A DNA stretch of 64,000 nt, from positions 224,661 through 288,660 of the forward strand of contig NZ_LMNA01000029.1 in assembly GCF_001422445.1 (NCBI RefSeq). Direction: 5' to 3'. Below are positions 1 through 64,000 of this stretch, in pieces. The stretch's first letter is position 1, and each line of letters opens with the position of its first letter. Under the pieces are notes generated by a model, which saw nothing but the letters and a program-made list of their open reading frames with translations, ran no database searches and was not told the DNA's origin. Source of the stretch: Pseudorhodoferax sp. Leaf274 (GTDB lineage Bacteria; Pseudomonadota; Gammaproteobacteria; Burkholderiales; Burkholderiaceae_C). The translations under genes and the position numbers were made by a program.

Positions 1-199
1 AGGGCCCATGTGTACCCCGCACCCCGGGGGGACACTGTAGGACAAGGGCGGTTGGGCCTGTGTCGGGATGCCCCGATCCGCAACTGGTCTTTGTGGGATG
101 AGCCGTAGAGAGCTCTTTTGAGATCGATTGCGTAGCAGAATGTGCAATCCACTAAAATTGCTACAATTAATACTCTTACAGGCCAGAAAGATCGTTGAA
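1..199. other. Noncoding left edge upstream of hipB-like gene
   Basis: No coding region is recognised before the ATG at 200. The stretch becomes AT-rich from about 120. It carries a TACAAT hexamer at 162-167 that could be a -10 box, with only a weak TGTGCA at 141-146 as a -35 and a short 15-bp spacer. The short inverted arms GTAGCA (132-137) and TGCTAC (159-164) flank this area and could be an autoregulatory site for the HipB-like protein. Both assignments are tentative. Confidence 0.3.
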
Positions 200-517
200 A
201 TGAGCATCGTGGCGCAACTCGTGCAGGCCCGCAAACACAGCGGCATGACCCAGGCAGCGTTGGCGGCCGCGGCAGGGCTGTCGCGCATGACGGTGCAGCG
301 CATCGAGAGCGGCGACATCGACCCGCGCCTGTCCTCGCTGCTGGAGATGGCGCGCGTGCTGGGGCTGGAGGCGCTGGCCGTGCCCGCCACGCTGCGGCCC
401 GAGCTGGAGGCCTTCGTGCGCGCCGGCGGTCGGCTGCTGGGCCAGCCCGCCGGGGCCGGCGCGCCGCCCTCGGTGGTCGACACCATCGGCCGCCAGCACG
501 GTGGGCCCGGAGGATGA
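200..517 (+). CDS. HipB-like XRE-family antitoxin/regulator
   Basis: A 105-aa protein whose first about 65 residues form a Cro/C1-type helix-turn-helix (QAALAAAAGLSRMTVQRIE). The rest is a short tail with no recognised domain. The ATG at 200 is preferred over an in-frame upstream GTG-type start because the HTH then begins at the usual distance from the N-terminus. Its stop overlaps the start of the next gene (ATGA, 514-517), the usual layout of a hipBA module. By family knowledge it would bind its own promoter and neutralise the kinase toxin encoded downstream. Confidence 0.8.
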   Translation: MSIVAQLVQARKHSGMTQAALAAAAGLSRMTVQRIESGDIDPRLSSLLEMARVLGLEALAVPATLRPELEAFVRAGGRLLGQPAGAGAPPSVVDTIGRQHGGPGG

Positions 518-1815
518 GCACCGCCATCCGCTATCTGCGGATGCACCTGCACCTGCCCGACCGCAGCCGGCGCGCCATCGGCTACCTCTCGCAGTACGGC
601 GACATCATGCGCGCCTCGTTCGACGCCGACTACATCGCCGATCCGCAGCGCCCCACGCTGTCGCTGGCCTTCCGCGGCGAGCGCGAGGACGACACGCGCG
701 CCATCCTCGCCGCGCCGCACGACGCCCGCCTGGTGCAACTGGGCGGGCGCTGGCCGGCCTACTTCGCCAACCTGCTGCCCGAGGGCCATAACCGCGAGCG
801 GCTGGCGCGCGAGCGCCGTTGTGGCCCCGACGACGAGTTCGAGCTGCTGGCCGCCGCCGGCCACGACCTCATGGGCGCCATCGAGGTCGAGCCCGTGCCC
901 GCGCGCGAAGGCATTCCCGACGTGGTGCGGCACTGGCACACGGCCCTGGGCCTGGACGTGCTGGAGCCCGGCTTCGTCGAGGAGCCCGTGGAGGACGCGG
1001 CCGCGCTGCCCGGCGTGGTGACCAAGTTCTCGGCCGTGCAGGACGGCAGGCGCTACCTGGTGCGCCGCCACGGCCAGGCCGGTGCCTTCATCCTCAAGCT
1101 GCCCACGGCACGGCACCCCGACCTGGTGGCCAACGAGATGGCGGGCTACCGGCTGTGCGGGGCGCTGGGCCTGGCCTGCGCCCAGGCCCGCGCGATCTCG
1201 CGCGCCGACGCCGAACTGCCCGAGCAGCTGCCGTTCGACCAGATCCTGGCCGTGCAGCGCTTCGACCGCGGCCCCGACGGCCAGCGCATCCACATGGAGG
1301 AATTCGCCCAGGCGCTGCAGTACCCGCCGCAGCACAAGTACGGCCGCGAGATGGTGCGCGACTACGCCACCATGCTGCAGGTGCTGGACCGTTACTCGGC
1401 CCGTCCCGCGCCGGACGTGCGCGAGTTCATGGCCCGCTTCGTCGCGTTCATCCTGCTGGGCAACACCGACGCCCACCTCAAGAACTGGGCGCTGCTGTAC
1501 CCCGACGCGCGCCAGCCGGTGCTGGCGCCGCTGTACGACCCGGTCTGCGTCAGCGCACTGTTCGCCGACGTGGGCCCGCACGACTACGCCGTGAACCGCG
1601 CCATCGACACGCGGCTGCGCGCCTTCGGCTGGGACCAGCTGGAAGCCATGCTGAAGGCCGCGCGGCTGCTGCGCGTGCCGAATCTGCTGCGCATTGCGCG
1701 CCAGCTGGTGCGGCAGGCGCAGGCGGATTGGCCCGCGTTGCTGCGGGAGGCGCCGCCCGCGGTGCACGGGGCCGTCACCGAGCGGCTGGCGGGCGGGGTG
1801 GCGCTGGCCGGTTGA
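514..1815 (+). CDS. HipA-like serine/threonine kinase toxin
   Basis: A 433-aa protein with the HipA N-terminal subdomain followed by the kinase-like C-terminal domain. Visible motifs are the nucleotide-binding lysine in FILKLP (K195), the catalytic loop GNTDAHLKNW (D319, N324) and the metal-binding aspartate in LYDPV (D342). Length matches HipA (about 440 aa). E. coli HipA phosphorylates glutamyl-tRNA synthetase and induces growth arrest; the substrate here is inferred only. It is translationally coupled to the HipB-like gene. It could instead be a HipA-family kinase with another target. Confidence 0.85.
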   Translation: MSTAIRYLRMHLHLPDRSRRAIGYLSQYGDIMRASFDADYIADPQRPTLSLAFRGEREDDTRAILAAPHDARLVQLGGRWPAYFANLLPEGHNRERLARERRCGPDDEFELLAAAGHDLMGAIEVEPVPAREGIPDVVRHWHTALGLDVLEPGFVEEPVEDAAALPGVVTKFSAVQDGRRYLVRRHGQAGAFILKLPTARHPDLVANEMAGYRLCGALGLACAQARAISRADAELPEQLPFDQILAVQRFDRGPDGQRIHMEEFAQALQYPPQHKYGREMVRDYATMLQVLDRYSARPAPDVREFMARFVAFILLGNTDAHLKNWALLYPDARQPVLAPLYDPVCVSALFADVGPHDYAVNRAIDTRLRAFGWDQLEAMLKAARLLRVPNLLRIARQLVRQAQADWPALLREAPPAVHGAVTERLAGGVALAG

Positions 1816-1825
1816 TCGAACCGAC

Positions 1826-3106
1826 TCAGGCAAAAGCCTTCGCGATCTCCCGCGTGACGCGCAGGAAGCGGTCCACGTCGTCCGTGCCGTGGCAGTGCAG
1901 CGGCGACACGCGCACGGCGCCGGCCAGGCCGAACGATTCCAGCATGCGCCTGGAATACAGGCTCGTGGCCACGCGCTCGTAGACCACCACGCCGCGGCGC
2001 TCGTACTCGCGCACGGCCTGGGCGTGCTCCAGGCCCTCGATGCCGATGGCCAGGATCAGGTCGCGCTTGGACAGGTCCTCGAAGTCCAGGAACACCTGCA
2101 CGCCCGGCAGGCGGCGCAGGCCCGGCGCCGCGTCGCTGCCGTCGAGCAGGCGTGCCAGCAGTGCGCGCTCGTGCAGTTCGATCTTCTCGATGCCGCGCGC
2201 GAACAGCGCGCGCCGGTCGCCGGTTTCGCCGGACTGCGTGCCCAGCCAGCACACGTAGTCGACGATCTCGCTCATCACCGCGAACTGCCAGGGCGCGGCG
2301 CTGCCCAGGTCCCAGAAGTCCGGCTTCTTGGCCGCGAGCTTGTGGTGCGGCAGCAGGGCCGCACGGTCCGACAGCCAGGCCAGGCCCGAGCCGCGGCAGC
2401 CGAAGAACTTGTAGGGCGCGATGTTGATGCCGTCGACCGGCGTCTTCGACAGGTCGATCAGGCCGTGCGGCGCGTGCTGCACGGCATCGACCACGATGTA
2501 CAGCTCCGGCTGGATGGCGCGCGCGCGCCGCACGATCTCGGCGATGTCGAGCTTGGCGCCCGAGATGTTGGAGGCGTAGATCACGCTGAGCAGCGCGGTG
2601 TCGGCATCGACGAGGGCGCAGATGGCGTCCACGTCCACCCCGCCCGTGACCGGGTTGGACGGCGCCACGCGCAGTTCGCGGCCGGTGCGCGTGGCATACA
2701 GCTGCATGGCATCGAAGGAGGAGGGGTGCTCCAGCACGGTGGTCACCATGTTGGTGCCGGGCACGTTCTCGGCGATGGCGCGCACCATGTCGAACATGGC
2801 GCCCGAGGCGGTCAGCGCCGCATACACGCTGCCGCCCTCGGCGTTGAGCACGGTGCGCAGGTCCTGCGTGCCCTGGGCCTGCACCTGCTGCAGGAACACG
2901 GCGGCTTCGTGGATGCGTTCGGGGTTGTCGGGCACGGCGTCGATGCGCGCGAACTGCTCCACCGCGGCCTTGAGACGAAACGAGCCGCCCGCGTTGTCGA
3001 AGAACAGGCGTTCGCGGCCGCCGAGGTCGTGGTCCACGTGCAGGAAGCGGGACTTGATCTGCGCCTGCAGCGCGCTGGAGAAGAGTTCGCCTTGGGGGGC
3101 TGTCAT
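1826..3106 (-). CDS. Class V aminotransferase / cysteine desulfurase-like PLP enzyme
   Basis: A 426-aa fold-type I PLP enzyme. The Schiff-base lysine is K233 in NIAPYKFFGCRGSG, and the aspartate-containing VVDAVQHAPHG motif (PLP pyridine contact) lies about 25 residues before it. The overall pattern fits the NifS/CsdA-like class V family, but I see no evidence for Fe-S assembly neighbours, so it is probably an amino-acid lyase or transaminase. The gene is divergent from the LysR regulator at 3216 and lies 109 bp from it, which suggests direct control by that regulator. Substrate unknown. Confidence 0.75.
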   Translation of the reverse strand: MTAPQGELFSSALQAQIKSRFLHVDHDLGGRERLFFDNAGGSFRLKAAVEQFARIDAVPDNPERIHEAAVFLQQVQAQGTQDLRTVLNAEGGSVYAALTASGAMFDMVRAIAENVPGTNMVTTVLEHPSSFDAMQLYATRTGRELRVAPSNPVTGGVDVDAICALVDADTALLSVIYASNISGAKLDIAEIVRRARAIQPELYIVVDAVQHAPHGLIDLSKTPVDGINIAPYKFFGCRGSGLAWLSDRAALLPHHKLAAKKPDFWDLGSAAPWQFAVMSEIVDYVCWLGTQSGETGDRRALFARGIEKIELHERALLARLLDGSDAAPGLRRLPGVQVFLDFEDLSKRDLILAIGIEGLEHAQAVREYERRGVVVYERVATSLYSRRMLESFGLAGAVRVSPLHCHGTDDVDRFLRVTREIAKAFA

Positions 3107-3157
3107 GGGTTGGGTCCTGGTGGGATGGACAGATTCTGCGGGGCGTGCAGCATTTCT

Positions 3158-3166
3158 AAAAGCGAT
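3158..3166 (+). promoter_or_regulatory. AAAAGCGAT box in aminotransferase/lysR divergent promoter
   Basis: The nonamer AAAAGCGAT followed by AT-rich bases lies in the 109-bp divergent region between the aminotransferase and lysR. The same nonamer occurs twice upstream of the amino-acid-binding protein gene (5086-5094 and 5119-5127). It is a candidate LysR-type half-site; this is inferred from recurrence only. Confidence 0.35.
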
Positions 3167-3215
3167 ATTTATGGATACGATTCCAAGAGGAAAAGTGTTC
3201 TTTCAAGGCCTGGCG

Positions 3216-4118
3216 ATGATGACCTTCAAGCAACTCGAAGCGCTCTACTGGATCGGCGAACTGGGCAGCTTCGCGCTGGCGGCGCAGAAGCTGCACACCT
3301 CGCAGTCGGCCGTGTCCAAGCGCGTGCACGAACTCGAGCAGGCGTTCGACACCGCGCTGTTCGACCGCAGCCAGCGCTCGGCGCGGCTGACCGACAAGGG
3401 CGAAGAGATGTTCGTGCTGGCCAAGGGCCTGCTGGACCAGCGCAATGCCGCCATCGAGCAGTTCGGCCGCGCCGAGGTCGTCGCGCGCCGCGTGCGCATC
3501 GGCGTGACCGAGCTCACCGCCATGACCTGGCTGCCGCGCTGGGTCGAGCTGATCCAGGTGCACTACCCGCAGGTCACGCTGGAGCCGGATGTGGACAGCA
3601 GCGTCAACCTGCGCGAGAAGGTGCTGGCCGACGAGCTCGACCTAGTGGTGGTGCCCGATGCGTTTGCCGACACGCGCATCCCGAGCAAGCAGGTGGGCGC
3701 GGTCGAGAGCGCCTGGATGTGCAAGCCCGGCCTGGTCGAGGCCGGCCGGCGCATCCGCCTGCACGAGCTTGCGCAGTACCAGCTGCTGCTGCAGGGCCCG
3801 CGTTCGGGCACCGGCCTGCTGTACGACAGCTGGATGAAGAACCTGGGCGTGCAGCCTGCCAAGCCCATCGTGGTCCACAACCTGGTGGCGTTGATCGGTC
3901 TCACGGTCTCGGGCCTGGGTGTGAGCTACCTGCCGCGCGAGGCCGTGGCGCCCATGCTGCAGGGCGGCTTGCTGGCGCTGCTGGACGTCACGCCGGCGCT
4001 GCCGGCCGTGCCCTACGTGGCGATGTACAAGGGAGAGCACCGCAGTTCGCTGCTGGCCTCGGTGGTCATGCTGGCCCAGGAAAGCTGCGACTTCTCACGC
4101 ATGTTCCAGGGCGATTGA
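3216..4118 (+). CDS. LysR-family transcriptional regulator
   Basis: A 300-aa LysR regulator with an N-terminal winged HTH (FKQLEALYWIGELGSFALAA, then SQSAVSKRVHELE) and a substrate-binding effector domain from about residue 90. ATG 3216 (with ATG 3219 next to it) is preferred because AAGG sits at a ribosome-binding distance; an earlier ATG at 3171 would add 15 unusual residues. It is divergent from the class V aminotransferase and convergent with the solute-binding gene. A shared AAAAGCGAT box suggests that it controls both. Inducer unknown, perhaps an amino acid. Confidence 0.85.
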   Translation: MMTFKQLEALYWIGELGSFALAAQKLHTSQSAVSKRVHELEQAFDTALFDRSQRSARLTDKGEEMFVLAKGLLDQRNAAIEQFGRAEVVARRVRIGVTELTAMTWLPRWVELIQVHYPQVTLEPDVDSSVNLREKVLADELDLVVVPDAFADTRIPSKQVGAVESAWMCKPGLVEAGRRIRLHELAQYQLLLQGPRSGTGLLYDSWMKNLGVQPAKPIVVHNLVALIGLTVSGLGVSYLPREAVAPMLQGGLLALLDVTPALPAVPYVAMYKGEHRSSLLASVVMLAQESCDFSRMFQGD

Positions 4119-4127
4119 CCACTGGGC

Positions 4128-5021
4128 TCAGACCCCGTCGCTGTTCGGTGCCTTGTAGATCGCCTTGACCGCGTCGGTCATCGGGAAGTTCAGGTTGGCA
4201 TTGTTGGGCGGGATCGGCCGCAGAAACCACTTGGCGTAGATCTCGTTGATGGCGCCGGAGGCCATGGTCTCGGTCACGGTCTTGTCCACCAGCGCCTTGA
4301 AGGCCGGATCGTCCTTCCTGTACATGATGCCGTAGGGCTCCTGGCGCAGCGATTCCTGCGTGAGGATGCGGAAATCCTCGGGATTGGGCGAGGTGGCGAT
4401 CAGGCCGGCCAGCTGCACGTCGTCCAGGATGTAGGCGGCCGTGCGGCCCGAGGCCATCATGAGGAAGCCGTCCGCCGTGTCCTTGGCCGCGAGGTCCTGC
4501 ACCTCGATGTTGCCCGTGCGCTTGTAGCTGCGCAGCAGCTGCACGCCCGTGCTGCCGGCCACGGTGGAGACGGTCTTGCCGTTCAGGTCGGCGAACGCCT
4601 GGATGCCCGAGTTCTTCTTCACTGCCGCCGTGATGCTGGTCACGAAGTGGCTGGGCGCGAAGGCCACCTGCTGCTGGCGCTGCACGGTGTTGGTGGTCGT
4701 GGCGCAATCCAGGTCGACCGAGCCGTTGGTCAGCAGCGGGATGCGGTTGGTCGAGGTCAGGATCATGTAGCGCACCTCGATCTTCGGCAGGCCGAGCTGG
4801 GCCTTCACGGCATCGACGATCTTCAGGCAGATATCGTTCGTGAAGCCGGTCGGGTCGCCGCCGCCGGTGGGCTTGTACGAGAACGGGATCTGGCTGTCGC
4901 GCGCGCCGATGGTGATGGCCCCGCTGGACTTGATCTTGGCCAGCGTGTCGGACTGGGCCGCGGCATGGCCGCAGGCGAGGGCGGCCGCCATGGCGATCGT
5001 CAGGGAGGAAAAGTGCTTCAT
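4128..5021 (-). CDS. Family 3 amino-acid ABC transporter substrate-binding protein (glutamate/aspartate type)
   Basis: A 297-aa periplasmic protein with a signal peptide (about 23 residues, ending AAAQ) and a type II periplasmic-binding fold. Segments such as LLTNGSVDLDCATTTNT and the conserved GLPKIEVRYM region resemble GltI/AatJ glutamate-aspartate binding proteins. No permease or ATPase gene adjoins it, so it must share transport subunits encoded elsewhere or act with the neighbouring aminotransferase in a small amino-acid regulon. Its promoter region carries two AAAAGCGAT boxes. It is convergent with lysR (9 bp between stops). Confidence 0.8.
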   Translation of the reverse strand: MKHFSSLTIAMAAALACGHAAAQSDTLAKIKSSGAITIGARDSQIPFSYKPTGGGDPTGFTNDICLKIVDAVKAQLGLPKIEVRYMILTSTNRIPLLTNGSVDLDCATTTNTVQRQQQVAFAPSHFVTSITAAVKKNSGIQAFADLNGKTVSTVAGSTGVQLLRSYKRTGNIEVQDLAAKDTADGFLMMASGRTAAYILDDVQLAGLIATSPNPEDFRILTQESLRQEPYGIMYRKDDPAFKALVDKTVTETMASGAINEIYAKWFLRPIPPNNANLNFPMTDAVKAIYKAPNSDGV

Positions 5022-5085
5022 GTCGGGGCCTCGCAGGGGTTGGGGGATGGGATGGCCGCGATTCTCAAAGCAAGCCGGCTGATCC

Positions 5086-5127
5086 AAAAGCGATTTAAGT
5101 TCATCGATCCCCGTTCGGAAAAGCGAT
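5086..5127 (-). promoter_or_regulatory. Two AAAAGCGAT boxes upstream of binding-protein gene
   Basis: AAAAGCGAT occurs at 5086-5094 and again at 5119-5127, 33 bp apart (about three helical turns), 65-106 bp upstream of the ATG at 5021. The same nonamer lies between the aminotransferase and lysR. The spacing fits cooperative binding by a LysR tetramer. Inferred, not proven. Confidence 0.35.
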
Positions 5128-5146
5128 GAGTCGCAGCCGCGTCGCC

Positions 5147-5965
5147 TCAGCGCCCCTGGAAGCTGCTGGGCGGCTGCCCCATGGCGGCCTTGAACATGGC
5201 CGAGAACGCGCTTTCGCTGGCATAGCCGGTCGCCGCGGCAACATGCGCCACCGACGCCCCCTGGGCCAGCAGCGGCAGCGCGTGGGCCAGGGCCGCCTGC
5301 TGGCGCCACTGCTGGTAGCTGGTGCCCAGCTCGGCCTGGAACAGCCGCGCGATGGTGCGTTCGCTGGCGCCGACGTCGGCGGCCCAGTCGGCAAGCAGCG
5401 TGCGTGCCGCGGGCGCGCGCACCACGGCCTCGCACAGTGCGCGCAGACGCTTGTCGCCATGCTGCGCATGCGGCATGGGCACGGCCAGGGCCTGCGGGTC
5501 GGCATGCGTGATCTCGTCGTGCACCAGCGGCATCAGCAAGGCCTCGCGCCCGGGCCGCAGGGGTTGCGCGTCCAACGCCTGCACCAGCTCGCGCAGCAGC
5601 GGCGAGGCCACGATCATGCGGCTGCCGCTCCAGCCCGCGGGCGTGAGGCTGGCGTGCAGGTACAGCGTGCGGAATTCGGCCGCCTCCAGCACATCGATGC
5701 AGTGCAGCTGGCCGGGCGCGATCCACACCGCGCGCGAGGGCGGCACGATGTAGGTGAGCTCATCCAGCCGCTCGCCCTCGGGCAGTGCGCGCACGCGCAG
5801 GGTGCCGGTGGCGCAGAAGGCCAGCTGCGCCCACGGGTGGCGGTGCGGCTCGAAGTGCGTGTCGGCCGGCATGCTGCGCGCGCGCACGCGCACCGGGCGC
5901 GCGGGGTCGGGCGTGAAGGGGTCGGTGTCGCCGACGGGTTCGAGGCGAGGATGTCGCTGGGCCAT
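5147..5965 (-). CDS. AraC-family transcriptional regulator with cupin sensor domain
   Basis: A 272-aa protein. The N-terminal half is cupin-like (HRHPWAQLAFCATGTLRV), and the C-terminal about 100 residues carry the two AraC helix-turn-helix units (GASERTIARLFQAELG and VAAATGYASESAFSAMFK). The start at 5965 places the cupin histidines at the usual distance. It is divergent from the MFS gene at 6036 with 70 bp between them and a 7-bp inverted repeat in that gap, so the MFS exporter is the likely target. The ligand is unknown. Confidence 0.85.
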   Translation of the reverse strand: MAQRHPRLEPVGDTDPFTPDPARPVRVRARSMPADTHFEPHRHPWAQLAFCATGTLRVRALPEGERLDELTYIVPPSRAVWIAPGQLHCIDVLEAAEFRTLYLHASLTPAGWSGSRMIVASPLLRELVQALDAQPLRPGREALLMPLVHDEITHADPQALAVPMPHAQHGDKRLRALCEAVVRAPAARTLLADWAADVGASERTIARLFQAELGTSYQQWRQQAALAHALPLLAQGASVAHVAAATGYASESAFSAMFKAAMGQPPSSFQGR

Positions 5966-5984
5966 GCGCAGATTGTCCGGTATT

Positions 5985-6007
5985 CGACGAATCCTGTCCT
6001 TTCGTCG
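5985..6007. promoter_or_regulatory. Inverted repeat CGACGAA-N9-TTCGTCG between araC-type gene and MFS gene
   Basis: Perfect 7-bp arms (5985-5991 and 6001-6007) separated by 9 bp lie in the centre of the 70-bp divergent intergenic region. This fits an operator for the adjacent AraC-type regulator. Assigned from position and symmetry only. Confidence 0.4.
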
Positions 6008-6035
6008 TATTTCTGCAGGCGTAGCATTCCGCCCC

Positions 6036-7274
6036 ATGACGACGACGACAGCGGCCTCCCTGCCGGCGGGCAAGGCGAGCCTGAGACAAGACGCCCACGT
6101 GATCGGCCTGGTCGGCATTGCCCACCTGGTCAGCCATTTCAGCCAGTTGTTGCTGGCGCCGCTGTTTCCATGGCTGAAGGACGACTTCGGCGTGGGCTAC
6201 GCGGAACTCGGCTTCCTGATGACGCTGTTCTTCGTCACGTCCTGTGCGGTGCAGGCGGCCTCGGGCTTCGTCGTGGACCGCTTCGGCCCGCGGCCGGTGC
6301 TGTTCGCCGGTCTCGCGCTGCTCGGGCTGGCGGCCTTCGGCTATGCGTCCAGCACGCAGTACTGGATGCTGGCGTTGTTCTCTGTGCTGGCCGGGATCGG
6401 CAACGGCGTGTTCCACCCGGTGGACTACACGCTGCTGAACCGCAAGGTCAGCGCCGCGCGGCTCGGGCATGGCTACAGCGTGCACGGCATCACGGGCAGC
6501 CTGGGCTGGGCGGTGGCGCCGGCCATGCTGGTGCCGATCACGATTGCCACCTCCTGGCGCACGGCGCTGGTGTGCGCCGGCATCTTCGCGTTCGCGGTGC
6601 TGGCGGTGCTGCTGCTCAACCGCGACAAGCTGGCGCTGCCCGCGGCCGCCCCGGCCAGGCCCGGCGCCGCCGCGGCCGACAGCAGCTTCGGCTTCCTGCG
6701 CATCCCCGCGGTCTGGATGTGCTTCGGCTTCTTTTTCTTCTACGCGGTGGCGCTGGGCATCGTGCAGGTCTTCGCACCCGGCGCCGCGCGCGAGCTGCAC
6801 GCCGTGCCGGTGGCGCAGGCCGCGCTGTGCCTGACGGTCTACATGGTCTGCAGCGCGCTGGCCATGGTGGCGGGCGGCTTCCTGGTGTCGGACCCCACGC
6901 GCTGCGAGAAGCTGGTGGCACTGGGTTTCGGTTTTGCGGCCTGCGTGGCGCTGGCGCTGGGCCTCGCGCATCCGCCGGCCTGGATGGTGCCGGTGATGTT
7001 CGGCCTCATGGGGCTGGGCGCGGGCATCGCCGGGCCCTCGCGCGACATGATCGTCAAGCGCGCCACGCCGGCCAATGCGAGCGGCCGCGTCTACGGCGTC
7101 GTCTACTCGGGCCTGGACATCGGCCAGGCCCTCGCGCCGCTGGTGTTCGGCCCGCTGATGGACCACGGGCGCTACGGCAGCGTGTTCTTCGGCCTGGCGG
7201 TCGTGCAGGCCGTGCTGATCGCCAGTGCGTTCAACGTGGGCCGCGCGCGGCGCACGGCGCTGGCGCCGGCCTGA
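6036..7274 (+). CDS. MFS transporter, fosmidomycin-resistance (Fsr)-like subgroup
   Basis: A 412-aa inner-membrane protein with about 12 hydrophobic segments in two halves and a hydrophilic linker near residues 200-220 (Ala/Pro-rich). The stretch GVFHPVDYTLLNRK followed by GYSVHGITGSLGW is typical of Fsr-like MFS proteins. It probably exports a small molecule by proton antiport. It is divergent from an AraC regulator, a common arrangement for regulated exporters. The TauE-type permease gene follows after 17 bp and may be co-transcribed. The substrate cannot be inferred. Confidence 0.8.
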   Translation: MTTTTAASLPAGKASLRQDAHVIGLVGIAHLVSHFSQLLLAPLFPWLKDDFGVGYAELGFLMTLFFVTSCAVQAASGFVVDRFGPRPVLFAGLALLGLAAFGYASSTQYWMLALFSVLAGIGNGVFHPVDYTLLNRKVSAARLGHGYSVHGITGSLGWAVAPAMLVPITIATSWRTALVCAGIFAFAVLAVLLLNRDKLALPAAAPARPGAAAADSSFGFLRIPAVWMCFGFFFFYAVALGIVQVFAPGAARELHAVPVAQAALCLTVYMVCSALAMVAGGFLVSDPTRCEKLVALGFGFAACVALALGLAHPPAWMVPVMFGLMGLGAGIAGPSRDMIVKRATPANASGRVYGVVYSGLDIGQALAPLVFGPLMDHGRYGSVFFGLAVVQAVLIASAFNVGRARRTALAPA

Positions 7275-7291
7275 TGTCCCGCTAGCGCCGG

Positions 7292-8041
7292 ATGTCGGTC
7301 GCGCTGGTTGCCTGGGTCGCCATCGGCGCGGCCCTGGCGGGTTTCGTGCAGGGCCTGTCGGGCTTTGCGTTCAGCATGGTCTCGCTGTCGGTCTGGGCCT
7401 GGACGCTGGATCCGCTGCTGGCCGCCTCGCTGGCGATCTTCGGCGGCTGGACCGGCCAGGTGATCGCGGCCTTCACGCAGCGCCGCCTGCCCGACAAGGC
7501 CTTGCTCTGGCCCTTCCTGGCCGGCGGGCTGTGCGGCGTGCCGCTGGGGCTGTGGCTGCTGCCGCGGCTGGACGTGGTGGTGTTCAAGGCCGCGCTCGGG
7601 CTGCTGCTGGTGGTCTGGTGCCCGACGATGCTGCTGTCCGCGCGGCTGCCGCGCATCGGCGGTGGGCGGCTGGGCGATGCGCTGGCAGGCCTGGTGGGCG
7701 GCGTGATGGGCGGCATCGGCGGACTGTCCGGCACGGTGCCCACGCTGTGGTGCACCTTGCGCGGATTCGAGCGCGATGCGCAGCGCGCCGTCATCCAGAA
7801 CTTCAACCTGGCCATGCTCAGCGTGGCGCTCGCGCTGCATGTGCTGGGCGGACACCTCACGGCCGCCATGCTGCCGCTGCTGGCCATCGTGGCCGCGGCC
7901 GTGCTGGTGCCCGTCCTGCTGGGCGCGCGGCTGTACCAGGGGCTGTCCGAGGCGGCCTTCCGCCGCCTCGTGCTCGGGTTGCTGACGGCCTCGGGCGTGG
8001 CGATCCTGGCGTCGGCGCTGCCCGAACTGCTGCGGCGCTAG
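7292..8041 (+). CDS. TauE/SafE-family (TSUP) membrane permease
   Basis: A 249-aa integral membrane protein with about eight hydrophobic segments, with the family's glycine-rich repeat in each half (AGFVQGLSGFAFSMV near the N-terminus, GGVMGGIGGLSGTVPTLWC near residue 150). TSUP proteins export sulfite, sulfoacetate and related organosulfonates or organic anions. It is 17 bp downstream of the MFS gene and likely in the same transcript. Substrate unassigned. Confidence 0.8.
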   Translation: MSVALVAWVAIGAALAGFVQGLSGFAFSMVSLSVWAWTLDPLLAASLAIFGGWTGQVIAAFTQRRLPDKALLWPFLAGGLCGVPLGLWLLPRLDVVVFKAALGLLLVVWCPTMLLSARLPRIGGGRLGDALAGLVGGVMGGIGGLSGTVPTLWCTLRGFERDAQRAVIQNFNLAMLSVALALHVLGGHLTAAMLPLLAIVAAAVLVPVLLGARLYQGLSEAAFRRLVLGLLTASGVAILASALPELLRR

Positions 8042-8046
8042 AACGC

Positions 8047-8083
8047 GTCCGCCCCCTGTCCAGGTTCCCGGACCGGGGCGGAC
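8047..8083. terminator. Stem-loop between convergent TSUP gene and ribH
   Basis: The 9-bp arms GTCCGCCCC (8047-8055) and GGGGCGGAC (8075-8083) pair perfectly, with an inner GTCC/GGAC pairing. The hairpin lies in the 48-bp space between two converging genes. There is no clear T-run, so it may terminate poorly or act as an mRNA 3' stabiliser. Confidence 0.5.
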
Positions 8084-8089
8084 ACCTTC

Positions 8090-8593
8090 TCAGGCCGCCA
8101 GCAGCGCATCGAGGCGCTGCAGCCCGGCGATCGTCTGCACGCAGGCGTGCGCGGCCTCCGTGCCCTTGACCGCGAAGTGCTGGTGGAAGTACTTGCGGTG
8201 CTCCACATGCTCGTGGAAGTGGTGCGGCGTCAGCACGGCCGACAGCATGGGCACGCCGGTTTCGAGCTGCAGGTCCATCAGGCGGCTGACCACCGTGTTG
8301 GCCACGAACTCGTGGCGGTAGATGCCGCCGTCGACCACGAGCGCGCAGCACACCACGGCGGCATAACGGCCCGACTGGGCCAGCCGCTTGGCATGCAGGG
8401 GGATCTCGAACGCGCCGGGCACGTCGAGCACGTCGATGCGCTCGCGCGGCACGCCCTGGCGTTCCATCTCGGCGAGAAAGGCGTCGCGTGCCTGGTGCAC
8501 GATGTCGGAATGCCACTGCGCCTCGACGAAGGCGATGCGGCGCTGGTCGCCGCCGGTGTGGGAAGACAGAGGAAGGTCGTTGAGCTGACTCAT
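8090..8593 (-). CDS. ribH: 6,7-dimethyl-8-ribityllumazine synthase
   Basis: A 167-aa lumazine synthase, the penultimate step of riboflavin synthesis, condensing 5-amino-6-ribitylamino-uracil with dihydroxybutanone phosphate. Visible family motifs are VPGAFEIP, VVDGGIYRHEFVANTVV and LTPHHFHEHVEHR. The sequence looks like the RibH2 type (decameric in Brucella) rather than the icosahedral type; that sub-assignment is from memory of the family. ATG 8593 has AAGGAA at 5 nt. No other rib gene is adjacent, and an FMN riboswitch lies upstream, so this is a separately controlled, probably second, lumazine synthase. Confidence 0.9.
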   Translation of the reverse strand: MSQLNDLPLSSHTGGDQRRIAFVEAQWHSDIVHQARDAFLAEMERQGVPRERIDVLDVPGAFEIPLHAKRLAQSGRYAAVVCCALVVDGGIYRHEFVANTVVSRLMDLQLETGVPMLSAVLTPHHFHEHVEHRKYFHQHFAVKGTEAAHACVQTIAGLQRLDALLAA

Positions 8594-8600
8594 GGTGTTT

Positions 8601-8613
8601 CCTTGGAACAAGG
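8601..8613 (-). promoter_or_regulatory. Short hairpin covering the ribH Shine-Dalgarno
   Basis: On the ribH strand CCTTG-TTC-CAAGG forms a 5-bp hairpin whose 3' arm contains the AAGG of the ribosome-binding site, 5-6 nt before the ATG. This could be the translational switch of the upstream FMN riboswitch (sequestered when FMN is bound). Inferred from complementarity alone. Confidence 0.45.
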
Positions 8614-8686
8614 TTGGCCTGAATCAGGGCGCACGAAAGCAACCGCCTGCACGCGTCCATGGCAGACGCGCGCGGGCACCGCGATC

Positions 8687-8866
8687 GCGCTCTCTTTCAT
8701 CCGGACTTTAGGAGCGTGTTCGAGACCGAACACGTTCCAACCGTCGGCTCCGGGATCGCACCGGATCTGCTGACCCTTGCACGGTGGCGTGCAAGGCGCT
8801 CGCGGGCTTGTGCGGGTTGCCCCGCCATCACCGCCGGTGGGGAATTGCACCCCGCCCTGAGAACGC
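8687..8866 (-). promoter_or_regulatory. FMN riboswitch (RFN element)
   Basis: On the minus strand the conserved RFN blocks appear in order: AGGGCGGGGTGCAATTCCC, CACCGGCGGT, then GAGCCGACGGT and AGTCCGGATGAAAGAGAGC. The closing helix P1 is 8 bp, GCGTTCTC (8859-8866) with GAGAGCGC (8687-8694). The element ends 93 nt before the ribH ATG. A TAGAAT hexamer at 8900-8905 could be the -10 of its promoter, with a weak -35. FMN binding should lower ribH expression, probably through the hairpin at the ribosome-binding site. Confidence 0.95.
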
Positions 8867-8931
8867 TTTGCGCCGGCCCGTGGAGGTCGGCGCCAGGAGA
8901 TTCTAGGCCGCGTGCACCGGCCCTCTGGCGG

Positions 8932-10032
8932 CTAAGGACGCCTGTGCGACAGGAAGAAGCGCAGCATCTCGGCGCTGGCATCCACGCCGCCCGGCGCGGT
9001 GTAGCTGCCCTGCGGGCTGCCGCCCGACCAGGCATGGCCCAGGCCGTCGAGCGCCCAGTGCTCGGCCCGGCTGCGACCGTCCGGGCCGCGGTAGACGGTG
9101 TGGGTGAAGGCCTGGCCGTTCGGCGCTCGGCCCTTGGCGATCTCGGGCGCGGAACCGTCGCGGGGGCGGGCTGCACGCAGGACGGCGGCGCCATTGGCCG
9201 GGTGGACGGTGGTGTCGGCCCCGCCATGGAAGACGATCACCGGGCATCCCGGCAGATCGGTGGTCGCCACGCCAGCGGGGCCGCTGCGCATCGCCGACAA
9301 GGCCGAAGGCAGGTCGCTCGCCGCGCCGAGCGGCAGGCCCGAGTGCACGCCGACGGCGGCGAACAGGTCGGCATGGCTGCGGCCCAGGATGTCGGCCATG
9401 GCACCGCCTGCCGACAGGCCCGCGGCATAGACGCGCGCGGGATCGACCGCATGCGCGCCTGCGATCTGCCGCGTCAGTGCCGCCAGCAGGTCCGGCTCGC
9501 CCTGGTCGCGCCGCTGGTGCTGCGTCTTGAACCAGTTCCAGCACTTCTGCGCGTTGGCATGCTGGGTCTGCTCGGGGTAGAGCACCAGCATGCCCGCCGC
9601 CCGCGCCAGCTGGTTCATGCGCGTGCCGGCGGCGAAGTCGTCGGCGTCCTGCGTGCAGCCGTGCAGCATCACGAGCAGCGGCCGCGGCGCAGTGGCCGTG
9701 CCGGCCTCGGTGGGCGGCACATAGAGCCTGTAGGCCAGCGTGCGGCCGCGGTGGCTGAAGCTGCCGCGCAGCCATTGCTCGGCGGCGGGCGCAGGCGCCT
9801 GGCCATCGGGCGCGGCACTGCGGGCGGTGGAGGGCGGCAGCGCCTCGTCTTCCAGCACGCGGCTTTCGGCGTCGATCACCATGCCCCGGGCCGGGTGCGG
9901 TGGCTCGGGCGCCGCGCCGGCCAGGCCGGCGTCGCGCAGGGTGCGCTGGATCAGGTCGGTGGCGGCCTGCAGCTGGCCGCCCTGCGTCAGGCGGGTGGCC
10001 TCGCCGAACAGTTCGGTGAACATGTGCTTCAT
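8932..10032 (-). CDS. PHB depolymerase-family esterase (LpqC-like)
   Basis: A 366-aa alpha/beta-hydrolase of the type 1 short-chain PHA depolymerase/esterase family. The oxyanion-side motif is LLVMLHGCTQDADDFA, the nucleophile serine sits in GLSAGG, and the late histidine is in DGLGHAWSGG. The first about 95 residues (FTELFGEATRLTQGGQL and a Pro/Ala linker) resemble the N-terminal extension common in Burkholderiales homologues. No signal peptide is seen, so it is probably cytoplasmic. It follows an RHH regulator gene by 11 bp and is likely in one operon with it. The true substrate could be PHB, oligomers or another ester. Confidence 0.8.
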   Translation of the reverse strand: MKHMFTELFGEATRLTQGGQLQAATDLIQRTLRDAGLAGAAPEPPHPARGMVIDAESRVLEDEALPPSTARSAAPDGQAPAPAAEQWLRGSFSHRGRTLAYRLYVPPTEAGTATAPRPLLVMLHGCTQDADDFAAGTRMNQLARAAGMLVLYPEQTQHANAQKCWNWFKTQHQRRDQGEPDLLAALTRQIAGAHAVDPARVYAAGLSAGGAMADILGRSHADLFAAVGVHSGLPLGAASDLPSALSAMRSGPAGVATTDLPGCPVIVFHGGADTTVHPANGAAVLRAARPRDGSAPEIAKGRAPNGQAFTHTVYRGPDGRSRAEHWALDGLGHAWSGGSPQGSYTAPGGVDASAEMLRFFLSHRRP

Positions 10033-10043
10033 GGTGGGGGTTC

Positions 10044-10457
10044 TCAGGTGATGCGTCCGGCCAGGGCGGCGCGGACGGCAGGGCTCGCATGCAGCGCGCC
10101 CAGGACGGTGATCGATTCGATGGTCTGCGCCGCAAGCTCTGGCGGCACATCGGGTGCGATGCTGGCAAGGCCCAGCACGCGGATCTGCAGCTTCTCGCCG
10201 GCTTCGCGGGCCCGTGTGAGGTCTGCGACCGAGAACTGCTGTAGTCCAAGCACCAGCATCTTGCGTGCAACCACCTGGCGCAACGCGTCGCCGTGGGTCG
10301 CCAGGTGGTTGCGGATGGCGGTGCGGATGAAGTCGCTGCGGTTGGCGTAGAAGCCCTCGGCAACCAACAGGTCGATCTGGCCCAGATCGACGTAGCCGAG
10401 GTTGATGGTCAGTTTCTCGGACTCGCTGATGCGTGCGACAGAGCTGGTGGTGGTCAT
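10044..10457 (-). CDS. Ribbon-helix-helix (CopG-like) transcriptional regulator
   Basis: A 137-aa protein whose N-terminal part carries an RHH fold: a beta strand KLTINLGYVDLGQIDLL followed by helices containing GFYANRSDFIRTAIRNHL. The tail (about 70 residues) has no recognised domain. ATG 10457 is used because the RHH strand then starts near residue 15. A perfect 16-bp palindrome lies 15 bp upstream of this start, which fits autoregulation, and the esterase gene follows after 11 bp. It probably represses this two-gene operon. Confidence 0.75.
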   Translation of the reverse strand: MTTTSSVARISESEKLTINLGYVDLGQIDLLVAEGFYANRSDFIRTAIRNHLATHGDALRQVVARKMLVLGLQQFSVADLTRAREAGEKLQIRVLGLASIAPDVPPELAAQTIESITVLGALHASPAVRAALAGRIT

Positions 10458-10472
10458 GAAAACATCCTCATG

Positions 10473-10488
10473 CCATCCATATGGATGG
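10473..10488. promoter_or_regulatory. Perfect 16-bp palindrome CCATCCATATGGATGG
   Basis: CCATCCAT/ATGGATGG is self-complementary over all 16 bp and is followed at 10491-10497 by a third half-site-like GTGGATG. It lies 15 bp upstream of the RHH regulator start. RHH proteins bind such short tandem or inverted half-sites, so this is a good candidate autoregulatory operator. Confidence 0.6.
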
Positions 10489-10530
10489 TGAGTGGATGAT
10501 TTCAAGGGCCCGAAAGCCCGAATGCGCAAA

Positions 10531-11448
10531 TCAGTCGGCCTGCGCGTCCAGCGCCATCCGCTGCGCGCGTGCCGTGCGGCCGCGCTGGTCGTGCACCACG
10601 TACAGCCCAGAGCCGACCAGCAGCGCGATGCCGCACCAGGCCCAGGCGTCGGGCACGTCGCCCCACACCACATAGCCCAGCACGACGGCGAACAGCAGGG
10701 CCGAGTAGCGGAACGGCGCCGTCAGCGAGACCTCGCCCTGGCGCATGCACTGGATGATCAGGAAGTAGCCGGCGACGAGGAAGACCGAGGCCGCCGCGAG
10801 CCAGGCCAGCGGCACGAGGCCGAAGGGCTGCCAGCCCTGGGCCAGCGACATGGCCGCCGACAGCACGGTGACCGCGACCGCCGTGGCCAGCGTGACCACG
10901 ATGGAGGGAATGGCCGGATCGATGCGGCGCGTGAGCAGGTCGCGCGTGGCGTGGAACAGCGTGCCCGCCAGGCACAGCAGCGCCCAGGCGTTGAAGCCGT
11001 CGCCGCGCGGCTGCACCACGCACAGCACGCCGGCGAAGCCCACGGCCACGGCCAGCCAGCGCGCGGCACCGGGGCGCTCGTCCAGGAACCAGACCGCGAA
11101 CAGCACCAAGAACAGCGGAGCCGCCAGGTTGATGGCCGTGGCGTTGCCGAGCGGCAGGTGGAACAGCGAGAGCAGGTACATCACCGTGGCGCACGCGTCG
11201 ACAGCCGCACGCCCGGCCACGCGCGGGTGCAGCACCTGCCGCAGCTGCCCGCCGGCGCCCAGTGCGAAGGCCAGGCCCAACACCAGCAGCGAGGCGAAGG
11301 CCCCGCGCAGGAAGATCAACTGCGCCGAGGGCATGCCCTGGCTCACGTGCTTGACGATGGCGTCGTTGACGACGAAGCCCGCCATGGCCCCCACCATCAT
11401 CCAGATGCCGCGTCGGTTGGCGGCTGCTTGGGTGGAGGGGGAATGCAC
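10531..11448 (-). CDS. DMT-superfamily (EamA) permease
   Basis: A 305-aa membrane protein with ten hydrophobic segments arranged as two EamA repeats (GAMAGFVVNDAIVKHV at the first, GTLFHATRDLLTRRI at the second). DMT/EamA proteins move amino acids, nucleotides or other metabolites. It is the last gene of the leftward operon that starts at 18307, separated from the TIM-barrel isomerase by 18 bp. It may therefore export a pathway intermediate or import the substrate, but nothing in the sequence sets its specificity. Confidence 0.8.
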   Translation of the reverse strand: MHSPSTQAAANRRGIWMMVGAMAGFVVNDAIVKHVSQGMPSAQLIFLRGAFASLLVLGLAFALGAGGQLRQVLHPRVAGRAAVDACATVMYLLSLFHLPLGNATAINLAAPLFLVLFAVWFLDERPGAARWLAVAVGFAGVLCVVQPRGDGFNAWALLCLAGTLFHATRDLLTRRIDPAIPSIVVTLATAVAVTVLSAAMSLAQGWQPFGLVPLAWLAAASVFLVAGYFLIIQCMRQGEVSLTAPFRYSALLFAVVLGYVVWGDVPDAWAWCGIALLVGSGLYVVHDQRGRTARAQRMALDAQAD

Positions 11449-11466
11449 GGCGCGGTTATACCGCGC

Positions 11467-12342
11467 TCACACGGCGCTTCTGTGGCGTTCGATGCAGGTG
11501 TCCAGCACCTCGCCGCCGGGGCGTTGCCACCAGTCGAGCTCCGAGAAGATCTCCACCTCGGCGAAGCCCGCGAAGCCGGCCTGCTCGACCCAGCCGCGGA
11601 TCTTCTTCAGTTCGACCACGCCGTCGCCCATCATGCCGCGGTCGTTGAGCAGGTCGCGCGTGGGCGTGAGCCAGTCGCAGACGTGGTAGGCCAGCAGGCG
11701 TGTCTTCTTCGCATGGCCGGCGCGCGCGATCTGCTGCTGCAGCTTGGGGTCCCACCAGCAGTGGTAGACGTCCATGGCCACGCCCAGCATGCCGGTCTGG
11801 CCGGGGTCGAGTTCGTCGCACAGGTCCAGCGCGTGCTCCAGCGTGTTGATGCAGGCGCGCTCGGCCGCCTGCATGGGGTGCAGCGGCTCGATGGCCAGCG
11901 GCATGCCGACCTCGCGTGCGTATTCGAGCGAGGCGGCGATGCCGTCGCGCACCTCGTTGCGGGCGCGGGCGATGTCGGTGTAGGCCGGCTTGCCGGTCAG
12001 CGCACCTGGCAAGGCGCCGACCACGAGCACCAGGCAGGCCGCGTCCAGCGTCCTGGCCTCGTCGATGGCGCGGCGGTTGTCGTCGAGCGCGGCGGCCAGG
12101 CCGGCGGCGTCGGCGGCCGGGTAGAAGCCGCCGCGGCAGTAGCCCGACAGCTGCATGCCGTGCTCCTTGAGCTGCCTGCGCGTGGCCTCCAGGCCGGCCG
12201 CTGCCACCTGGTCGCGCCAGGGGCTGATGGCGCGGATGCCGCGGCGTGCGCACTCGTCGATGATTTGCGGCAGCTGCCACTGCTTGCGCACGGTGGCGGT
12301 GTTCATGGACAGCCATTCGTGGCTGGAAGAGAAATCGCGCAT
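11467..12342 (-). CDS. Sugar phosphate isomerase/epimerase-like TIM-barrel protein
   Basis: A 291-aa xylose-isomerase-like TIM barrel. Putative metal ligands at strand ends are the glutamate in LAIEPLHP, the aspartate in AMDVYHCWWDP, the histidine in AYHVCDW and the glutamate in AEVEIFSELDWW, as in IolE/IolH, Hyi and related enzymes. This superfamily isomerises, epimerises or dehydrates sugars and cyclitols. It lies 11 bp downstream of the HIBADH-like gene in the TetR-type operon, so it probably acts on an oxidised sugar or cyclitol intermediate. Exact reaction unknown. Confidence 0.75.
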   Translation of the reverse strand: MRDFSSSHEWLSMNTATVRKQWQLPQIIDECARRGIRAISPWRDQVAAAGLEATRRQLKEHGMQLSGYCRGGFYPAADAAGLAAALDDNRRAIDEARTLDAACLVLVVGALPGALTGKPAYTDIARARNEVRDGIAASLEYAREVGMPLAIEPLHPMQAAERACINTLEHALDLCDELDPGQTGMLGVAMDVYHCWWDPKLQQQIARAGHAKKTRLLAYHVCDWLTPTRDLLNDRGMMGDGVVELKKIRGWVEQAGFAGFAEVEIFSELDWWQRPGGEVLDTCIERHRSAV

Positions 12343-12353
12343 GGGGTGAAGGC

Positions 12354-13247
12354 TCAGGAAGAAGTGGGGGGAGTGCGTTCGCGGCGCAGCTGGCGCACGA
12401 TGGCGGCGTTGTCGAGTTCGCCGTCGCCGGCCGCGATGGCGGCACGCATGAGCGCCGCGTGGGTCTGCGACAGCGGCAGGCCCTGGCCTTGGGCCGCGGC
12501 GGCGGCCAGCATGAGGTCCACGTCCTTCAGATGCTGGCGGATGCGCGACTGCGGTTCGAAGCGCTCCTCGACCATCATGCGGCCCTTGGCCTCGGCCGCG
12601 CCGGAGCGCGCGGGCGTGGCCAGCACCAGTTCGAGGAAGGCCGCAGGTGCGATGCCCAGGCGCTCGGCGAAGACCATGCCTTCTGCCAGCACGGCGCGGT
12701 TCAGGCCCAGCACGAGGTTGGTGGCCAGCTTGGCGCGCGCGCCCATGCCGGCACCCCCCACGTGCACGCGCGTGGTGGCGATGCGGTCCAGCAGCGGTGC
12801 TGCGCGGGACAGGGTGGCCGCGTCGGTGCCGACCAGCATGGTGGCCTCGCCGGCCGCGATCTGTTCGCTGGAGCCGGACAGCGGCGCCTCGATGAAGCCC
12901 AGGCCGCGTGCGGCCAGGCGTCCGGCCAGGGCCTGCAGCTTGTCGGGGTCGCCCGTGGAGCAGTCGATCAACAGTTGCGTGCGTGGCGCTGCTGCCGACA
13001 GCAGGCCTTGCGCGCCCTCGACGCTGTCGACCACGCCGCCGGTGTCGAACACGGCCAGCACCACGGTGTCGCAGCGCTCGCCGAGCAAGCGCACGCTGTC
13101 GGCTGCTTCACCTTCGAACGCTGCACGCGCCTCGGCGCGGATGTCGTAGCCCAGCGTGGCGATGCCGGCTTCACGCAGGCGCTGCGCGATGGCCTGGCCC
13201 ACGAGGCCCAGCCCGATCAGTCCGACGGGTGAGACGGGGACGGTCAT
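12354..13247 (-). CDS. NAD(P)-dependent 3-hydroxyisobutyrate dehydrogenase-like oxidoreductase
   Basis: A 297-aa beta-hydroxyacid dehydrogenase. The Rossmann motif GLIGLGLVGQAIAQRLREAG is at the N-terminus, the substrate motif (GFIEAPLSGSSEQIAAGEAT) around residue 120, and the catalytic lysine in GARAKLATNLVLG. Members oxidise 3-hydroxyisobutyrate, tartronate semialdehyde or 4-hydroxybutyrate. The start at 13247 overlaps the stop of the SDR gene (ATGA). In this operon a tartronate-semialdehyde-like or sugar-acid substrate is plausible; that is inference. Confidence 0.8.
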   Translation of the reverse strand: MTVPVSPVGLIGLGLVGQAIAQRLREAGIATLGYDIRAEARAAFEGEAADSVRLLGERCDTVVLAVFDTGGVVDSVEGAQGLLSAAAPRTQLLIDCSTGDPDKLQALAGRLAARGLGFIEAPLSGSSEQIAAGEATMLVGTDAATLSRAAPLLDRIATTRVHVGGAGMGARAKLATNLVLGLNRAVLAEGMVFAERLGIAPAAFLELVLATPARSGAAEAKGRMMVEERFEPQSRIRQHLKDVDLMLAAAAAQGQGLPLSQTHAALMRAAIAAGDGELDNAAIVRQLRRERTPPTSS

Positions 13248-13945
13248 AGCGAAGCGCCACCGCAGACGCGGATGTCCTGGCCCGTGATGGGCGCAGCGGC
13301 CGGCGACAGCAGGAAGCCCACCAGTGCGGCAATCTCGTCGGGTTCGATGAGCCGGCCCATGGGCGGCAACCTGGGTTTCTCGGTCTGGCGTGCCGGGTCG
13401 GCCAGCATGCCGGTGCGCGTGGCGGCCGGCGAGACCACGTTGACCGTAACCCCCTGTGCCACGACCTCGGCCGCCCAGCTGCGCGCCAGCGCCAGCATGG
13501 CGGCCTTGGTGGCGGCGTACTGGCTGCGGCCGGCCACGCCGCTGGCGACACGGCTGCCGACCAGCACCACGCGGCCCTGGCCTGCGCGCGCCATGGCGGG
13601 CAGCAAGATGTTGGCGATGCGGCTCAGCGCGTCCACATGCAGTTGCCACATGAGGGCCCCGTCCTCGGGCTGCAGGCGGCCCAGCGGTGCCACGCGCAGC
13701 ACGCCGGCCGCGTGCACGAAGGCCTCAGCGCCCTCGGCAGCGCGGGCCGCGGTTTCGGTGGCGGCACCGTCTGCCAGATCGACCTGCACATGCCGGTAGC
13801 CCGCGTGGGCGATGGACGCCGTCGCCCGGTCCATGCCCGTCACGGCCCAGCCCTGCGCGAGCAGGGTGTGGGCAATCGCGGCGCCGATGCCGGCACTGCT
13901 GCCGGTCACGACGGCACGGGACTCACTCGGGGCGGATGTTGGCAT
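13244..13945 (-). CDS. Short-chain dehydrogenase/reductase
   Basis: A 233-aa classical SDR with the cofactor loop VTGSSAGIGAAIA, catalytic serine in VLVGSRVASG, and YxxxK in SQYAATKAAML. The cofactor-loop sequence and length (233) fit the FabG-like group. The first 23 bp overlap the end of the Bug gene and the stop overlaps the HIBADH-like start, so it is tightly coupled within the operon. It probably oxidises a hydroxyl group of the pathway substrate. Confidence 0.8.
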   Translation of the reverse strand: MPTSAPSESRAVVTGSSAGIGAAIAHTLLAQGWAVTGMDRATASIAHAGYRHVQVDLADGAATETAARAAEGAEAFVHAAGVLRVAPLGRLQPEDGALMWQLHVDALSRIANILLPAMARAGQGRVVLVGSRVASGVAGRSQYAATKAAMLALARSWAAEVVAQGVTVNVVSPAATRTGMLADPARQTEKPRLPPMGRLIEPDEIAALVGFLLSPAAAPITGQDIRVCGGASL

Positions 13946-14885
13946 CGGCGATGGTCTTGAACGCGCGCGCCGTGTCGTCCTTCTGGAAGCGTGCGAACTC
14001 TTCGGGGCTGCCGCCGCCGAGCAGGATGCCCTGGCTGGTGAGCCGTTCCTTCATCTCGCCGGCCAGCGCCTTGTTGACCTCCGCGTTGAGCTTGGCCGTG
14101 ACCTCGGCCGGCAGCTTGGCCGGGCCCCACAGGCCATACCAGCTGTAGAACTCGTAGCCTGGGATGGTCTCGCCGACGGTGGGCACCTCGGGCAGCGTGG
14201 GCAGCCGCGTCTTGGAGGTGACGGCGATGATCTTGAGCAGGCCGCTCTTGTAGAACGAGGTGGCGCCCAGCACCGGGTCGACGAAGCCGGCGATCTGGCC
14301 GCCCACCAGGTCCTGGTAGGCCGGCGCCGAGCCCTTGTAGGGCACGATCTGCAGGTTCAGGCCGGCGCTGCTCTTGAGCAGCTCGGTCGAGAAATGCCCG
14401 GCCGAGGCGATGGAGCCGACCGCGAAGCTCAGCTTGCCGGGGTTGGCCTTGGCATGCGCGATCAGCGACTTGACGTCGGTGATGGGCAGGTCCTTGTTGA
14501 CCGAGACCGACAGCGGCGCCTTGGCCACCAGCGCGATCGGCGTGAAGTCGGTCGCCGGGTCGTACGGCGGCGTCTTCAGGAAGTGCGTGGAGGTGGTGAA
14601 CGTGGACGCGTTGAACAGCAGCGTGTAGCCGTCGGCCGGCGACTTGGCCACCGTGCCCGCACCGATGGTGGCGTTGCCGCCCGGCCGGTTGTCGACGATG
14701 AAGTTCTGGCCCGTCTGCTCGCTGAGCTTTTGCGCGAGCAGCCGGCCCACGGTGTCCAGCGTGCCGCCCGGCGGGAACGGGATGATCACGCGCACGGGCT
14801 TGTTGGGGTAGGTGTCGGCCAGCGCGGCCGTGAACGGAAGCGCGAGGGCGAGGGCCGCCAGGGCCCGGCGTGAAACGACGTGCAT
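13923..14885 (-). CDS. Bug-family tripartite tricarboxylate transporter substrate-binding protein (1 of 7)
   Basis: A 320-aa periplasmic protein with a signal peptide of about 23 residues and the TctC/Bug signature PNKPVRVIIPFPPGG, followed by QNFIVDNRPGGN and ADGYTLLF. Bug proteins bind carboxylates and other small polar ligands. It sits inside a catabolic operon, between the DUF993 gene and the SDR gene, with no TctA or TctB membrane subunits nearby. The likely role is capture of the operon's substrate, using shared membrane subunits or acting as a sensor. Confidence 0.85.
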   Translation of the reverse strand: MHVVSRRALAALALALPFTAALADTYPNKPVRVIIPFPPGGTLDTVGRLLAQKLSEQTGQNFIVDNRPGGNATIGAGTVAKSPADGYTLLFNASTFTTSTHFLKTPPYDPATDFTPIALVAKAPLSVSVNKDLPITDVKSLIAHAKANPGKLSFAVGSIASAGHFSTELLKSSAGLNLQIVPYKGSAPAYQDLVGGQIAGFVDPVLGATSFYKSGLLKIIAVTSKTRLPTLPEVPTVGETIPGYEFYSWYGLWGPAKLPAEVTAKLNAEVNKALAGEMKERLTSQGILLGGGSPEEFARFQKDDTARAFKTIADANIRPE

Positions 14886-14931
14886 GGATGTCTCCTATGT
14901 TGCGGATCGGGCCATTCGCGGCCCCGGGGGC

Positions 14932-16122
14932 TCAATCGATGCCGTGCACGGCCAGCAACCCGCGCATGCGCTGCACGGCCAGCTCGGGCTTTTCCAGCAC
15001 GTTGGCCGCATCGGCCAGGCGGAACAGCTCGGCCAGGTGCTGCAGCGAGCGCGTGCTCTGCTGGCCGCCGACCATGCTGAAGTGCTTCTGGTGGCCGTTG
15101 AGCCAGGCCATGAACACCACGCCGGTCTTGTAGAAGCGGGTGGGCGCGGCAAAGATGTGGCGCGACAGCGGCACCGTGGGGCCCAGGATGGCGTGGAACT
15201 CTTCCAGCTGGCCCTGTGCCAGCTTGCCCAGCGCAGCGCTGGCGGCCGGCGCGATGGCGTCGAAGATGCCCAGCAGCGCGTCGCTCTGGCCGTGCAGGGG
15301 CTGGTCGCCCCAGCCGTCGCCTGCGATCAGCTCGGCGTAGTTGAAGTCGTCGCCCGTGTACATGCGCACGCCCGCGGGCAGGCGCCGGCGCATGGCGATT
15401 TCCTTGTCCTTGTCGAGCAGCGAGATCTTGATGCCGTCCACCTTGGACGGGTTGGCGGCGATGACGGCCAGGGCCGTGTCCATCGCGGCATCCACGTCCT
15501 TGGTGCCCCAGTAGCCGGCCAGCGCGGGGTCGAACATGTCGCCCAGCCAGTGCAGCACGACCGGCTGCCTGGCCTGCGACAGCACGCGGTCGTACACGCG
15601 CTCGTAGTCGGCCGGGCTCTTGGCCACGCGGGCCAGCGCGCGGCTGGCCATGACGATGAGCTTGCCGCCGAGCTTCTCGATGGCGGCCATCTGCTCCTCG
15701 TAGCCGCGGATCACGTCGTCCACGGTCTTGACGCTGTCGATGTCCAGGTGGTCGGTGCCGCAGCCCGAGGCCACGAAGGCGCCCGGGTGGTCCTTGGCCG
15801 CGTCCAGCGAACGGCGGATCAGTTCCAGCGAGGTGGGCCAGTCCAGGCCCATGCCGCGCTGGGCCGTGTCCATGGCTTCGGCCACGCCCAGGCCCAGGGA
15901 CCACAGGTGCTGGCGGTAGGCGATGGTGGCGTCCCAGTCCACGGCGGCCGTGAGCCAGGGGTCGACGGCGGCCAGCGGATCGGCCACGACGTGCGCGGCC
16001 GAGTAGGCGATGCGGTTGAACTTCAGGCCTGCGGGCGGGCGGGCCAGCGGCTGGCCGCGCAGGGTGTAGTCGGCCAGGCCTGCCGGCGAAGAGGGCGTGG
16101 GGAGCTTGATGGACAGGGCCAT
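14932..16122 (-). CDS. DUF993 / dihydrodipicolinate-synthase-family protein
   Basis: A 396-aa protein resembling the DUF993 family, whose members are distant relatives of DapA-type class I aldolases (TIM barrel). Possible active-site regions include the KISLLDKDKEIAMRRRLP stretch and the later THIS-type barrel end, but I cannot securely locate the Schiff-base lysine. It is separated from the Gfo/Idh gene by 4 bp. With a dehydrogenase and an isomerase in the same operon it could be a retro-aldolase or dehydratase of a sugar-acid chain. The reaction is unknown. Confidence 0.65.
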   Translation of the reverse strand: MALSIKLPTPSSPAGLADYTLRGQPLARPPAGLKFNRIAYSAAHVVADPLAAVDPWLTAAVDWDATIAYRQHLWSLGLGVAEAMDTAQRGMGLDWPTSLELIRRSLDAAKDHPGAFVASGCGTDHLDIDSVKTVDDVIRGYEEQMAAIEKLGGKLIVMASRALARVAKSPADYERVYDRVLSQARQPVVLHWLGDMFDPALAGYWGTKDVDAAMDTALAVIAANPSKVDGIKISLLDKDKEIAMRRRLPAGVRMYTGDDFNYAELIAGDGWGDQPLHGQSDALLGIFDAIAPAASAALGKLAQGQLEEFHAILGPTVPLSRHIFAAPTRFYKTGVVFMAWLNGHQKHFSMVGGQQSTRSLQHLAELFRLADAANVLEKPELAVQRMRGLLAVHGID

Positions 16123-16126
16123 GGCG

Positions 16127-17290
16127 TCAGACCTTCAGCTCGGGCACGTCGACCCAGCGGCGTTCCTTGTGCGACTGCAGCGCGGCCTCGACCAGCTGCA
16201 CGCCCTTGGCGCCTTCGGGCAGCGTCCAGGCGTAGGGCGCGTCTTCGACCACGTGGCGGATGAAGTGCTCCCACTGGATCTTGAAGCCGTTGTCGTAGAC
16301 CATGGAATCGGGCACTTCCTGCCACTGGTCGAAGAAGTTCATGGTCTGCTTGACGTCGGGGTTCCAGACCGGGCGTGGCGTGTTCACGCGGCTCTGGGCG
16401 CGGCAGTCCGACAGGCCGGCCACGGCCGAGCCGTGCGTGCCGTCGACATGGAAGGTCACGAGGTCGTCGCGGCGAACACGCGTGGCCCAGCTCATGTTGA
16501 GCTGCGCGATCACGTTCTCGCCGCCGTGGCCCTGCAGTTCGCAGGTGGCATAGGCCGCGTCGTCGGCCGTGGCGGTGTATTCCTTGCCGGCTTCGTCCCA
16601 GCGCTTGGGGATGTGCGTGGCCGCCAGGCAGGAGACCGACTGCACCTTGCCGAACAGGTTGTCCAGCACATAGCGCCAGTGGCACATCATGTCCAGGATC
16701 ATGCCGCCGCCGTCTTCGCTGCGGTAGTTCCAGCTCGGGCGCTGGATCGGCTGCAGGTCGCCCTCGAACACCCAGTAGCCGAACTCCAGGCGCACCGACA
16801 GCATCTTGCCGAAGAAGCCCGCGCGGCGCAGCATGTCCAGCTTGCGCAGGCCGGGCAGGAACAGCTTGTCCTGCACGGCGCCGTGCTTGAGGCCCGACTT
16901 GCTGGCGGTCTTGGAAATCTCCATGGCCTCGGCCAGCGTGGTGGCGATCGGCTTTTCGCAGTAGACATGCTTGCCGGCGCGCAGGGCCTGGGCCAGCAGC
17001 GTGGGGCGCATCTGGGTGGTGCCGGCGTCGAAAAACACCGTGTCGTCCTTGTTGGCCAGCGCGGCTTCGAGGTTGGTGCCCCAGCGCGCGATGCCATGGG
17101 CCTTGGCCAGCGCCTCGATCTTCTCGGCGTTGCGGCCGATCAGGATCGGGTCGGGCATGACCTTGTCGCCGTTGGAGAGCGTCACGCCGCCCTGGTTGCG
17201 GATGGCGACGATGGAGCGGATCAGGTGCTGGTTCATGCCCATGCGGCCGGTGACACCGTGCATGATCAGACCAAGGCGTTGGGTAGGCAT
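16127..17290 (-). CDS. Gfo/Idh/MocA-family oxidoreductase
   Basis: A 387-aa oxidoreductase. It has an N-terminal Rossmann domain (LGLIMHGVTGRMGMNQHL), the family EKP motif in HVYCEKPIATTLAEA, and a C-terminal alpha/beta domain with an acidic-histidine pair near DMMCHWRYV. Family members oxidise or reduce sugars, inositols and their phosphates with NAD(P). It is the second gene of the leftward operon after the Bug gene at 18307. A role in the first oxidation of a cyclitol or sugar acid is inferred from context. Confidence 0.8.
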   Translation of the reverse strand: MPTQRLGLIMHGVTGRMGMNQHLIRSIVAIRNQGGVTLSNGDKVMPDPILIGRNAEKIEALAKAHGIARWGTNLEAALANKDDTVFFDAGTTQMRPTLLAQALRAGKHVYCEKPIATTLAEAMEISKTASKSGLKHGAVQDKLFLPGLRKLDMLRRAGFFGKMLSVRLEFGYWVFEGDLQPIQRPSWNYRSEDGGGMILDMMCHWRYVLDNLFGKVQSVSCLAATHIPKRWDEAGKEYTATADDAAYATCELQGHGGENVIAQLNMSWATRVRRDDLVTFHVDGTHGSAVAGLSDCRAQSRVNTPRPVWNPDVKQTMNFFDQWQEVPDSMVYDNGFKIQWEHFIRHVVEDAPYAWTLPEGAKGVQLVEAALQSHKERRWVDVPELKV

Positions 17291-17338
17291 AGCGGACTTC
17301 CTGCGAACGTGGAGAGGGAGATGAAGGGGGCGGGGGGG

Positions 17339-18307
17339 TCAGTTGGAGGGCGAGAGTCCAGCCGCCTTGACCAGCTTGGCGTTGGCCTGGATCTCGGTCT
17401 TGATGTAGGCGTCGAACTCTTCGGGCTTCATGGTCCAGGCGTCGGCACCGAGCTTGGTGAAGCGCTCCTTGACCTCGGGGCTGGCCAGCGCCTTGAGCAC
17501 TTCGTCGTGCAGGCGGTTGACGACCTCGCGCGGCGTCTTGGCCGGGGCCATCATGCCGATCCAGAAGTTGAATTCCGAGCCGGGCACGCCGCCTTCGGCC
17601 GTGGTCGGCACGTCGGGCAGGGCGCTCGCGCGCTTGGGCGAGCCGACCGCCAGGGCCAGCAATTGGCCGTCCTTGATCTGGCCGATGACGGGCGCGATGG
17701 GCGAGAAGTAGTAGTCCACGCGCCCGGCCAGCACCTCGGTGACGGCCTCGGCCGAGCCCTTGAACGGGATGTTGGTGGCGTCGATGTGCGCGGCCATCTT
17801 GAACTTCTCGGCGTTCAGGTGCGTGGCGCTGCCCTGGCCGGCCGAGGCGAAGTTCATCTTGCCGGGCTCGGCCTTGGCCTTGGCCACGAGATCCTGCACC
17901 GACTTGATGCCCTTGGCCGGCGAGATGACCAGCACGTTGGGCGTGCTGGAGATCGGCGTGACGGCGGCGAAATCGGCCACGGTGTCGAACGGCAGCTTGG
18001 CGAAGGTCGACGGGCTGACCGTGTGCGACGACGAGTGGATCATGATCGTGTAGCCGTCCGGCGCGGCCGTGGCCACGGCCTGCTGGCCGATGGTGCCGCT
18101 GGCGCCGCCGCGGTTGTCGACCACCAGCGTCTGGCCCATGCTCTGGCCCATCTTGTCGGTGATGGCGCGCGCGATGATGTCCGTGGTGCTGCCGGCCGCA
18201 AACGGCACGACCACGCGGATCGGCTTGGTCGGGTAACCGCCCTGGGCAGCGGCGAGCGCGGGCAGCAGGGCGGTGGCAAGCAGGGCGGCCAGGCGGGTCA
18301 AGGTCAT
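17339..18307 (-). CDS. Bug-family tripartite tricarboxylate transporter substrate-binding protein (2 of 7)
   Basis: A 322-aa periplasmic protein with a signal peptide of about 21 residues and the motifs PTKPIRVVVPFAAGSTTDII and TLVVDNRGGASGTIG. It is the first gene of the leftward operon; the 16-bp palindrome at 18335-18350 is 28 bp before its start. No TctA/TctB genes are present. It probably binds the acidic substrate of this operon. The operon holds two Bug paralogues (this one and 13923-14885), possibly with different ligand affinity. Confidence 0.85.
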   Translation of the reverse strand: MTLTRLAALLATALLPALAAAQGGYPTKPIRVVVPFAAGSTTDIIARAITDKMGQSMGQTLVVDNRGGASGTIGQQAVATAAPDGYTIMIHSSSHTVSPSTFAKLPFDTVADFAAVTPISSTPNVLVISPAKGIKSVQDLVAKAKAEPGKMNFASAGQGSATHLNAEKFKMAAHIDATNIPFKGSAEAVTEVLAGRVDYYFSPIAPVIGQIKDGQLLALAVGSPKRASALPDVPTTAEGGVPGSEFNFWIGMMAPAKTPREVVNRLHDEVLKALASPEVKERFTKLGADAWTMKPEEFDAYIKTEIQANAKLVKAAGLSPSN

Positions 18308-18334
18308 GTCGGGTCTCCGGATGTTGGCTGATTT

Positions 18335-18350
18335 TTCACCAATTGGTGAA
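18335..18350. promoter_or_regulatory. TetR-type operator TTCACCAATTGGTGAA before the Bug operon
   Basis: A perfect 16-bp palindrome located 28 bp upstream of the operon's first start codon. A close copy with three mismatches (TTAACTGATTGGTGAA) lies at 19059-19074 before the tetR gene. Paired perfect and imperfect sites around an adjacent TetR gene are typical of TetR-type repression. Confidence 0.7.
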
Positions 18351-18400
18351 TTGCCGCATTCTAGAAACCCGTTCGCGCCGGCGTCAACGCGCGCCCGCGG

Positions 18401-19048
18401 TCAGCTTCTAAGTACATACCCTAGGACGACCTCGCACATGTGGGAAAGGCGTTCGTGCTGCGCCTTGGGGGTCATGAGGTCGCGGCCGAACACGGCCCGC
18501 AGCGTGTGCTGGTTCGACAGGTAGAAGTACGCCATGCCGGCGATGGAGACGTACAGCTGCAACGGGTCGATGCCGCCGCGGAACAGGCCTTCGGCGCGGC
18601 CGCGCTCCAGGATCTGGGCCAGCGTGTCGATCAGCGGCGAGTTCATCTCGCGCACCCGGGCCGACTCCGCCAGGTGGGCGCCGCGGTGCAGGTTCTCGCT
18701 GTTGAGCAGCGTCAGGAATTCGGGGTGGGCGAGGTAGTAGTCCCACGTGAATTCGGTGAGCCGGCGGATGGCCTGGGCCGGTGGCAACTCCTCCAGGTGC
18801 AGCTGCTTCTCGGCCTCGCGGATGTCCAGGTAGGTCTGCTCCAGGACGGCCAGGAACAGTCCGTCCTTGCTCTCGAAGTAGTAGTAGATGAGGCGCTTGT
18901 TGATGCCTGCGCGCTCGGCGATGCGGTCGACGCGGGCGCCGGCCAGGCCGTAGCGCGCGAACTCCTCGCGCGCGGCATCCAGGATGATCAGCTGCGAGCG
19001 GTCGGCATCGCGGGTGCGCGGTTCGAGGGGCGTGGGGGTGGCGCTCAT
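18401..19048 (-). CDS. TetR-family transcriptional regulator
   Basis: A 215-aa protein. The N-terminal HTH domain (residues about 15-60) contains GARVDRIAERAGINKRLIYYYFESKDGL, typical of TetR; the remaining all-alpha domain should bind a small effector. The operator pair (18335-18350 and 19059-19074) flanks the gene. The one upstream would autoregulate tetR and could also act on the divergent TPP-enzyme gene at 19149. The second controls the leftward operon. Its inducer is probably the operon's substrate. Confidence 0.9.
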   Translation of the reverse strand: MSATPTPLEPRTRDADRSQLIILDAAREEFARYGLAGARVDRIAERAGINKRLIYYYFESKDGLFLAVLEQTYLDIREAEKQLHLEELPPAQAIRRLTEFTWDYYLAHPEFLTLLNSENLHRGAHLAESARVREMNSPLIDTLAQILERGRAEGLFRGGIDPLQLYVSIAGMAYFYLSNQHTLRAVFGRDLMTPKAQHERLSHMCEVVLGYVLRS

Positions 19049-19058
19049 GGCTCAATAA

Positions 19059-19074
19059 TTAACTGATTGGTGAA
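19059..19074. promoter_or_regulatory. Second TetR-type operator near tetR start
   Basis: TTAACTGATTGGTGAA matches the perfect palindrome at 18335-18350 at 13 of 16 positions. It lies 11 bp before the tetR start and 75 bp before the TPP-enzyme start, so it could repress both divergent genes. Confidence 0.6.
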
Positions 19075-19148
19075 TAAAGGCAAGCCCCGGAGGGCCGCGG
19101 CCCATAATGGCCGCCGTCTTTCGCAACGCAGCTTCCCACAGGAATTCC

Positions 19149-20852
19149 ATGAGCAAACAGATCGCGGGTCATTTGTTGGTGCAGTGTCTGGTCGAGCAGG
19201 GCGTGAGCCATGTCTTCGGTGTTCCCGGCGAGAGCTATCTCGCGGCGCTGGACGGCTTCCACGCCTACGGCGAGCGCATCCAGTTCGTGGTCAACCGCCA
19301 GGAGGGCGGGGCGGCCTTCATGGCCGAGGCCCATGGCAAGCTGACCGGCCGGCCGGGCGTTTGCTTCGTGACGCGCGGGCCCGGTGCCACCAACGCCTCG
19401 ATCGGCGTGCACACGGCGTTCCAGGACTCCACGCCCATGGTGCTGTTCGTGGGCGACGTGGCCAGCGATTCGCGCGACCGCGAGGTGTTCCAGGAGGTCG
19501 ATTACCAGAGCTTCTTCGGCCCCAGCACCAAGGGCTTCGCCAAGCGCGTGGAACGCATCGACGACGCGCGGCGCATTCCGGAATACGTGGCGCGTGCGTT
19601 CGCGACCGCCATGAACGGACGGCCCGGCCCCGTGGTGCTGGCGCTGCCCGAGGACATGCTGGTGCAGGAGGTCGATGTGGCACCGCTGCCCCGCGTGGAA
19701 GCGGTGCAGGCCTGGAGCGATCCGGGCGCGCTGCGCACGCTGCGCGAGATGCTGCTGGCCGCGCGCAGGCCCTTCGTGATCGCCGGTGGCAGTGGCTGGA
19801 CGCCGCAGGCCGCGCAGGCACTGCAGCGCTTCGCCGAGAACTGGCGTTTGCCGGTGGGCAATGCCTTCCGTTTCCAGGACACCTTCGACAACTGGCATGC
19901 GCAGTACGCCGGCGACATCGGCATCGGCCTCAATCCCAAGCTGGCCCAGCGCGTGAAGGACAGCGACCTGGTGCTGGCCATCGGCCCGCGCCTGGGCGAG
20001 ATGACCACGGGCGGCTACACGCTGCTGCAGGCACCGCGCAGCGTGCAGAAGCTGGTGCACATCCACGCCAGCGCCGAAGAACTCAACCGTGTCTACCAGG
20101 CCGACCTGGCGATCAACGCCACCATGAACGCGGCGGCGCGCTCGCTGGAGGTGCTGACGGCGCCGACCAGCCTGCCCTGGGAGGACTGGACCCAGGCGGC
20201 CCATGCCGACTACCTGGAGAACCTGCAGCCGCAGGCGCTGCCGGGCGACATCGACATGCCGGCCATCGTGGGCCTGCTGCAAAAGCACCTGCCGACCGAT
20301 GCGGTGGTGACCAACGGCGCCGGCAACTTCGCGAGCTGGATGCACAGGTTCTTCCGCCACCACGGCCTGGCCAAGGGCCACAAGACGCAGCTGGCGCCGA
20401 CCAATGGCGCAATGGGCTACGGCGTGCCGGCAGCGATCGCCGCGGCCATCACGACCGGCCGCACGGCCTTCACGATCGCCGGCGACGGCGACTTCCTCAT
20501 GAATGGGCAGGAGCTGGCAACGGCTTCGCAATGCGGCGCGAAGAGCATCGTGCTGCTGCTCAACAACGGCATGTTCGGCACCATCCGCATGCACCAGGAG
20601 CGCGAGTACCCCCAGCATGTGAGCGGCACCGCGCTGGCCAACCCCGACTTCGTGAAGCTGGCCGAGGCCTATGGCTATGCCGGTGTGCGCATCACGCGGA
20701 CCGCCGAGTTCGAGGCGCAGCTGCTGGCGGCGCTCGAGCGCCCGCAGGGCACGCTGATCGAGGTGGTGCTGGACCCCGAGGTCATCACCACGCGCGGCAC
20801 GCTGCGTGCGATCACGGAAGCTGCGCTGAAGAGGGGCGGCAACGGGGCATGA
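19149..20852 (+). CDS. Thiamine-diphosphate-dependent enzyme (acetolactate synthase-like)
   Basis: A 567-aa enzyme with the three-domain ThDP fold. The catalytic glutamate is E52 in NRQEGGAAFMAEA; the ThDP-Mg motif GDGDFLMNGQE starts at G445, with the NNG of LLLNNGMFG about 25 residues later. The start at 19149 is preferred because CAGGAA lies just upstream. Relatives include acetolactate synthase, glyoxylate carboligase and benzoylformate decarboxylase. It is divergent from tetR and probably in the same regulon, where it could decarboxylate or ligate a 2-keto acid. The substrate is not evident. Confidence 0.75.
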   Translation: MSKQIAGHLLVQCLVEQGVSHVFGVPGESYLAALDGFHAYGERIQFVVNRQEGGAAFMAEAHGKLTGRPGVCFVTRGPGATNASIGVHTAFQDSTPMVLFVGDVASDSRDREVFQEVDYQSFFGPSTKGFAKRVERIDDARRIPEYVARAFATAMNGRPGPVVLALPEDMLVQEVDVAPLPRVEAVQAWSDPGALRTLREMLLAARRPFVIAGGSGWTPQAAQALQRFAENWRLPVGNAFRFQDTFDNWHAQYAGDIGIGLNPKLAQRVKDSDLVLAIGPRLGEMTTGGYTLLQAPRSVQKLVHIHASAEELNRVYQADLAINATMNAAARSLEVLTAPTSLPWEDWTQAAHADYLENLQPQALPGDIDMPAIVGLLQKHLPTDAVVTNGAGNFASWMHRFFRHHGLAKGHKTQLAPTNGAMGYGVPAAIAAAITTGRTAFTIAGDGDFLMNGQELATASQCGAKSIVLLLNNGMFGTIRMHQEREYPQHVSGTALANPDFVKLAEAYGYAGVRITRTAEFEAQLLAALERPQGTLIEVVLDPEVITTRGTLRAITEAALKRGGNGA

Positions 20853-20914
20853 GCCCGGCAGCCCCAAGTTCATCGAATCCCGTGTTCAGCGGCGCCACGT
20901 CGGGCGTTGCCGAT

Positions 20915-20951
20915 GCCCGTTGAACCCGGACGCTTCGCGGCTTCAACGGGC
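20915..20951. terminator. Stem-loop between convergent TPP-enzyme and patatin genes
   Basis: Ten-base arms GCCCGTTGAA (20915-20924) and TTCAACGGGC (20942-20951) pair perfectly, with further inner pairing around a GACGCTTCG loop. It lies in the 103-bp gap between converging genes. It is followed by GGTTTC and has no long T-run. Probably bidirectional. Confidence 0.6.
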
Positions 20952-20955
20952 GGTT

Positions 20956-23487
20956 TCATCTGCTGAGCTGGCCTGCGGCGCCTCCTGGCAGCGCCTTCTG
21001 CGGATCGCCGGCCCTGGTGGCAGCGGACGGGTCGTCGCAGCGATCGCGCAATGCACGTCCGGCGAACAGATCCTGCAAGGTCTCCTTGCAGCCCCGCACG
21101 ATGGTGCTTGCGCTCGTGTTCAGGTTGTCCCGCACTTCTGGCGAAAGCGACCAGCCCAGTGGCGGTTCCGGCTGGTTCTTCTCCAGGTCGGGCAGATACG
21201 CCTCCACGACGATGCCATTGCGGCTGCGGAACGCTTGCGCAGCCGCCACGACGGCCAGGCGTTCGCGTTGCTCGCGCGTGGTCAGCAGGGCGTTGATCGG
21301 GCTTGTCAACTCCGGAAGCAGCCAGCCCGGCGATAGCGGCTGGCGCTCCAGGCGGTGCGTGCTGAGCGACAGGCACTGACGGTCCGCAAGCTCTCCTTTG
21401 CAATACGGCTCGGTACCTGGCGAGTTGCGGATGAGCAGCAGCACAGGACGTGGGCCGCCGCCGTTGCGCATCCCGGCCTGGCCTTGGGCTTGTGGCGCGG
21501 AAGCGGTGTCGTGGCTTTGGCGGGAGGGATCCAATGCGCTCAGGAGTTGGACGATGGTCGCCGCACCGGAGTTCTCGAAGTAGCCGCCATCGACGATGCG
21601 CGCATCGCTGAACGGCCCCTTGCCCGTGCAATCGCTCAGATTCTTCAGCCGTCCCGCCGGACTGACATAGGTGAACCGCGCGCTGTTGTGCACGGCGGCT
21701 GCGAGCGAGATGCTGGCAGTGCTGGGTGCCCTGTCCGCCGGCAGGCGAGGGCAGCCAAGGTCGTACACGTCCAGGAACTGCTCGACGTTGACGTTGGCCT
21801 GGATGGCGCGCCGACCGTCCTCGACGATGGTCGCGTTCAGGAAGATCATCGGCGTGCGCGCCGCATGGGCGCCGAGCGCACGCAGCGGCTTCCTGAACGG
21901 GCTGCCCGTGACATCGTCGAACGCATCTGCGAAGGCGTTCTCCAGGCCACGGGACCGGTCCAGCGCACCGACGGGGATCGGGAAAACACGCTGTACCGCG
22001 TCGTAGAAGAGCAAACCGGCGACCGCAGGCGAGAAGAAGTCCTGGCCGAGCTTGTGGCTGGCAAGGTACTGGCTCGACGAACCACCGGCAGGCGGGGTGT
22101 CCTTGACGGGCGTGGCGAACAGTGTCTGGTGGACGGCCGCGAATGCGCTCACACCAAGGCTTCCGCCAGAAACCCCGGACATCGCAAACAGTGCGCAGTC
22201 GAAGTTGCGGCCGAGCTGCACCGACAGTTCTTCCAAGACACGCGCCGTCCAGTAGGCCGCGCGGATGCCTCCGCCTGCAGCGGCCACATACAGGGTCGGC
22301 GCCGCATCACCGGAGGGGCATCCCTGCGCAGCGCGTTCCTGTGCCCAGCCGGCTGCATGGACGCTTGGCAACTGGGCAACGGGTGCAGCCGCGCCGCCTT
22401 CAACGGGCCGCATCCCGTGGTTGTCGAGCCAGATCCCGGTCACCAGCAGCGCGAGGAAGGCGGGTGCGGTGTACGTCGGCTTGCCGCGCGACAGTGGCCA
22501 GTAGACCAGCGCCATGGTCGCGATGAAGCTCAAGCCACCGATGCCGAAGAAGATCAGGGCGGTGCCACCGAACAAGCGCGGCAGGCCGACAGGGAAGGCC
22601 GCGAAGGCGATGGCCAGCGCGACGTAGACCCAGCACGCGAGCAGGATGAACCCCGTCGTCGCGGGCGAGAGTCGCTCATCGCTTGCGGTCACGTCAGGGA
22701 TCTGCAGAGGATGGTCTGCCGCGACCGCCCCACGGGCCGCTTCCTCCGGTGGCCCATACGGTGGCCGGCTGGTCTCGTTGGCCGCTGCCGGAAGGCCGCC
22801 AGGGCATTGGCCACCGGCGAGCACACTGCCATCGTTTGCTTTTGGCGTTCGATCGGCAAGCGCCCCGACACGTCGCGCGAGCTCGACGATCCACGCGTTG
22901 CGCACGGCCGCAATCCATGTTGGCCTTGAGGCCGAGAGCTTTCTCAACCATTCCCGGCGGTATGCCAGTCCGACCAGCAGCGCAGCGGTGACTGCAAACC
23001 ACATGGTCGAGATGCCGACGGCGAGTGTGTCGTACGCGCGAGATGCGATGAGCGCGTAGCCCAGGCCGGCGGCGAACGGCGGCAGAGCGGCCAGCACGCG
23101 TGGCAGCCATTTGCGGATCGTGCGCGTGGCTGCGGCGTCGACGGGGTAGAAGCGGAAGCTGCGGGACACAAGCCGGCGCGCCGCATACCAGATGGAGAGC
23201 GATGCCACGGCGACGGAGGTGCCGGACAGAAGGCTCCGCAATGCGGTGGACGGAAAGGCGCTGCCGAGCGTTCGACCCGCATCGTCCGGTCCCCACGACA
23301 GCTCGCTCAACGCCGCGAGCATCAGGTCAAGGCCTTGGTCGGAGAGAGCAATCACGTAGGCAGCGATCACACTCCCGAGGATGGGGTAGGCGCACAGGAC
23401 AAGCACACGTAGCGAGGCCTGCACCTGGCGCCATGGGCCGGGGGGAACTGCACGCTTGTTGCGCCTGGGATCCGCATTGATAGGCAT
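20956..23487 (-). CDS. Membrane-anchored patatin-like phospholipase
   Basis: An 843-aa protein. The N-terminal about 330 residues contain about seven hydrophobic segments (such as VLCAYPILGSVIAAYVIAL and LACWVYVALAIAFAAFPVG). The rest is a patatin-like lipase with glycine-rich oxyanion motif AAGGGIRAAYW, nucleophile S440 in GVSGGSLG, and D633 in IVDGGYFENSG. ATG 23487 is chosen because GGAGAGA lies 7 nt upstream; ATG 23502 and 23550 are alternatives without a good site. Such large fused proteins are unusual. It may remodel membrane lipids or act as an effector. No neighbour indicates its role. Confidence 0.8.
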   Translation of the reverse strand: MPINADPRRNKRAVPPGPWRQVQASLRVLVLCAYPILGSVIAAYVIALSDQGLDLMLAALSELSWGPDDAGRTLGSAFPSTALRSLLSGTSVAVASLSIWYAARRLVSRSFRFYPVDAAATRTIRKWLPRVLAALPPFAAGLGYALIASRAYDTLAVGISTMWFAVTAALLVGLAYRREWLRKLSASRPTWIAAVRNAWIVELARRVGALADRTPKANDGSVLAGGQCPGGLPAAANETSRPPYGPPEEAARGAVAADHPLQIPDVTASDERLSPATTGFILLACWVYVALAIAFAAFPVGLPRLFGGTALIFFGIGGLSFIATMALVYWPLSRGKPTYTAPAFLALLVTGIWLDNHGMRPVEGGAAAPVAQLPSVHAAGWAQERAAQGCPSGDAAPTLYVAAAGGGIRAAYWTARVLEELSVQLGRNFDCALFAMSGVSGGSLGVSAFAAVHQTLFATPVKDTPPAGGSSSQYLASHKLGQDFFSPAVAGLLFYDAVQRVFPIPVGALDRSRGLENAFADAFDDVTGSPFRKPLRALGAHAARTPMIFLNATIVEDGRRAIQANVNVEQFLDVYDLGCPRLPADRAPSTASISLAAAVHNSARFTYVSPAGRLKNLSDCTGKGPFSDARIVDGGYFENSGAATIVQLLSALDPSRQSHDTASAPQAQGQAGMRNGGGPRPVLLLIRNSPGTEPYCKGELADRQCLSLSTHRLERQPLSPGWLLPELTSPINALLTTREQRERLAVVAAAQAFRSRNGIVVEAYLPDLEKNQPEPPLGWSLSPEVRDNLNTSASTIVRGCKETLQDLFAGRALRDRCDDPSAATRAGDPQKALPGGAAGQLSR

Positions 23488-24068
23488 GGTCGATCTCTCC
23501 ATGGCTGGGAAGCCAGCCTGGTGCCAGCTGTGCTGCTGTTCGATGAACATCCTCTGACCAGGCCATGACAGGCGCTTGTGCTGCGCGACGGTGTGCCACC
23601 GGGACCGTCAGGCGCGTCAGAGGTATTCATGCGTCCAACGTACAACGTAGCAGATGTCGTGGGCGTTGGAAACCTTCAGGATCGAGCAGGTTGTGCTGCC
23701 GATCTTTTCTCGATGGCGCCCGGCTGTGCCGGAGTGGCGTGAGCATGCCTGGGATCTACGGTCTCAAGACCAGTGTCGGCCAACGTCGTTCGCCGGCCCG
23801 CCGAGCTCATGGTGCGCACCGACCGCGTGCCCAGCGCCATCATCCCGTCGCGCAATGCGTGTTGCATGGCGCGCAGCGCGCTCGCGAACGGGACCAGGGT
23901 CACCACATGGGAAGGGGCCGCCAGCTGCGCGGGTGTCCGGTGGCACCGGCGGAGCGATTCCCCCGTGTCACACCCCCTGGCGTGCGCGGGTCCGAGCAGC
24001 CGCAGGTGGCGCAGTGCCAGTCCGTCGCCGATCGGTACCGCGCAATGCCCGACCATGGCGTGCCGGCT
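23488..24068. other. Gene-free or degraded stretch
   Basis: About 580 bp without a recognisable gene between the patatin-like gene and the ACAD fusion gene. Short open frames exist on both strands (for example 23676-24056 on the minus strand), but none shows a familiar motif. It may be the remains of a lost gene. The bases just upstream of the patatin gene may hold its promoter, but none is clear. Confidence 0.4.
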
Positions 24069-26303
24069 TCACCGCGGCAGTCCCAGTCCGCGCTGGGCGA
24101 TCAGGCTGCGCTGGATCTCGTTGGTGCCGATGCTGATGGCCCACATCAGCGCATGCCGCAGGTTCTGCTCGATGCGGCCGCGCAGGATGGCGCCCGGGCT
24201 GCCTTCGCCCAGCGTCGCTACCATGCCCAGGATGTCGAGGGCCGCCTCGCCGAAGCGCTCCATGAGTTCGCCGGAATACACCTTGCTGACGGCAGCGTCC
24301 TGCAAGGGCGTCTCGCCGCCGTCGACCTGGGATGCGCAGTGCATCATCATCTGGCGGCCGGCCTCGATCTGGGCGGCCAGGTCGCCGATCCGGTCGCGCA
24401 CCAGGGCGTCGTCGCGCAAGGGGCGCCCGTGGGCTTCGGCCGTGCGCACGTGGGCGCACAGCAGCTCGAAGGCGCGCGCGACCTTCATCACGATCCCGCC
24501 GCCGATCAGGCCGCGCTCGGTGGCCAGCGCACCGGTCAAGGCCTTCCAGCCGCCGTTGACCTCGCCCACGATGGCGTCGGCAGGCAGGCGCAGGTTGTCG
24601 TAGAACACGTTGGCGAAACTGCCGCCGTACATCGTCGTGGACGTCTTGATCGTGATGCCCGGCGTGTCCATCGGCACGATGAACAGGCTCAGGCCCGCGT
24701 GGCGGGGCTTGGCGTCGGGGTCGGTGCGGGCGGCCAGCAGCATGTAGTCGCCCCAGTAGGTGGTGGTCCAGATCTTCTGGCCATTGATCAGCCAGCCATC
24801 GCCCTTCTCGTCGTGCACGCGCTCGGCGCGCGTGCGCATGGATGCGAGGTCCGAGCCGGCGTCGGGCTCGCTGTAGCCCATGCCGTAGATGGCCTCGCCG
24901 CGCAGGATCTCGGGCAGCAGCCTCTGCTGTTGCTCCGGCGTGCCGTAGACCTGCAGGATGGCGGCCTGCACCGGCGCACCGACACGCGGGGCATCGACGC
25001 GTTCGACCTCTTCCACGAAGGCGATCTGCTCCAGCGCGCTGCGCTCCTGGCCGCCGAAGCGGCGCGGCCAGGACAGCCCGACCCACCCCGTGCGGCCCAG
25101 CGCCTGGGCGAACTCCTTGTTGTATTCGCGCTTCTTGAACGAGAGCTTCTCGTGGGCCTCGCGCTGGTGGCCGGCCCAGTTCTCGGCCAGCCAGGCCCGC
25201 ACCTCGTGCCGGAACGCGTTGCCGGCCTCGCCCAGGTCGTACTCGGGCAAGGTGCCGCCCTCGCCATCGAGGAAGAAGGCGGCCAGCTCTTCCCGTGCGC
25301 GCCGGCCACCGCCATGGCGCAGCACGTCCAGGTGCACCTGCTTGAAGTGCCGCGGGGCTTCGTGTTCCTCGCTGTAGCCGATGGCGCCGAACGTGTGCTG
25401 GATCTCCAGCATCGCCAGGCGCAGGTTGCTGCCGGCCAGGGCCCAGGCAGCGGCGCTGAACCAATGCCATTGCGGCGTGCCCAGGTCGCATTGCAGCGCG
25501 GCGTTGGTGTTGCACAACTGCAGCCCTTGCAGTGCGATGTGCACATTGGCCAGCTTGTGCTGGATCGCCTGGAAGCTGCCGATGGCCTGGCCGAACTGCC
25601 GGCGGATCTTGGCGTAGTCGACCACCAGCGCGAACGCGCGCTGGGCGGCGCCCCATGCGCGCCCGGACAGCCCGAGCCGGGACCAGGCGGCCAGGTCGCG
25701 CGGTGCGCCGGCAGGCAGCGGCCGGTGCACGCCCGCCACGCCGTCGAGCCGCAGCCGGTGCAGGCCTTCGGTTCCCATGGCCGGGGTCGCGTCCAGGTGC
25801 ACGCCCTCGGCGGTGGCCTGCACGAAGACCACGGCAGGGCCGGGCACCAGCAGAGCGAAATGCGTGGCGGCATGCGCCGCTTCGACATACGCGATCTCGC
25901 CGCTGAGGCGGTTGCCGGCCCAGGTGAGCGCGGGCGCGGCATCGGCGCCGTCCATCGCCAGGACCACGCAGGCATCGCCTGCGCGCATGGCGGCCAGCGG
26001 TGTGTCGCGCTCTTCCAGGCGCAGCAGGTTCAGCAGCGCGGCCGACAGCACCGGGGCAGGGGAGGCCGCGCGGCCCAGCTCTTCCATGACCAGCACGATC
26101 TCGCGCATGCCGCCCTCCGAGGGGTCCGTGCCGAGGGCGGCGACCCCTTGTTCGGCCAGCAGCTTCCACTGCGTGCGGACGGCCGGGCCGCTGCGCGACA
26201 GCTCGACGGCCTGGTCCACCGGCCAATGGCGCTCCAGCAGCCGGCGCACGGCGTCGCGCAGAAGGCCGCGTTCTTCATCGGAGGGGAAAGTGCGTTCGTT
26301 CAT
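24069..26303 (-). CDS. Two-module fused acyl-CoA dehydrogenase (FadE34-like)
   Basis: A 744-aa protein containing two ACAD modules: about residues 1-350 (ending near HTFGAIGYSEEHEAPRHF) and about 360-744 (YSEPDAGSDLASM FAD/substrate motif and SIGTNEIQRSLI near the end). The usual catalytic glutamate position of the EGT motif is occupied by isoleucine (SIGTNEIQ), so any base must lie elsewhere. Fused ACADs of this kind act on steroid side-chain and similar CoA esters in actinobacteria. ATG 26303 is favoured over ATG 26312: GGAC lies 5 nt upstream. The operator at 26322-26336 overlaps its promoter. Confidence 0.8.
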   Translation of the reverse strand: MNERTFPSDEERGLLRDAVRRLLERHWPVDQAVELSRSGPAVRTQWKLLAEQGVAALGTDPSEGGMREIVLVMEELGRAASPAPVLSAALLNLLRLEERDTPLAAMRAGDACVVLAMDGADAAPALTWAGNRLSGEIAYVEAAHAATHFALLVPGPAVVFVQATAEGVHLDATPAMGTEGLHRLRLDGVAGVHRPLPAGAPRDLAAWSRLGLSGRAWGAAQRAFALVVDYAKIRRQFGQAIGSFQAIQHKLANVHIALQGLQLCNTNAALQCDLGTPQWHWFSAAAWALAGSNLRLAMLEIQHTFGAIGYSEEHEAPRHFKQVHLDVLRHGGGRRAREELAAFFLDGEGGTLPEYDLGEAGNAFRHEVRAWLAENWAGHQREAHEKLSFKKREYNKEFAQALGRTGWVGLSWPRRFGGQERSALEQIAFVEEVERVDAPRVGAPVQAAILQVYGTPEQQQRLLPEILRGEAIYGMGYSEPDAGSDLASMRTRAERVHDEKGDGWLINGQKIWTTTYWGDYMLLAARTDPDAKPRHAGLSLFIVPMDTPGITIKTSTTMYGGSFANVFYDNLRLPADAIVGEVNGGWKALTGALATERGLIGGGIVMKVARAFELLCAHVRTAEAHGRPLRDDALVRDRIGDLAAQIEAGRQMMMHCASQVDGGETPLQDAAVSKVYSGELMERFGEAALDILGMVATLGEGSPGAILRGRIEQNLRHALMWAISIGTNEIQRSLIAQRGLGLPR

Positions 26304-26321
26304 GTCGTCCACATGGTTGTC

Positions 26322-26336
26322 AATGGTTGCACCATT
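26322..26336. promoter_or_regulatory. GntR-type operator AATGGTTGCACCATT (site a) and promoter
   Basis: Perfect 6-bp arms with a 3-bp spacer. On the minus strand the -10 CATAAT (26334-26339) overlaps the operator and the -35 TTTCCA lies at 26357-26362 (17-bp spacer). Binding would block transcription of the ACAD fusion gene. The GntR gene at 26480 is adjacent and divergent. Confidence 0.65.
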
Positions 26337-26479
26337 ATGACGACAACAGACGGCAATGGAAACAGTGCACGCAGGGCCTCGTCATATCATGCGGACCCCA
26401 CGTCCCAGTGGTCGGCGCCATGCGATCGTTCTCGCGCCATTCATTCCATGTGTTCTCGCGCCCAAGAGGGAGTAGTCCA

Positions 26480-27346
26480 GTGCCCCGTTCCAAAATCGAC
26501 AGTGCCGCGGCCGACGCCGCGCCGAAGGCCGAGCCGTCCGCATCGTTCAGCGCCATCAAGTCGGCGCGCGCCTTCGAGGAGATTGCCACGCAGATCCGCG
26601 ACGAACTGATCGCCGGGCGCCTCAAGGTCGGCAGCCGCCTGCCGGCCGAGCGCGCCTTGTCGGAACAGTTCGGGGTGTCGCGCAACACCTTGCGCGAGGC
26701 ACTGCGCTCGCTCGAGCATGCCGGGCTGATCCGCCTGCAGAAGGGCGCCAGCGGTGGCGCCTTCATCAGCGAACGCAGCGGACAAGCCATCGTGACGGGC
26801 CTGCTGGACATGTACCACGTCGGCGCCATCCAGCCGGCCCAGCTGACGGAGGCGCGGATCTGGCTCGAATCGGTGATCGTGCGCGAAGCCTGCGTGCGCG
26901 CCACGCCGCAAGACCTGGAGCTGCTGCACCACAACATCGAGGAGGCCGCCCAGGCCAATGCGCAAGGCAACTTTCCGCTGCGTGCGCAAAAGCACCTGGA
27001 GTTCCACCGCATCCTGGCGCGCATGACCGGCAACCCCATCATGGTGATCATGATGAACGGCATGCTGGACGTGCTGCAGCACTTCATCAATTCCATCGGC
27101 GACTACAGCAACGTCTTCGTGCTGCCGTCGCGCCGCCGGTTCATGAAGCACATGGAAGAGGGCAACGTGGCCGCCGCAGTCGAGGAGATGGAAACCAGCC
27201 TCAAGCGCCTGCAGCGCAGCTACCTGTCGCGTGTGGAAGTCAAGGCCGATGCCGCGGCCGCCGCGGCGGAGGTGGCCGCGACGGCGCCGTCGCCGGTGGG
27301 CAGGAGCGCCAGGACGGCGCGCAAGACGCGCGCCGAACCTGGTTGA
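26480..27346 (+). CDS. GntR-family (FCD) transcriptional regulator
   Basis: A 288-aa protein with an N-terminal winged HTH (ERALSEQFGVSRNTLREALRSLEHAG) and an FCD effector domain that includes the LEFHRILARMTGN metal/ligand histidine region; a positively charged Ala/Arg tail follows. The GTG at 26480 is preferred since AAGAGGGAG lies 7-8 nt upstream; an earlier in-frame ATG at 26420 has no clear site. It is divergent from the ACAD fusion gene and followed by a strong terminator and a second operator (27458-27472). It is a strong candidate for binding the TGGT-N3-ACCA operators. Confidence 0.85.
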   Translation: MPRSKIDSAAADAAPKAEPSASFSAIKSARAFEEIATQIRDELIAGRLKVGSRLPAERALSEQFGVSRNTLREALRSLEHAGLIRLQKGASGGAFISERSGQAIVTGLLDMYHVGAIQPAQLTEARIWLESVIVREACVRATPQDLELLHHNIEEAAQANAQGNFPLRAQKHLEFHRILARMTGNPIMVIMMNGMLDVLQHFINSIGDYSNVFVLPSRRRFMKHMEEGNVAAAVEEMETSLKRLQRSYLSRVEVKADAAAAAAEVAATAPSPVGRSARTARKTRAEPG

Positions 27347-27380
27347 ACCGACGCACCCGACGCGCTGCCCCAGCGCCCCG

Positions 27381-27408
27381 GCCAGCCGCTTGCGGCTGGC
27401 TTTTTTTT
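27381..27408 (+). terminator. Rho-independent terminator of the GntR gene
   Basis: GCCAGCCGC-TT-GCGGCTGGC (27381-27400) forms a perfect 9-bp stem followed by eight T residues (27401-27408). It lies 34 bp after the GntR stop codon. It is the clearest intrinsic terminator in the window. Confidence 0.9.
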
Positions 27409-27422
27409 GCACGCGGCACGCG

Positions 27423-27452
27423 TTGACAAGCATCGTCGTCGGCGCATAACAT
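27423..27452 (+). promoter_or_regulatory. Promoter of the CaiB-Bug operon
   Basis: A consensus -35 TTGACA (27423-27428) with a -10-like CATAAC (27445-27450) or TAACAT (27447-27452), spacer 16-18 bp. The predicted start point near 27458 coincides with the GntR-type operator at 27458-27472, so a bound repressor would block initiation or clearance. Confidence 0.6.
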
Positions 27453-27457
27453 TCGTC

Positions 27458-27472
27458 AATGGTTGGACCATC
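27458..27472. promoter_or_regulatory. GntR-type operator AATGGTTGGACCATC (site b)
   Basis: ATGGT-TGG-ACCAT inverted repeat directly over the predicted start point of the CaiB-Bug transcript (27594-29812). Same class as the other nine sites in 26-58 kb. Confidence 0.65.
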
Positions 27473-27593
27473 GTGGTCTGTGGGGCAGGGCTGCCCCATG
27501 GCGCGACCTGCCATCCGACGAGGGCACAGCGCCAGTTCTGCGAGCGCTGGCCCCCCTTACCGGCACCCCACCGATACCGACGAGAGACGAGCC

Positions 27594-28802
27594 ATGCCCC
27601 AGACCCCCCCCGACCGTCCCGGCATCCTCGATGGCGTGCGCGTCATCGACTTCACGGCCATGATGTCCGGCCCCTACGCCACGCGGCTGCTGGCCGACAT
27701 GGGCGCCGAGGTCATCAAGATCGAGCCGCCCGAGGGCGACCACATCCGCAGCCGGCCGCCGCGTCGCGAGGGCCACAGCACCTATTTCGCGCAGCTCAAC
27801 TGCGGCAAGAAAAGCCTGGCGCTGGACCTCAAGAAGAAGTCCGCCGTCGCGCTGGTCAAGCAGCTGGTGGCGACCGCAGACGTGCTGGTCGAGAACTACC
27901 GCCCGGGTGTCATGCAACGCCTGGGGCTGGACTACGCCACGCTGTCGGCGCTCAACCCCAAGCTCGTGTACTGCTCCATCTCGGGCTTCGGCCAGACGGG
28001 CGAGTGGGCCGGGCGCAGTGCCTACGCACCGGTGCTGCACGCGGCCTGCGGCTTCGACCTGGCCAACCTGGGCTACCAGGACGGCATCGAGCGGCCTTTG
28101 AAGAACGGCATCTTCATCGCCGATGTGCTGGGCGGTTCGCTGGCCTTCGGCGCGATCCAGGCGGCGCTGCTGCGCGCTGCGCGCACCGGGCAAGGCGACC
28201 AGGTCGACCTGTCGTTGATGGACGCCATGGTGGGCATGCTGGTCTATGAATGCCAGGAGGCGCAGTTTCCCGCCGAACGCCGGCGCCCGCTGTACCAGCC
28301 CACCAAGGCGAGCGACGGCTTCCTGCTGATCGCGCCCGTGAGCCAGAACAACTTCGAGGCCATGGCGCGCGTGGCCGGCCATCCGGAATGGATTGCCGAT
28401 CCGCGTTTTGCCACCATCCATGCGCGCGAACACCACTGGGGCGAACTCATGGCGCTGCTGGACGACTGGGCCGCCAGCCGCACGGCAGCGCAATGCGAAG
28501 AGGCGATGAACGCGGGCGGCGTGCCCAGTTCGCGCTACTTCAACATCCGCGAGGCCATGCAGCTGCCACCCGTCGCCGGGCGCGGCGCGCTGCAGACGAT
28601 CCACGACGGAGCCGGCGCGTTCCAGGTGCCCAACCCTGCATTCCGCTTCCACCACACGGCGGCACATGCGCGCGACAGCGTGCCCGAACTCGGCGCGGAC
28701 GGTCCGGCGCTGCTGCAATCGCTGGGGCTGGGCGAAGCCGAGATCGAAGCCCTGTGCGCCGAAGGCGCCGTGCACTGGTGCGCGCCCGCCGAGCAGGCCT
28801 GA
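27594..28802 (+). CDS. CaiB/BaiF CoA-transferase (family III)
   Basis: A 402-aa family III CoA-transferase. The N-terminal DFTAMMSGPYATRLLADMG and GADMGAEVIKIEPPEGD regions and the aspartate in VDLSLMDAMVG (position of the CoA-accepting Asp in formyl-CoA transferase) are conserved. Such enzymes transfer CoA between carboxylic acids, or epimerise 2-methylacyl-CoA. ATG 27594 follows a weak GAGAGA site. The Bug gene follows after 29 bp. Likely activates the imported acid as its CoA thioester. Confidence 0.8.
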   Translation: MPQTPPDRPGILDGVRVIDFTAMMSGPYATRLLADMGAEVIKIEPPEGDHIRSRPPRREGHSTYFAQLNCGKKSLALDLKKKSAVALVKQLVATADVLVENYRPGVMQRLGLDYATLSALNPKLVYCSISGFGQTGEWAGRSAYAPVLHAACGFDLANLGYQDGIERPLKNGIFIADVLGGSLAFGAIQAALLRAARTGQGDQVDLSLMDAMVGMLVYECQEAQFPAERRRPLYQPTKASDGFLLIAPVSQNNFEAMARVAGHPEWIADPRFATIHAREHHWGELMALLDDWAASRTAAQCEEAMNAGGVPSSRYFNIREAMQLPPVAGRGALQTIHDGAGAFQVPNPAFRFHHTAAHARDSVPELGADGPALLQSLGLGEAEIEALCAEGAVHWCAPAEQA

Positions 28803-28831
28803 ACCGCCCCCACGACAACGAGGAGACCGAC

Positions 28832-29812
28832 ATGCATCCCCATCCGCTACGGCGCCGCGGCGCCCTGGTCCTGCTCGCGGCTGCCGCCGCGCTGCCCGCC
28901 TGGGTGGCGGCACAGAACTTCCCCAGCCGACCCATCACCATCGTCGTGCCGTACCCGCCGGGCGGCACCACCGACGTGCTGGCGCGCGCGCTGCAAGACC
29001 CGCTGCAAAAACTGCTGGGCCAGCCGGTGATCGTGGAGAACCGGCCGGGCGCCTCGGCCATGCTGGGGGCCAAGCTGGTGGCGCGGGCCCCGGCGGACGG
29101 CTACACGCTGCTGTTTCCCAACAACGGGCTGGTGATCTCCCCGCACATCACCCGGGATGCGGGCTACGCGCCGTTGACCGACTTCGCGCCGGTGTCGCTG
29201 GTGTCGCTGCAGCCCATGGTGCTCGTGGTCAACCCGTCCGTGCCGGCCAGGACGCTGCCGGAGTTCATCGCCTACGCCCGCGCCAACCCCGGGAAGATCA
29301 ACTACGCCAGCGCCGGTCCGGCCTCGTTCGGCCACCTGGCCACCGTGCAGTTCGCGCGGGCGGCGGGCCTGGCGCTGGAGCACATTCCCTACAAGGGCCA
29401 GGCGCCGACCACGCAGGCGGTGTTGTCCGGCGAGGTGCAGATGCTGCTGTCCACCAGTTCGGCCCAGATGAACGCCTTCATCAAGGAAGGCCGGGTGCGG
29501 TTGCTGGGCGTCAGCTCGGCGCAGCCGTCGCCGCTGGTGCCGGGCGGCGTGCCGATCGCCCAGACCCTGCCGAACTTCCAGGCCGATGTCTGGTTCGGGT
29601 TGTTCGCGCCGGCCGCCACGCCCAAGGACGTGGTCGCGCGGCTGAACGATGCCATCGGCAAGGCGCTGCAGCAGCCGGAGTTGCGGGCCCGCTTCGAAAC
29701 CGCGGGCGGCCTGCCTGTGGGCAGCACGCCCGAGCAGATGAAGGCGCGCATCACCCAGGAGTCCGAGGGCTGGGCCGCCATCATCAAGGACGCCAACATC
29801 AAGGAAGAGTGA
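28832..29812 (+). CDS. Bug-family tripartite tricarboxylate transporter substrate-binding protein (3 of 7)
   Basis: A 326-aa periplasmic protein with a signal peptide of about 27 residues (ends WVAAQN), then PSRPITIVVPYPPGG and QPVIVENRPGASA. ATG 28832 is preceded by AGGAG. It follows the CaiB gene in a two-gene transcript controlled by site b. TctA/TctB genes are absent. A capture role for the regulon's acid substrate is inferred. Confidence 0.85.
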   Translation: MHPHPLRRRGALVLLAAAAALPAWVAAQNFPSRPITIVVPYPPGGTTDVLARALQDPLQKLLGQPVIVENRPGASAMLGAKLVARAPADGYTLLFPNNGLVISPHITRDAGYAPLTDFAPVSLVSLQPMVLVVNPSVPARTLPEFIAYARANPGKINYASAGPASFGHLATVQFARAAGLALEHIPYKGQAPTTQAVLSGEVQMLLSTSSAQMNAFIKEGRVRLLGVSSAQPSPLVPGGVPIAQTLPNFQADVWFGLFAPAATPKDVVARLNDAIGKALQQPELRARFETAGGLPVGSTPEQMKARITQESEGWAAIIKDANIKEE

Positions 29813-29821
29813 GCCGCGAAG

Positions 29822-29844
29822 CCCGCGCTACCGGGTGGCGCGGG
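29822..29844. terminator. Stem-loop between convergent Bug and ECH genes
   Basis: Arms CCCGCGC (29822-29828) and GCGCGGG (29838-29844) flank a 9-base loop in the 41-bp gap between two converging genes. No T-run follows, so strength is uncertain. Confidence 0.45.
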
Positions 29845-29853
29845 TCCAGCCCG

Positions 29854-30672
29854 TCAGCGTGCGCCGGCCTCGGGTGCCGGCCCGAAGCCGGTGTAGGGCG
29901 GCGGCCGCTTGGCCAGCATGGCCGCGACCGCCAGCCGCGGTTCCGGCGCCGCGAAGGCTGCGCCCTGGCTGTTCGCCTCCAGCGTGAACATGGTGTGCTG
30001 GTCGGAATCCAGCGACGCGTTGAGCGCCGCCTTGGTCAGGCCCAGCGCGGTCGGCGATGCGTGCGTGAGCCGCAGGGCGATGTCGCGGGCGCGCGCCTCG
30101 ATGTCGTCGCTGGCGTGCACTTCCATCACCAGGCCCATCGCGCGGGCCTCCTCGGCATCGAGTTCGCGCGCCGAGAAGATCAGCTCCTTGGCGCGCTGCA
30201 GGCCCACCATGCGCGGCAGCAGGTAGGTCGGCCCGAGGTCGGGCACCACGCCCAGCTTGAGGTAGGACATGGCGAACCGCGCCTGTGGCGAGGCCAGCAC
30301 GATGTCGGCCGTCAGCGCGAGCGTGAAGCCGGCGCCGAAGGCCGGCCCGTCCACCACCGCGATCAGCGGGCGCGTCAGGTGCAGCAGGTCGTTGATCAGG
30401 CGCAGGCCCGACTGCAGGCGCTGCTGCCAGTAGGCCGGCCCGGCGTCGAGCTGCTCCTGGATGAACTGCAGGCTGCCGCCCGCGCAGAACGCGCCGGGCG
30501 TCCCCGCGAGCACCACCACCCGGATGCCGAGGTCGGCGCGCACGCGGTCCAGCACCTGGATCAGGTCTTCGCGCAGTTCGCTGTCGAACGGGTTGCGCTT
30601 CTTCGGCCGGTTCAGGCGGATCCAGCCGATGCCGTCTTCCACCGTGAAATCGAGGGTTTGCAATTGCAGCAT
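29854..30672 (-). CDS. Enoyl-CoA hydratase/isomerase (PaaG-like)
   Basis: A 272-aa crotonase-fold protein. The oxyanion segment GAFCAGGSLQFI is present. In place of the two glutamates of hydratases it has FGAGFTLALTAD and LKLGVVPDLGPTYLLPR, where an aspartate occupies the second site as in PaaG-type isomerases. It therefore probably moves a double bond rather than hydrating it. It is the last gene of the leftward operon after the thiolase-like and DUF35 genes (8 bp gap). The partner ECH at 34246 shares the VPDLG motif. Confidence 0.7.
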   Translation of the reverse strand: MLQLQTLDFTVEDGIGWIRLNRPKKRNPFDSELREDLIQVLDRVRADLGIRVVVLAGTPGAFCAGGSLQFIQEQLDAGPAYWQQRLQSGLRLINDLLHLTRPLIAVVDGPAFGAGFTLALTADIVLASPQARFAMSYLKLGVVPDLGPTYLLPRMVGLQRAKELIFSARELDAEEARAMGLVMEVHASDDIEARARDIALRLTHASPTALGLTKAALNASLDSDQHTMFTLEANSQGAAFAAPEPRLAVAAMLAKRPPPYTGFGPAPEAGAR

Positions 30673-30680
30673 GCGCGACC

Positions 30681-31079
30681 TCACGCGGGCGTGAACATGG
30701 GCACCGCGCCGCCGCCTTCGGCCGGCTTGAAGCAGACCTGCACGCGCTGGCCGATGCGCAGCGCATCGAGATCGCAGTCGACGATGTTGGTCAGCATGGT
30801 CACGCCCTCGTCCAGCGTCACGTAGGCGATCGCATAGGGGATGGGGCCGGCGCGGCGCGTCACGCTCACGCTGTAGATGGTGCCGGCGCCCTTGGTGTCT
30901 TCCCACGCGGTGTCGCCCATGCAGAACGGGCACACCGGCCGCGGGTACCAGTGCGGCTTGCGGCAGTCCGTGCAGCGGCGCAGCCGCAGCACGCCGTCCC
31001 GGGCGCCTGCGAAGAATGGTTCGGTCGCCGCGTCGATGGCGTTGGCCGCGAGCGGCCGGTCCTGGTGCATCGTGGTCAT
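30681..31079 (-). CDS. DUF35 OB-fold protein with zinc ribbon
   Basis: A 132-aa protein with an N-terminal zinc ribbon (CTDCRKPHWYPRPVCPFC, two CxxC pairs) and a C-terminal OB fold. DUF35 proteins partner thiolase-like enzymes, for instance in steroid side-chain retro-aldolases (Ltp2) or 3-hydroxyacyl-CoA-binding complexes. The gene lies directly after the thiolase-like gene (31085-32251). ATG 31079 has GGGAG upstream; a GTG at 31088 that overlaps the preceding stop is an alternative. It likely forms a complex with the thiolase-like protein. Confidence 0.75.
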   Translation of the reverse strand: MTTMHQDRPLAANAIDAATEPFFAGARDGVLRLRRCTDCRKPHWYPRPVCPFCMGDTAWEDTKGAGTIYSVSVTRRAGPIPYAIAYVTLDEGVTMLTNIVDCDLDALRIGQRVQVCFKPAEGGGAVPMFTPA

Positions 31080-31084
31080 CGTGT

Positions 31085-32251
31085 TCACTCCCGTTCCATG
31101 ATCAGTGTGGCGCTGCCGTGGCGCGAGCCCAGCAGGCCGCCCGTGCCTTGGGCCAGTGCCAGCGCGCAGCCCGGCACCTGCACCTTCGGATGGGCTTCGC
31201 CGCGCAGCTGGCGCACCGCCTCGATCACCTTGGTGATGCCGCCGCGGTTGGCCGGATGGTTGTTGCACAGGCCGCCCCCGTCGGTGTTGAAGGGCAGCCT
31301 GCCCACGCCCGAGATCAAGTTGCCGTCGGCGACGAAGCGGCCACCTTCGCCCTTCTTGCAGAAGCCCAGGTCTTCCAGCTGCATCAGCACGGTGATGGTG
31401 AAGCTGTCGTAGATCGATGCGTACTGGATGTCTGCCGGCAGCACGCCGGCTTCCTCGAAGGCGCGCGGGCCGGACAGCGCCGCGCCCGACCAGGTCAGGT
31501 CCACCTGTCCACCGAGCTGGCCCTTGATGGTCTCGCCGGCGCCCAGCACGTTGACCACGGGCCGCTTCAGCGCGCGGGCGATCTCCGGGCGCGTGACCAC
31601 GAGCGCGCCACCGCCGTCGCTGACGACGCAGCAGTCCAGCTTGCGCAGCGGGTCGCTGATCATCGGGGAGGCCAGCACGTCCTCCACGGTGACCACGTCG
31701 CGCAGCATGGCGTGCGGATTGTGCTGCGCATGGGTGGAGGCGGCCACCTTGATCCAGGCCAGTTGCTCGGCGGTGGTGCCGTACTCGTGCATGTGCCGCG
31801 CCGCCGCCAGCGCGTACATGTTGACGGTGACGGGACCGTACGGCATCTCCCAGGGCACGTCGGGCGTGCCCGCGGCCACGATGCGCGGCGCCACGCCGGT
31901 GGAGCCTTCGCTGCGCGGGCGCCCGGCCAGCGTGATCAGGGCGACGTTGCACTTGCCCATGGCGATGGCCTGGGCTGCGTGGGCGACATGGATCAGGTAG
32001 GCCGAACCGCCGGTGTCGGTGCTGTCCACATGGCGCAGTTTCAGGCCCAGGTAGTCGGCCATGCTGTTGGCGCCCAGGCCCGGCGCATCGCCGGCGCAGA
32101 AGTACCCGTCCACGTCCTGCAGCGTGAGGCCGGCGTCAGCCAGCGCACCGCGCGCGCATTCGGCATGCAGTTGGGCGACGGTCTTGTCGGGCGCCTTGCG
32201 GGTGGGGTGTTCGTAGGCGCCGGCGATGCAGGCGCGTCTGCGGATGGTCAT
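31085..32251 (-). CDS. SCP2-type thiolase-like protein (lacks usual catalytic Cys)
   Basis: A 388-aa thiolase-fold protein. The nucleophile-cysteine region of true thiolases is replaced here by DSTDTGGSAYLIHV, without Cys. The late histidine region is altered, NTDGGGLCNNHPANRGG, and EAVRQLRGE follows as in the Ltp2-like set. The companion DUF35 gene is next downstream. This pattern suggests a retro-aldolase or CoA-binding scaffold rather than thiolytic activity. It starts the leftward operon controlled by site c (32292-32306); ATG 32251 is the clearest start. Confidence 0.7.
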   Translation of the reverse strand: MTIRRRACIAGAYEHPTRKAPDKTVAQLHAECARGALADAGLTLQDVDGYFCAGDAPGLGANSMADYLGLKLRHVDSTDTGGSAYLIHVAHAAQAIAMGKCNVALITLAGRPRSEGSTGVAPRIVAAGTPDVPWEMPYGPVTVNMYALAAARHMHEYGTTAEQLAWIKVAASTHAQHNPHAMLRDVVTVEDVLASPMISDPLRKLDCCVVSDGGGALVVTRPEIARALKRPVVNVLGAGETIKGQLGGQVDLTWSGAALSGPRAFEEAGVLPADIQYASIYDSFTITVLMQLEDLGFCKKGEGGRFVADGNLISGVGRLPFNTDGGGLCNNHPANRGGITKVIEAVRQLRGEAHPKVQVPGCALALAQGTGGLLGSRHGSATLIMERE

Positions 32252-32263
32252 GGAGGTCTCGTG

Positions 32264-32293
32264 TTGACGTTGGAACGCCGTTGATCGTATCAT
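32264..32293 (+). promoter_or_regulatory. Promoter of the SDR-DUF7064-ECH-MaoC operon
   Basis: -35 TTGACG (32264-32269), 18-bp spacer, -10 TATCAT (32288-32293). The GntR-type operator at 32292-32306 begins at the end of the -10 and covers the predicted start point. Confidence 0.55.
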
Positions 32294-32306
32294 TGGTTCT
32301 ACCATC
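32292..32306. promoter_or_regulatory. GntR-type operator ATTGGTTCTACCATC (site c)
   Basis: TGGT-TCT-ACCA inverted repeat in the 69-bp region between the divergent thiolase-like and SDR operons. It overlaps the -10 end of the rightward promoter and could control both directions. Confidence 0.65.
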
Positions 32307-32320
32307 AAACAAGGAAACAC

Positions 32321-33103
32321 ATGTCCTCTGCCGCTCCCATCGTCTCGCTCGAAGGCCGCACCGTGGTTGTCACCGGTGCCGGACAAGGCATCGGCAAGGC
32401 TCTTGCGGAACTGACCATCGCGCTCGGCGGCAACGTGGTCGCCGTGGACCTCAACGGCGAGACCTTGCAGGCCGCGCTGGCCCCCCTGCCGCAGGACCGC
32501 GTGCTGGCCGTGGTCGGCAGCGTCGTCGACGCCGACCTGGCGGCACGCGCGGTCTCCGACGCCGTGGCGCGCTTCGGCGCCGTGCACGGGCTGGTCAACA
32601 ACGCCGGCATCACGCGCCCGGCCATGATCGACAAGATGACCGCCAGGCAGTGGCAGGACGTCATCGACGTGCACCTGACCGGCACCTTCTTCTGGACGCA
32701 GGCCGTGGGCCGCCACATGCTGGAGCGCGCCAAGGGCGGCGACCGGACGGGTGGCTCCATCGTCAACATCTCGTCGGACGCAGGGCGCAAGGGCTCCATC
32801 GGCCAGATCAACTACGCCGCGGCCAAGGCCGGCATGCTGGGCATGACCATGACCGCTGCGCGCGAGTGGAGCAAGCACAACATCCGCAGCAACTCGATCT
32901 GCTTCGGTGTCGTGGAGACGCCCATGACCGAAGTGGTGCGCGGCGAGAAATTCCGCGACGGGATGCTGGCGCAGATCCCGATGGGCCGCTGGTCGACACC
33001 TGAAGAGGTGGTCAAGACCGTGTGTTTCCTGCTGTCCGACGGCGCCAGCTACGTGACCGGGCAGCACCTGGCGGTCAACGGCGGTTTCCACATCAGCCTG
33101 TGA
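32321..33103 (+). CDS. Short-chain dehydrogenase/reductase (3-hydroxyacyl-CoA type likely)
   Basis: A 260-aa classical SDR: TGAGQGIGKALAE cofactor loop, LVNNAGITRPA, catalytic serine in NISSDAGRKGS, and INYAAAKAGM for the YxxxK. AAGGAA lies 6 nt before the ATG. It heads a rightward operon with a DUF7064-like gene, an ECH and a MaoC hydratase. A 3-hydroxyacyl-CoA dehydrogenase or a dehydrogenase of the substrate side chain is plausible. In the Lva comparison it could play the LvaD-like role, but that is speculation. Confidence 0.8.
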   Translation: MSSAAPIVSLEGRTVVVTGAGQGIGKALAELTIALGGNVVAVDLNGETLQAALAPLPQDRVLAVVGSVVDADLAARAVSDAVARFGAVHGLVNNAGITRPAMIDKMTARQWQDVIDVHLTGTFFWTQAVGRHMLERAKGGDRTGGSIVNISSDAGRKGSIGQINYAAAKAGMLGMTMTAAREWSKHNIRSNSICFGVVETPMTEVVRGEKFRDGMLAQIPMGRWSTPEEVVKTVCFLLSDGASYVTGQHLAVNGGFHISL

Positions 33104-33202
33104 CGGTGCAGCCAGGCGTTGGACTGCTGGCCGCGTGCGCGTGCGCGACGGCCGGGTCCGCGCCGCCGCACCGACCCATGGCCTGAACCCAAGGAGACCC
33201 GG

Positions 33203-34249
33203 ATGTACATGCCTCCCGACAGCCGGCTGCGGTTGGACCCGATCGACGAATACACGCACACGCCCGAGGCCGCCGCCAACTACAACGAAAGCATGTACTT
33301 CAATGCCTTCGATGCCGGCGCCGGCCTGGGGCTGTGGCTGCGCCTGGGCAACCGGCCCCACGAAGGCCATGCCGAGATGAGCTGCTGCGTCTACCTGCCC
33401 GATGGCCGCGTCGGCTTCATGCACGCACGCCCCGCGATCGCCGACAACCGGGCCATGGACGCCGGCGGCCTGCGCATCGAGGTGCTGGAGCCGTTCAAGC
33501 GCCTGCGCGTGCGCTACGCGGGCGATCTGCTGCTGATGGACGACCCGCTGGCGATGGCCGACCCGGGCAGCGCGTTCAAGCGCCATCCCAAGCGGCCGGC
33601 GTCGATCGAGCTGGAATTCGAGGGCGTCTCGCCCATGCACGGCGGCGAGATCGTGGCGCTGGACGGCTCGCCCATCGTGCTCGACCCCGAGCAGGCGGTG
33701 TACCGCGGCCATACCGAGCAGAACATGGCCGTCCATGGCCAGGTGACCGTCGACGGCGTGCGCCACGCCATCGCCAACGGTACCGGCTACCGCGACAAGA
33801 GCTGGGGCCCGCGGCACTGGCACAGCTTCTATTGGTACAAGTGGCTGCCGGTCACGTTCGACCGCGATTTCGGCGTGCTGCTGTCCATCAAGGGCCGGCC
33901 CGACAGCGGGCCCCACCGCATCAGCGGCAACGTGCTGCGCAATGGCGTCTACGAGGAGGTGATCGACGGCCGGATCGACACCGACTACGACGGGCAGTTC
34001 ATGCCGCGCGCGCTGACCGCCGAGGTGGTCACGCGCGAGGGCCGCTACACCCTGAGCGCGCGGGTGCTGGCCACCGTGCCGCTGCGGCACAAGCGCGTGG
34101 GCGGCGACGCCCGCAACTACACCCGCATCACCGAAAGCATGAGCGAGTACCGCTGCGGCGACCTGCGGGCGCTGGGCATGACCGAGTATTGCGACGTCGT
34201 GCGCGACGGGGTCCCGGTCTCGATCGCGCTGGAGGGCGCCGCACCGTGA
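33203..34249 (+). CDS. Unknown protein, resembles DUF7064/DUF7065 proteins
   Basis: A 348-aa cytoplasmic protein without a signal peptide, related by memory to proteins listed with DUF7064/DUF7065 domains. The most conserved-looking block is GTGYRDKSWGPRHWHSFYWYKW near residue 200; a second lies in EFEGVSPMHG. The lipocalin/AttH-like beta-barrel shape is a guess. AAGGAG lies 6-7 nt before the ATG. It is in an operon between the SDR and ECH genes, so it probably handles a hydrophobic substrate or intermediate. Function unknown. Confidence 0.55.
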   Translation: MYMPPDSRLRLDPIDEYTHTPEAAANYNESMYFNAFDAGAGLGLWLRLGNRPHEGHAEMSCCVYLPDGRVGFMHARPAIADNRAMDAGGLRIEVLEPFKRLRVRYAGDLLLMDDPLAMADPGSAFKRHPKRPASIELEFEGVSPMHGGEIVALDGSPIVLDPEQAVYRGHTEQNMAVHGQVTVDGVRHAIANGTGYRDKSWGPRHWHSFYWYKWLPVTFDRDFGVLLSIKGRPDSGPHRISGNVLRNGVYEEVIDGRIDTDYDGQFMPRALTAEVVTREGRYTLSARVLATVPLRHKRVGGDARNYTRITESMSEYRCGDLRALGMTEYCDVVRDGVPVSIALEGAAP

Positions 34250-35055
34250 GCGCACCGACCTTGAAGGTCACGCACGGCGACGGCGTGGCCACCATCACCC
34301 TCGACCGCCCGGAGGCCAGGAACGCCTTGTCGCCCCAGATGGCCGACGAGCTGCTGGCCGCGCTCGACGCGCTGCAGCGCGATGGCCGCGTGGGCGCCAT
34401 CGTGCTGACCGGCGCGGGCGGCAGCTTCTGCGCGGGCGGCGACGTCAAGGGCATGGGGCAGGGCGCCACGCGCAGCACCGAGCAGCGGCGCGCCGGCATG
34501 CAGCGTTACCGCCAACTCACGATGGCCCTGCTGGGGCTGGACAAGCCCCTGGTCGCCGCGATCGACGGCGTGGCCTACGGCGCCGGCTTCAGCATGGCCC
34601 TGGCTGCGGACATCGTGCTGGTCAGCGACCGCGTGCGCATGGCCATGGTGTTCCACCGCATCGGCCTGGTGCCCGACCTGGGCGCCTGGTACACGCTGCC
34701 GCGCGTGGTCGGCCTGCAGCGGGCCAAGGAGTTGATCTACTCCGCGCGCGAGATCGGCGCCGCGGAGGCACTGCGCTTCGGCCTGGCGTTCGAGGCGATG
34801 GCGCCGGATCTGCTGCTGCCGCGCGCCACCGCCATCGCCCGCAGCTTCTGCGGCGCATCGGCGCTGGCCATGGGCCTGTCCAAGCGCGCGCTGCAGTCGT
34901 CGCTGCAAAGCGAGCTGGGCGCCATGCTGGACATGGAGGCGGCCGGCCAGGCCATCGCCAGCGGCAGCGACTATGCGCGCGAAGCCGTGCGCCGCTTCGC
35001 CGCCAAGGAGGCGCCGCAGTTCCAGTGGCCTGCCACCCCGACTTCTCCCAACTGA
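34246..35055 (+). CDS. Enoyl-CoA hydratase/isomerase (PaaG-like)
   Basis: A 269-aa crotonase-fold enzyme with GSFCAGGDVKGMG and the segment HRIGLVPDLGAWYTLPR, where aspartate replaces the second hydratase glutamate, as in PaaG-like isomerases. The GTG start at 34246 overlaps the previous stop (GTGA), so translation is coupled. The neighbouring ECH at 29854 in the divergent operon has the same motif. Likely a double-bond isomerase for the regulon's acyl-CoA. Confidence 0.75.
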   Translation: MSAPTLKVTHGDGVATITLDRPEARNALSPQMADELLAALDALQRDGRVGAIVLTGAGGSFCAGGDVKGMGQGATRSTEQRRAGMQRYRQLTMALLGLDKPLVAAIDGVAYGAGFSMALAADIVLVSDRVRMAMVFHRIGLVPDLGAWYTLPRVVGLQRAKELIYSAREIGAAEALRFGLAFEAMAPDLLLPRATAIARSFCGASALAMGLSKRALQSSLQSELGAMLDMEAAGQAIASGSDYAREAVRRFAAKEAPQFQWPATPTSPN

Positions 35056-35067
35056 ACGGGCTTTCCC

Positions 35068-35934
35068 ATGATCGACTTCGACAAGACGCGCGCCTGGCAA
35101 TCGGACGACGTGCGCCACAGCTACACCCACAAGGACAGCATCCTCTACGCTCTCGGCGTCGGCCTGGGCGCCGACCCGCTGGACGCGGCCCAGCTGCGCT
35201 TCACCTACGAGAAGGACCTGGTCACGCTGCCCACGATGGCCGCCGTGCTGGCTTCGCCCGGCTTCTGGATGCGCGAACGCAGCGAGCTGGGCATCGACTT
35301 CACCAAGCTCGTGCACGGCGAGCAGAGCGTGACCCTGCATGCGCCCCTGCCCGCCGCCGCGACGGTGGTGGGCAAGAGCCGCGTCACGCGCATCGTCGAC
35401 AAGGGCGAAGGCAAGGGCGCGGTCATGCACGTGGAGAAGACGCTGACCGACGCCGCCAACGGCCAGCTGCTGGCCACCACCGAGCAGGTGCTGTTCCTGC
35501 GCGGCGATGGCGGCTTTTCTGCGCGGGGCGGTGGCGACGCGCCCGCCACGCCGCTACCGGCCACACCGGAGACCGCGCCCGACCTCGTGCTGGACCTGCC
35601 GACGCGCCCCGATGCCGCGCTGCTGTACCGGCTCTCGGGCGACATCAATCCCCTGCATGCCGACCCGGCCTTCGCCGCCAGGGCCGGCTTTCCCCGGCCC
35701 ATCCTGCACGGGCTGGCGACCTTCGGCGTGGCCTGCCACGGGCTGGTCAAGGGCTTGTGCGGCTACGACCCGGCGCGCCTGAAGGCCATCCGCGCGCGCC
35801 TGTCGGCGCCCGTATACCCGGGCGAGACGCTGCGCCTGGAGGCCTGGCGCCTGGAGGGCGGCGCGCTGGCATTCCGTGGCCGGCTGGTCGAGCGCGACGT
35901 GACGGTGCTGACGCACGGCCGCGCGCAGCTGTGA
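35068..35934 (+). CDS. MaoC-type enoyl-CoA hydratase (double hot-dog)
   Basis: A 288-aa double hot-dog R-specific hydratase. The hydratase-2 motif is YRLSGDINPLHADPAFA followed by GFPRPILHGL, with D and H of the catalytic pair. The N-terminal half (YALGVGLGADPLD) is the non-catalytic hot-dog. Such enzymes add water to trans-2-enoyl-CoA in degradation of 2-methylacyl or steroid-type CoA esters. It is the last gene of the site-c operon, followed by a stem-loop. Confidence 0.85.
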   Translation: MIDFDKTRAWQSDDVRHSYTHKDSILYALGVGLGADPLDAAQLRFTYEKDLVTLPTMAAVLASPGFWMRERSELGIDFTKLVHGEQSVTLHAPLPAAATVVGKSRVTRIVDKGEGKGAVMHVEKTLTDAANGQLLATTEQVLFLRGDGGFSARGGGDAPATPLPATPETAPDLVLDLPTRPDAALLYRLSGDINPLHADPAFAARAGFPRPILHGLATFGVACHGLVKGLCGYDPARLKAIRARLSAPVYPGETLRLEAWRLEGGALAFRGRLVERDVTVLTHGRAQL

Positions 35935-35938
35935 TGCG

Positions 35939-35967
35939 GCCAGGCGGGCACGATGCCCCGGCCTGGC
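35939..35967. terminator. Stem-loop after the MaoC gene
   Basis: GCCAGGCGGGCA and TGCCCCGGCCTGGC pair as a near-perfect 12-bp stem with a two-base bulge and a CGA loop. It lies just after the MaoC stop and before the convergent ACAD gene. There is no T-run. Confidence 0.5.
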
Positions 35968-36103
35968 GGCCTGGGCGCTGCGCCGCGTCTCACCAAAGTC
36001 CGGGGGGCGATGCAAGGTCGCCGTGGCGTGCGCTGTTCGGCGTACCTTCGGCGGCGGAGCGAGCGGCTTCGGGCGCCGCCCGGGCCGCGCACATGCCGCT
36101 GGA

Positions 36104-37240
36104 TCAATGCAGCAGCTGCCGCGCGATCATGTTGCGGTGGATCTCCGAGGCGCCTTCGTAGATGCGCAGCACCCGCAGGTCGCGGTACACGCGCTCGACC
36201 ACGGTGCCGCGGCAGTAGCCCGAGCCGCCGAAGATCTGCAGCGCCTTGTCGGCGATGCGGCAGGCCGCCTCGGTGCAGATCACCTTGACCATGGAGGCCT
36301 TCAGCCGCGCGTCCTCGCCGCGTGCGGCGCGCCACACGGCTTCCCACAGCACCATGCGCGCGGCGTGCAGGTCCATGGCCATGTCCGCGATCATGTGCTG
36401 GATGGCCTGGTGCTCGGCCAGCGCCTGGCCGAAGGTGACGCGGGTCTTGGCGTGCTCGATGGTCTGTTCCAGCGCGATGGTGGCCGGGCCCAGCGCCTGG
36501 CAGCCCACGTTCAGCCGCCCTTCGTTCAGGCCCGACATGGCGTAGCCCAGGCCACGGCCTTCCTCGCCCAGCAGGTGGCTGGCGGGAATGCGGCAGTCGG
36601 TGAACGTGACCTCGCACAGGCTGTCGTCCATCCAGCCCATGGTGGGCATGGTGCGCGCCACCCGGAAGCCGGGCGTGCGCGTGTCCAGCAGGAAGGCCGA
36701 GATGCCGTTCTTGCCCTGGCTGCGGTCGGTGGAGGCCAGCACGGTCACGCTCTGGCAGTGGTTGGCGTTGGAGATGAAGACCTTGCTGCCGTTGAGCACG
36801 TAGTGGTCGCCGTCGCGCACGGCGGTGGTGCTCATCTTGGCGGCGTCGGAGCCCGCATGCGGCTCGGTGATGGCGATGCAGTTGCGCGAGGTGCCGGCGG
36901 CGATGCCGGGCAGCCACTGCCGCTTCACCTCCTCCGAACCGTGGTCCACGATGATGTGCACGCCCGGGCCGAGCGCGGACCGCACGAACGGCCAGAACTG
37001 CGGCGGCAGCCGCCCCAGTTCGAGCTGGATCGCGGTGCTGGTGATGCGGTCCAGCGGGTTGCCGCCATAGGCCTCGGGGATGGACATGCCGTAGAAGCCC
37101 ATCGCGCGCAGCGCGTCTTCGACGGCATCTGGCACCTGGCCGGTGGCGTGGTACTGGGGCTCGAGCTGCAGCAGCTCGTCGACCACCTTGCGCGTGGCGG
37201 CCTGCATCTCGGCGGCGTCCGGGGGGAGGTTGAAGTCCAT
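36104..37240 (-). CDS. Acyl-CoA dehydrogenase
   Basis: A 378-aa ACAD with N-terminal SIPEAYGGNP, FAD motif ITEPHAGSDAAKM and a C-terminal IYEGASEIHRNMIARQ, which keeps the catalytic-glutamate EGxxEI motif of short/medium-chain enzymes. It is monocistronic, behind a promoter in which the GntR-type operator occupies the -35/-10 spacer. It likely introduces a double bond in the acyl-CoA produced by the CaiB enzymes nearby. Confidence 0.85.
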   Translation of the reverse strand: MDFNLPPDAAEMQAATRKVVDELLQLEPQYHATGQVPDAVEDALRAMGFYGMSIPEAYGGNPLDRITSTAIQLELGRLPPQFWPFVRSALGPGVHIIVDHGSEEVKRQWLPGIAAGTSRNCIAITEPHAGSDAAKMSTTAVRDGDHYVLNGSKVFISNANHCQSVTVLASTDRSQGKNGISAFLLDTRTPGFRVARTMPTMGWMDDSLCEVTFTDCRIPASHLLGEEGRGLGYAMSGLNEGRLNVGCQALGPATIALEQTIEHAKTRVTFGQALAEHQAIQHMIADMAMDLHAARMVLWEAVWRAARGEDARLKASMVKVICTEAACRIADKALQIFGGSGYCRGTVVERVYRDLRVLRIYEGASEIHRNMIARQLLH

Positions 37241-37266
37241 GGGTTTCTCGGTAGGATGGATGCGCA

Positions 37267-37295
37267 ATGTTAAATGGTTGGACCAATGAGAGCAA
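37267..37295 (-). promoter_or_regulatory. Promoter of the ACAD gene (36104-37240)
   Basis: -35 TTGCTC (37290-37295), 17-bp spacer, -10 TAACAT (37267-37272), on the minus strand. The spacer contains the whole operator at 37273-37287. Confidence 0.6.
37273..37287. promoter_or_regulatory. GntR-type operator AATGGTTGGACCAAT (site d)
   Basis: TGGT-TGG-ACCA inverted repeat within the promoter spacer of the ACAD gene. Binding there should exclude RNA polymerase. Confidence 0.65.
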
Positions 37296-37308
37296 GCCCG
37301 AAGCGGGC
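37296..37308 (-). terminator. Small hairpin after the CaiB/racemase gene
   Basis: GCCCG-CTT-CGGGC on the minus strand, 5 bp after the stop of the gene at 37314-38423, followed by TTGCTCTCATT. It is a weak terminator candidate that would separate the operon from the ACAD promoter immediately after. Confidence 0.45.
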
Positions 37309-37313
37309 ACAGC

Positions 37314-38423
37314 TCAGCTGGCCGGCCAGCGCCGTAGGACGGCTTCGACCGTGCTGGCGTGCGTGGGCGCCAGCCCCTGAACCTGCGACGGCGTGCGCGA
37401 GAAGCGTGGCGCAGGGGCCGGCTGCACCACGCCCTGCACGTCCACGAACGCCGCGCGGGCGCGGTTGTGCGGGTGTTCGCGCGCCTGGCTGAGCGGCAGC
37501 ACCGGTGCGAAGCAGGCGTCGCTGCCCTCCAGCAGTGCGCACCACGCGGCCTGCGTGCGCGTGGCGAAAAGGCGCTCGAACTCGGCCCGCAGCGCGGGCC
37601 ATGCCGCACGGTCGGCCTGCGATCCGCGCAGATCCTCGGCCACGCCGATGCGTTCGCACAGCTGCGCGAAGAACTGCGGCTCGATGGGCCCGATGCTCAC
37701 GTACTCGCCGTCGGACGTGCGGTAGCTGCCGTAGTAGGGCGCGCCGCCGTCCAGCAGGTTGCTGCCGCGCTGCTCCACGAAGCTGCCGCGCAGCGCCATC
37801 GTGGCGAAGGTGCTCATCAGCGAGATGGTGCCGTCGGTGATGGCGGCGTCGACCACCTGGCCGCGGCCCGAGCGCTGGCGCTCGTGCAGCGCCGCCAGGA
37901 TGCCGCTGACCAGGTACAGGCTGCCGCCGGCGTAGTCGCCCACGAGGTTCAGCGGCGGGCACGGTGGTCCGTCCTTCGGCCCGATGGCGTGCAGCGCGCC
38001 GGTCAGCGCGATGTAGTTGATGTCGTGGCCGGCCGCCTTGGCCAGCGGGCCGGTCTGGCCCCAGCCGGTGATGCGGCCGTAGACCAGGCGCGGGTTCAGG
38101 GCGGCCACGGCGTCGGGCCCCAGGCCCAGGCGTTCCATCACGCCGGGGCGAAAGCCCTCGACCAGCACGTCGGCCTGTGCCAGCAGGGCCAGCACCTGGC
38201 CGCGTGCATCCGGGTCCTTGAGGTCGGCCTGCACCACCGAGCGGCCACGGCCGACGATGTTCTGGCGGTCGCCCAGTGTCTTGTCCGGTCGGTCGACGGT
38301 GACGACGTCCGCGCCCATGTCGGACAGCAGCATGCAGGCGAACGGCCCGGGGCCGATGCCGGCGAACTCGACGACGCGCAAGCCGGTCAGCGGGCCGGCG
38401 GGGTTCAGGTGGGAGTGGTCCAT
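37314..38423 (-). CDS. CaiB-family alpha-methylacyl-CoA racemase-like protein
   Basis: A 369-aa family III CoA-transferase fold protein. The motifs GRGRSVVQADLKDP and AGHDINYIALTGALHAIG match alpha-methylacyl-CoA racemase (AMACR) sequences, with the histidine and aspartate (AGHDINY and GDYAGG) suited to racemisation at C2. Epimerising a 2-methyl branch is needed for beta-oxidation of isoprenoid or steroid side-chain acids. Its start overlaps the DUF35 gene end by 19 bp, the last step of a leftward seven- or eight-gene operon. Confidence 0.75.
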   Translation of the reverse strand: MDHSHLNPAGPLTGLRVVEFAGIGPGPFACMLLSDMGADVVTVDRPDKTLGDRQNIVGRGRSVVQADLKDPDARGQVLALLAQADVLVEGFRPGVMERLGLGPDAVAALNPRLVYGRITGWGQTGPLAKAAGHDINYIALTGALHAIGPKDGPPCPPLNLVGDYAGGSLYLVSGILAALHERQRSGRGQVVDAAITDGTISLMSTFATMALRGSFVEQRGSNLLDGGAPYYGSYRTSDGEYVSIGPIEPQFFAQLCERIGVAEDLRGSQADRAAWPALRAEFERLFATRTQAAWCALLEGSDACFAPVLPLSQAREHPHNRARAAFVDVQGVVQPAPAPRFSRTPSQVQGLAPTHASTVEAVLRRWPAS

Positions 38424-38848
38424 TGCAGCAGGGTGTGGGGAAAGGGGTGGGAGTGGTGTTCGAAGACGCCGGTGACGGGCGCGCCGATGTGCACCTCCTG
38501 CAGCGGGTCGCCCAGCAGGTTGCCCAGCATGCGCAGGCCGCCGGCCTCCGGCAGTTCGACCAGCACCACGAGGTAGGGGCCGTGGCCCTTCAGGCAGGCA
38601 TGCGAGGGGTGCCAGACGCGCTCCCAGCTGAAGATGCGCCCTTGCGGCACCACGTCGACCCAGGCCGGATCGAAGGTGTGGCACTGGTGGCAGATCCATT
38701 CGGGCCCGAACTGCCAGGCCTGGCAGGCGCTGCAGCGCTGCACGCGCAGCCGGCCCTCGCGCAGGCCGTCCCAGTAGGGCTTGGAGAGGTCGTCGGATTC
38801 GGGCACGGGCGCGGGCAGTCCGGGCGGCAGGTAGGTCGTCGTGCTCAC
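38405..38848 (-). CDS. DUF35 OB-fold protein with zinc ribbon (partner of Ltp2-like protein)
   Basis: A 147-aa protein with a zinc ribbon (CSACQAWQFGPEWICHQC) and an OB fold. A GTG at 38848 overlaps the thiolase-like stop (GTGA), so it is translationally coupled to the upstream thiolase-like gene. In known steroid side-chain aldolases an Ltp2 protein works with a DUF35 subunit. This pair therefore predicts a retro-aldolase complex. It is the second DUF35/thiolase-like pair in the window (compare 30681-32251). Confidence 0.75.
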   Translation of the reverse strand: MSTTTYLPPGLPAPVPESDDLSKPYWDGLREGRLRVQRCSACQAWQFGPEWICHQCHTFDPAWVDVVPQGRIFSWERVWHPSHACLKGHGPYLVVLVELPEAGGLRMLGNLLGDPLQEVHIGAPVTGVFEHHSHPFPHTLLQWTTPT

Positions 38849-40032
38849 AGCGTGTTCTCCGATCCCAGCAGCAGGTTGCTGGCGGGCGAGACCATGGGGC
38901 CGCCGATGACCAGCGCCACATCGCTGCGGCGCGCCTGGCTGGTGGAGGTGCCGCGCACCTGGCGCACGGCCTCCAGCACCAGCTCGAAGCCGTGCATGTA
39001 GCACTCGGCCAGGTTGCCGCCGCTGGTGTTCAGCGGCAGCCGGCCATCGGGGGCCAGCAGGTTCTCGGTGCGCAGGAAGTCGTTGGCCTCCTCGGGCGCG
39101 AAGAAGCCGTGCTCGGCCAGCGCCATGACCACGCCGCCCGTGAAGTTCTCGTAGCTCTGCACCACGCCGACGTCCTGCGGGCCCAGGTCGGCCATGCGGT
39201 ACAGGTCGGCGGCCACGCCGCTGTAGTTGGCGCTGGCATAGCGCGGCGCGGCATGGGGCGATGCCGCGGCACGGTACTCCGCGCCCGTCGCTGCACCCAG
39301 GATGTAGGCCGGCTTGGGCGCCAGCGTGCGCGCGCGCTCGGCCGACACCAGCAGCACCGCCGCGGCGCCGTCGTTCTCCATGCAGCAATCGAACAGCCGC
39401 AGCGGCTCGACGATCCAGCGCGCCGCTTCGTAGCGGGCTTCGTCCAGCGGCCTGCCGTGCATCACGGCGCGTGGATTGGCCTGCGCATGGTGGTAGGAGG
39501 CCATGGCGATGGCCCGCAGCGCTGGGCGCTCGATGCCGTGCTCGTGCAGGTAGCGCTGCACGCGCATGGCGAACTTCTGCGGCGGCGCCAGCACGCCGTA
39601 GGGCATCTGGTAGGCCATGTCGCCGCTGACGGTGGGCTCGCCACCGCTCTGGCCGAAGCGGCCGAATTGGCCCTGGGCCAGGCCGCGGTAGACCACCACG
39701 CAGTCGGCCAGGCCGGCGTGGATGGCGGCCGCACCGTTCGCCACGGCCGCGCAGCAGCCGCCACCGCCGCCGCCCCACTGCATGGTGGCCGAGCGCAGCT
39801 GGCGCACGCCCAGCGCGGCCGCCAGGCGCGCCGGGTCGCTGCGGTCGTTGCTGTACGAGGCGAAGCCGTCGACCGTGCGCGGGTCGATGCCCGCGTCCCG
39901 GCAGGCCGCGAGGATGGCCTTGAGCACGAGCTTGAACTCGGGGTCGGGCGAGCCGCCATGCTTGTAGTAAGGCGTCTCGCCGATGCCCGCCACGGCGACC
40001 TGGCCGCGCAGCGTGCGCGCCGCTGCGCTCAT
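38845..40032 (-). CDS. Ltp2-like thiolase-fold protein (putative retro-aldolase)
   Basis: A 395-aa thiolase-fold protein. Its C-terminal part, NTSGGNLAECYMHGFELV then EAVRQVRGTS, resembles Ltp2-type aldolases from steroid degraders. Around the expected nucleophile it has MQWGGGGGGCCAAVANG, where the usual CxS context is lost. The DUF35 gene follows immediately, and the preceding CaiB gene stop overlaps its start (ATGA). It likely cleaves a 3-hydroxy-2-methylacyl-CoA (or related) aldol to release propionyl-CoA and a ketone or aldehyde. The assignment rests on motif memory. Confidence 0.65.
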   Translation of the reverse strand: MSAAARTLRGQVAVAGIGETPYYKHGGSPDPEFKLVLKAILAACRDAGIDPRTVDGFASYSNDRSDPARLAAALGVRQLRSATMQWGGGGGGCCAAVANGAAAIHAGLADCVVVYRGLAQGQFGRFGQSGGEPTVSGDMAYQMPYGVLAPPQKFAMRVQRYLHEHGIERPALRAIAMASYHHAQANPRAVMHGRPLDEARYEAARWIVEPLRLFDCCMENDGAAAVLLVSAERARTLAPKPAYILGAATGAEYRAAASPHAAPRYASANYSGVAADLYRMADLGPQDVGVVQSYENFTGGVVMALAEHGFFAPEEANDFLRTENLLAPDGRLPLNTSGGNLAECYMHGFELVLEAVRQVRGTSTSQARRSDVALVIGGPMVSPASNLLLGSENTL

Positions 40033-41312
40033 CGCGCCTTCGCCGTGTCGATGGCGCCGGCCTGCGCCAGCGCAGCGATGCGCTCGGCGCTGTAGCCCAG
40101 CCTGTCGCGCAGGATCTGCTCCGTGTGCTGGCCGATGTCGGGCGCGGCCACGGGGTCGGCCACGGGCGTTGCCGAATAGCGGATCGGCGAGGCCACGTTG
40201 GGCACCCAGCCGTGCTGCGGATGGGCCACGCGGCTCACCAGGCGGCGCTCGACCGCCTCGGGCGAGCGCAGCGCCTGGCCCACGCTGCGGACCTGGCCGC
40301 AGGGGATCGCGGCAGCCCGCATGCGCGGCTGCCAGTGGCTCCACGGCTGCCGGGCGAAGGCCTGGCCGAGGATGGCGAACAGCTCCTCGCGGCGAGCGAT
40401 GCGGTCCTTGGGCGTGGCGTACTCGGGCGCGGCGGCCAGGTCGGGCCGCTCCACCACCTGGGTCATCAGGCGCTGGAAGATCTTGCTGTTGCCGCAGTTG
40501 ATGTAGAAGGCACCGTCGCTGGCGTGGAACACGCCCGACGGGCAGGTGTCCGGACTGGTGTTGCCATGGCGCTGCGGCTCCTCGCCGCTGAACAGGTGCT
40601 GCACGCTGGCGTAGCCCGTCATCAGCACGGCGTTGTCGAACAGGGCCACGTCCACCTGCTGGCCGATGCCGTGGCGCTCGCGCGCCATCAGCGCGCCCAG
40701 GATGGCGTTGCCGGCCATCATGGCGGTGCTGATGTCCATGACCGGCGACAGCGCGCGCACGCCCTCGCGGTCGGCGTAGCCGTTCATGGAGACGAAGCCG
40801 CTCTCGACCTGGGCGATCGGGTCGAACCCCAGGCGGTCGGCGAATGCGCCCTCGCGCCCGTAGGCCGACACCGAGGCATAGACCAGCCGCGGGTTCTGCG
40901 CCTTCAGGGCCTCGTAGCCCAGGCCCAGGCGCTCCATCACGCCGGTGCTGAAGTTCTCGGCCACCACGTCGGCATCGGCGATCAGCTCGCGGGCGATCTG
41001 CTGGCCTTCAGCGCTCTTGAGGTCCAGCGCGATGCTCTGCTTGTTGCGGTTGCACCAGAGGTAGGGCCCGCCCAGCGTGGGGTCGTCGGGATGTGCCGGG
41101 GGGTAGTAGCGGTAGGCATCGCCCTGGCCGATGGCCTCGACCTTGATGACCTCGGCGCCCATGTCGGCCAGGATCATGGTGGCCAGCGGGCCGGCGATGA
41201 AGTGCGTGAAGTCCACCACGCGGATGCCGGCCAGCGGCAGCGGGGCGCCGGCGGGGCGCGGCTGGTGTTCGGGAAAGTCCGCCAGGCGGCTCTGGATGTC
41301 GTTGCTGTGCAT
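40029..41312 (-). CDS. CaiB/BaiF CoA-transferase (family III)
   Basis: A 427-aa family III CoA-transferase: RVVDFTHFIAGPLATMILADMG near the N-terminus, IKVEAIGQGDAYRYYPP, and the CoA-accepting Asp in VDVALFDNAVLM. ATG 41312 is used, which starts near DIQSRLADF. The gene overlaps the Ltp2-like gene start by 4 bp and follows the Bug gene after 14 bp. It probably activates the substrate acid by CoA transfer. Confidence 0.8.
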   Translation of the reverse strand: MHSNDIQSRLADFPEHQPRPAGAPLPLAGIRVVDFTHFIAGPLATMILADMGAEVIKVEAIGQGDAYRYYPPAHPDDPTLGGPYLWCNRNKQSIALDLKSAEGQQIARELIADADVVAENFSTGVMERLGLGYEALKAQNPRLVYASVSAYGREGAFADRLGFDPIAQVESGFVSMNGYADREGVRALSPVMDISTAMMAGNAILGALMARERHGIGQQVDVALFDNAVLMTGYASVQHLFSGEEPQRHGNTSPDTCPSGVFHASDGAFYINCGNSKIFQRLMTQVVERPDLAAAPEYATPKDRIARREELFAILGQAFARQPWSHWQPRMRAAAIPCGQVRSVGQALRSPEAVERRLVSRVAHPQHGWVPNVASPIRYSATPVADPVAAPDIGQHTEQILRDRLGYSAERIAALAQAGAIDTAKAR

Positions 41313-41326
41313 ATCGCCTCGGTGCT

Positions 41327-42295
41327 TCACATCTCGATGCGGGCGCCGTGGATCACGGGCTTCCACTGCTGGATCTCGTCGCCGATCAGCTTCTCCATCT
41401 CGGCCGGCGTGCTGCTGCGCGCTTCCACGTTGCGGCCGGTGAAGAGCTTGTGGATCTCCGGCCGCGCCACGGCCGCGACCACCGCCGCGTTCAGCTTCTG
41501 GACGATCTCGTCGGGCGTGCCCTTGGGCGCGAGCAGGCCGAACCAGGCCGCGCTCTGGAAGCCCGGCAGCGCATCGGCGATGGCGGGCACGCCGGGCACC
41601 ACGGGCGTGGCCTTGAGCGTGCTCACGCCCAGGTACTTGACCTTGCCGGTGGCCAGCATGGTGGCGCCGTCCAGCCCCGTCACGAAGCTGGCCTGCACCT
41701 GCCCGCCGAGCATGGCGGTGGTCAGCGGCGCGCCGCCGTTGTAGGGCACGTGCACCAGGCGGATGCCGGCGGCCGTGTTGAAGTATTCGCTGGTGAGGTG
41801 CGAGAACGAGCCGTTGCCCACCGAGCCGATGTTGAGCTTGCCGTCCTGCTTCTTCACATAGGCGACGAACTCCTGGACGGTGCCCACCGGCAGATCGGCC
41901 GGCACGGCCAGGATCATGGGCGTGAACGCCACGGTGGAGATCGGGCGGAAGTCGCGCACTTCGTCGTACGGCGTCTTGCGCATGAGGGACAGCAATGCGC
42001 TGGGGCCGCTGTTGCCGAAGACCAGCGTGTAGCCGTCGGGCGCGGCCTTGGCCACCATGTCGGTGCCGATGGCGCCGCCGGCGCCGGGGCGGTTGTCGAT
42101 GATGACGGGCTGGCCCAGCGCCTCCGCCAATGGCTGCTGCACGGCACGCGCCAACTGGTCGGTGCTGCCGCCGGCCGCGTACGGCACGATGACGCGGATC
42201 GGCTTGCTGGGGTAGGTCTGCGCGGCGGCCGGCAGGGCGGCGGCCAGCAGGGCGAGTGCCAGCGCGTGGCGGCGAAGGATGCGGGACTGGGTCAT
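41327..42295 (-). CDS. Bug-family tripartite tricarboxylate transporter substrate-binding protein (4 of 7)
   Basis: A 322-aa periplasmic protein: signal peptide to about residue 25 (ends LPAAAQ), PSKPIRVIVPYAAGGSTDQLA and QPVIIDNRPGAGGAIG. It sits between the CaiB gene and the GntR gene in the leftward Rieske operon. The operon's order (Rieske, reductase, GntR, Bug, CaiB, Ltp2-like, DUF35, racemase) suggests that this Bug captures the operon's acid. Confidence 0.85.
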   Translation of the reverse strand: MTQSRILRRHALALALLAAALPAAAQTYPSKPIRVIVPYAAGGSTDQLARAVQQPLAEALGQPVIIDNRPGAGGAIGTDMVAKAAPDGYTLVFGNSGPSALLSLMRKTPYDEVRDFRPISTVAFTPMILAVPADLPVGTVQEFVAYVKKQDGKLNIGSVGNGSFSHLTSEYFNTAAGIRLVHVPYNGGAPLTTAMLGGQVQASFVTGLDGATMLATGKVKYLGVSTLKATPVVPGVPAIADALPGFQSAAWFGLLAPKGTPDEIVQKLNAAVVAAVARPEIHKLFTGRNVEARSSTPAEMEKLIGDEIQQWKPVIHGARIEM

Positions 42296-42336
42296 GTCGT
42301 TTCTCGTGGGGATGGGGAACGGAGGAGGGGCGTCGA

Positions 42337-43092
42337 TCAGGGCGGGGCGGGCCGGTCGCCGGGGCTGTCGAGCAACTGGTGCCAGTGGCGGCTGGCGCGG
42401 TGCATGTGCCCCAGCACCAGCGCCTGGGCGGCGGCGGTGTCGCGCCGTTCGATGCACGCGACCATCTGCCGGTGCTCGGCGGCCGAGGCCGCGCCTTCGG
42501 CGCGGTCCTGGAACCAGACGGCGCGCCGGCCGGCCGTGAACTCGTAGAACGCGTTCAGCACCCGCACCAGCACCGAGTTGTGGGTGGCGTCCGCCACCGC
42601 CAGGTGGAACTGCGTGTCCTGCGCGGCGATGTTGCCTCCCTCGGCCAGCAGCTGCTCGGTGCGCTGCTGGATGCCATGCAGGCGCTGCAGGTCGGCGTCG
42701 CTGCGGCGTTGGCAGGCCAGGCCGGCGGCCAGCACCTCCAGGTGGGCGCGCACCTCGGTGGTCTCGGCCACCTCGTTCGCGGTCGGCGTCTCGCCCAGGC
42801 CGGTCAGCATGACCAGCGCCTCGAAGCTGCTTTCCTTGGCCATGTGGCGCAGGTAGATGCCCGAGTTGGGCCGCGAATCGACCACGCGCAGCGCCACCAG
42901 CGTGGCCAGTGCCTCGCGCACGGCATTGCGGCCGACGCCCAGGCGTTCGGCGAAGTCGCGTTCGGACGGCAGCCGGTCGCCCGGCTGCAGCCGCCGCTCG
43001 CGCAGGTAGTGCACGATGCCGACCATGGCGGGCTGCGCCGACTGCTTCGCAGGTGGGGCGTCGTGGGCCGTGGGGAAAGCTTCTGCCAGCAT
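42337..43092 (-). CDS. GntR-family (FCD) transcriptional regulator
   Basis: A 251-aa regulator with HTH FAERLGVGRNAVREALATLVAL and an FCD domain around NIAAQDTQFHLAVADATHN. It lies inside the Rieske operon after the reductase gene (9 bp gap), so it is co-regulated with the operon that it may control. Its recognition-helix residues (GRNAVREAL) differ slightly from those of the GntR proteins at 26480 and 55346 (SRNTLREAL, SRSGVREAL). It may act on one operator subset such as the triple sites at 45.5 kb. Confidence 0.85.
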   Translation of the reverse strand: MLAEAFPTAHDAPPAKQSAQPAMVGIVHYLRERRLQPGDRLPSERDFAERLGVGRNAVREALATLVALRVVDSRPNSGIYLRHMAKESSFEALVMLTGLGETPTANEVAETTEVRAHLEVLAAGLACQRRSDADLQRLHGIQQRTEQLLAEGGNIAAQDTQFHLAVADATHNSVLVRVLNAFYEFTAGRRAVWFQDRAEGAASAAEHRQMVACIERRDTAAAQALVLGHMHRASRHWHQLLDSPGDRPAPP

Positions 43093-43101
43093 GCCCGTGC
43101 C

Positions 43102-44055
43102 TCAGAGGTCCAGCACCAGGGTCGGCGAGCGGGCACCCGAGCAGCACACCATGATGGCGTCGTTGCAGGCCTTCTCGTCGTCGGACAGGTAGTCGTCGCG
43201 GTGGTCGGGCGTGCCGTCGACCACGCGCGTGCGGCAGGTGCCGCAGACACCGGCCGAGCAGGCGTACTGCACGTCCACGTCGTGATCGAGCAAGGTGTCC
43301 AGGATGGTCTTGCCTTCGGGCACCGTGAAGCGGCGGCCACTGCGCTGCAGCACCAGTTCGAAGCCGCCTGCGGTGGCGGCCGCGCTGCTGGCGGCGAAGC
43401 GCTCGGTGTGCACCTGCGCGGCGGGGCGGCCGGCGCAGGCGGCGACGAACGCGTCGATCATGCGCGCCGGGCCGCAGCAATACAGGTGCGCCTCGGCCGG
43501 CGCGGCTGCCACGATGGCCGCCAAGGGCATGCGCGCGTCGCCGCTGTCGCCCAGGTACAGCTGCACGGCCTGCGCACCGGCGTCCAGCGCGGCGAGTTCG
43601 TCCATGAAGGCCGCGGCCCGTGCCGAGCGCGCCGCATAGTGCAGCTGCCAGGCCCGCCGCGCGCGCTGGCGCTGGCGTGCCATGGCCAGCAGCGGTGTGA
43701 TGCCGATGCCGCCTGCGATCAGCACGGCCGGCGCCGTGGTGTCGGCCAGCGCGAAGTCGTTCGACGGGGCGCCGGCCTGCAGCACGTCGCCCACGCGCGG
43801 GCGGGTATGCATCCAGGCCGAGCCGCCGCGGCCTTCCCTGTCGTGCTGCACGGCGATCACGTAGCGGTGCGTCTCGGCCGGGTCGTTCAGCAGCGAATAG
43901 CTGCGCACCATCTGCTCGGGCAGGTGCAGGTCGATGTGCGCACCGGCCGTGAAGGCGGGCAAGGCCTGGCCCGTGGCCGACACCAGCTCGTACGAGGCGA
44001 TGTCCTCCGCCTCCAGCCGGATCTGGCGCAGGCGCAGCTTGAGCAGGTCGTTCAC
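43102..44055 (-). CDS. Phthalate-dioxygenase-reductase-type flavin/2Fe-2S protein
   Basis: A 317-aa reductase: N-terminal FMN/FAD domain (RSYSLLNDPAETHRYVIAV), NAD(P)-binding domain (GIGITPLLAMAR) and a C-terminal plant-type [2Fe-2S] ferredoxin (C266, C271, C274 in YACSAGVCGTC and a fourth Cys near 304 in MVCCSG). It transfers electrons from NAD(P)H to the Rieske oxygenase encoded upstream, 22 bp away. The order FMN-NAD-ferredoxin is that of class IA oxygenase reductases such as phthalate dioxygenase reductase (VanB-like). Confidence 0.9.
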   Translation of the reverse strand: MNDLLKLRLRQIRLEAEDIASYELVSATGQALPAFTAGAHIDLHLPEQMVRSYSLLNDPAETHRYVIAVQHDREGRGGSAWMHTRPRVGDVLQAGAPSNDFALADTTAPAVLIAGGIGITPLLAMARQRQRARRAWQLHYAARSARAAAFMDELAALDAGAQAVQLYLGDSGDARMPLAAIVAAAPAEAHLYCCGPARMIDAFVAACAGRPAAQVHTERFAASSAAATAGGFELVLQRSGRRFTVPEGKTILDTLLDHDVDVQYACSAGVCGTCRTRVVDGTPDHRDDYLSDDEKACNDAIMVCCSGARSPTLVLDL

Positions 44056-44077
44056 GTGCGTGTCCCGTCGCCGCCGG

Positions 44078-45400
44078 TCACAGCGCGTAGCCGAAGTCTT
44101 CGCCCAGGCGGGCCGTCATCGCCAGCTTGCCGCCGTCGTCCTTCCACGATTCGCTGGCCGGCAGCGTGAGCGAGACCGCGCGCACCATCCACAGTTCGGG
44201 GTCGTCGTAGCGGGGCGGCTTGACGCCTTCGGCCGACAGCTTGCGCACGCTGTCCAGCAGCAGGCGGCGGGTCATGGCGATGCCGGTGTCGCTGATGCCC
44301 AGGTGCTCCTTGGAGCGGTCGTAGATCGGCGCCACGCCGGACTGGCAGGCGGCGTCCTGCACCCACAGGCCGGGCAGGCCGGAGAACCAGGTCTTGGTCT
44401 GCGCGTCGTAGTTGAACAGGAAGCCCGTCTCGTTGTTGAACTTGGTCCAGTACTTGGCGAACGGCTGCGTCGGCGGGCGCGGCACGTAGGCGTCCTGGCT
44501 CGGGTGCCCGGTCTCGCGGCCGGCGTGGCCTTCCACGAAGAGCTTGCGCGTCTTCTCGTAGAACGGCGTGACCGGCGTGTACGAGAACATGATGCACAGC
44601 GTGTGGTGGTCGTCCAGCGGCACCCAGGCATGGCCGCTCAGCTCGGGGTACTTGGACTGCGGCGGCACCAGCGTGTAGAAGGGCAGCAGGAACTGGTTCA
44701 CGCGCCAGTAGTGGGTGTTGTCGTCCAGCACGCGGCGCGAGGCCACGCTCATGCCGAAGTCCTGCTTCTGGCATTCGAAGATCGGCCGCAGGTCGCGCTT
44801 GGCCACCCATTCGCTGATGGCGCCCTGCGCGTCGATGCGGCCGTGCAGGATGGCGGCATGGGCGGAGTCGATCTCGCCCTCCACCGCCTGCAGCCAGTTG
44901 CACTCCTGCACGCGAAAGCTCACGTGCACGTTCTCCTGCGGCACCATGTTCCATTCCAGGTGGGGCAGCGGCGGCGGGGCGTCCTGGTCCGGCCCCATGT
45001 AGGCCCAGACCATGCCGTTGCGTTCGGTGCAGCGGTAGTGCTTGAGGCGGGTCTTGTCCTTCAGCCGGGTGTCCGCGGGCTCGGCCGGCATGTCCAGCAC
45101 CTTGCCGTCCACGCCGAACTTCCAGCCGTGGTAGACGCAGCGCAGACCGCAGTCTTCGTTGCGGCCGAACACCAGCGGCGCGCCGCGGTGCGGGCACGCA
45201 TGGTCCACGAGGCCGAGGCGGCCTTCGCTGTCCTTGAACGCCAGCAGTTCCTCACCCAGCAGGCGCACGCGCTGCGGCTGGCCGCCGGGCGGCAGATCGG
45301 TGCTGGGCAGGAAGGGGAGCCAGTACAGGCGCATCAGCTGGCCCATCGGTGTGCCGGGGCCGACACGCGTGAGGCGTTCGTTGTCTTCGGTGGTGAGCAT
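44078..45400 (-). CDS. Rieske non-heme iron oxygenase, phthalate-dioxygenase-like alpha subunit
   Basis: A 440-aa single-component oxygenase subunit. The Rieske cluster motif is CPHRGAPL (C69, H71) and CVYHGWK (C88, H91). The mononuclear iron region contains EGEIDSAHAAILHG (H181, H186). Length and absence of a beta subunit fit the phthalate 4,5-dioxygenase/vanillate O-demethylase type. With the reductase downstream it forms a two-component monooxygenase or dioxygenase. It is the first gene of the leftward operon, with -35 TTGATT (45501-45506) and -10 TAATAT (45478-45483) on the minus strand and two operators in it. Confidence 0.9.
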   Translation of the reverse strand: MLTTEDNERLTRVGPGTPMGQLMRLYWLPFLPSTDLPPGGQPQRVRLLGEELLAFKDSEGRLGLVDHACPHRGAPLVFGRNEDCGLRCVYHGWKFGVDGKVLDMPAEPADTRLKDKTRLKHYRCTERNGMVWAYMGPDQDAPPPLPHLEWNMVPQENVHVSFRVQECNWLQAVEGEIDSAHAAILHGRIDAQGAISEWVAKRDLRPIFECQKQDFGMSVASRRVLDDNTHYWRVNQFLLPFYTLVPPQSKYPELSGHAWVPLDDHHTLCIMFSYTPVTPFYEKTRKLFVEGHAGRETGHPSQDAYVPRPPTQPFAKYWTKFNNETGFLFNYDAQTKTWFSGLPGLWVQDAACQSGVAPIYDRSKEHLGISDTGIAMTRRLLLDSVRKLSAEGVKPPRYDDPELWMVRAVSLTLPASESWKDDGGKLAMTARLGEDFGYAL

Positions 45401-45464
45401 GTTCGGTTCTCGTGGTCAGGTGGATCGAGGTCGCCCTGGGAAGCTCTGGGCGGTGGTGGGCCAA

Positions 45465-45479
45465 TGTGGTTCTACCAAT
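45465..45479. promoter_or_regulatory. GntR-type operator TGTGGTTCTACCAAT (site e)
   Basis: TGGT-TCT-ACCA inverted repeat just beyond the -10 of the Rieske promoter (over the predicted start point on the minus strand). Confidence 0.6.
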
Positions 45480-45506
45480 ATTAATATCATTGGTAGAGCC
45501 AATCAA
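45478..45506 (-). promoter_or_regulatory. Promoter of the Rieske operon
   Basis: -35 TTGATT (45501-45506), 17-bp spacer, -10 TAATAT (45478-45483) on the minus strand. Operator f lies in the spacer and operator e at the start point. Confidence 0.65.
45489..45503. promoter_or_regulatory. GntR-type operator ATTGGTAGAGCCAAT (site f)
   Basis: ATTGGT-AGA-GCCAAT, one arm mismatch (G for A) relative to the perfect inverted repeat. It lies in the -35/-10 spacer of the Rieske promoter, centred 24 bp from site e. Confidence 0.6.
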
Positions 45507-45536
45507 GAAAAATTTGGGCTGGTGCGTCCCTGCGCG

Positions 45537-45565
45537 TTGACGGCGCGGGGTGCGCTGTCCACAAT
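45537..45565 (+). promoter_or_regulatory. Promoter of the Bug-NMO operon
   Basis: -35 TTGACG (45537-45542), 17-bp spacer, -10-like CACAAT (45560-45565). The start point near 45572 falls in operator g. Confidence 0.5.
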
Positions 45566-45570
45566 AAACA

Positions 45571-45585
45571 ATTGGTTCAACCAAA
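45571..45585. promoter_or_regulatory. GntR-type operator ATTGGTTCAACCAAA (site g)
   Basis: TGGT-TCA-ACCA inverted repeat, 15 bp before the GTG start of the Bug gene and over the predicted transcription start. Confidence 0.65.
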
Positions 45586-45599
45586 AATCAGGAGACACC

Positions 45600-47563
<1,964 letters not shown>

Positions 47564-47597
47564 CGGCCGCGGTGCGGGACGGGTCAGCGCCGCCGGC

Positions 47598-47633
47598 GCA
47601 GCGCCCGTCCGCTTGACGGACACGCGGCGCTGC
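47598..47633. terminator. Stem-loop between convergent NMO-like and Bug genes
   Basis: Arms GCAGCGC (47598-47604) and GCGCTGC (47627-47633) with inner GTCCG/CGGAC pairing, in the 89-bp gap between converging genes. No T-run is present. Confidence 0.45.
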
Positions 47634-47652
47634 CCGGCCGGCGCCGCGCTGC

Positions 47653-48627
47653 TCAGCTGGTGAGCTTGATGCGCCCGTCGTCGACGAGCTTCTTGACGGC
47701 GGCCAGTTGGTCGGCCATGAAGGCCGCCAGCTTCTCCGGCGGCCAGGCGACCGACTCGAAACCCAGTTCCAGCAGCTTGGCCTGGATGTCGGGCAGCATC
47801 ACGATGCGGTCGATCTCGCTGCCCAGCCTGGCCAGCACCGGCCGAGGCGTGGCGGCCGGCGCCATCAGCGCGGCCCAGCCGGGCAGGTTGACGGCGGGCA
47901 GGCCCGATTCCGCGAAGGTGGGTACATCCTTGTAGAGCGGAAAGCGCGTCGGGCTGGCGACCGCCAGTGCCTTGATCTTGCCTGCGTAGCGCGAGACGCC
48001 GCCCAGCGACACCACGGCCGCGTCGACCTGCTCGCCCAGCAGGTCCTGCAGCGCCGGGGCCTCGCCCTTGTAGGGCACGTGGACCATGTCCAGCCCGGCC
48101 GCCACGTTGATCTGCTCGCCCACGAAGTGCCCGCCCGAGCCCGGCCCGTAGGAGGCATAGCTGAACTTGCCGGGCCGGCGTTTCACCAGCGCCACGAACT
48201 CCTGCACCGTGTTGATGTTCAAGGAGGAGCGCACGCCCAGCGCGATCGGCGTCATCGCCATCATGCTGACCGGCGCCAGCTCGCTCAGCTTGTAGGGGGT
48301 GTTCGGCTGGAGCACCAGGCTGCTCAGCAGCGCGCTGTAGCCCAGCAGCAGCGTCTGCCCGTCGGCCGGCTGCTTGGCGACGTAGCTGGCCGCGATGGCG
48401 CCGCTGGCGCCGGCCTTGGACTCCACGATGGTGGGCTGGCCCCAGGCTTCGGTCAGCTTGGCGCCGATCAACCGCATCATGGTGTCATGGCCGCCGCCGA
48501 CCGGCGTGGGGATGATGAAGCGGATCGGGCCGTTCGGGTAGGCCGCCTGCGCCCGGGCTGCGGGCCAGGCCGTCGCGGCCAGCAGGGCCAGCGCCGATTG
48601 CAGCGTTGCGCGTCGAGAGGGGGTCAT
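47653..48627 (-). CDS. Bug-family tripartite tricarboxylate transporter substrate-binding protein (6 of 7)
   Basis: A 324-aa periplasmic protein with a signal peptide (to about residue 28, AAYPNGP follows), then IRFIIPTPVGGGHDTMM and PTIVESKAGASGAI. It is the last gene of the leftward ligase/kinase/DUF6285/ACAD operon, 31 bp after the ACAD gene. It probably captures the acid substrate handled by this operon. Confidence 0.85.
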   Translation of the reverse strand: MTPSRRATLQSALALLAATAWPAARAQAAYPNGPIRFIIPTPVGGGHDTMMRLIGAKLTEAWGQPTIVESKAGASGAIAASYVAKQPADGQTLLLGYSALLSSLVLQPNTPYKLSELAPVSMMAMTPIALGVRSSLNINTVQEFVALVKRRPGKFSYASYGPGSGGHFVGEQINVAAGLDMVHVPYKGEAPALQDLLGEQVDAAVVSLGGVSRYAGKIKALAVASPTRFPLYKDVPTFAESGLPAVNLPGWAALMAPAATPRPVLARLGSEIDRIVMLPDIQAKLLELGFESVAWPPEKLAAFMADQLAAVKKLVDDGRIKLTS

Positions 48628-48658
48628 GGTTTGTCTCCAATATCGTGGGGGAAGAGGC

Positions 48659-49801
48659 TCAGGACCGCATCAGCTCGCGCGCGATCACCACGCGCTGGAT
48701 CTGGTTGGTGCCCTCGAAGATCTGGTTCAGCTTGGCGTCGCGCATCATCTTTTCGACCGGGTAATCACGCACGTAGCCGTAGCCGCCGAAGACCTGCACG
48801 GCATCCGTCGTGACCTTCATGGCCACGTCGCTGGCGAAGCACTTGGCCATGCTGGCGAAGATCGGCAGCTGGGCCCAGTCCTCGGCGTCGCCCAGGCGCG
48901 CGCATTCGTAGGTCAGCGCGCGCGCCGCCTCGATCTGCATCTTCATGTCGGCCAGCATGAACTGGATGCCCTGGAACTCGATGATGGCGCGCTTGAACTG
49001 GCGGCGCTGCCTGGCGTAGTCCAGGGCCGCGTCGAACGCGCCCTGCGCCAGGCCGACCGAGGCCGCGGCGATGGCGGGGCGGTTCAGGTCCAGCGCGCGC
49101 ATGGCCGAGCGAAAGCCCTGGCCCTCCGCGCCCAGCATGTGGTCCACCGGCACGCGCACGTTGTCCAGGTGGATGGGCACGTTGATCGTGCCCTTCATGC
49201 CCATCTTGCGTTCGTTGCGGCCGAAGCCGAGGCCCTTGGTGTTCTTCACGTCGACGATGAAGGCGCTGATGTCGCTGGCGCCGGCGCCGTCGCCGGTCTT
49301 GGCGAACAGCATCAGGTAGTCGGCGCGGCTGCCGAAAGTGCACCACTGCTTCTGGCCGTTGATGACGTAGTGGTCGCCCTGGCGCACGGCGCGCGTGCGC
49401 ATGCCGCCGACGTCCGATCCGCAGTCCGGCTCGCTGATCGCGATGGCCGTGACGGTGCGGCCGCGGGCCAGCAGGGGCAGGTAGTGCTGCTTCTGCGCCG
49501 CGCTGCCGAAGTGCATGATGGGCAGCGCGAACATGGTGTTCATGCCGGCCATCAGCGCGCAGGATTCGGACACGCGCGCGATCTCCTCGCGCGCCAGGCA
49601 CACCATGGTGAGGTTGGCACCGGGCCCGCCGTAGGCCTCGGGCACCCACAACTGCAGCAGCCCCATGTCGCCGTAGACCTCGATCAGTTCCTCCGGGAAG
49701 CGGTCGTTCTCGTCGATCTCCGCCGCGAGCGGGGCCACGTGGTCCTGCACCATGCGGCGCACGCCATCGCGGAAAGCGGTCTGGTCTTCACTGAGTTGCA
49801 T
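48659..49801 (-). CDS. Acyl-CoA dehydrogenase (Lva-type, LvaC-like)
   Basis: A 380-aa ACAD with FAD motif [13 protein letters not shown] and C-terminal [16 protein letters not shown], which keeps the catalytic glutamate. The start overlaps the end of the DUF6285 gene by 14 bp. In the P. putida levulinate operon the LvaC ACAD-like enzyme removes phosphate from 4-phosphovaleryl-CoA to give pentenoyl-CoA. The adjacent kinase, DUF6285 and ligase genes here match that set, so a similar role is inferred. Confidence 0.8.
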
Positions 49802-50165
49802 GGTCGGTGCCTCGGTGTGGATGCGCGGTCCAGCGCGGGTTGTTGATGTCCAGCGCCCCGTGCAGCGACTGGCGCAGGTGCTGCACCAGCCCTGGCGCAT
49901 CCAGCGGTATCGCGCCGGACGCGATGGCGTCGTGCAGTGCGCGGTCGAGCGTGGCGGTATCGCCCTCGCGGTGCAGCAGGGCCTGCAGGCGCGCCCGCGC
50001 CGCGGCGTCGTGCGCGGGCGCCAGTTCGGCCTCGCGCAGCGCGATGCGCAGCACGTTCGCGGCGATGCGCGTCTGGAACCGGTGGTAGCCGTCCAGCGTG
50101 GGCAGCAGTTCGTGCTCCAGGTAGTCGGCCGTGGCCTGCAGCAGTGCGGTGGCGGGCGGGATCAT
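49788..50165 (-). CDS. DUF6285 small protein (LvaB-like)
   Basis: A 125-aa helical protein without recognised catalytic motifs, of the DUF6285 type that is usually found beside phosphotransferase-family genes. It overlaps the kinase-like gene (ATGA at 50162-50165) and the ACAD gene, so all three are translationally coupled. By analogy with LvaB, which is needed with the LvaA kinase for 4-hydroxyacyl-CoA phosphorylation, it probably assists the kinase. Analogy is from memory of the operon layout. Confidence 0.6.
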
Positions 50166-51157
50166 GGCGCGGTCTCCAGCAGGTGCATGAAGTCCCAGAG
50201 CGGTTCTTCCAGCCGGCGGCCGACGGCGCAGAGCTCCAGGCTGGCGGGGCGGCCGTCGGCGCGCGCACCCAGCCCGCGGCGCACGCACGCGATGGCCCAC
50301 TTGAGGTTGCCGAAGGCCTCCCAGAAGCGCACGCGCGCCGGGTCCACTGGCATACCGCCGGCGGCTTCGTAAGCGGCGTACAGGTCCTCGCGCGTGCCGA
50401 AGCCGCCGACCTCGCCGGTTCCTCCGAAACGCCAGGTGCGCATGCACAGCACACCCAGGTCCTGCATCGGGTCGCCGATGCGCGCGATCTCCCAGTCCAG
50501 CACGCAGCGCAGGCCCTGCTGGTCGACGATCAGGTTGCCGTTGCGGAAGTCGGCGTGCACCACCCGCGCATCCCATTGCTGCGGCAGGTGCTGGCCGACC
50601 CAGCGCAGGGCGTAGGCCAGCGCCGGATGGGCGATGGCGTGGTCGCGCAGCAGGCCGCCGTAGATCGCCAGTTCGTCGGCCGGCGCGAGCCGGGCCAGGA
50701 AGGGCAGCTCGGCCGTCGGCATGCGGTGGATGGCGGCCAGGGCCTCGCCGCACTGGCGGGCGAGCCGCCCGCGTGCCATGGCGAAGGCGCTGTCGCGGGC
50801 CAGCTTGCGGCCCATGGTCTCCCCGGCCACGTGCCCGGTGACGTAGCCCGGCCCCAGGCCGTGCTGCGGCTGCAGCACCAGCCGCACCGTGGGCACCGGC
50901 ACGCCGCCCTGGCGGGCCGCGCGCATGAGCGCGGCGTCCTGCCCGGCGTCCAGCCGGGGCGGATGGCCCGGCGGCGCGGCCGTGGCAGCCGAGCGTTGCA
51001 GGATCAGCGTCCCGCTGGTGCCGGGCTGGTGCCAGTCGAAGCACCAGGTCTCCTTCGTGGCGCCGCCGGTCAGGCGGCGCAGGCCGCGCACCTCGCCCGC
51101 CGGCCCGGCGCCGCGCAGCGCAGCCGCCAGCGCGGCCTCGATCTCCGCGGGCTGCAT
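50162..51157 (-). CDS. Phosphotransferase/aminoglycoside-kinase-fold protein (LvaA-like hydroxyacyl-CoA kinase)
   Basis: A 331-aa APH-fold kinase. Brenner motif VVHADFRNGNLIV (catalytic Asp and Asn) and DWEIARIGDP are intact. The N-terminal GGATKETWCFDW is the glycine-rich nucleotide loop. Related kinases (ACAD10/11 N-terminal domains, LvaA) phosphorylate 4-hydroxyacyl-CoA. It sits 8 bp after the ligase gene and overlaps the DUF6285 gene. Function inferred from this conserved neighbourhood. Confidence 0.7.
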   Translation of the reverse strand: MQPAEIEAALAAALRGAGPAGEVRGLRRLTGGATKETWCFDWHQPGTSGTLILQRSAATAAPPGHPPRLDAGQDAALMRAARQGGVPVPTVRLVLQPQHGLGPGYVTGHVAGETMGRKLARDSAFAMARGRLARQCGEALAAIHRMPTAELPFLARLAPADELAIYGGLLRDHAIAHPALAYALRWVGQHLPQQWDARVVHADFRNGNLIVDQQGLRCVLDWEIARIGDPMQDLGVLCMRTWRFGGTGEVGGFGTREDLYAAYEAAGGMPVDPARVRFWEAFGNLKWAIACVRRGLGARADGRPASLELCAVGRRLEEPLWDFMHLLETAP

Positions 51158-51165
51158 GCCGGCGT

Positions 51166-52695
51166 TCAAATGCTGCGGCCGGCGCCTTGCCAGAACGGCT
51201 CGCGCAGGCGACGCTTGAAGATCTTGCCGCTGTCCTCGCGCGGCAGCGCGGCGTGGAAATCGATGCGCCGCGGCAGCTTGTACTTGGCCAGCCGGGGCGC
51301 GAGGTAAGCCCGGATGTCCTCGGCCGTCAGCGTGGCATCCGGCACGGCCTGGACGGCCGCGGCCAGGGATTCGCCGAACTCGTCGTCGGGAATGCCGAAC
51401 ACCGCGCAGTCCTGCACGCCGGGGCACTGCAGCAGCACCATCTCGATCTCGGCAGGGTAGATGTTGGTGCCGGCGGAGATGACCATGTCGGACCGGCGGT
51501 CGCACAGGTACAGGCGTTCGTCCTTCAGGTAGCCGACATCGCCGCAGCTGATCAGCCCGTCGCGTTCGACACCCGCGCGCTTGGCTTCGTGGTTGAGGTA
51601 GGTGAAGTCGGCATAGGCCGGAACGCGCATGTAGATCTCGCCGATCTCGCCCGTGGGCACGGGCCGGCCGTCCTCGCCATAGAACGCGATGCGCGTGCCC
51701 GGCGTGGGCACGCCGACGCTGCCGGGGTGGGCCAGCCAGTCCTGCGGCGTGGCCAGCGTGGCCGTGCCGACCTCCGAGCCGCCGTAGGTTTCGTAGACCA
51801 CGGGGCCCCACCATTCCATCAACGCCTTCTTGACCTCCACGGGGCAGGGCGCGCCGGTGTGCGTGACCCAGCGCAGCGAGCTCACGTCGTAGCGCGCGCG
51901 CACCCCGGCCGGCAGCTTCAGCAGCCGCACGAACATGGTGGGCACCATCACGGCGTGCGTCAGCCGGTGCCGGGCGATCAGGGCCAGCGTTTCCTCGGGG
52001 TCGAACTTGGACTGCAGCACCAGCACATCGGCGTTGGGCAGCGCCTGGCGGCCATAGGCGTTGGGCGAGGCGTGGTAGAGCGGGCCCGCCACCAGCGCCC
52101 GCACGCCGGGCGTCACGCCGTACACGCTGGCGATCAGCGCGACATAGGCGGCCGCCTGCTCGGGCGTGGCCGCTTCGCGTTTGACACCCTTGGGGTGGCC
52201 GGTGGTGCCCGAGGTGTAGATCATGGTCGCGCGGCTGCGCTTGGGCGGACCGTCCCAGGGGCTGAAGCCGGCGCACCAGTCGTCCCAACGCAGGTCGCCC
52301 GGCTGCGGCTGCGCCAGCGCCTCGGAGATGCCGTAGCGTTGCTGCACCTCCGGCGGCGTGGGCACCACCAGCAACCGCAGGCCGGCGGGCAGCTGGCCGC
52401 GCAGCGGCGCGACCAGATCGGCATGGGCCACCAGCACCTTGGGCCGGGCGTCGCCGAGCACGTACAGCACCTCCTCGGGCTTGCCGTGCCAGTTGATGGG
52501 GACGCAATAGGCACCGAGCGCGGCGGCGGCCTGCTGGCCTTCGAAGAAAGCGAAGTCGTTGCGCAGCAGCAGGGCGACGAAGTCGCCTTCGCCGACGCCC
52601 AAGGCGTCGAAGCCGGTGGCGGCGCGGCGGGCCTGCAGCAGCACGGCATCGCGCGCCACGGCGCGGTCGTCCAGGTAGATCAGCGGGGAATCCAT
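51166..52695 (-). CDS. AMP-forming acyl-CoA synthetase
   Basis: A 509-aa ANL-family ligase. AMP/ATP motif YTSGTTGHPKGVKRE, the adenylate-forming ETYGGSEVG motif, the hinge/ribose-binding Asp in CDRRSDMVISAGTNIYPAEIE and the late catalytic lysine in REDSGKIFKRRLRE are all present. It begins the operon that continues with the kinase-like, DUF6285, ACAD and Bug genes. It likely activates a hydroxy- or keto-acid to its CoA thioester. Site h (52714-52728) lies 19 bp upstream of the ATG. Confidence 0.85.
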   Translation of the reverse strand: MDSPLIYLDDRAVARDAVLLQARRAATGFDALGVGEGDFVALLLRNDFAFFEGQQAAAALGAYCVPINWHGKPEEVLYVLGDARPKVLVAHADLVAPLRGQLPAGLRLLVVPTPPEVQQRYGISEALAQPQPGDLRWDDWCAGFSPWDGPPKRSRATMIYTSGTTGHPKGVKREAATPEQAAAYVALIASVYGVTPGVRALVAGPLYHASPNAYGRQALPNADVLVLQSKFDPEETLALIARHRLTHAVMVPTMFVRLLKLPAGVRARYDVSSLRWVTHTGAPCPVEVKKALMEWWGPVVYETYGGSEVGTATLATPQDWLAHPGSVGVPTPGTRIAFYGEDGRPVPTGEIGEIYMRVPAYADFTYLNHEAKRAGVERDGLISCGDVGYLKDERLYLCDRRSDMVISAGTNIYPAEIEMVLLQCPGVQDCAVFGIPDDEFGESLAAAVQAVPDATLTAEDIRAYLAPRLAKYKLPRRIDFHAALPREDSGKIFKRRLREPFWQGAGRSI

Positions 52696-52713
52696 GGGGC
52701 TTGTCTCGATATC

Positions 52714-52728
52714 AATGGTAGTACCAAA
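52714..52728. promoter_or_regulatory. GntR-type operator AATGGTAGTACCAAA (site h)
   Basis: TGGT-AGT-ACCA inverted repeat 19 bp before the start of the ligase gene. An additional half-site AATGGTAG follows at 52728-52735. A clear promoter could not be placed, though GATATC bases lie near the start point. Confidence 0.6.
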
Positions 52729-52880
52729 TGGTAGCGACTGGCCTGCCTGTGCGCAAGCGACGATCGCCTGCGGAGCCTCATGCGCCGTCGAACGCTCCGC
52801 GAGGGCGACGGCGCCGGCGGCGCATGGAGCAGCCGCAGCGTCGGCCCGCGACGGGGACGGGGTTGCGCCGCGTGGCACGG

Positions 52881-54026
52881 TCACATGCGCACGGCCCATG
52901 CGTCCGCGAGCCGGGCGGCCTGGGCCGCGCTGTCGCCGAACAGCTGGTCCAGCACATGGATGCGCCGCAACGCGTGGCCGACGGCGTACTCCTCGGTCAT
53001 GCCGATGCCGCCGTGGATCTGCACCGCGTTCTGGCACAGCTGCCGGGCATGCCGGCCGATCACCAGCTTGGCGCGCAGCAGGTCGGCCGCGGATTCGGAG
53101 GCATCCGGCCGGTCGGCCGCGATGGCCGCGGCCATGGCCATGCTGCGCGACATCTCCAGGCCGACCTGCATCTCGGCGGCCTTGTGGCGCAGCGCCTGGT
53201 TCTGGCCGATCAGCCGGCCGAACTGCTGGCGCGTGTTCAGGTACTCCACGGCGAGTTCGAAGGCCAGCTCCATGGCGCCCAGCATGTCGGCGCACACGGC
53301 CGCCAGGCCGGCGTCGAGCGTGCCCTGCAGTGCGACACGGGCGCGGGCGTCGTCGCGCGGGTCGCCGAGCGGCTGGGCGGCGACGCCGTCCAGCACCAGC
53401 TCGGCGGCAGGCGTGTCGTCCACGAGGCGGTAGCCGCGGCGCTGCTGGCCGGCCGCTTGCGCGTCGACCACGAACAGCGCGATACCGGCCTCGGCATCGG
53501 GCGCACCGTCGGTGCGCGCGGTGACCACGAGATGGTCCGCGCTCTGGCCGTGCAGCACATGGCGCTTGCGTCCGGTCAGCGTCCACTGGCCAGCGTGCTG
53601 CGTCGCCTGGGTTGCCACCCAGCAGGGGGCATGGCGCGCGTCTGCCTCATCGTGCGCCCAGGCCAGCAGCAGCCGGCCGGCGGCGGCGGGCGCGAGCAGG
53701 CGCGCCTTGGCGGCGGCATCGCCGGCCAGTTGCACGGCCGTGGCGCCCAGCACGCTGGACGACAGCACCGGCTCCAGCAACAACGCGTGGCCGCAGGCCT
53801 GCAGCACCGGCAGCCGGTCGACCGCGCCGCCGCCGAAGCCACCGTGGGCTTCGTCCACGCACAGCGCGGTGACGCCGAGCTCGGCCAGGTGCCGCCACAG
53901 GCTGCGCTGGAAGCCGTCGGCCGTGGCGGCGGCTGCCCGCCGTTGCTCGAAGCGGCCATGGTCGGCCAGCAGGCGGCGCACGCTGTCCTGCAGCTGCGCC
54001 TGCTCGTCAGTGGGTTCGAAGTTCAT
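52881..54026 (-). CDS. Acyl-CoA dehydrogenase, beta-like subunit
   Basis: A 381-aa ACAD-fold protein. It lacks the usual C-terminal EGTxEIQ motif; the C-terminal part reads IHGGIGMTEEYAVGHALRR. It is 18 bp downstream of the ACAD gene at 54045-55205, which has the GTSEVQ motif. Actinobacterial steroid degraders use such unlike pairs (ChsE4/E5-like, alpha2-beta2 heterotetramers), one subunit binding FAD and the other part of the active site. The same pairing is inferred here. Confidence 0.75.
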   Translation of the reverse strand: MNFEPTDEQAQLQDSVRRLLADHGRFEQRRAAAATADGFQRSLWRHLAELGVTALCVDEAHGGFGGGAVDRLPVLQACGHALLLEPVLSSSVLGATAVQLAGDAAAKARLLAPAAAGRLLLAWAHDEADARHAPCWVATQATQHAGQWTLTGRKRHVLHGQSADHLVVTARTDGAPDAEAGIALFVVDAQAAGQQRRGYRLVDDTPAAELVLDGVAAQPLGDPRDDARARVALQGTLDAGLAAVCADMLGAMELAFELAVEYLNTRQQFGRLIGQNQALRHKAAEMQVGLEMSRSMAMAAAIAADRPDASESAADLLRAKLVIGRHARQLCQNAVQIHGGIGMTEEYAVGHALRRIHVLDQLFGDSAAQAARLADAWAVRM

Positions 54027-54044
54027 CTGTGCGTTCTTTCCGTG

Positions 54045-55205
54045 TCAGCCCAGCAGCGTCTTGGCCAGGATGTCTTTCTGGACCTCGCTCGTGCCGCCGT
54101 AGATCGAGGCCGCGCGCGAGTAGAAATAGCGCGGCACCAGGGGACCGGCGCCCGGGTCGTCCAGCGGGCGGCGTTCCAGCCCGGCGGGGCCGGCCAGGCG
54201 GGCCAGCAGGGCGGCGATGTCCTGCTGGAGCTCCACGCCCTTGAGCTTGAGCACGGACGCGAAGCTCGGCAGCGCCTCGCGCGCGCTGTCGGTCAACAGA
54301 AAGCGCCAGTTGGTGATTTCCAGCGCGCGGATCTCCGCGTCCAGGGTGGCGAACTCGCTCCGCAGCTGGGGCGAGTCGATCAGGCGGTGGTGGCCGTCGC
54401 GGGTCGTCTCGGCGATCTCGCGCGCGAAGTCCAGCCGTTCGCGGCACAGGCCGACGTTGGCGATGCCGGTGCGCTCGTTGCCCAGCAGGAACTTGGCGCA
54501 GTTCCAGCCCTTGTTTTCCTCGCCCACGAGATGTCCGACCGGTACCCGCACCTCGTCGAAGAAGACTTCGTTGAGATGGTGGTCGCCATCCAGCGAGACG
54601 ATGGGGCGGATCGTGACGCCCGGGGTCTTCAGGTCGATCAGCAGGAAGGAGATGCCCTCCTGCTTGCGCGCCTGGCTGTCGGTGCGCACCAGCGCGAACA
54701 CCCAGTCGGCCATGTGCGCCGTGGTGGTCCAGATCTTCTGGCCGTTGACGATGTAGTCGTCGCCCTCGCGCCGCGCCGCGGTGCGCAGCGAGGCGAGATC
54801 GGAGCCCGAACCGGGTTCGGAGAAGCCCTGGCAGAACCACAGGTCGAGGTTGGCCAGCTTGGGCAGGAAGAAGTCGCACTGCTCGGGCGTGCCGAATTTC
54901 ATAAGCACGGGGCCGAGCATGGTCACGTTGAACACCTGGGGCAGCGGCGCGGGCGCGCGGTAGAGCTCGTCCATCAGGATCAGGCGCTCCATCTGGCCCA
55001 GTTCGGCGCCGCCGTAGCGCCTGGGCCAGTGCGGCGCGGCCCAGCCGCGTTCGTTCAGGATGCGCTGCCAGGCCACGGTGTCCTGCTTGCGCGGGGGGTG
55101 GCCCAGGCGCAGGCGTTGGCGGATGTCGTGCGGCAGGCGCTGCTGCACGAAGGTGCGCACCTCGTCGCGGAACGCCTCCTGCGCGGGGCTCAGGTTCAAG
55201 TCCAT
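54045..55205 (-). CDS. Acyl-CoA dehydrogenase, alpha-like subunit
   Basis: A 386-aa ACAD: FSEPGSGSDLASLRTAARRE FAD/substrate region, W-rich NGQKIWTTTAHMADW and C-terminal IYGGTSEVQKDILAKTL, with glycine at the usual catalytic-Glu place, as in ChsE4/FadE26-type enzymes. It heads a two-gene operon with the beta-like gene (18 bp apart). Operator i (55255-55269) overlaps the -35 (TTGAAC, 55259-55264) of its predicted promoter with -10 TACACT (55236-55241, minus strand). Confidence 0.8.
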   Translation of the reverse strand: MDLNLSPAQEAFRDEVRTFVQQRLPHDIRQRLRLGHPPRKQDTVAWQRILNERGWAAPHWPRRYGGAELGQMERLILMDELYRAPAPLPQVFNVTMLGPVLMKFGTPEQCDFFLPKLANLDLWFCQGFSEPGSGSDLASLRTAARREGDDYIVNGQKIWTTTAHMADWVFALVRTDSQARKQEGISFLLIDLKTPGVTIRPIVSLDGDHHLNEVFFDEVRVPVGHLVGEENKGWNCAKFLLGNERTGIANVGLCRERLDFAREIAETTRDGHHRLIDSPQLRSEFATLDAEIRALEITNWRFLLTDSAREALPSFASVLKLKGVELQQDIAALLARLAGPAGLERRPLDDPGAGPLVPRYFYSRAASIYGGTSEVQKDILAKTLLG

Positions 55206-55235
55206 CGGGTCTCCATGGCAAATCGATTCGCCGAA

Positions 55236-55264
55236 AGTGTATCGGCAATGATGTATAGGTTCAA
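55236..55264 (-). promoter_or_regulatory. Promoter of the ACAD pair operon
   Basis: -35 TTGAAC (55259-55264), 17-bp spacer, -10 TACACT (55236-55241). The -35 lies in operator i. The geometry is the same as at the MDR promoter (site j). Confidence 0.6.
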
Positions 55265-55269
55265 CCAAT
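55255..55269. promoter_or_regulatory. GntR-type operator ATAGGTTCAACCAAT (site i)
   Basis: Inverted repeat with one arm mismatch (AGGT). It is nearly the reverse complement of site j (ATTGGTTCAACCTAT). It overlaps the -35 of the ACAD pair promoter and lies upstream of the GntR gene at 55346. Confidence 0.65.
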
Positions 55270-55345
55270 AAGATATGGAGTAAAGGCCGGCGTCCGGGTA
55301 GTACGATGCGCAGCACAACAAAACGTGTTCCGAAACTTGCCTCCT

Positions 55346-56173
55346 ATGCCCGATTCCAAAGATGCTTCCGCCACCGTGACGACCGGCGGGCCGGTGTTCC
55401 AGCCGGTGCGCACGCGCCGAACGTTCGAGGCGGTGTGCGACGAGATCCGCCGCCAGATCTCCAATGGAACGCTGCAGCCGGGCCACCGGCTGCCCGGCGA
55501 GCGGGAACTGGCCGAGCAGTTCGACATCAGCCGCAGCGGCGTGCGCGAGGCGCTGCGCAGCCTGGAGGTGGCCGGCCTGGTGGAGGCACGCACCGGTGTG
55601 CATGGCGGCTTCTTCATCAACACCCGCCAGCCCGAAGGCCTGGCCCAGGCCGTGCGCGACATGGTGTCGCTGGGCCAGATCCCAACCACCAGCGTGACCG
55701 AGGCGCGCATCGAGCTGACCTGCGTCGCGATCCGGCTGGCCTGCCAGCGTGCCACGGACGCGGAGTTCGACGCCATCGAGGCCGACATCGATTTCCACGC
55801 GGCGCTGTTCCGCGAAGGCGGCGGCTCGCGCAACACGCGCTCGGTGGGCGAGTTCTACCGCCTGCTGGCACGCGCCACGCACAACGACGTGATCGTGATG
55901 CTGGTCGACGCGCTGTCGGAGATCGTGCGCAGCCTGCTGGCGCGCATCGACCCCAAGCCGCGCGAGGACATCATCCAGGTGCGGCGCAAGGTCCTGCGCC
56001 ACCTGCGCGCGCGCGATGCGGACAAGGCCTGCGCCGCGATGGCCGAGCACCTCACCAACCTGAACGACTATTTGGAAGAGCAAAGCCGCGCACGCGCGGC
56101 GGCGGCGGCGTCGGCGGCAGCGGCGGCGTCAGCGGCGCCTCGGCGTGCGTCGCGCCGCACGCCGCGCGGCTGA
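55346..56173 (+). CDS. GntR-family (FCD) transcriptional regulator
   Basis: A 275-aa regulator: HTH ELAEQFDISRSGVREALRSLEVAG and an FCD domain around the NDVIVMLVDALSEIVRSLLARI region, with an Ala/Arg-rich tail. ATG 55346 is used; a GTG at 55325 is an alternative start, and neither has a strong ribosome site. It is divergent from the ACAD pair, with operator i between, and near site j. Likely a repressor of these operons or the whole set. Confidence 0.85.
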   Translation: MPDSKDASATVTTGGPVFQPVRTRRTFEAVCDEIRRQISNGTLQPGHRLPGERELAEQFDISRSGVREALRSLEVAGLVEARTGVHGGFFINTRQPEGLAQAVRDMVSLGQIPTTSVTEARIELTCVAIRLACQRATDAEFDAIEADIDFHAALFREGGGSRNTRSVGEFYRLLARATHNDVIVMLVDALSEIVRSLLARIDPKPREDIIQVRRKVLRHLRARDADKACAAMAEHLTNLNDYLEEQSRARAAAAASAAAAASAAPRRASRRTPRG

Positions 56174-56182
56174 AGGTCGCGT

Positions 56183-56953
56183 TCAGCGGCCCGACCAGAC
56201 CGGCGCGCGCTTCTCGAAAAAGGCGCGCAGGCCTTCCTCGAGGTCGTCGCTGCCGCGGATGGATGCCAGGGCCTGCTCCGTGGCCTGCCAGCCGGCCGCA
56301 TCGGCCAGTGCCAGCAGGCCGTTCATCGCCCCCAGGCATGCCTGTACCGACAAGGGCGCATTGGCGGCGACCTGGGCGGCCAGTGCCTGCGCCTTCACCA
56401 GCGCGTGCCCGGGCTCCGCGAGATGGTTCACCAGGCCCAGCGCGTGGGCACGCGCTGCGGCCATGGGCTGGCCGGCCAGCACCAGCTCACGCGCGATGTG
56501 CGGCGGCAGCGCCTGCAGCGCTCGGAACAATGCGCCGCAGGTGGGCAGCACGCCGCGCTGCACTTCCGGCAGGCCCAGCCGTGCGTTGTGTGCCGCCACC
56601 ACCATGTCGCAGGCCAGGGCGATCTCCAGCCCGCCACCGAGGGCCATGCCTTCGACGGCTGCGATGAGCGGCTTGCGCCGCTGGCGGCGGATGATGCCGT
56701 ACTCGCCGCCGCGGGCGGTGACGTAGTCGCCGCGCGACGCCAGGTCGCTGCCCGCGCAGAAGACCGAAGGGCCGCCGTAGAGCACCCCCACGCGCAGGTC
56801 CGCGTCATCGTCCAGGGTGTTCAGCGCCGCGTCCAGTGCATCGGCCAAGGCACGGTCGACGGCGTTGCGCTTGTGCGGGCGGTGCAGGGTGATGGTCCAG
56901 ACCGCGCCGTCGCGCGCGGTGTGGACGGTGTCGGCCAGGTCGGGTGCGGGCAT
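56183..56953 (-). CDS. Enoyl-CoA hydratase (canonical)
   Basis: A 256-aa crotonase-fold hydratase. It retains both glutamate positions (GGGLEIALACD and LGLPEVQRGV), so hydration of an enoyl-CoA is likely. The oxyanion segment is VFCAGSDLASRG. It follows the MDR gene by 6 bp on the minus strand and converges with the GntR gene. Operator j controls this two-gene transcript. Confidence 0.8.
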   Translation of the reverse strand: MPAPDLADTVHTARDGAVWTITLHRPHKRNAVDRALADALDAALNTLDDDADLRVGVLYGGPSVFCAGSDLASRGDYVTARGGEYGIIRRQRRKPLIAAVEGMALGGGLEIALACDMVVAAHNARLGLPEVQRGVLPTCGALFRALQALPPHIARELVLAGQPMAAARAHALGLVNHLAEPGHALVKAQALAAQVAANAPLSVQACLGAMNGLLALADAAGWQATEQALASIRGSDDLEEGLRAFFEKRAPVWSGR

Positions 56954-56959
56954 TGGGGC

Positions 56960-57931
56960 TCAAAAGGTGATGACGACGCGGCCGATGCCGTTGCGGTCCT
57001 GCGCGTGCTCTGCGGCCTGTGCGAAACACGCGACCGGCAGGACACAGCGCAGCACGGGGCAGATGCGCCCCTCCGCGAACCAGCGGATGCACTCGCGCAG
57101 GAGAGCGTCTGCGCGACCGGGCTCGCGCTCGCCGTACTGGCGCACGTCGACACCGACCAGCGCTGCCCCCTTGACGATGGACAGGTTGGTCTTGAGTGCA
57201 CCGATCTCCCCGCCGGCGAAGCCGATCATCAGATGGCGGCCGCCCCAGCCCAGGGTGCGGAACGCCGTGTCCGTGGCCGCACCACCGACCGGGTCGAACA
57301 CCAGGTCCACCCCGCGCGGCCCTGCCTGGCGCTTCACCATGTCCTTCCAGTCGCTGCCGCTGTCGATCACCGCATCGGCACCCGCGGCGCGGACGGCGGC
57401 GCGTTTGGCGTCGGTCGAGGCCAGGGCCAGCACGCGTGCGCCCAGTTGCTTGCCGATCTGCACTGCCGCGTGGCCCACGGCGCCGGCGGCGCCCAGCACG
57501 AGCAGCGTGTCGCCGGCCCGGATGCCACCGCGCTCGCGCAGCGCGTACAGCGCGGTGTAGGCCGAGGCCGTGGCGACGGAAGCGAGCGCCGGGTCGGTGC
57601 CCGGCGGCAGTTCGTGCACGCGCGAGGCGGGCGCGCAGACGTACTCCGCCCAGGCGCCCTGGCGCGTGCCGCACACCAGGTCGCCGGGAACGAGGCCCGT
57701 CTCGGTGTCGGGGCCGATGGCATCGACCACGCCGGCGTATTCGCTGCCGGGGATGAACGGTGGGGTGGGGCGCACCTGGTAGGCGCCGCGTGCCAGCAGC
57801 AGGTCGACGTAGGAGATGCCGCTGGCCTGCACGCGCACGCGCACCTCTCCGGCTCGCGGCACGGGCTGTGCGATGTCGCGCACGGTGATGTGGTCGTCGG
57901 GACCGTAACCCAGGACTTGCAAGGCTTTCAT
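56960..57931 (-). CDS. MDR-family zinc-free quinone oxidoreductase-like enzyme
   Basis: A 323-aa medium-chain dehydrogenase/reductase with the NADPH-binding ALGAAGAVGHAAVQIGKQLGA region and no Zn-ligand cysteine cluster. It resembles QOR/enoyl reductase-type enzymes. It begins the two-gene transcript with the hydratase. Predicted promoter: -35 TTGAAC (58009-58014) and -10 TAGCAT (57986-57991) on the minus strand, with operator j over the -35. It may reduce an enoyl-CoA or an unsaturated carbonyl. Confidence 0.8.
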   Translation of the reverse strand: MKALQVLGYGPDDHITVRDIAQPVPRAGEVRVRVQASGISYVDLLLARGAYQVRPTPPFIPGSEYAGVVDAIGPDTETGLVPGDLVCGTRQGAWAEYVCAPASRVHELPPGTDPALASVATASAYTALYALRERGGIRAGDTLLVLGAAGAVGHAAVQIGKQLGARVLALASTDAKRAAVRAAGADAVIDSGSDWKDMVKRQAGPRGVDLVFDPVGGAATDTAFRTLGWGGRHLMIGFAGGEIGALKTNLSIVKGAALVGVDVRQYGEREPGRADALLRECIRWFAEGRICPVLRCVLPVACFAQAAEHAQDRNGIGRVVITF

Positions 57932-57985
57932 GCGGGTGTGCGCACCGGGCGGTCTGCCGGGCGGCGTGGCGTGGAAGGGGGATAC

Positions 57986-58014
57986 ATGCTAGACCAGAAA
58001 AATAATTGGTTCAA
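57986..58014 (-). promoter_or_regulatory. Promoter of the MDR-hydratase operon
   Basis: -35 TTGAAC (58009-58014), 17-bp spacer, -10 TAGCAT (57986-57991) on the minus strand. The -35 lies in operator j. Confidence 0.6.
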
Positions 58015-58019
58015 CCTAT
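58005..58019. promoter_or_regulatory. GntR-type operator ATTGGTTCAACCTAT (site j)
   Basis: Inverted repeat with one arm mismatch (ACCT), nearly the reverse complement of site i. It overlaps the -35 of the leftward MDR promoter and abuts the -35 TTGACT (58019-58024) of a rightward promoter with -10 AACATT (58042-58047) for the Bug/thiolase/FadB-like operon. Confidence 0.65.
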
Positions 58020-58100
58020 TGACTGTAGCGCGGCGATTTGGAACATTCCGTGTCCTCTGGCCCCCTGCGACGCGACCAGACCCCTGCCAAGCCGACAGCA

Positions 58101-58123
58101 ACGGAGACACCCACGGAGACACC
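58101..58123 (+). repeat. Tandem duplication of the Bug ribosome-binding site
   Basis: ACGGAGACACC occurs at 58101-58111 and again at 58113-58123 with one base between. The second copy places GGAG 6 nt before the ATG at 58125. A short local duplication, possibly raising or buffering translation. Confidence 0.6.
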
Positions 58124-58124
58124 G

Positions 58125-59096
58125 ATGCCACTTACGCGCCGCCAGACCCTGGCCCTCCTGGGCGTGACGCCGCTCGCGTCCAGCGCATGGGCCGACAGCC
58201 ATTTCCCCGAAAGGCCGATCAAGCTCGTCGTGCCATACCCGCCGGGCGGCCAGACCGATGCCGTGGCGCGCGTCTTCGCACAGAAGGTGGAGGCCGCGCT
58301 GGGCCAGCCGCTCATCGTCGACAACCGGCCTGGCGCCAACTCCATGATCGGGACCGAAGCGGTGGCCCGTTCGCCGGCGGACGGCTACACGCTGCTGTTC
58401 AACATGACGGCGCTGGTGACCAATCCACTGCTGCTGCCGCAGGTGGGGTACGACGCCTTCCGCGACTTCGTGCCCGTGGCGCGGTGCTACGAGATCACCG
58501 GCATCTGGGGCGTGCCGCCGCAAGGACCCAGGACGCTGGCCGAGTTCATGCAGCGGGCCAAGGCCGCGCCCAAGCCGCTGAGCTTCGGCACCACCGGCCA
58601 TGCTTCGTCCTCGCACTATTTCGGTGAGATCCTGGCGCGTGCCGGCGGCTTTGCGCTGAGCCATGTGCCCTACAAAGGCGAGGCGCCCATCATTCCCGAC
58701 CTGATGGCCGGGCGCCTGGATGCCGGTGTCGTGTCCGGCCACGCAGCGATGCAGTTCGCCAAGGACGGCCGCATCCGCGTGCTGGCCACCACCGGGGCGC
58801 AGCGCATCGCGTCGCTGCCCGATCTTCCGACCTTCCAGGAACTGGGCGTCGGGGGCCTGGCACCGGAGTCCTTCGCCGGCGTCTTCGCGCCGGCCAGAAC
58901 GCCCAGGGCCGTCGTCGATCGCATCGCCGACGCCTTCGCCCAGGCGGGTGCCGCGCCGGATGTGCGCGACCGCATCGCCGCGTTCGGCCTGCAGCCGCCG
59001 ACGCCGATCACGCAGGCGCAGTTCGTGGCCGTGATGCGCAAGGCGCACGACGAGTGGCTGGCGATCAAGAACAACAGCGCGATCCGCGTGGAATAG
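58125..59096 (+). CDS. Bug-family tripartite tricarboxylate transporter substrate-binding protein (7 of 7)
   Basis: A 323-aa periplasmic protein: signal peptide with a RRQ twin-arginine-like start (LTRRQTLALLG) ending near ADS, then PERPIKLVVPYPPGG and QPLIVDNRPGANS. It heads a rightward operon with the truncated thiolase and the FadB-like gene. A ligand-capture role for the same acid is inferred. The twin-arginine feature is weak. Confidence 0.85.
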   Translation: MPLTRRQTLALLGVTPLASSAWADSHFPERPIKLVVPYPPGGQTDAVARVFAQKVEAALGQPLIVDNRPGANSMIGTEAVARSPADGYTLLFNMTALVTNPLLLPQVGYDAFRDFVPVARCYEITGIWGVPPQGPRTLAEFMQRAKAAPKPLSFGTTGHASSSHYFGEILARAGGFALSHVPYKGEAPIIPDLMAGRLDAGVVSGHAAMQFAKDGRIRVLATTGAQRIASLPDLPTFQELGVGGLAPESFAGVFAPARTPRAVVDRIADAFAQAGAAPDVRDRIAAFGLQPPTPITQAQFVAVMRKAHDEWLAIKNNSAIRVE

Positions 59097-59154
59097 CAGT
59101 CCGTGCGCCACCGCCTCCACCGTTCCACTTCCAAGCAACGAGACTCCATGACAG

Positions 59155-60108
<954 letters not shown>

Positions 60109-60118
60109 GGATTCCTCC

Positions 60119-62269
60119 GTGACCGAACCCACCGCCATCACCATCCACTGGGGCGACGACCGCATCGTCACGCTCACCATCGACATGCCCGGGCAGTCCG
60201 CGAACACGATGAACGGCGCATTCCGCGCGGCCTATGCGGACGCGGTCGAGCGGCTGGAGGCCGGGCGCGAGCGCATCGCCGGCGTCATCCTGACCTCGGC
60301 CAAGAAGACCTTCTTCGCCGGTGGCGACCTCAACAGCCTGCTCGCGGCCCGGCCCGAAGACGCCGCGGCGCTGTTCGACCGCGCCGAAGGCATGAAAGCG
60401 CTGATGCGCCGGCTCGAGAAGCTGGGCCGCCCCGTGGTCGCGGCCATCAACGGCACCGCGCTGGGCGGTGGCTTCGAGCTGTGCCTGGCCTGCCATGCCC
60501 GCTTCGTGGTCGACGACGCCCAGCTGTTGCTGGGCCTGCCGGAAGCCGGCCTGGGCCTGCTGCCGGGCGCGGGCGGCGTCGTGCGCACGGTGCGCATGCT
60601 GGGCCTGCAGGCGGCCATGCCGCTGCTGGTCGATGGCACGACCTTCGGCCCTGCGCGTGCGCTCGAGCTTCAACTGGTGGACGGCGTGGCGCCGGACATG
60701 GACGCCGTGCTGGCGCTGGCGCGGGCCTGGATCGCCGCCCACCCAGAGCCGCTGCAGCCCTGGGACCGCAAGGGCTTCCGCATCCCGGGCGCCACGGACC
60801 GGTCGCCGGCGCCACTGGCCTGGCTCCGCGCGGCGCCCGTGCTGCAGATGAAGAAGCAGCGCGGCCTGTACCCGGCACCCGAGGCGGCCATGTCGGCGGC
60901 CATCGAGGGTGCGACGGTGGACTTCGACACGGCCTCGCGCATCGAGAGCCGCTACCTCGTGCACCTGGCCACGCATCCGGTCGCCAAGAACCTGATCACC
61001 ACGTTCTTCTTCCAGGCCAACGAGATCAAGTCGGGCAAGGGGCGGCCCGCTGGCGTGGTGCCTGCGCGGTTCACCCGCATCGGTATCCTGGGTGCAGGCC
61101 TGATGGGCTCGGGCATCGCGCAGGTCTGCGCCCAGCGGGGCCTGCAGGCGGTGCTGAAGGACGCGACCTTGGAGGGGGCGCAGGCCGGCAAGGCCCGGGT
61201 GGAGAGCGCGTTGGCCAAGCGCGTGGAGAAGGGCGCGCTCAGCGCCGAGCGCATGCAGCGCACGCTGGCCGCCATCACGCCCGCCGGCACGGCCGCGGAC
61301 CTCAAGGGTTGCGACCTGATCGTGGAGGCCGTGTTCGAGAAACGCGAGCTCAAGGCGGCCGTCACGCGCGAGGCCGAGCCGCAGCTCGCGCCCAATGGCA
61401 TCTTCGCGTCCAACACCTCCACCTTGCCGATCACAGGCCTGGCGCAGGCGTCCTCCCGGCCGGAGAACTTCATCGGTCTGCACTTCTTCTCGCCGGTGGA
61501 CCGCATGGCTTTGGTGGAGATCATCAAGGGCGCGCGGACCTCGCCCGAGACGCTGGCACGCGCCTACGACTTCGTGCAGCAGTTGGGCAAGACGCCCATC
61601 GTCGTCAACGACAGCCGGGGCTTCTTCACGAGCCGCGTGTTCGGAACCTTCACCAAGGAAGGCGCGGCCCTACTGGCCGAAGGGGTGCCGGCGGCCGAGA
61701 TCGAGAACGGCGCGCTCAGCGTCGGCATGCCCGTGGGGCCTCTGGCCGTGATGGACGAGACCTCGATGGCCCTGTCCTGGTCGGTGCGCCAGCAGACGAT
61801 TGCCGACCTGCAGGCCGCGGGCGAGGCCGTGCCGCAGCATGCGGGCTGGGCCGTGATCGGGCAGATGGTGGCGCTGGGCCGGCCTGGACGTGCGGGTGGC
61901 GGCGGGTTCTACGATTACCCCGAAGGCGGACGCAAGCAACTGTGGGCGGGGCTGGCCGGGCATTTCCCCGGCCGTGGCGGGGCGGTTCCCCATGCAGACC
62001 TGCGCGACCGGCTGCTCCATGTGCAGGCCCTCGAATCGGTCCGCTGCATGGAGGAGGGCGTGATCGAGGCGGCGCGCGACGCCAACATCGGCTCGGTGCT
62101 CGGCATCGGATTTCCGCGCTGGACGGGCGGCACGCTGCAGTACATCAACAGCGTGGGGCCGCGGGCCTTCGTGCGGCGCAGCAGCGAACTGGCGCAGCGC
62201 TACGGCGACCGGTTCCAGCCGCCCGCGCTGCTGGTCGACATGGCCGAGCGGCAGCAGCTGTTCGCCTGA
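60119..62269 (+). CDS. FadB/FadJ-like bifunctional enoyl-CoA hydratase/3-hydroxyacyl-CoA dehydrogenase
   Basis: A 716-aa fusion. The hydratase part (about 1-220) has both glutamates (GGGFELCLAC and LGLPEAGLGLLPG). The dehydrogenase part starts with IGILGAGLMGSGIAQV (NAD loop), SNTSTLPIT and FIGLHFFSPVDRM (catalytic His). GTG 60119 is used, with GAGG 9 nt upstream. It is just after the truncated thiolase in the Bug operon. It carries out two steps of beta-oxidation; the partner thiolase seems defective, so thiolysis must come from another enzyme. Confidence 0.85.
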   Translation: MTEPTAITIHWGDDRIVTLTIDMPGQSANTMNGAFRAAYADAVERLEAGRERIAGVILTSAKKTFFAGGDLNSLLAARPEDAAALFDRAEGMKALMRRLEKLGRPVVAAINGTALGGGFELCLACHARFVVDDAQLLLGLPEAGLGLLPGAGGVVRTVRMLGLQAAMPLLVDGTTFGPARALELQLVDGVAPDMDAVLALARAWIAAHPEPLQPWDRKGFRIPGATDRSPAPLAWLRAAPVLQMKKQRGLYPAPEAAMSAAIEGATVDFDTASRIESRYLVHLATHPVAKNLITTFFFQANEIKSGKGRPAGVVPARFTRIGILGAGLMGSGIAQVCAQRGLQAVLKDATLEGAQAGKARVESALAKRVEKGALSAERMQRTLAAITPAGTAADLKGCDLIVEAVFEKRELKAAVTREAEPQLAPNGIFASNTSTLPITGLAQASSRPENFIGLHFFSPVDRMALVEIIKGARTSPETLARAYDFVQQLGKTPIVVNDSRGFFTSRVFGTFTKEGAALLAEGVPAAEIENGALSVGMPVGPLAVMDETSMALSWSVRQQTIADLQAAGEAVPQHAGWAVIGQMVALGRPGRAGGGGFYDYPEGGRKQLWAGLAGHFPGRGGAVPHADLRDRLLHVQALESVRCMEEGVIEAARDANIGSVLGIGFPRWTGGTLQYINSVGPRAFVRRSSELAQRYGDRFQPPALLVDMAERQQLFA

Positions 62270-62393
62270 GAGGGAGCGCTGCATGACCGGCGCCGTGGAC
62301 GCGGCGTTCCGCGCCATGCGCCTGCCCCTTCCACTCCCCCCATGGCTTCAAGGCCGTGGTCGACAGCGGCCTCTTCGGCGGCGGGACAGGCGC

Positions 62394-63551
<1,158 letters not shown>

Positions 63552-63609
63552 GCTTGGTTCGTCTCTCGGGAAATGGCGGGTTCGGGAAGGGTGCGTCGGC
63601 CGTGCCGGC

Positions 63610-64000
63610 TCAGTCGGCCCACTGCACGGCATCGGCCAGCGGTGCGCGGATGGTGCGGAAGCGGTTGGCCGGATGCTCCGCGTCGGCAAAGCCGAAGGAG
63701 ATGCCGCACACCAGGCGCCGGCTGTCGGGCAGTCCGAAGTGCGTGCGCACCAGCGGGCCGCGCGCGGCCAGGGCGGCCTGCGCGATGGTGGCGACGCCCA
63801 GGCTGGTGGCGGCCAGCAGGAAGTTGGCCACATAGGCGCCGCAGTCCACGGCGCCGTAGAGGCCGAGCGCCTCGTCGGTGGTGATCAGTGCGACGTGGGG
63901 TGCGCCGAAGAGGCGGAAGTTTTCCATCGCCTGCCGTGCCGATGCCGCGCGGTCGCCACGCGCGATGCCCACGCTGTCGTACAGCGCAAGGCCGCACTCG
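63610..64000 (-). CDS. Nitroreductase-family flavoprotein (5' part beyond window)
   Basis: The last 130 codons of a nitroreductase-fold protein run off the right edge. Visible are YDSVGIARGDRAAS, a GLYGAVDCGAYVANFLLAATSLG segment typical of the FMN-binding nitroreductases, and a C-terminal NRFRTIRAPLADAVQWAD tail. It probably reduces nitro or quinone groups, or an enoyl compound, with NAD(P)H. The start is not in the window. Confidence 0.7.
   Translation of the reverse strand, partial: ECGLALYDSVGIARGDRAASARQAMENFRLFGAPHVALITTDEALGLYGAVDCGAYVANFLLAATSLGVATIAQAALAARGPLVRTHFGLPDSRRLVCGISFGFADAEHPANRFRTIRAPLADAVQWAD

Follow-up and report, generated by a model that had tools for sequence, protein, structure and literature searches.

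Closest described systems

Regulators of the FadR subfamily, as surveyed by Suvorova et al. (2015, PMC4494728), have operators with the consensus TKGT-N3-ACMA, and the PdhR box of Escherichia coli is given as AATTGGTnnnACCAATT (PMC7660256). For KstR of Mycobacterium, a member of the TetR family, 83 and 74 genes were predicted (Kendall et al. 2007, PMC1995591), with a single repressor acting on a repeated palindrome upstream of many catabolic genes as well as on its own gene. The locus described here lies in a window of 64,000 nucleotides (the whole stretch of DNA that was analyzed) from a Pseudorhodoferax genome. Its design is familiar, being that of a local regulon of a FadR-subfamily GntR protein, with a KstR-like layout and an operator that resembles the PdhR box.

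The three GntR/FCD genes that had been noticed in this region were all found. Each of their products, GntR-A, GntR-B, and GntR-C, carries an N-terminal FadR-subfamily GntR winged helix-turn-helix and a C-terminal FCD/FadR_C domain (Pfam), and the C-terminal part of the AlphaFold model of GntR-A is all-helical. The sites read as TKGT-N3-ACMA palindromes, and the GntR-A system thus appears to have both the domain layout and the operator class in common with the regulators of PMC4494728. The terms acyl-CoA, Burkholderia, and Bordetella are absent from the main text of that paper, although the GntR-A regulon could be present in its supplementary site lists under another name. We found no description of the regulator or the regulon in the open-access literature, in line with the earlier note, which had called the regulon undescribed.

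In the metal-binding subgroup of FCD proteins, the ligands are an aspartate and three histidines. GntR-A keeps the histidine of the FH motif, the last histidine is variable among its relatives, and the EHR histidine, common to GntR-B and CGL2915 of Corynebacterium glutamicum (2di3), is an arginine in GntR-A. The structures most similar to the GntR-A model include CGL2915 (Foldseek E 4.1e-10) and NanR (6on4, E 1.5e-9), at 24-25% sequence identity.

PdhR is linked to the genes of pyruvate dehydrogenase and controls them. No pyruvate dehydrogenase families were detected among the 42 block genes scanned, so that a PdhR-type linkage is not seen here; unlike those of PdhR, the putative targets of GntR-A form one clustered catabolic block. 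The likeness to PdhR lies in the GntR helix-turn-helix and in an operator TGGT-N3-ACCA with A/T flanks. The center of the PdhR box is written nnn (PMC7660256), whereas that of the GntR-A sites is constrained, with T-S-A found in 59 of 110 distinct sites, a count that still includes pairs of related sequences. As with KstR, one palindrome precedes many catabolic units (12 sites in 9 gaps, 42 genes). In turn, KstR differs in its family (TetR rather than GntR/FCD), its operator, its role in lipid and cholesterol use, and its larger regulon (PMC1995591). The latter tempers the earlier description of the regulon as unusually dense.

Palindromes and gene organization of the block

All ten 15-bp sites of the earlier note are present at the positions listed below. 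Just beyond the window end there are two more, at 64337 and 64443 in window numbering, which brings the total to 12 sites in nine intergenic gaps over 38 kb, all of them within a 46-kb block whose 42 genes resemble a degradation pathway for an organic acid. Of the ten sites, two match AWTGGTNNNACCAWT exactly, seven differ from it at one position, and one differs at two, and the term near-identical was therefore slightly generous; still, 100 dinucleotide shuffles gave on average 1.22 and at most 5 matches within two mismatches, as against these ten. In the codon-usage gene map all 12 sites lie in noncoding DNA, as the earlier note had stated for the ten, with a site in each of the six divergent gaps of the block and none in its convergent gaps.

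The genes described here up to position 62269 were assigned with Pfam. The minus-strand gene of a fused double acyl-CoA dehydrogenase (24069..26303) and the plus-strand gntR-A (26480..27346; GntR 1.4e-19, FCD 2.2e-17), whose product is proposed to repress the entire block, diverge from a gap containing operator AATGGTTGCACCATT (26322..26336), which a promoter match on the minus strand overlaps with its -10-like CATAAT. Operator AATGGTTGGACCATC (27458..27472), 5 bp short of which a promoter match TTGACA-18-TAACAT stops, lies upstream of a plus-strand unit of a class III CoA-transferase (CoAT-1) and a TctC/Bug binding protein (Bug1; 27594..29812). The divergent thiolase 1/SDR1 promoter, with a match TTGACG-18-TATCAT overlapping operator ATTGGTTCTACCATC (32292..32306), separates the minus-strand unit of thiolase 1, a ChsH2-like OB-fold protein, and an enoyl-CoA hydratase (29854..32251) from the plus-strand unit of SDR1, DUF7064, an enoyl-CoA hydratase, and MaoC (32321..35934).

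The minus-strand gene of acyl-CoA dehydrogenase ACAD1 (36104..37240) has its own operator, AATGGTTGGACCAAT (37273..37287), found by sequence search as an exact match. The eight-gene minus-strand Rieske unit that follows (37314..45400) encodes a Rieske oxygenase (matching PDB 7fhr, E 6.1e-192), a reductase, GntR-B (42337..43092, minus strand; GntR 1.2e-14, FCD 1.3e-22), Bug2, CoAT-3, thiolase 2 (matching PDB 6ok1, E 3.3e-73), OB-fold 2, and CoAT-2. The resemblance of the thiolase 2/OB-fold pair to 6ok1 brought steroid catabolism into consideration, but this substrate was rejected, as the best HsaA match in the whole genome reached 62.5 bits against a cut-off of 450 bits. A literature search around the oxygenase match and DUF6285 listed mostly unrelated papers, along with one on levulinate (PMC6692424). 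Sequence search placed operators TGTGGTTCTACCAAT (45465..45479) and ATTGGTAGAGCCAAT (45489..45503) next, and ATTGGTTCAACCAAA (45571..45585), 5 bp short of which a match TTGACG-17-CACAAT stops, lies near the start point of the plus-strand unit of Bug3 and a nitronate monooxygenase-like protein (45600..47563).

Operator AATGGTAGTACCAAA (52714..52728) precedes, by 18 bp, the ligase start in a minus-strand unit comprising an acyl-CoA ligase, an APH-type kinase, DUF6285, an acyl-CoA dehydrogenase, and Bug4 (47653..52695). The minus-strand acyl-CoA dehydrogenase pair ACAD4 and ACAD3 (52881..55205) and the plus-strand gntR-C (55394..56173; GntR 3.9e-20, FCD 4.2e-18), a paralog of gntR-A, share a divergent promoter with operator ATAGGTTCAACCAAT (55255..55269). 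Another divergent promoter, with operator ATTGGTTCAACCTAT (58005..58019), lies between a minus-strand unit of a zinc-type alcohol dehydrogenase-like protein and an enoyl-CoA hydratase (56183..57931) and a plus-strand unit of Bug5, thiolase 3, and a FadB-like protein (58125..62269). The last unit, encoding an acyl-CoA dehydrogenase and a nitroreductase-like protein on the minus strand (62394..64000), runs past the window end to 64296, and the two outlying operators come after it.

Where a promoter is recognizable from sequence matches, the sites mostly overlap its -10 box or start point; the earlier note had remarked that several of them coincide with promoter elements. Among the TTGAC words within 150 bp of sites, 52 of 117 start 42-29 bp upstream of the site centers, and in 57 of 88 promoter matches the -10 box ends at -20 to -1, both counts still containing pairs of related sequences; the AAT or AT of the operator often also serves as the last letters of the -10 box. 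This spacing and overlap point to repression by promoter occlusion. Looping between paired operators was considered in view of the 106-bp spacing at both 45465/45571 and 64337/64443, but it was set aside, since pairs in relatives span 14 to ~110 bp.

The genome-wide scan proposed in the earlier note placed the sites here rather than at random density elsewhere, and the reading of them as FadR-subfamily GntR operators of a local regulon survives it. A loose pattern searched on both strands of the 6.74-Mb genome gave 20 matches, 12 of them inside the 38 kb, and all six genome matches to the refined core with at most one mismatch fall inside the cluster; four same-genus genomes with no GntR-A match have 0, 0, 2, and 1. 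A matrix made from the 12 Pseudorhodoferax sites, whose own scores are for that reason circular, found no site scoring at least 17 either in positions 1-24000 of the window or within 21.7 kb past the block. This circularity does not extend to other genomes, apart from the close relative G318.

Co-occurrence of GntR-A with the sites

The earlier note left the binding protein open among the three regulators; the distribution of the sites points to GntR-A. Among family genomes, the exact core WWTGGTTSAACCAWW is present in 9 of the 11 that encode a GntR-A ortholog vs. 14 of 388 without a GntR-A match, and in at least two copies in 6 of 11 vs. 1 of 388. The two GntR-A genomes that lack the exact core are G097 and G115, the latter with just two weak sites (scores 17.0 and 17.5). 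Each of the ten GntR-A genomes other than the present one has 2-15 sites scoring at least 17 in the stretch taken (for G122, among the matches listed).

Named public loci, the best 80 of 534, were fetched via the peptide patterns [GR]VSRNTLRE and ALR[ST]LEHAG. Of the 30 loci that encode a GntR-A relative, 29 have a site, with 68 sites in 530 kb overall, whereas the 50 control loci, with more distant GntR proteins, have four sites in 890 kb, and sites are present in four of these loci; a fragment without a site (L096) is counted among the former, and a locus with 39% identity and one good site (L073) among the latter. These controls, fetched by the same patterns, are mostly from other phyla, the family-matched control being the 388 genomes without GntR-A. 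Symmetric permutations of the matrix columns gave 0-3 matches in the 30 loci in 11 of 12 cases and 66 in one, which probably exchanged A/T columns and so left the matrix nearly unchanged. Loci L046, L050, L056, and L057 belong to genomes already present as G053, G177, G122, and G255; they do not enter the promoter-register counts, the operator-center counts, the GntR-C and GntR-B presence counts, or the upstream-site count for gntR-A in named loci. Records with GntR-A relatives are titled Variovorax, Pseudacidovorax, Acidovorax, Cupriavidus, Bradyrhizobium, Piscinibacter sakaiensis, and Binataceae MAGs. The recognition helix VSRNTLRE is identical in all eight family GntR-A proteins found by whole-protein search; its invariance among the named loci is partly built in, as the fetch pattern contains the helix, a bias of which the whole-protein search is free.

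With the close relative left out, 32 of 53 orthologs of unit-first genes have a site, as do 17 of 104 orthologs of internal genes. Sites accompany all orthologs of thiolase 1 (5/5), SDR1 (5/5), and the Rieske oxygenase (8/8, at least one site each), and one of six orthologs of AMPlig1. For gntR-A itself, a site lies within 320 bp upstream in two of eight orthologs from related clusters and within 300 bp upstream in 11 of 25 from named loci, suggesting that autoregulation is not universal.

Proposed mechanism and alternatives

The palindrome at the divergent promoters of the block is most likely the landing site of one block-encoded repressor. Very probably, AWTGGTTSAACCAWT is the operator of GntR-A, which would repress the block until released by a catabolite of the pathway. 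A dimer of GntR-A, predicted to bind AATGGTTCAACCATT, would sit on each site, covering the -10 box or the start point and blocking RNA polymerase at about 15 putative transcription units with 42 genes. The operators would be freed of GntR-A by a catabolite, which may be a CoA thioester or a carboxylate, and the acid-degradation block would thereby be switched on together, with GntR-C acting as an auxiliary paralog.

It is possible, though we consider it rather doubtful, that the operator is common to GntR-A and GntR-C and that the two work together, by competition, as heterodimers, or through two effectors, so that the block integrates two signals. Both genes are in the block, each beside a site; the proteins are 33% identical with related DNA-binding domains, and GntR-C was seen only alongside GntR-A (8/8 genomes, among 399 family genomes examined). 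Furthermore, all seven ACAD4 orthologs have a site, as do four of seven gntR-C orthologs upstream. However, in 25 of 36 sources the stretch taken lacks a close GntR-C (at least 55% identity across 200 residues), and all 25 have a site, while the recognition helix of GntR-C, ISRSGVRE, differs from that of GntR-A. No significant difference in operator centers accompanies the presence of GntR-C (47 TSA and 52 other vs. 27 and 16, p 0.10). A two-class variant, with GntR-A reading TGGTWGGACCA and GntR-C reading TGGTTSAACCA, was abandoned, since loci with GntR-A only also have perfect TSA sites and center class is not linked to GntR-C.

Some GntR proteins, FadR among them, are also activators, yet it is improbable that these are activator sites: activators normally bind further upstream, whereas at recognizable promoters the sites mostly overlap the -10 box or start point and fall into two narrow registers relative to the TTGAC words upstream of them. 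Even less probably would GntR-B be the regulator of the palindrome. It is a GntR/FCD protein within the block, with orthologs in five of ten related clusters compared, but 29 of 36 sources lack a close GntR-B in the stretch taken and nevertheless have sites. Its recognition region (helix VGRNAVRE, with asparagine where GntR-A and GntR-C have glycine) would suit TTGT better than TGGT by the correlations in PMC4494728, where the asparagine trend is not significant, the residue mapping being our own. Finally, although the pattern is that of a common class of operators, with AWTGGTNNNACCAWT exact in 39 of 150 family genomes, an origin by chance, composition, or another type of repeat is contradicted by the shuffle controls, the genome-wide clustering, and the association with GntR-A, and can be set aside.

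Returning to repression by GntR-A, we can tentatively speculate that the ~40-bp TTGACA-N17-TATAATGGTTSAACCAWT may be a portable promoter-operator cassette. The GntR-A lineage might then have taken over different modules of acyl-CoA catabolism in Comamonadaceae-like, Bradyrhizobium, Cupriavidus, and Binataceae-labeled genomes, each with the cassette in front, so that clusters would grow by accretion under one switch; GntR-C might have arisen later by duplication and contribute a second signal.

The proposal provides a regulator, an operator, and about 15 target units for one catabolic system whose regulator occurs in records titled with several genera. A derepression screen would offer a handle on the substrate, and the operator would mark which of the many acyl-CoA genes in such genomes belong together. 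The overlap of the operator with the -10 box suggests a route by which new operons could join the regulon.

Palindromes and gap types of the block

All ten TGGT-N3-ACCA-type palindromes that the earlier note had placed between 26322 and 58019 are present, two of them exact, seven with one mismatch, and one with two; 100 dinucleotide shuffles gave a mean of 1.22 and a maximum of 5. Two extra sites lie past the end of the window (C29:224661-288660 in the 6.74-Mb genome), at window-frame positions 64337 and 64443. In the 92 kb examined, 12 sites score 17 or above; neither window 1-24000 nor the 21.7 kb past the block contains any. The block itself (24069 to 70366, its right end outside the window) holds 42 called genes and has a noncoding share of 5.6%; the noncoding location ascribed to the sites holds for 12 of 12 on a gene map from codon usage. 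A scan of 20 gaps (2450 bp), with a matrix derived from the same 12 sites, returned these 12; 300 dinucleotide shuffles averaged 0.01 and never exceeded 1.

The 42 genes, all scanned against Pfam, include acyl-CoA dehydrogenases (one fused double, window 24069-26303, a single 744-residue protein with two acyl-CoA dehydrogenase units), class III CoA-transferases, thiolases with two OB-fold partners, enoyl-CoA hydratases, MaoC, SDRs, acyl-CoA ligases, two APH-type kinases, DUF6285, a Rieske oxygenase with its reductase, and TctC/Bug binding proteins. The solved structure closest to thiolase 2 and its OB-fold partner (window 38405-40032) is 6ok1, a lipid-transfer protein and retro-aldolase, and that closest to the Rieske oxygenase (window 44078-45400) is 7fhr. 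The unit at window 48659-52695, comprising an acyl-CoA ligase, an APH-type kinase, DUF6285, and an acyl-CoA dehydrogenase, may resemble the levulinate LvaABCE logic, the phosphorylation of a 4-hydroxyacyl-CoA. At window 20956-23169 (minus strand), a predicted 737-residue protein has no Pfam family; its frame, set by codon usage only, may be wrong.

Grouped by strand and spacing, the block would form about 15 transcription units. All six divergent gaps carry at least one site, as do 3 of 10 same-strand gaps of at least 30 bp, and no site is found in the four convergent gaps inside the block or in the convergent gap at its right end. The seven siteless same-strand gaps can be read as operon-internal.

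Distribution in this and related genomes

The genome-wide scan proposed by the earlier note shows clustering: 20 places match the loose pattern on both strands (at most one mismatch), and 12 of them are the sites of the cluster, which makes up 0.6% of the genome; a single-strand match is seen at 20 more places, all outside the cluster. For the refined core WWTGGTTSAACCAWW (at most one mismatch), all six matches of this genome fall in the cluster, as do seven of eight in the close relative G318; four other same-genus genomes without a match (E <= 1e-60) to GntR-A (26480-27346, plus strand), the proposed repressor, have 0, 0, 2, and 1.

Exact WWWGGTNNNACCWWW was compared in ten related genomes. 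Among the matches listed, those in the cluster are 7/9 in G318, 8/10 in G177, 7/8 in G122, 10/13 in G320, 2/3 in G097, 2/2 in G158, and 2/4 in G053; G115 has zero exact sites. In G387, 7 of 26 lie inside the cluster stretch, and 15 of the 19 outside it, on contigs C1, C4, C12, C23, C34, C37, C38, and C39, have a CNG centre (GGTCNGACC) and are scattered over the genome. Dispersed where the GGTTSAACC set is clustered, these CNG-centred sites possibly belong to another FadR-type regulator, one that prefers a different centre. A related palindrome, ATTGGTCAGACCACT, stands at G000:C4:46261-46275, just upstream of another GntR paralog encoded in that genome (C4:46319-46987), as if that gene were autoregulated.

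Positional conservation was assessed in ten related clusters as a site within 320 bp upstream of an ortholog. Genes heading a unit in this genome have one in 45/66 cases versus 17/127 for internal genes; without G318 the counts are 32/53 versus 17/104 (Fisher p 4e-8). Conservation is highest for the Rieske oxygenase (8/8), ACAD4 (7/7), thiolase 1 (5/5), and SDR1 (5/5), and low for gntR-A itself (2/8) and the ligase gene AMPlig1 (1/6). Of 25 named loci tested, 11 carry a site no more than 300 bp ahead of their gntR-A match.

Association of the operator with GntR-A

GntR-A orthologs (E <= 1e-60) occur in 11 of 399 family genomes sampled, and GntR-C (E <= 1e-55) in eight, all among those 11. The exact core is found in 23 of the 399, namely in 9/11 genomes that have GntR-A (24 copies) and in 14/388 that lack it (15 copies); at least two copies occur in 6/11 versus 1/388. 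These 14 core-bearing genomes lacking a GntR-A match (G112, G029, G031, etc.) have one exact WWTGGTTSAACCAWW each, two in G112, which may reflect chance or other FadR-type regulators. Around GntR-A in ten non-self genomes (40-80 kb each), sites number 11, 10, 3, 12, 11, 3, 15, 8, 2, and 2.

A scan of named genomes by GntR-A alignment covered the best 80 of 534 loci. The 30 GntR-A relatives among them (at least 47% identity, fragment L096 included) have a site in 29 cases, with 68 sites in 530 kb, and the remaining 50 loci have 4 in 890 kb; one argument is weakened by the gathering of named loci through helix patterns and another strengthened by the family-matched control (399 genomes, exact core), with the overall confidence unchanged. 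Neighbour genes vary between loci in the 12 of these 30 viewed. The small loci L059, L060, L061, and L065 (Binataceae and deltaproteobacterial) have a perfect AATGGTTGAACCAAT starting 88-106 bp upstream of where the gntR-A match begins, and their fetched stretches contain no match to GntR-B or GntR-C, the other GntR/FCD proteins of the block.

All eight family GntR-A proteins share the recognition helix VSRNTLRE, and GntR-B and GntR-C differ from it. In PMC4494728, FadR-subfamily residue-base correlations link a wing Gly and the Asn after SR to TGGT and to A/T beside the centre; with residue numbering mapped by eye, GntR-A and the operator appear to agree with them. GntR-A as modelled by AlphaFold (mean pLDDT 83) matches the GntR/FCD structures 2di3, 6az6, 6on4, and FadR.

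Promoters and relation to known regulators

A simple scan of 35 kb for promoters returned four of sigma-70-like type versus about 1.4 expected, and each of the four either overlaps an operator or ends 5 bp short of one. A sample of 114 sites (33 sources) has 117 TTGAC words within 150 bp, of which 52 begin between 42 and 29 bp upstream of the site centre, a stretch of 14 bp; 47/114 sites have TTGAC at -44..-31 on one or both sides. The end of the -10 box most commonly lies 5-6 or about 13 bp ahead of the site centre; these counts are partly built in for the first register because the operator AAT or AT doubles as the -10 end (e.g., TATAATGGTTGAACC), a bias that leaves the -35 counts unaffected. 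Among the 12 sites here, no promoter match of at least 8/12 lies beside 37273 and 52714, and at 45489, 55255, and 64337 the operator falls on the -35 box or spacer of the sole match. These sites count against the -10-register picture; a dimer bound there would still lie over the promoter, where repressors classically act.

The regulon had been called apparently undescribed, and searches of open-access literature yielded no account of regulator, operator, or block. The operator matches the FadR-subfamily consensus and is near the PdhR box (PMC7660256); the proposed control of many catabolic genes by a single repressor and a single palindrome is a layout shared with KstR (PMC1995591). Effector and substrate may be outlined only broadly. 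It is well supported, on sequence comparison, that the regulon would represent a further instance of a known regulator type.
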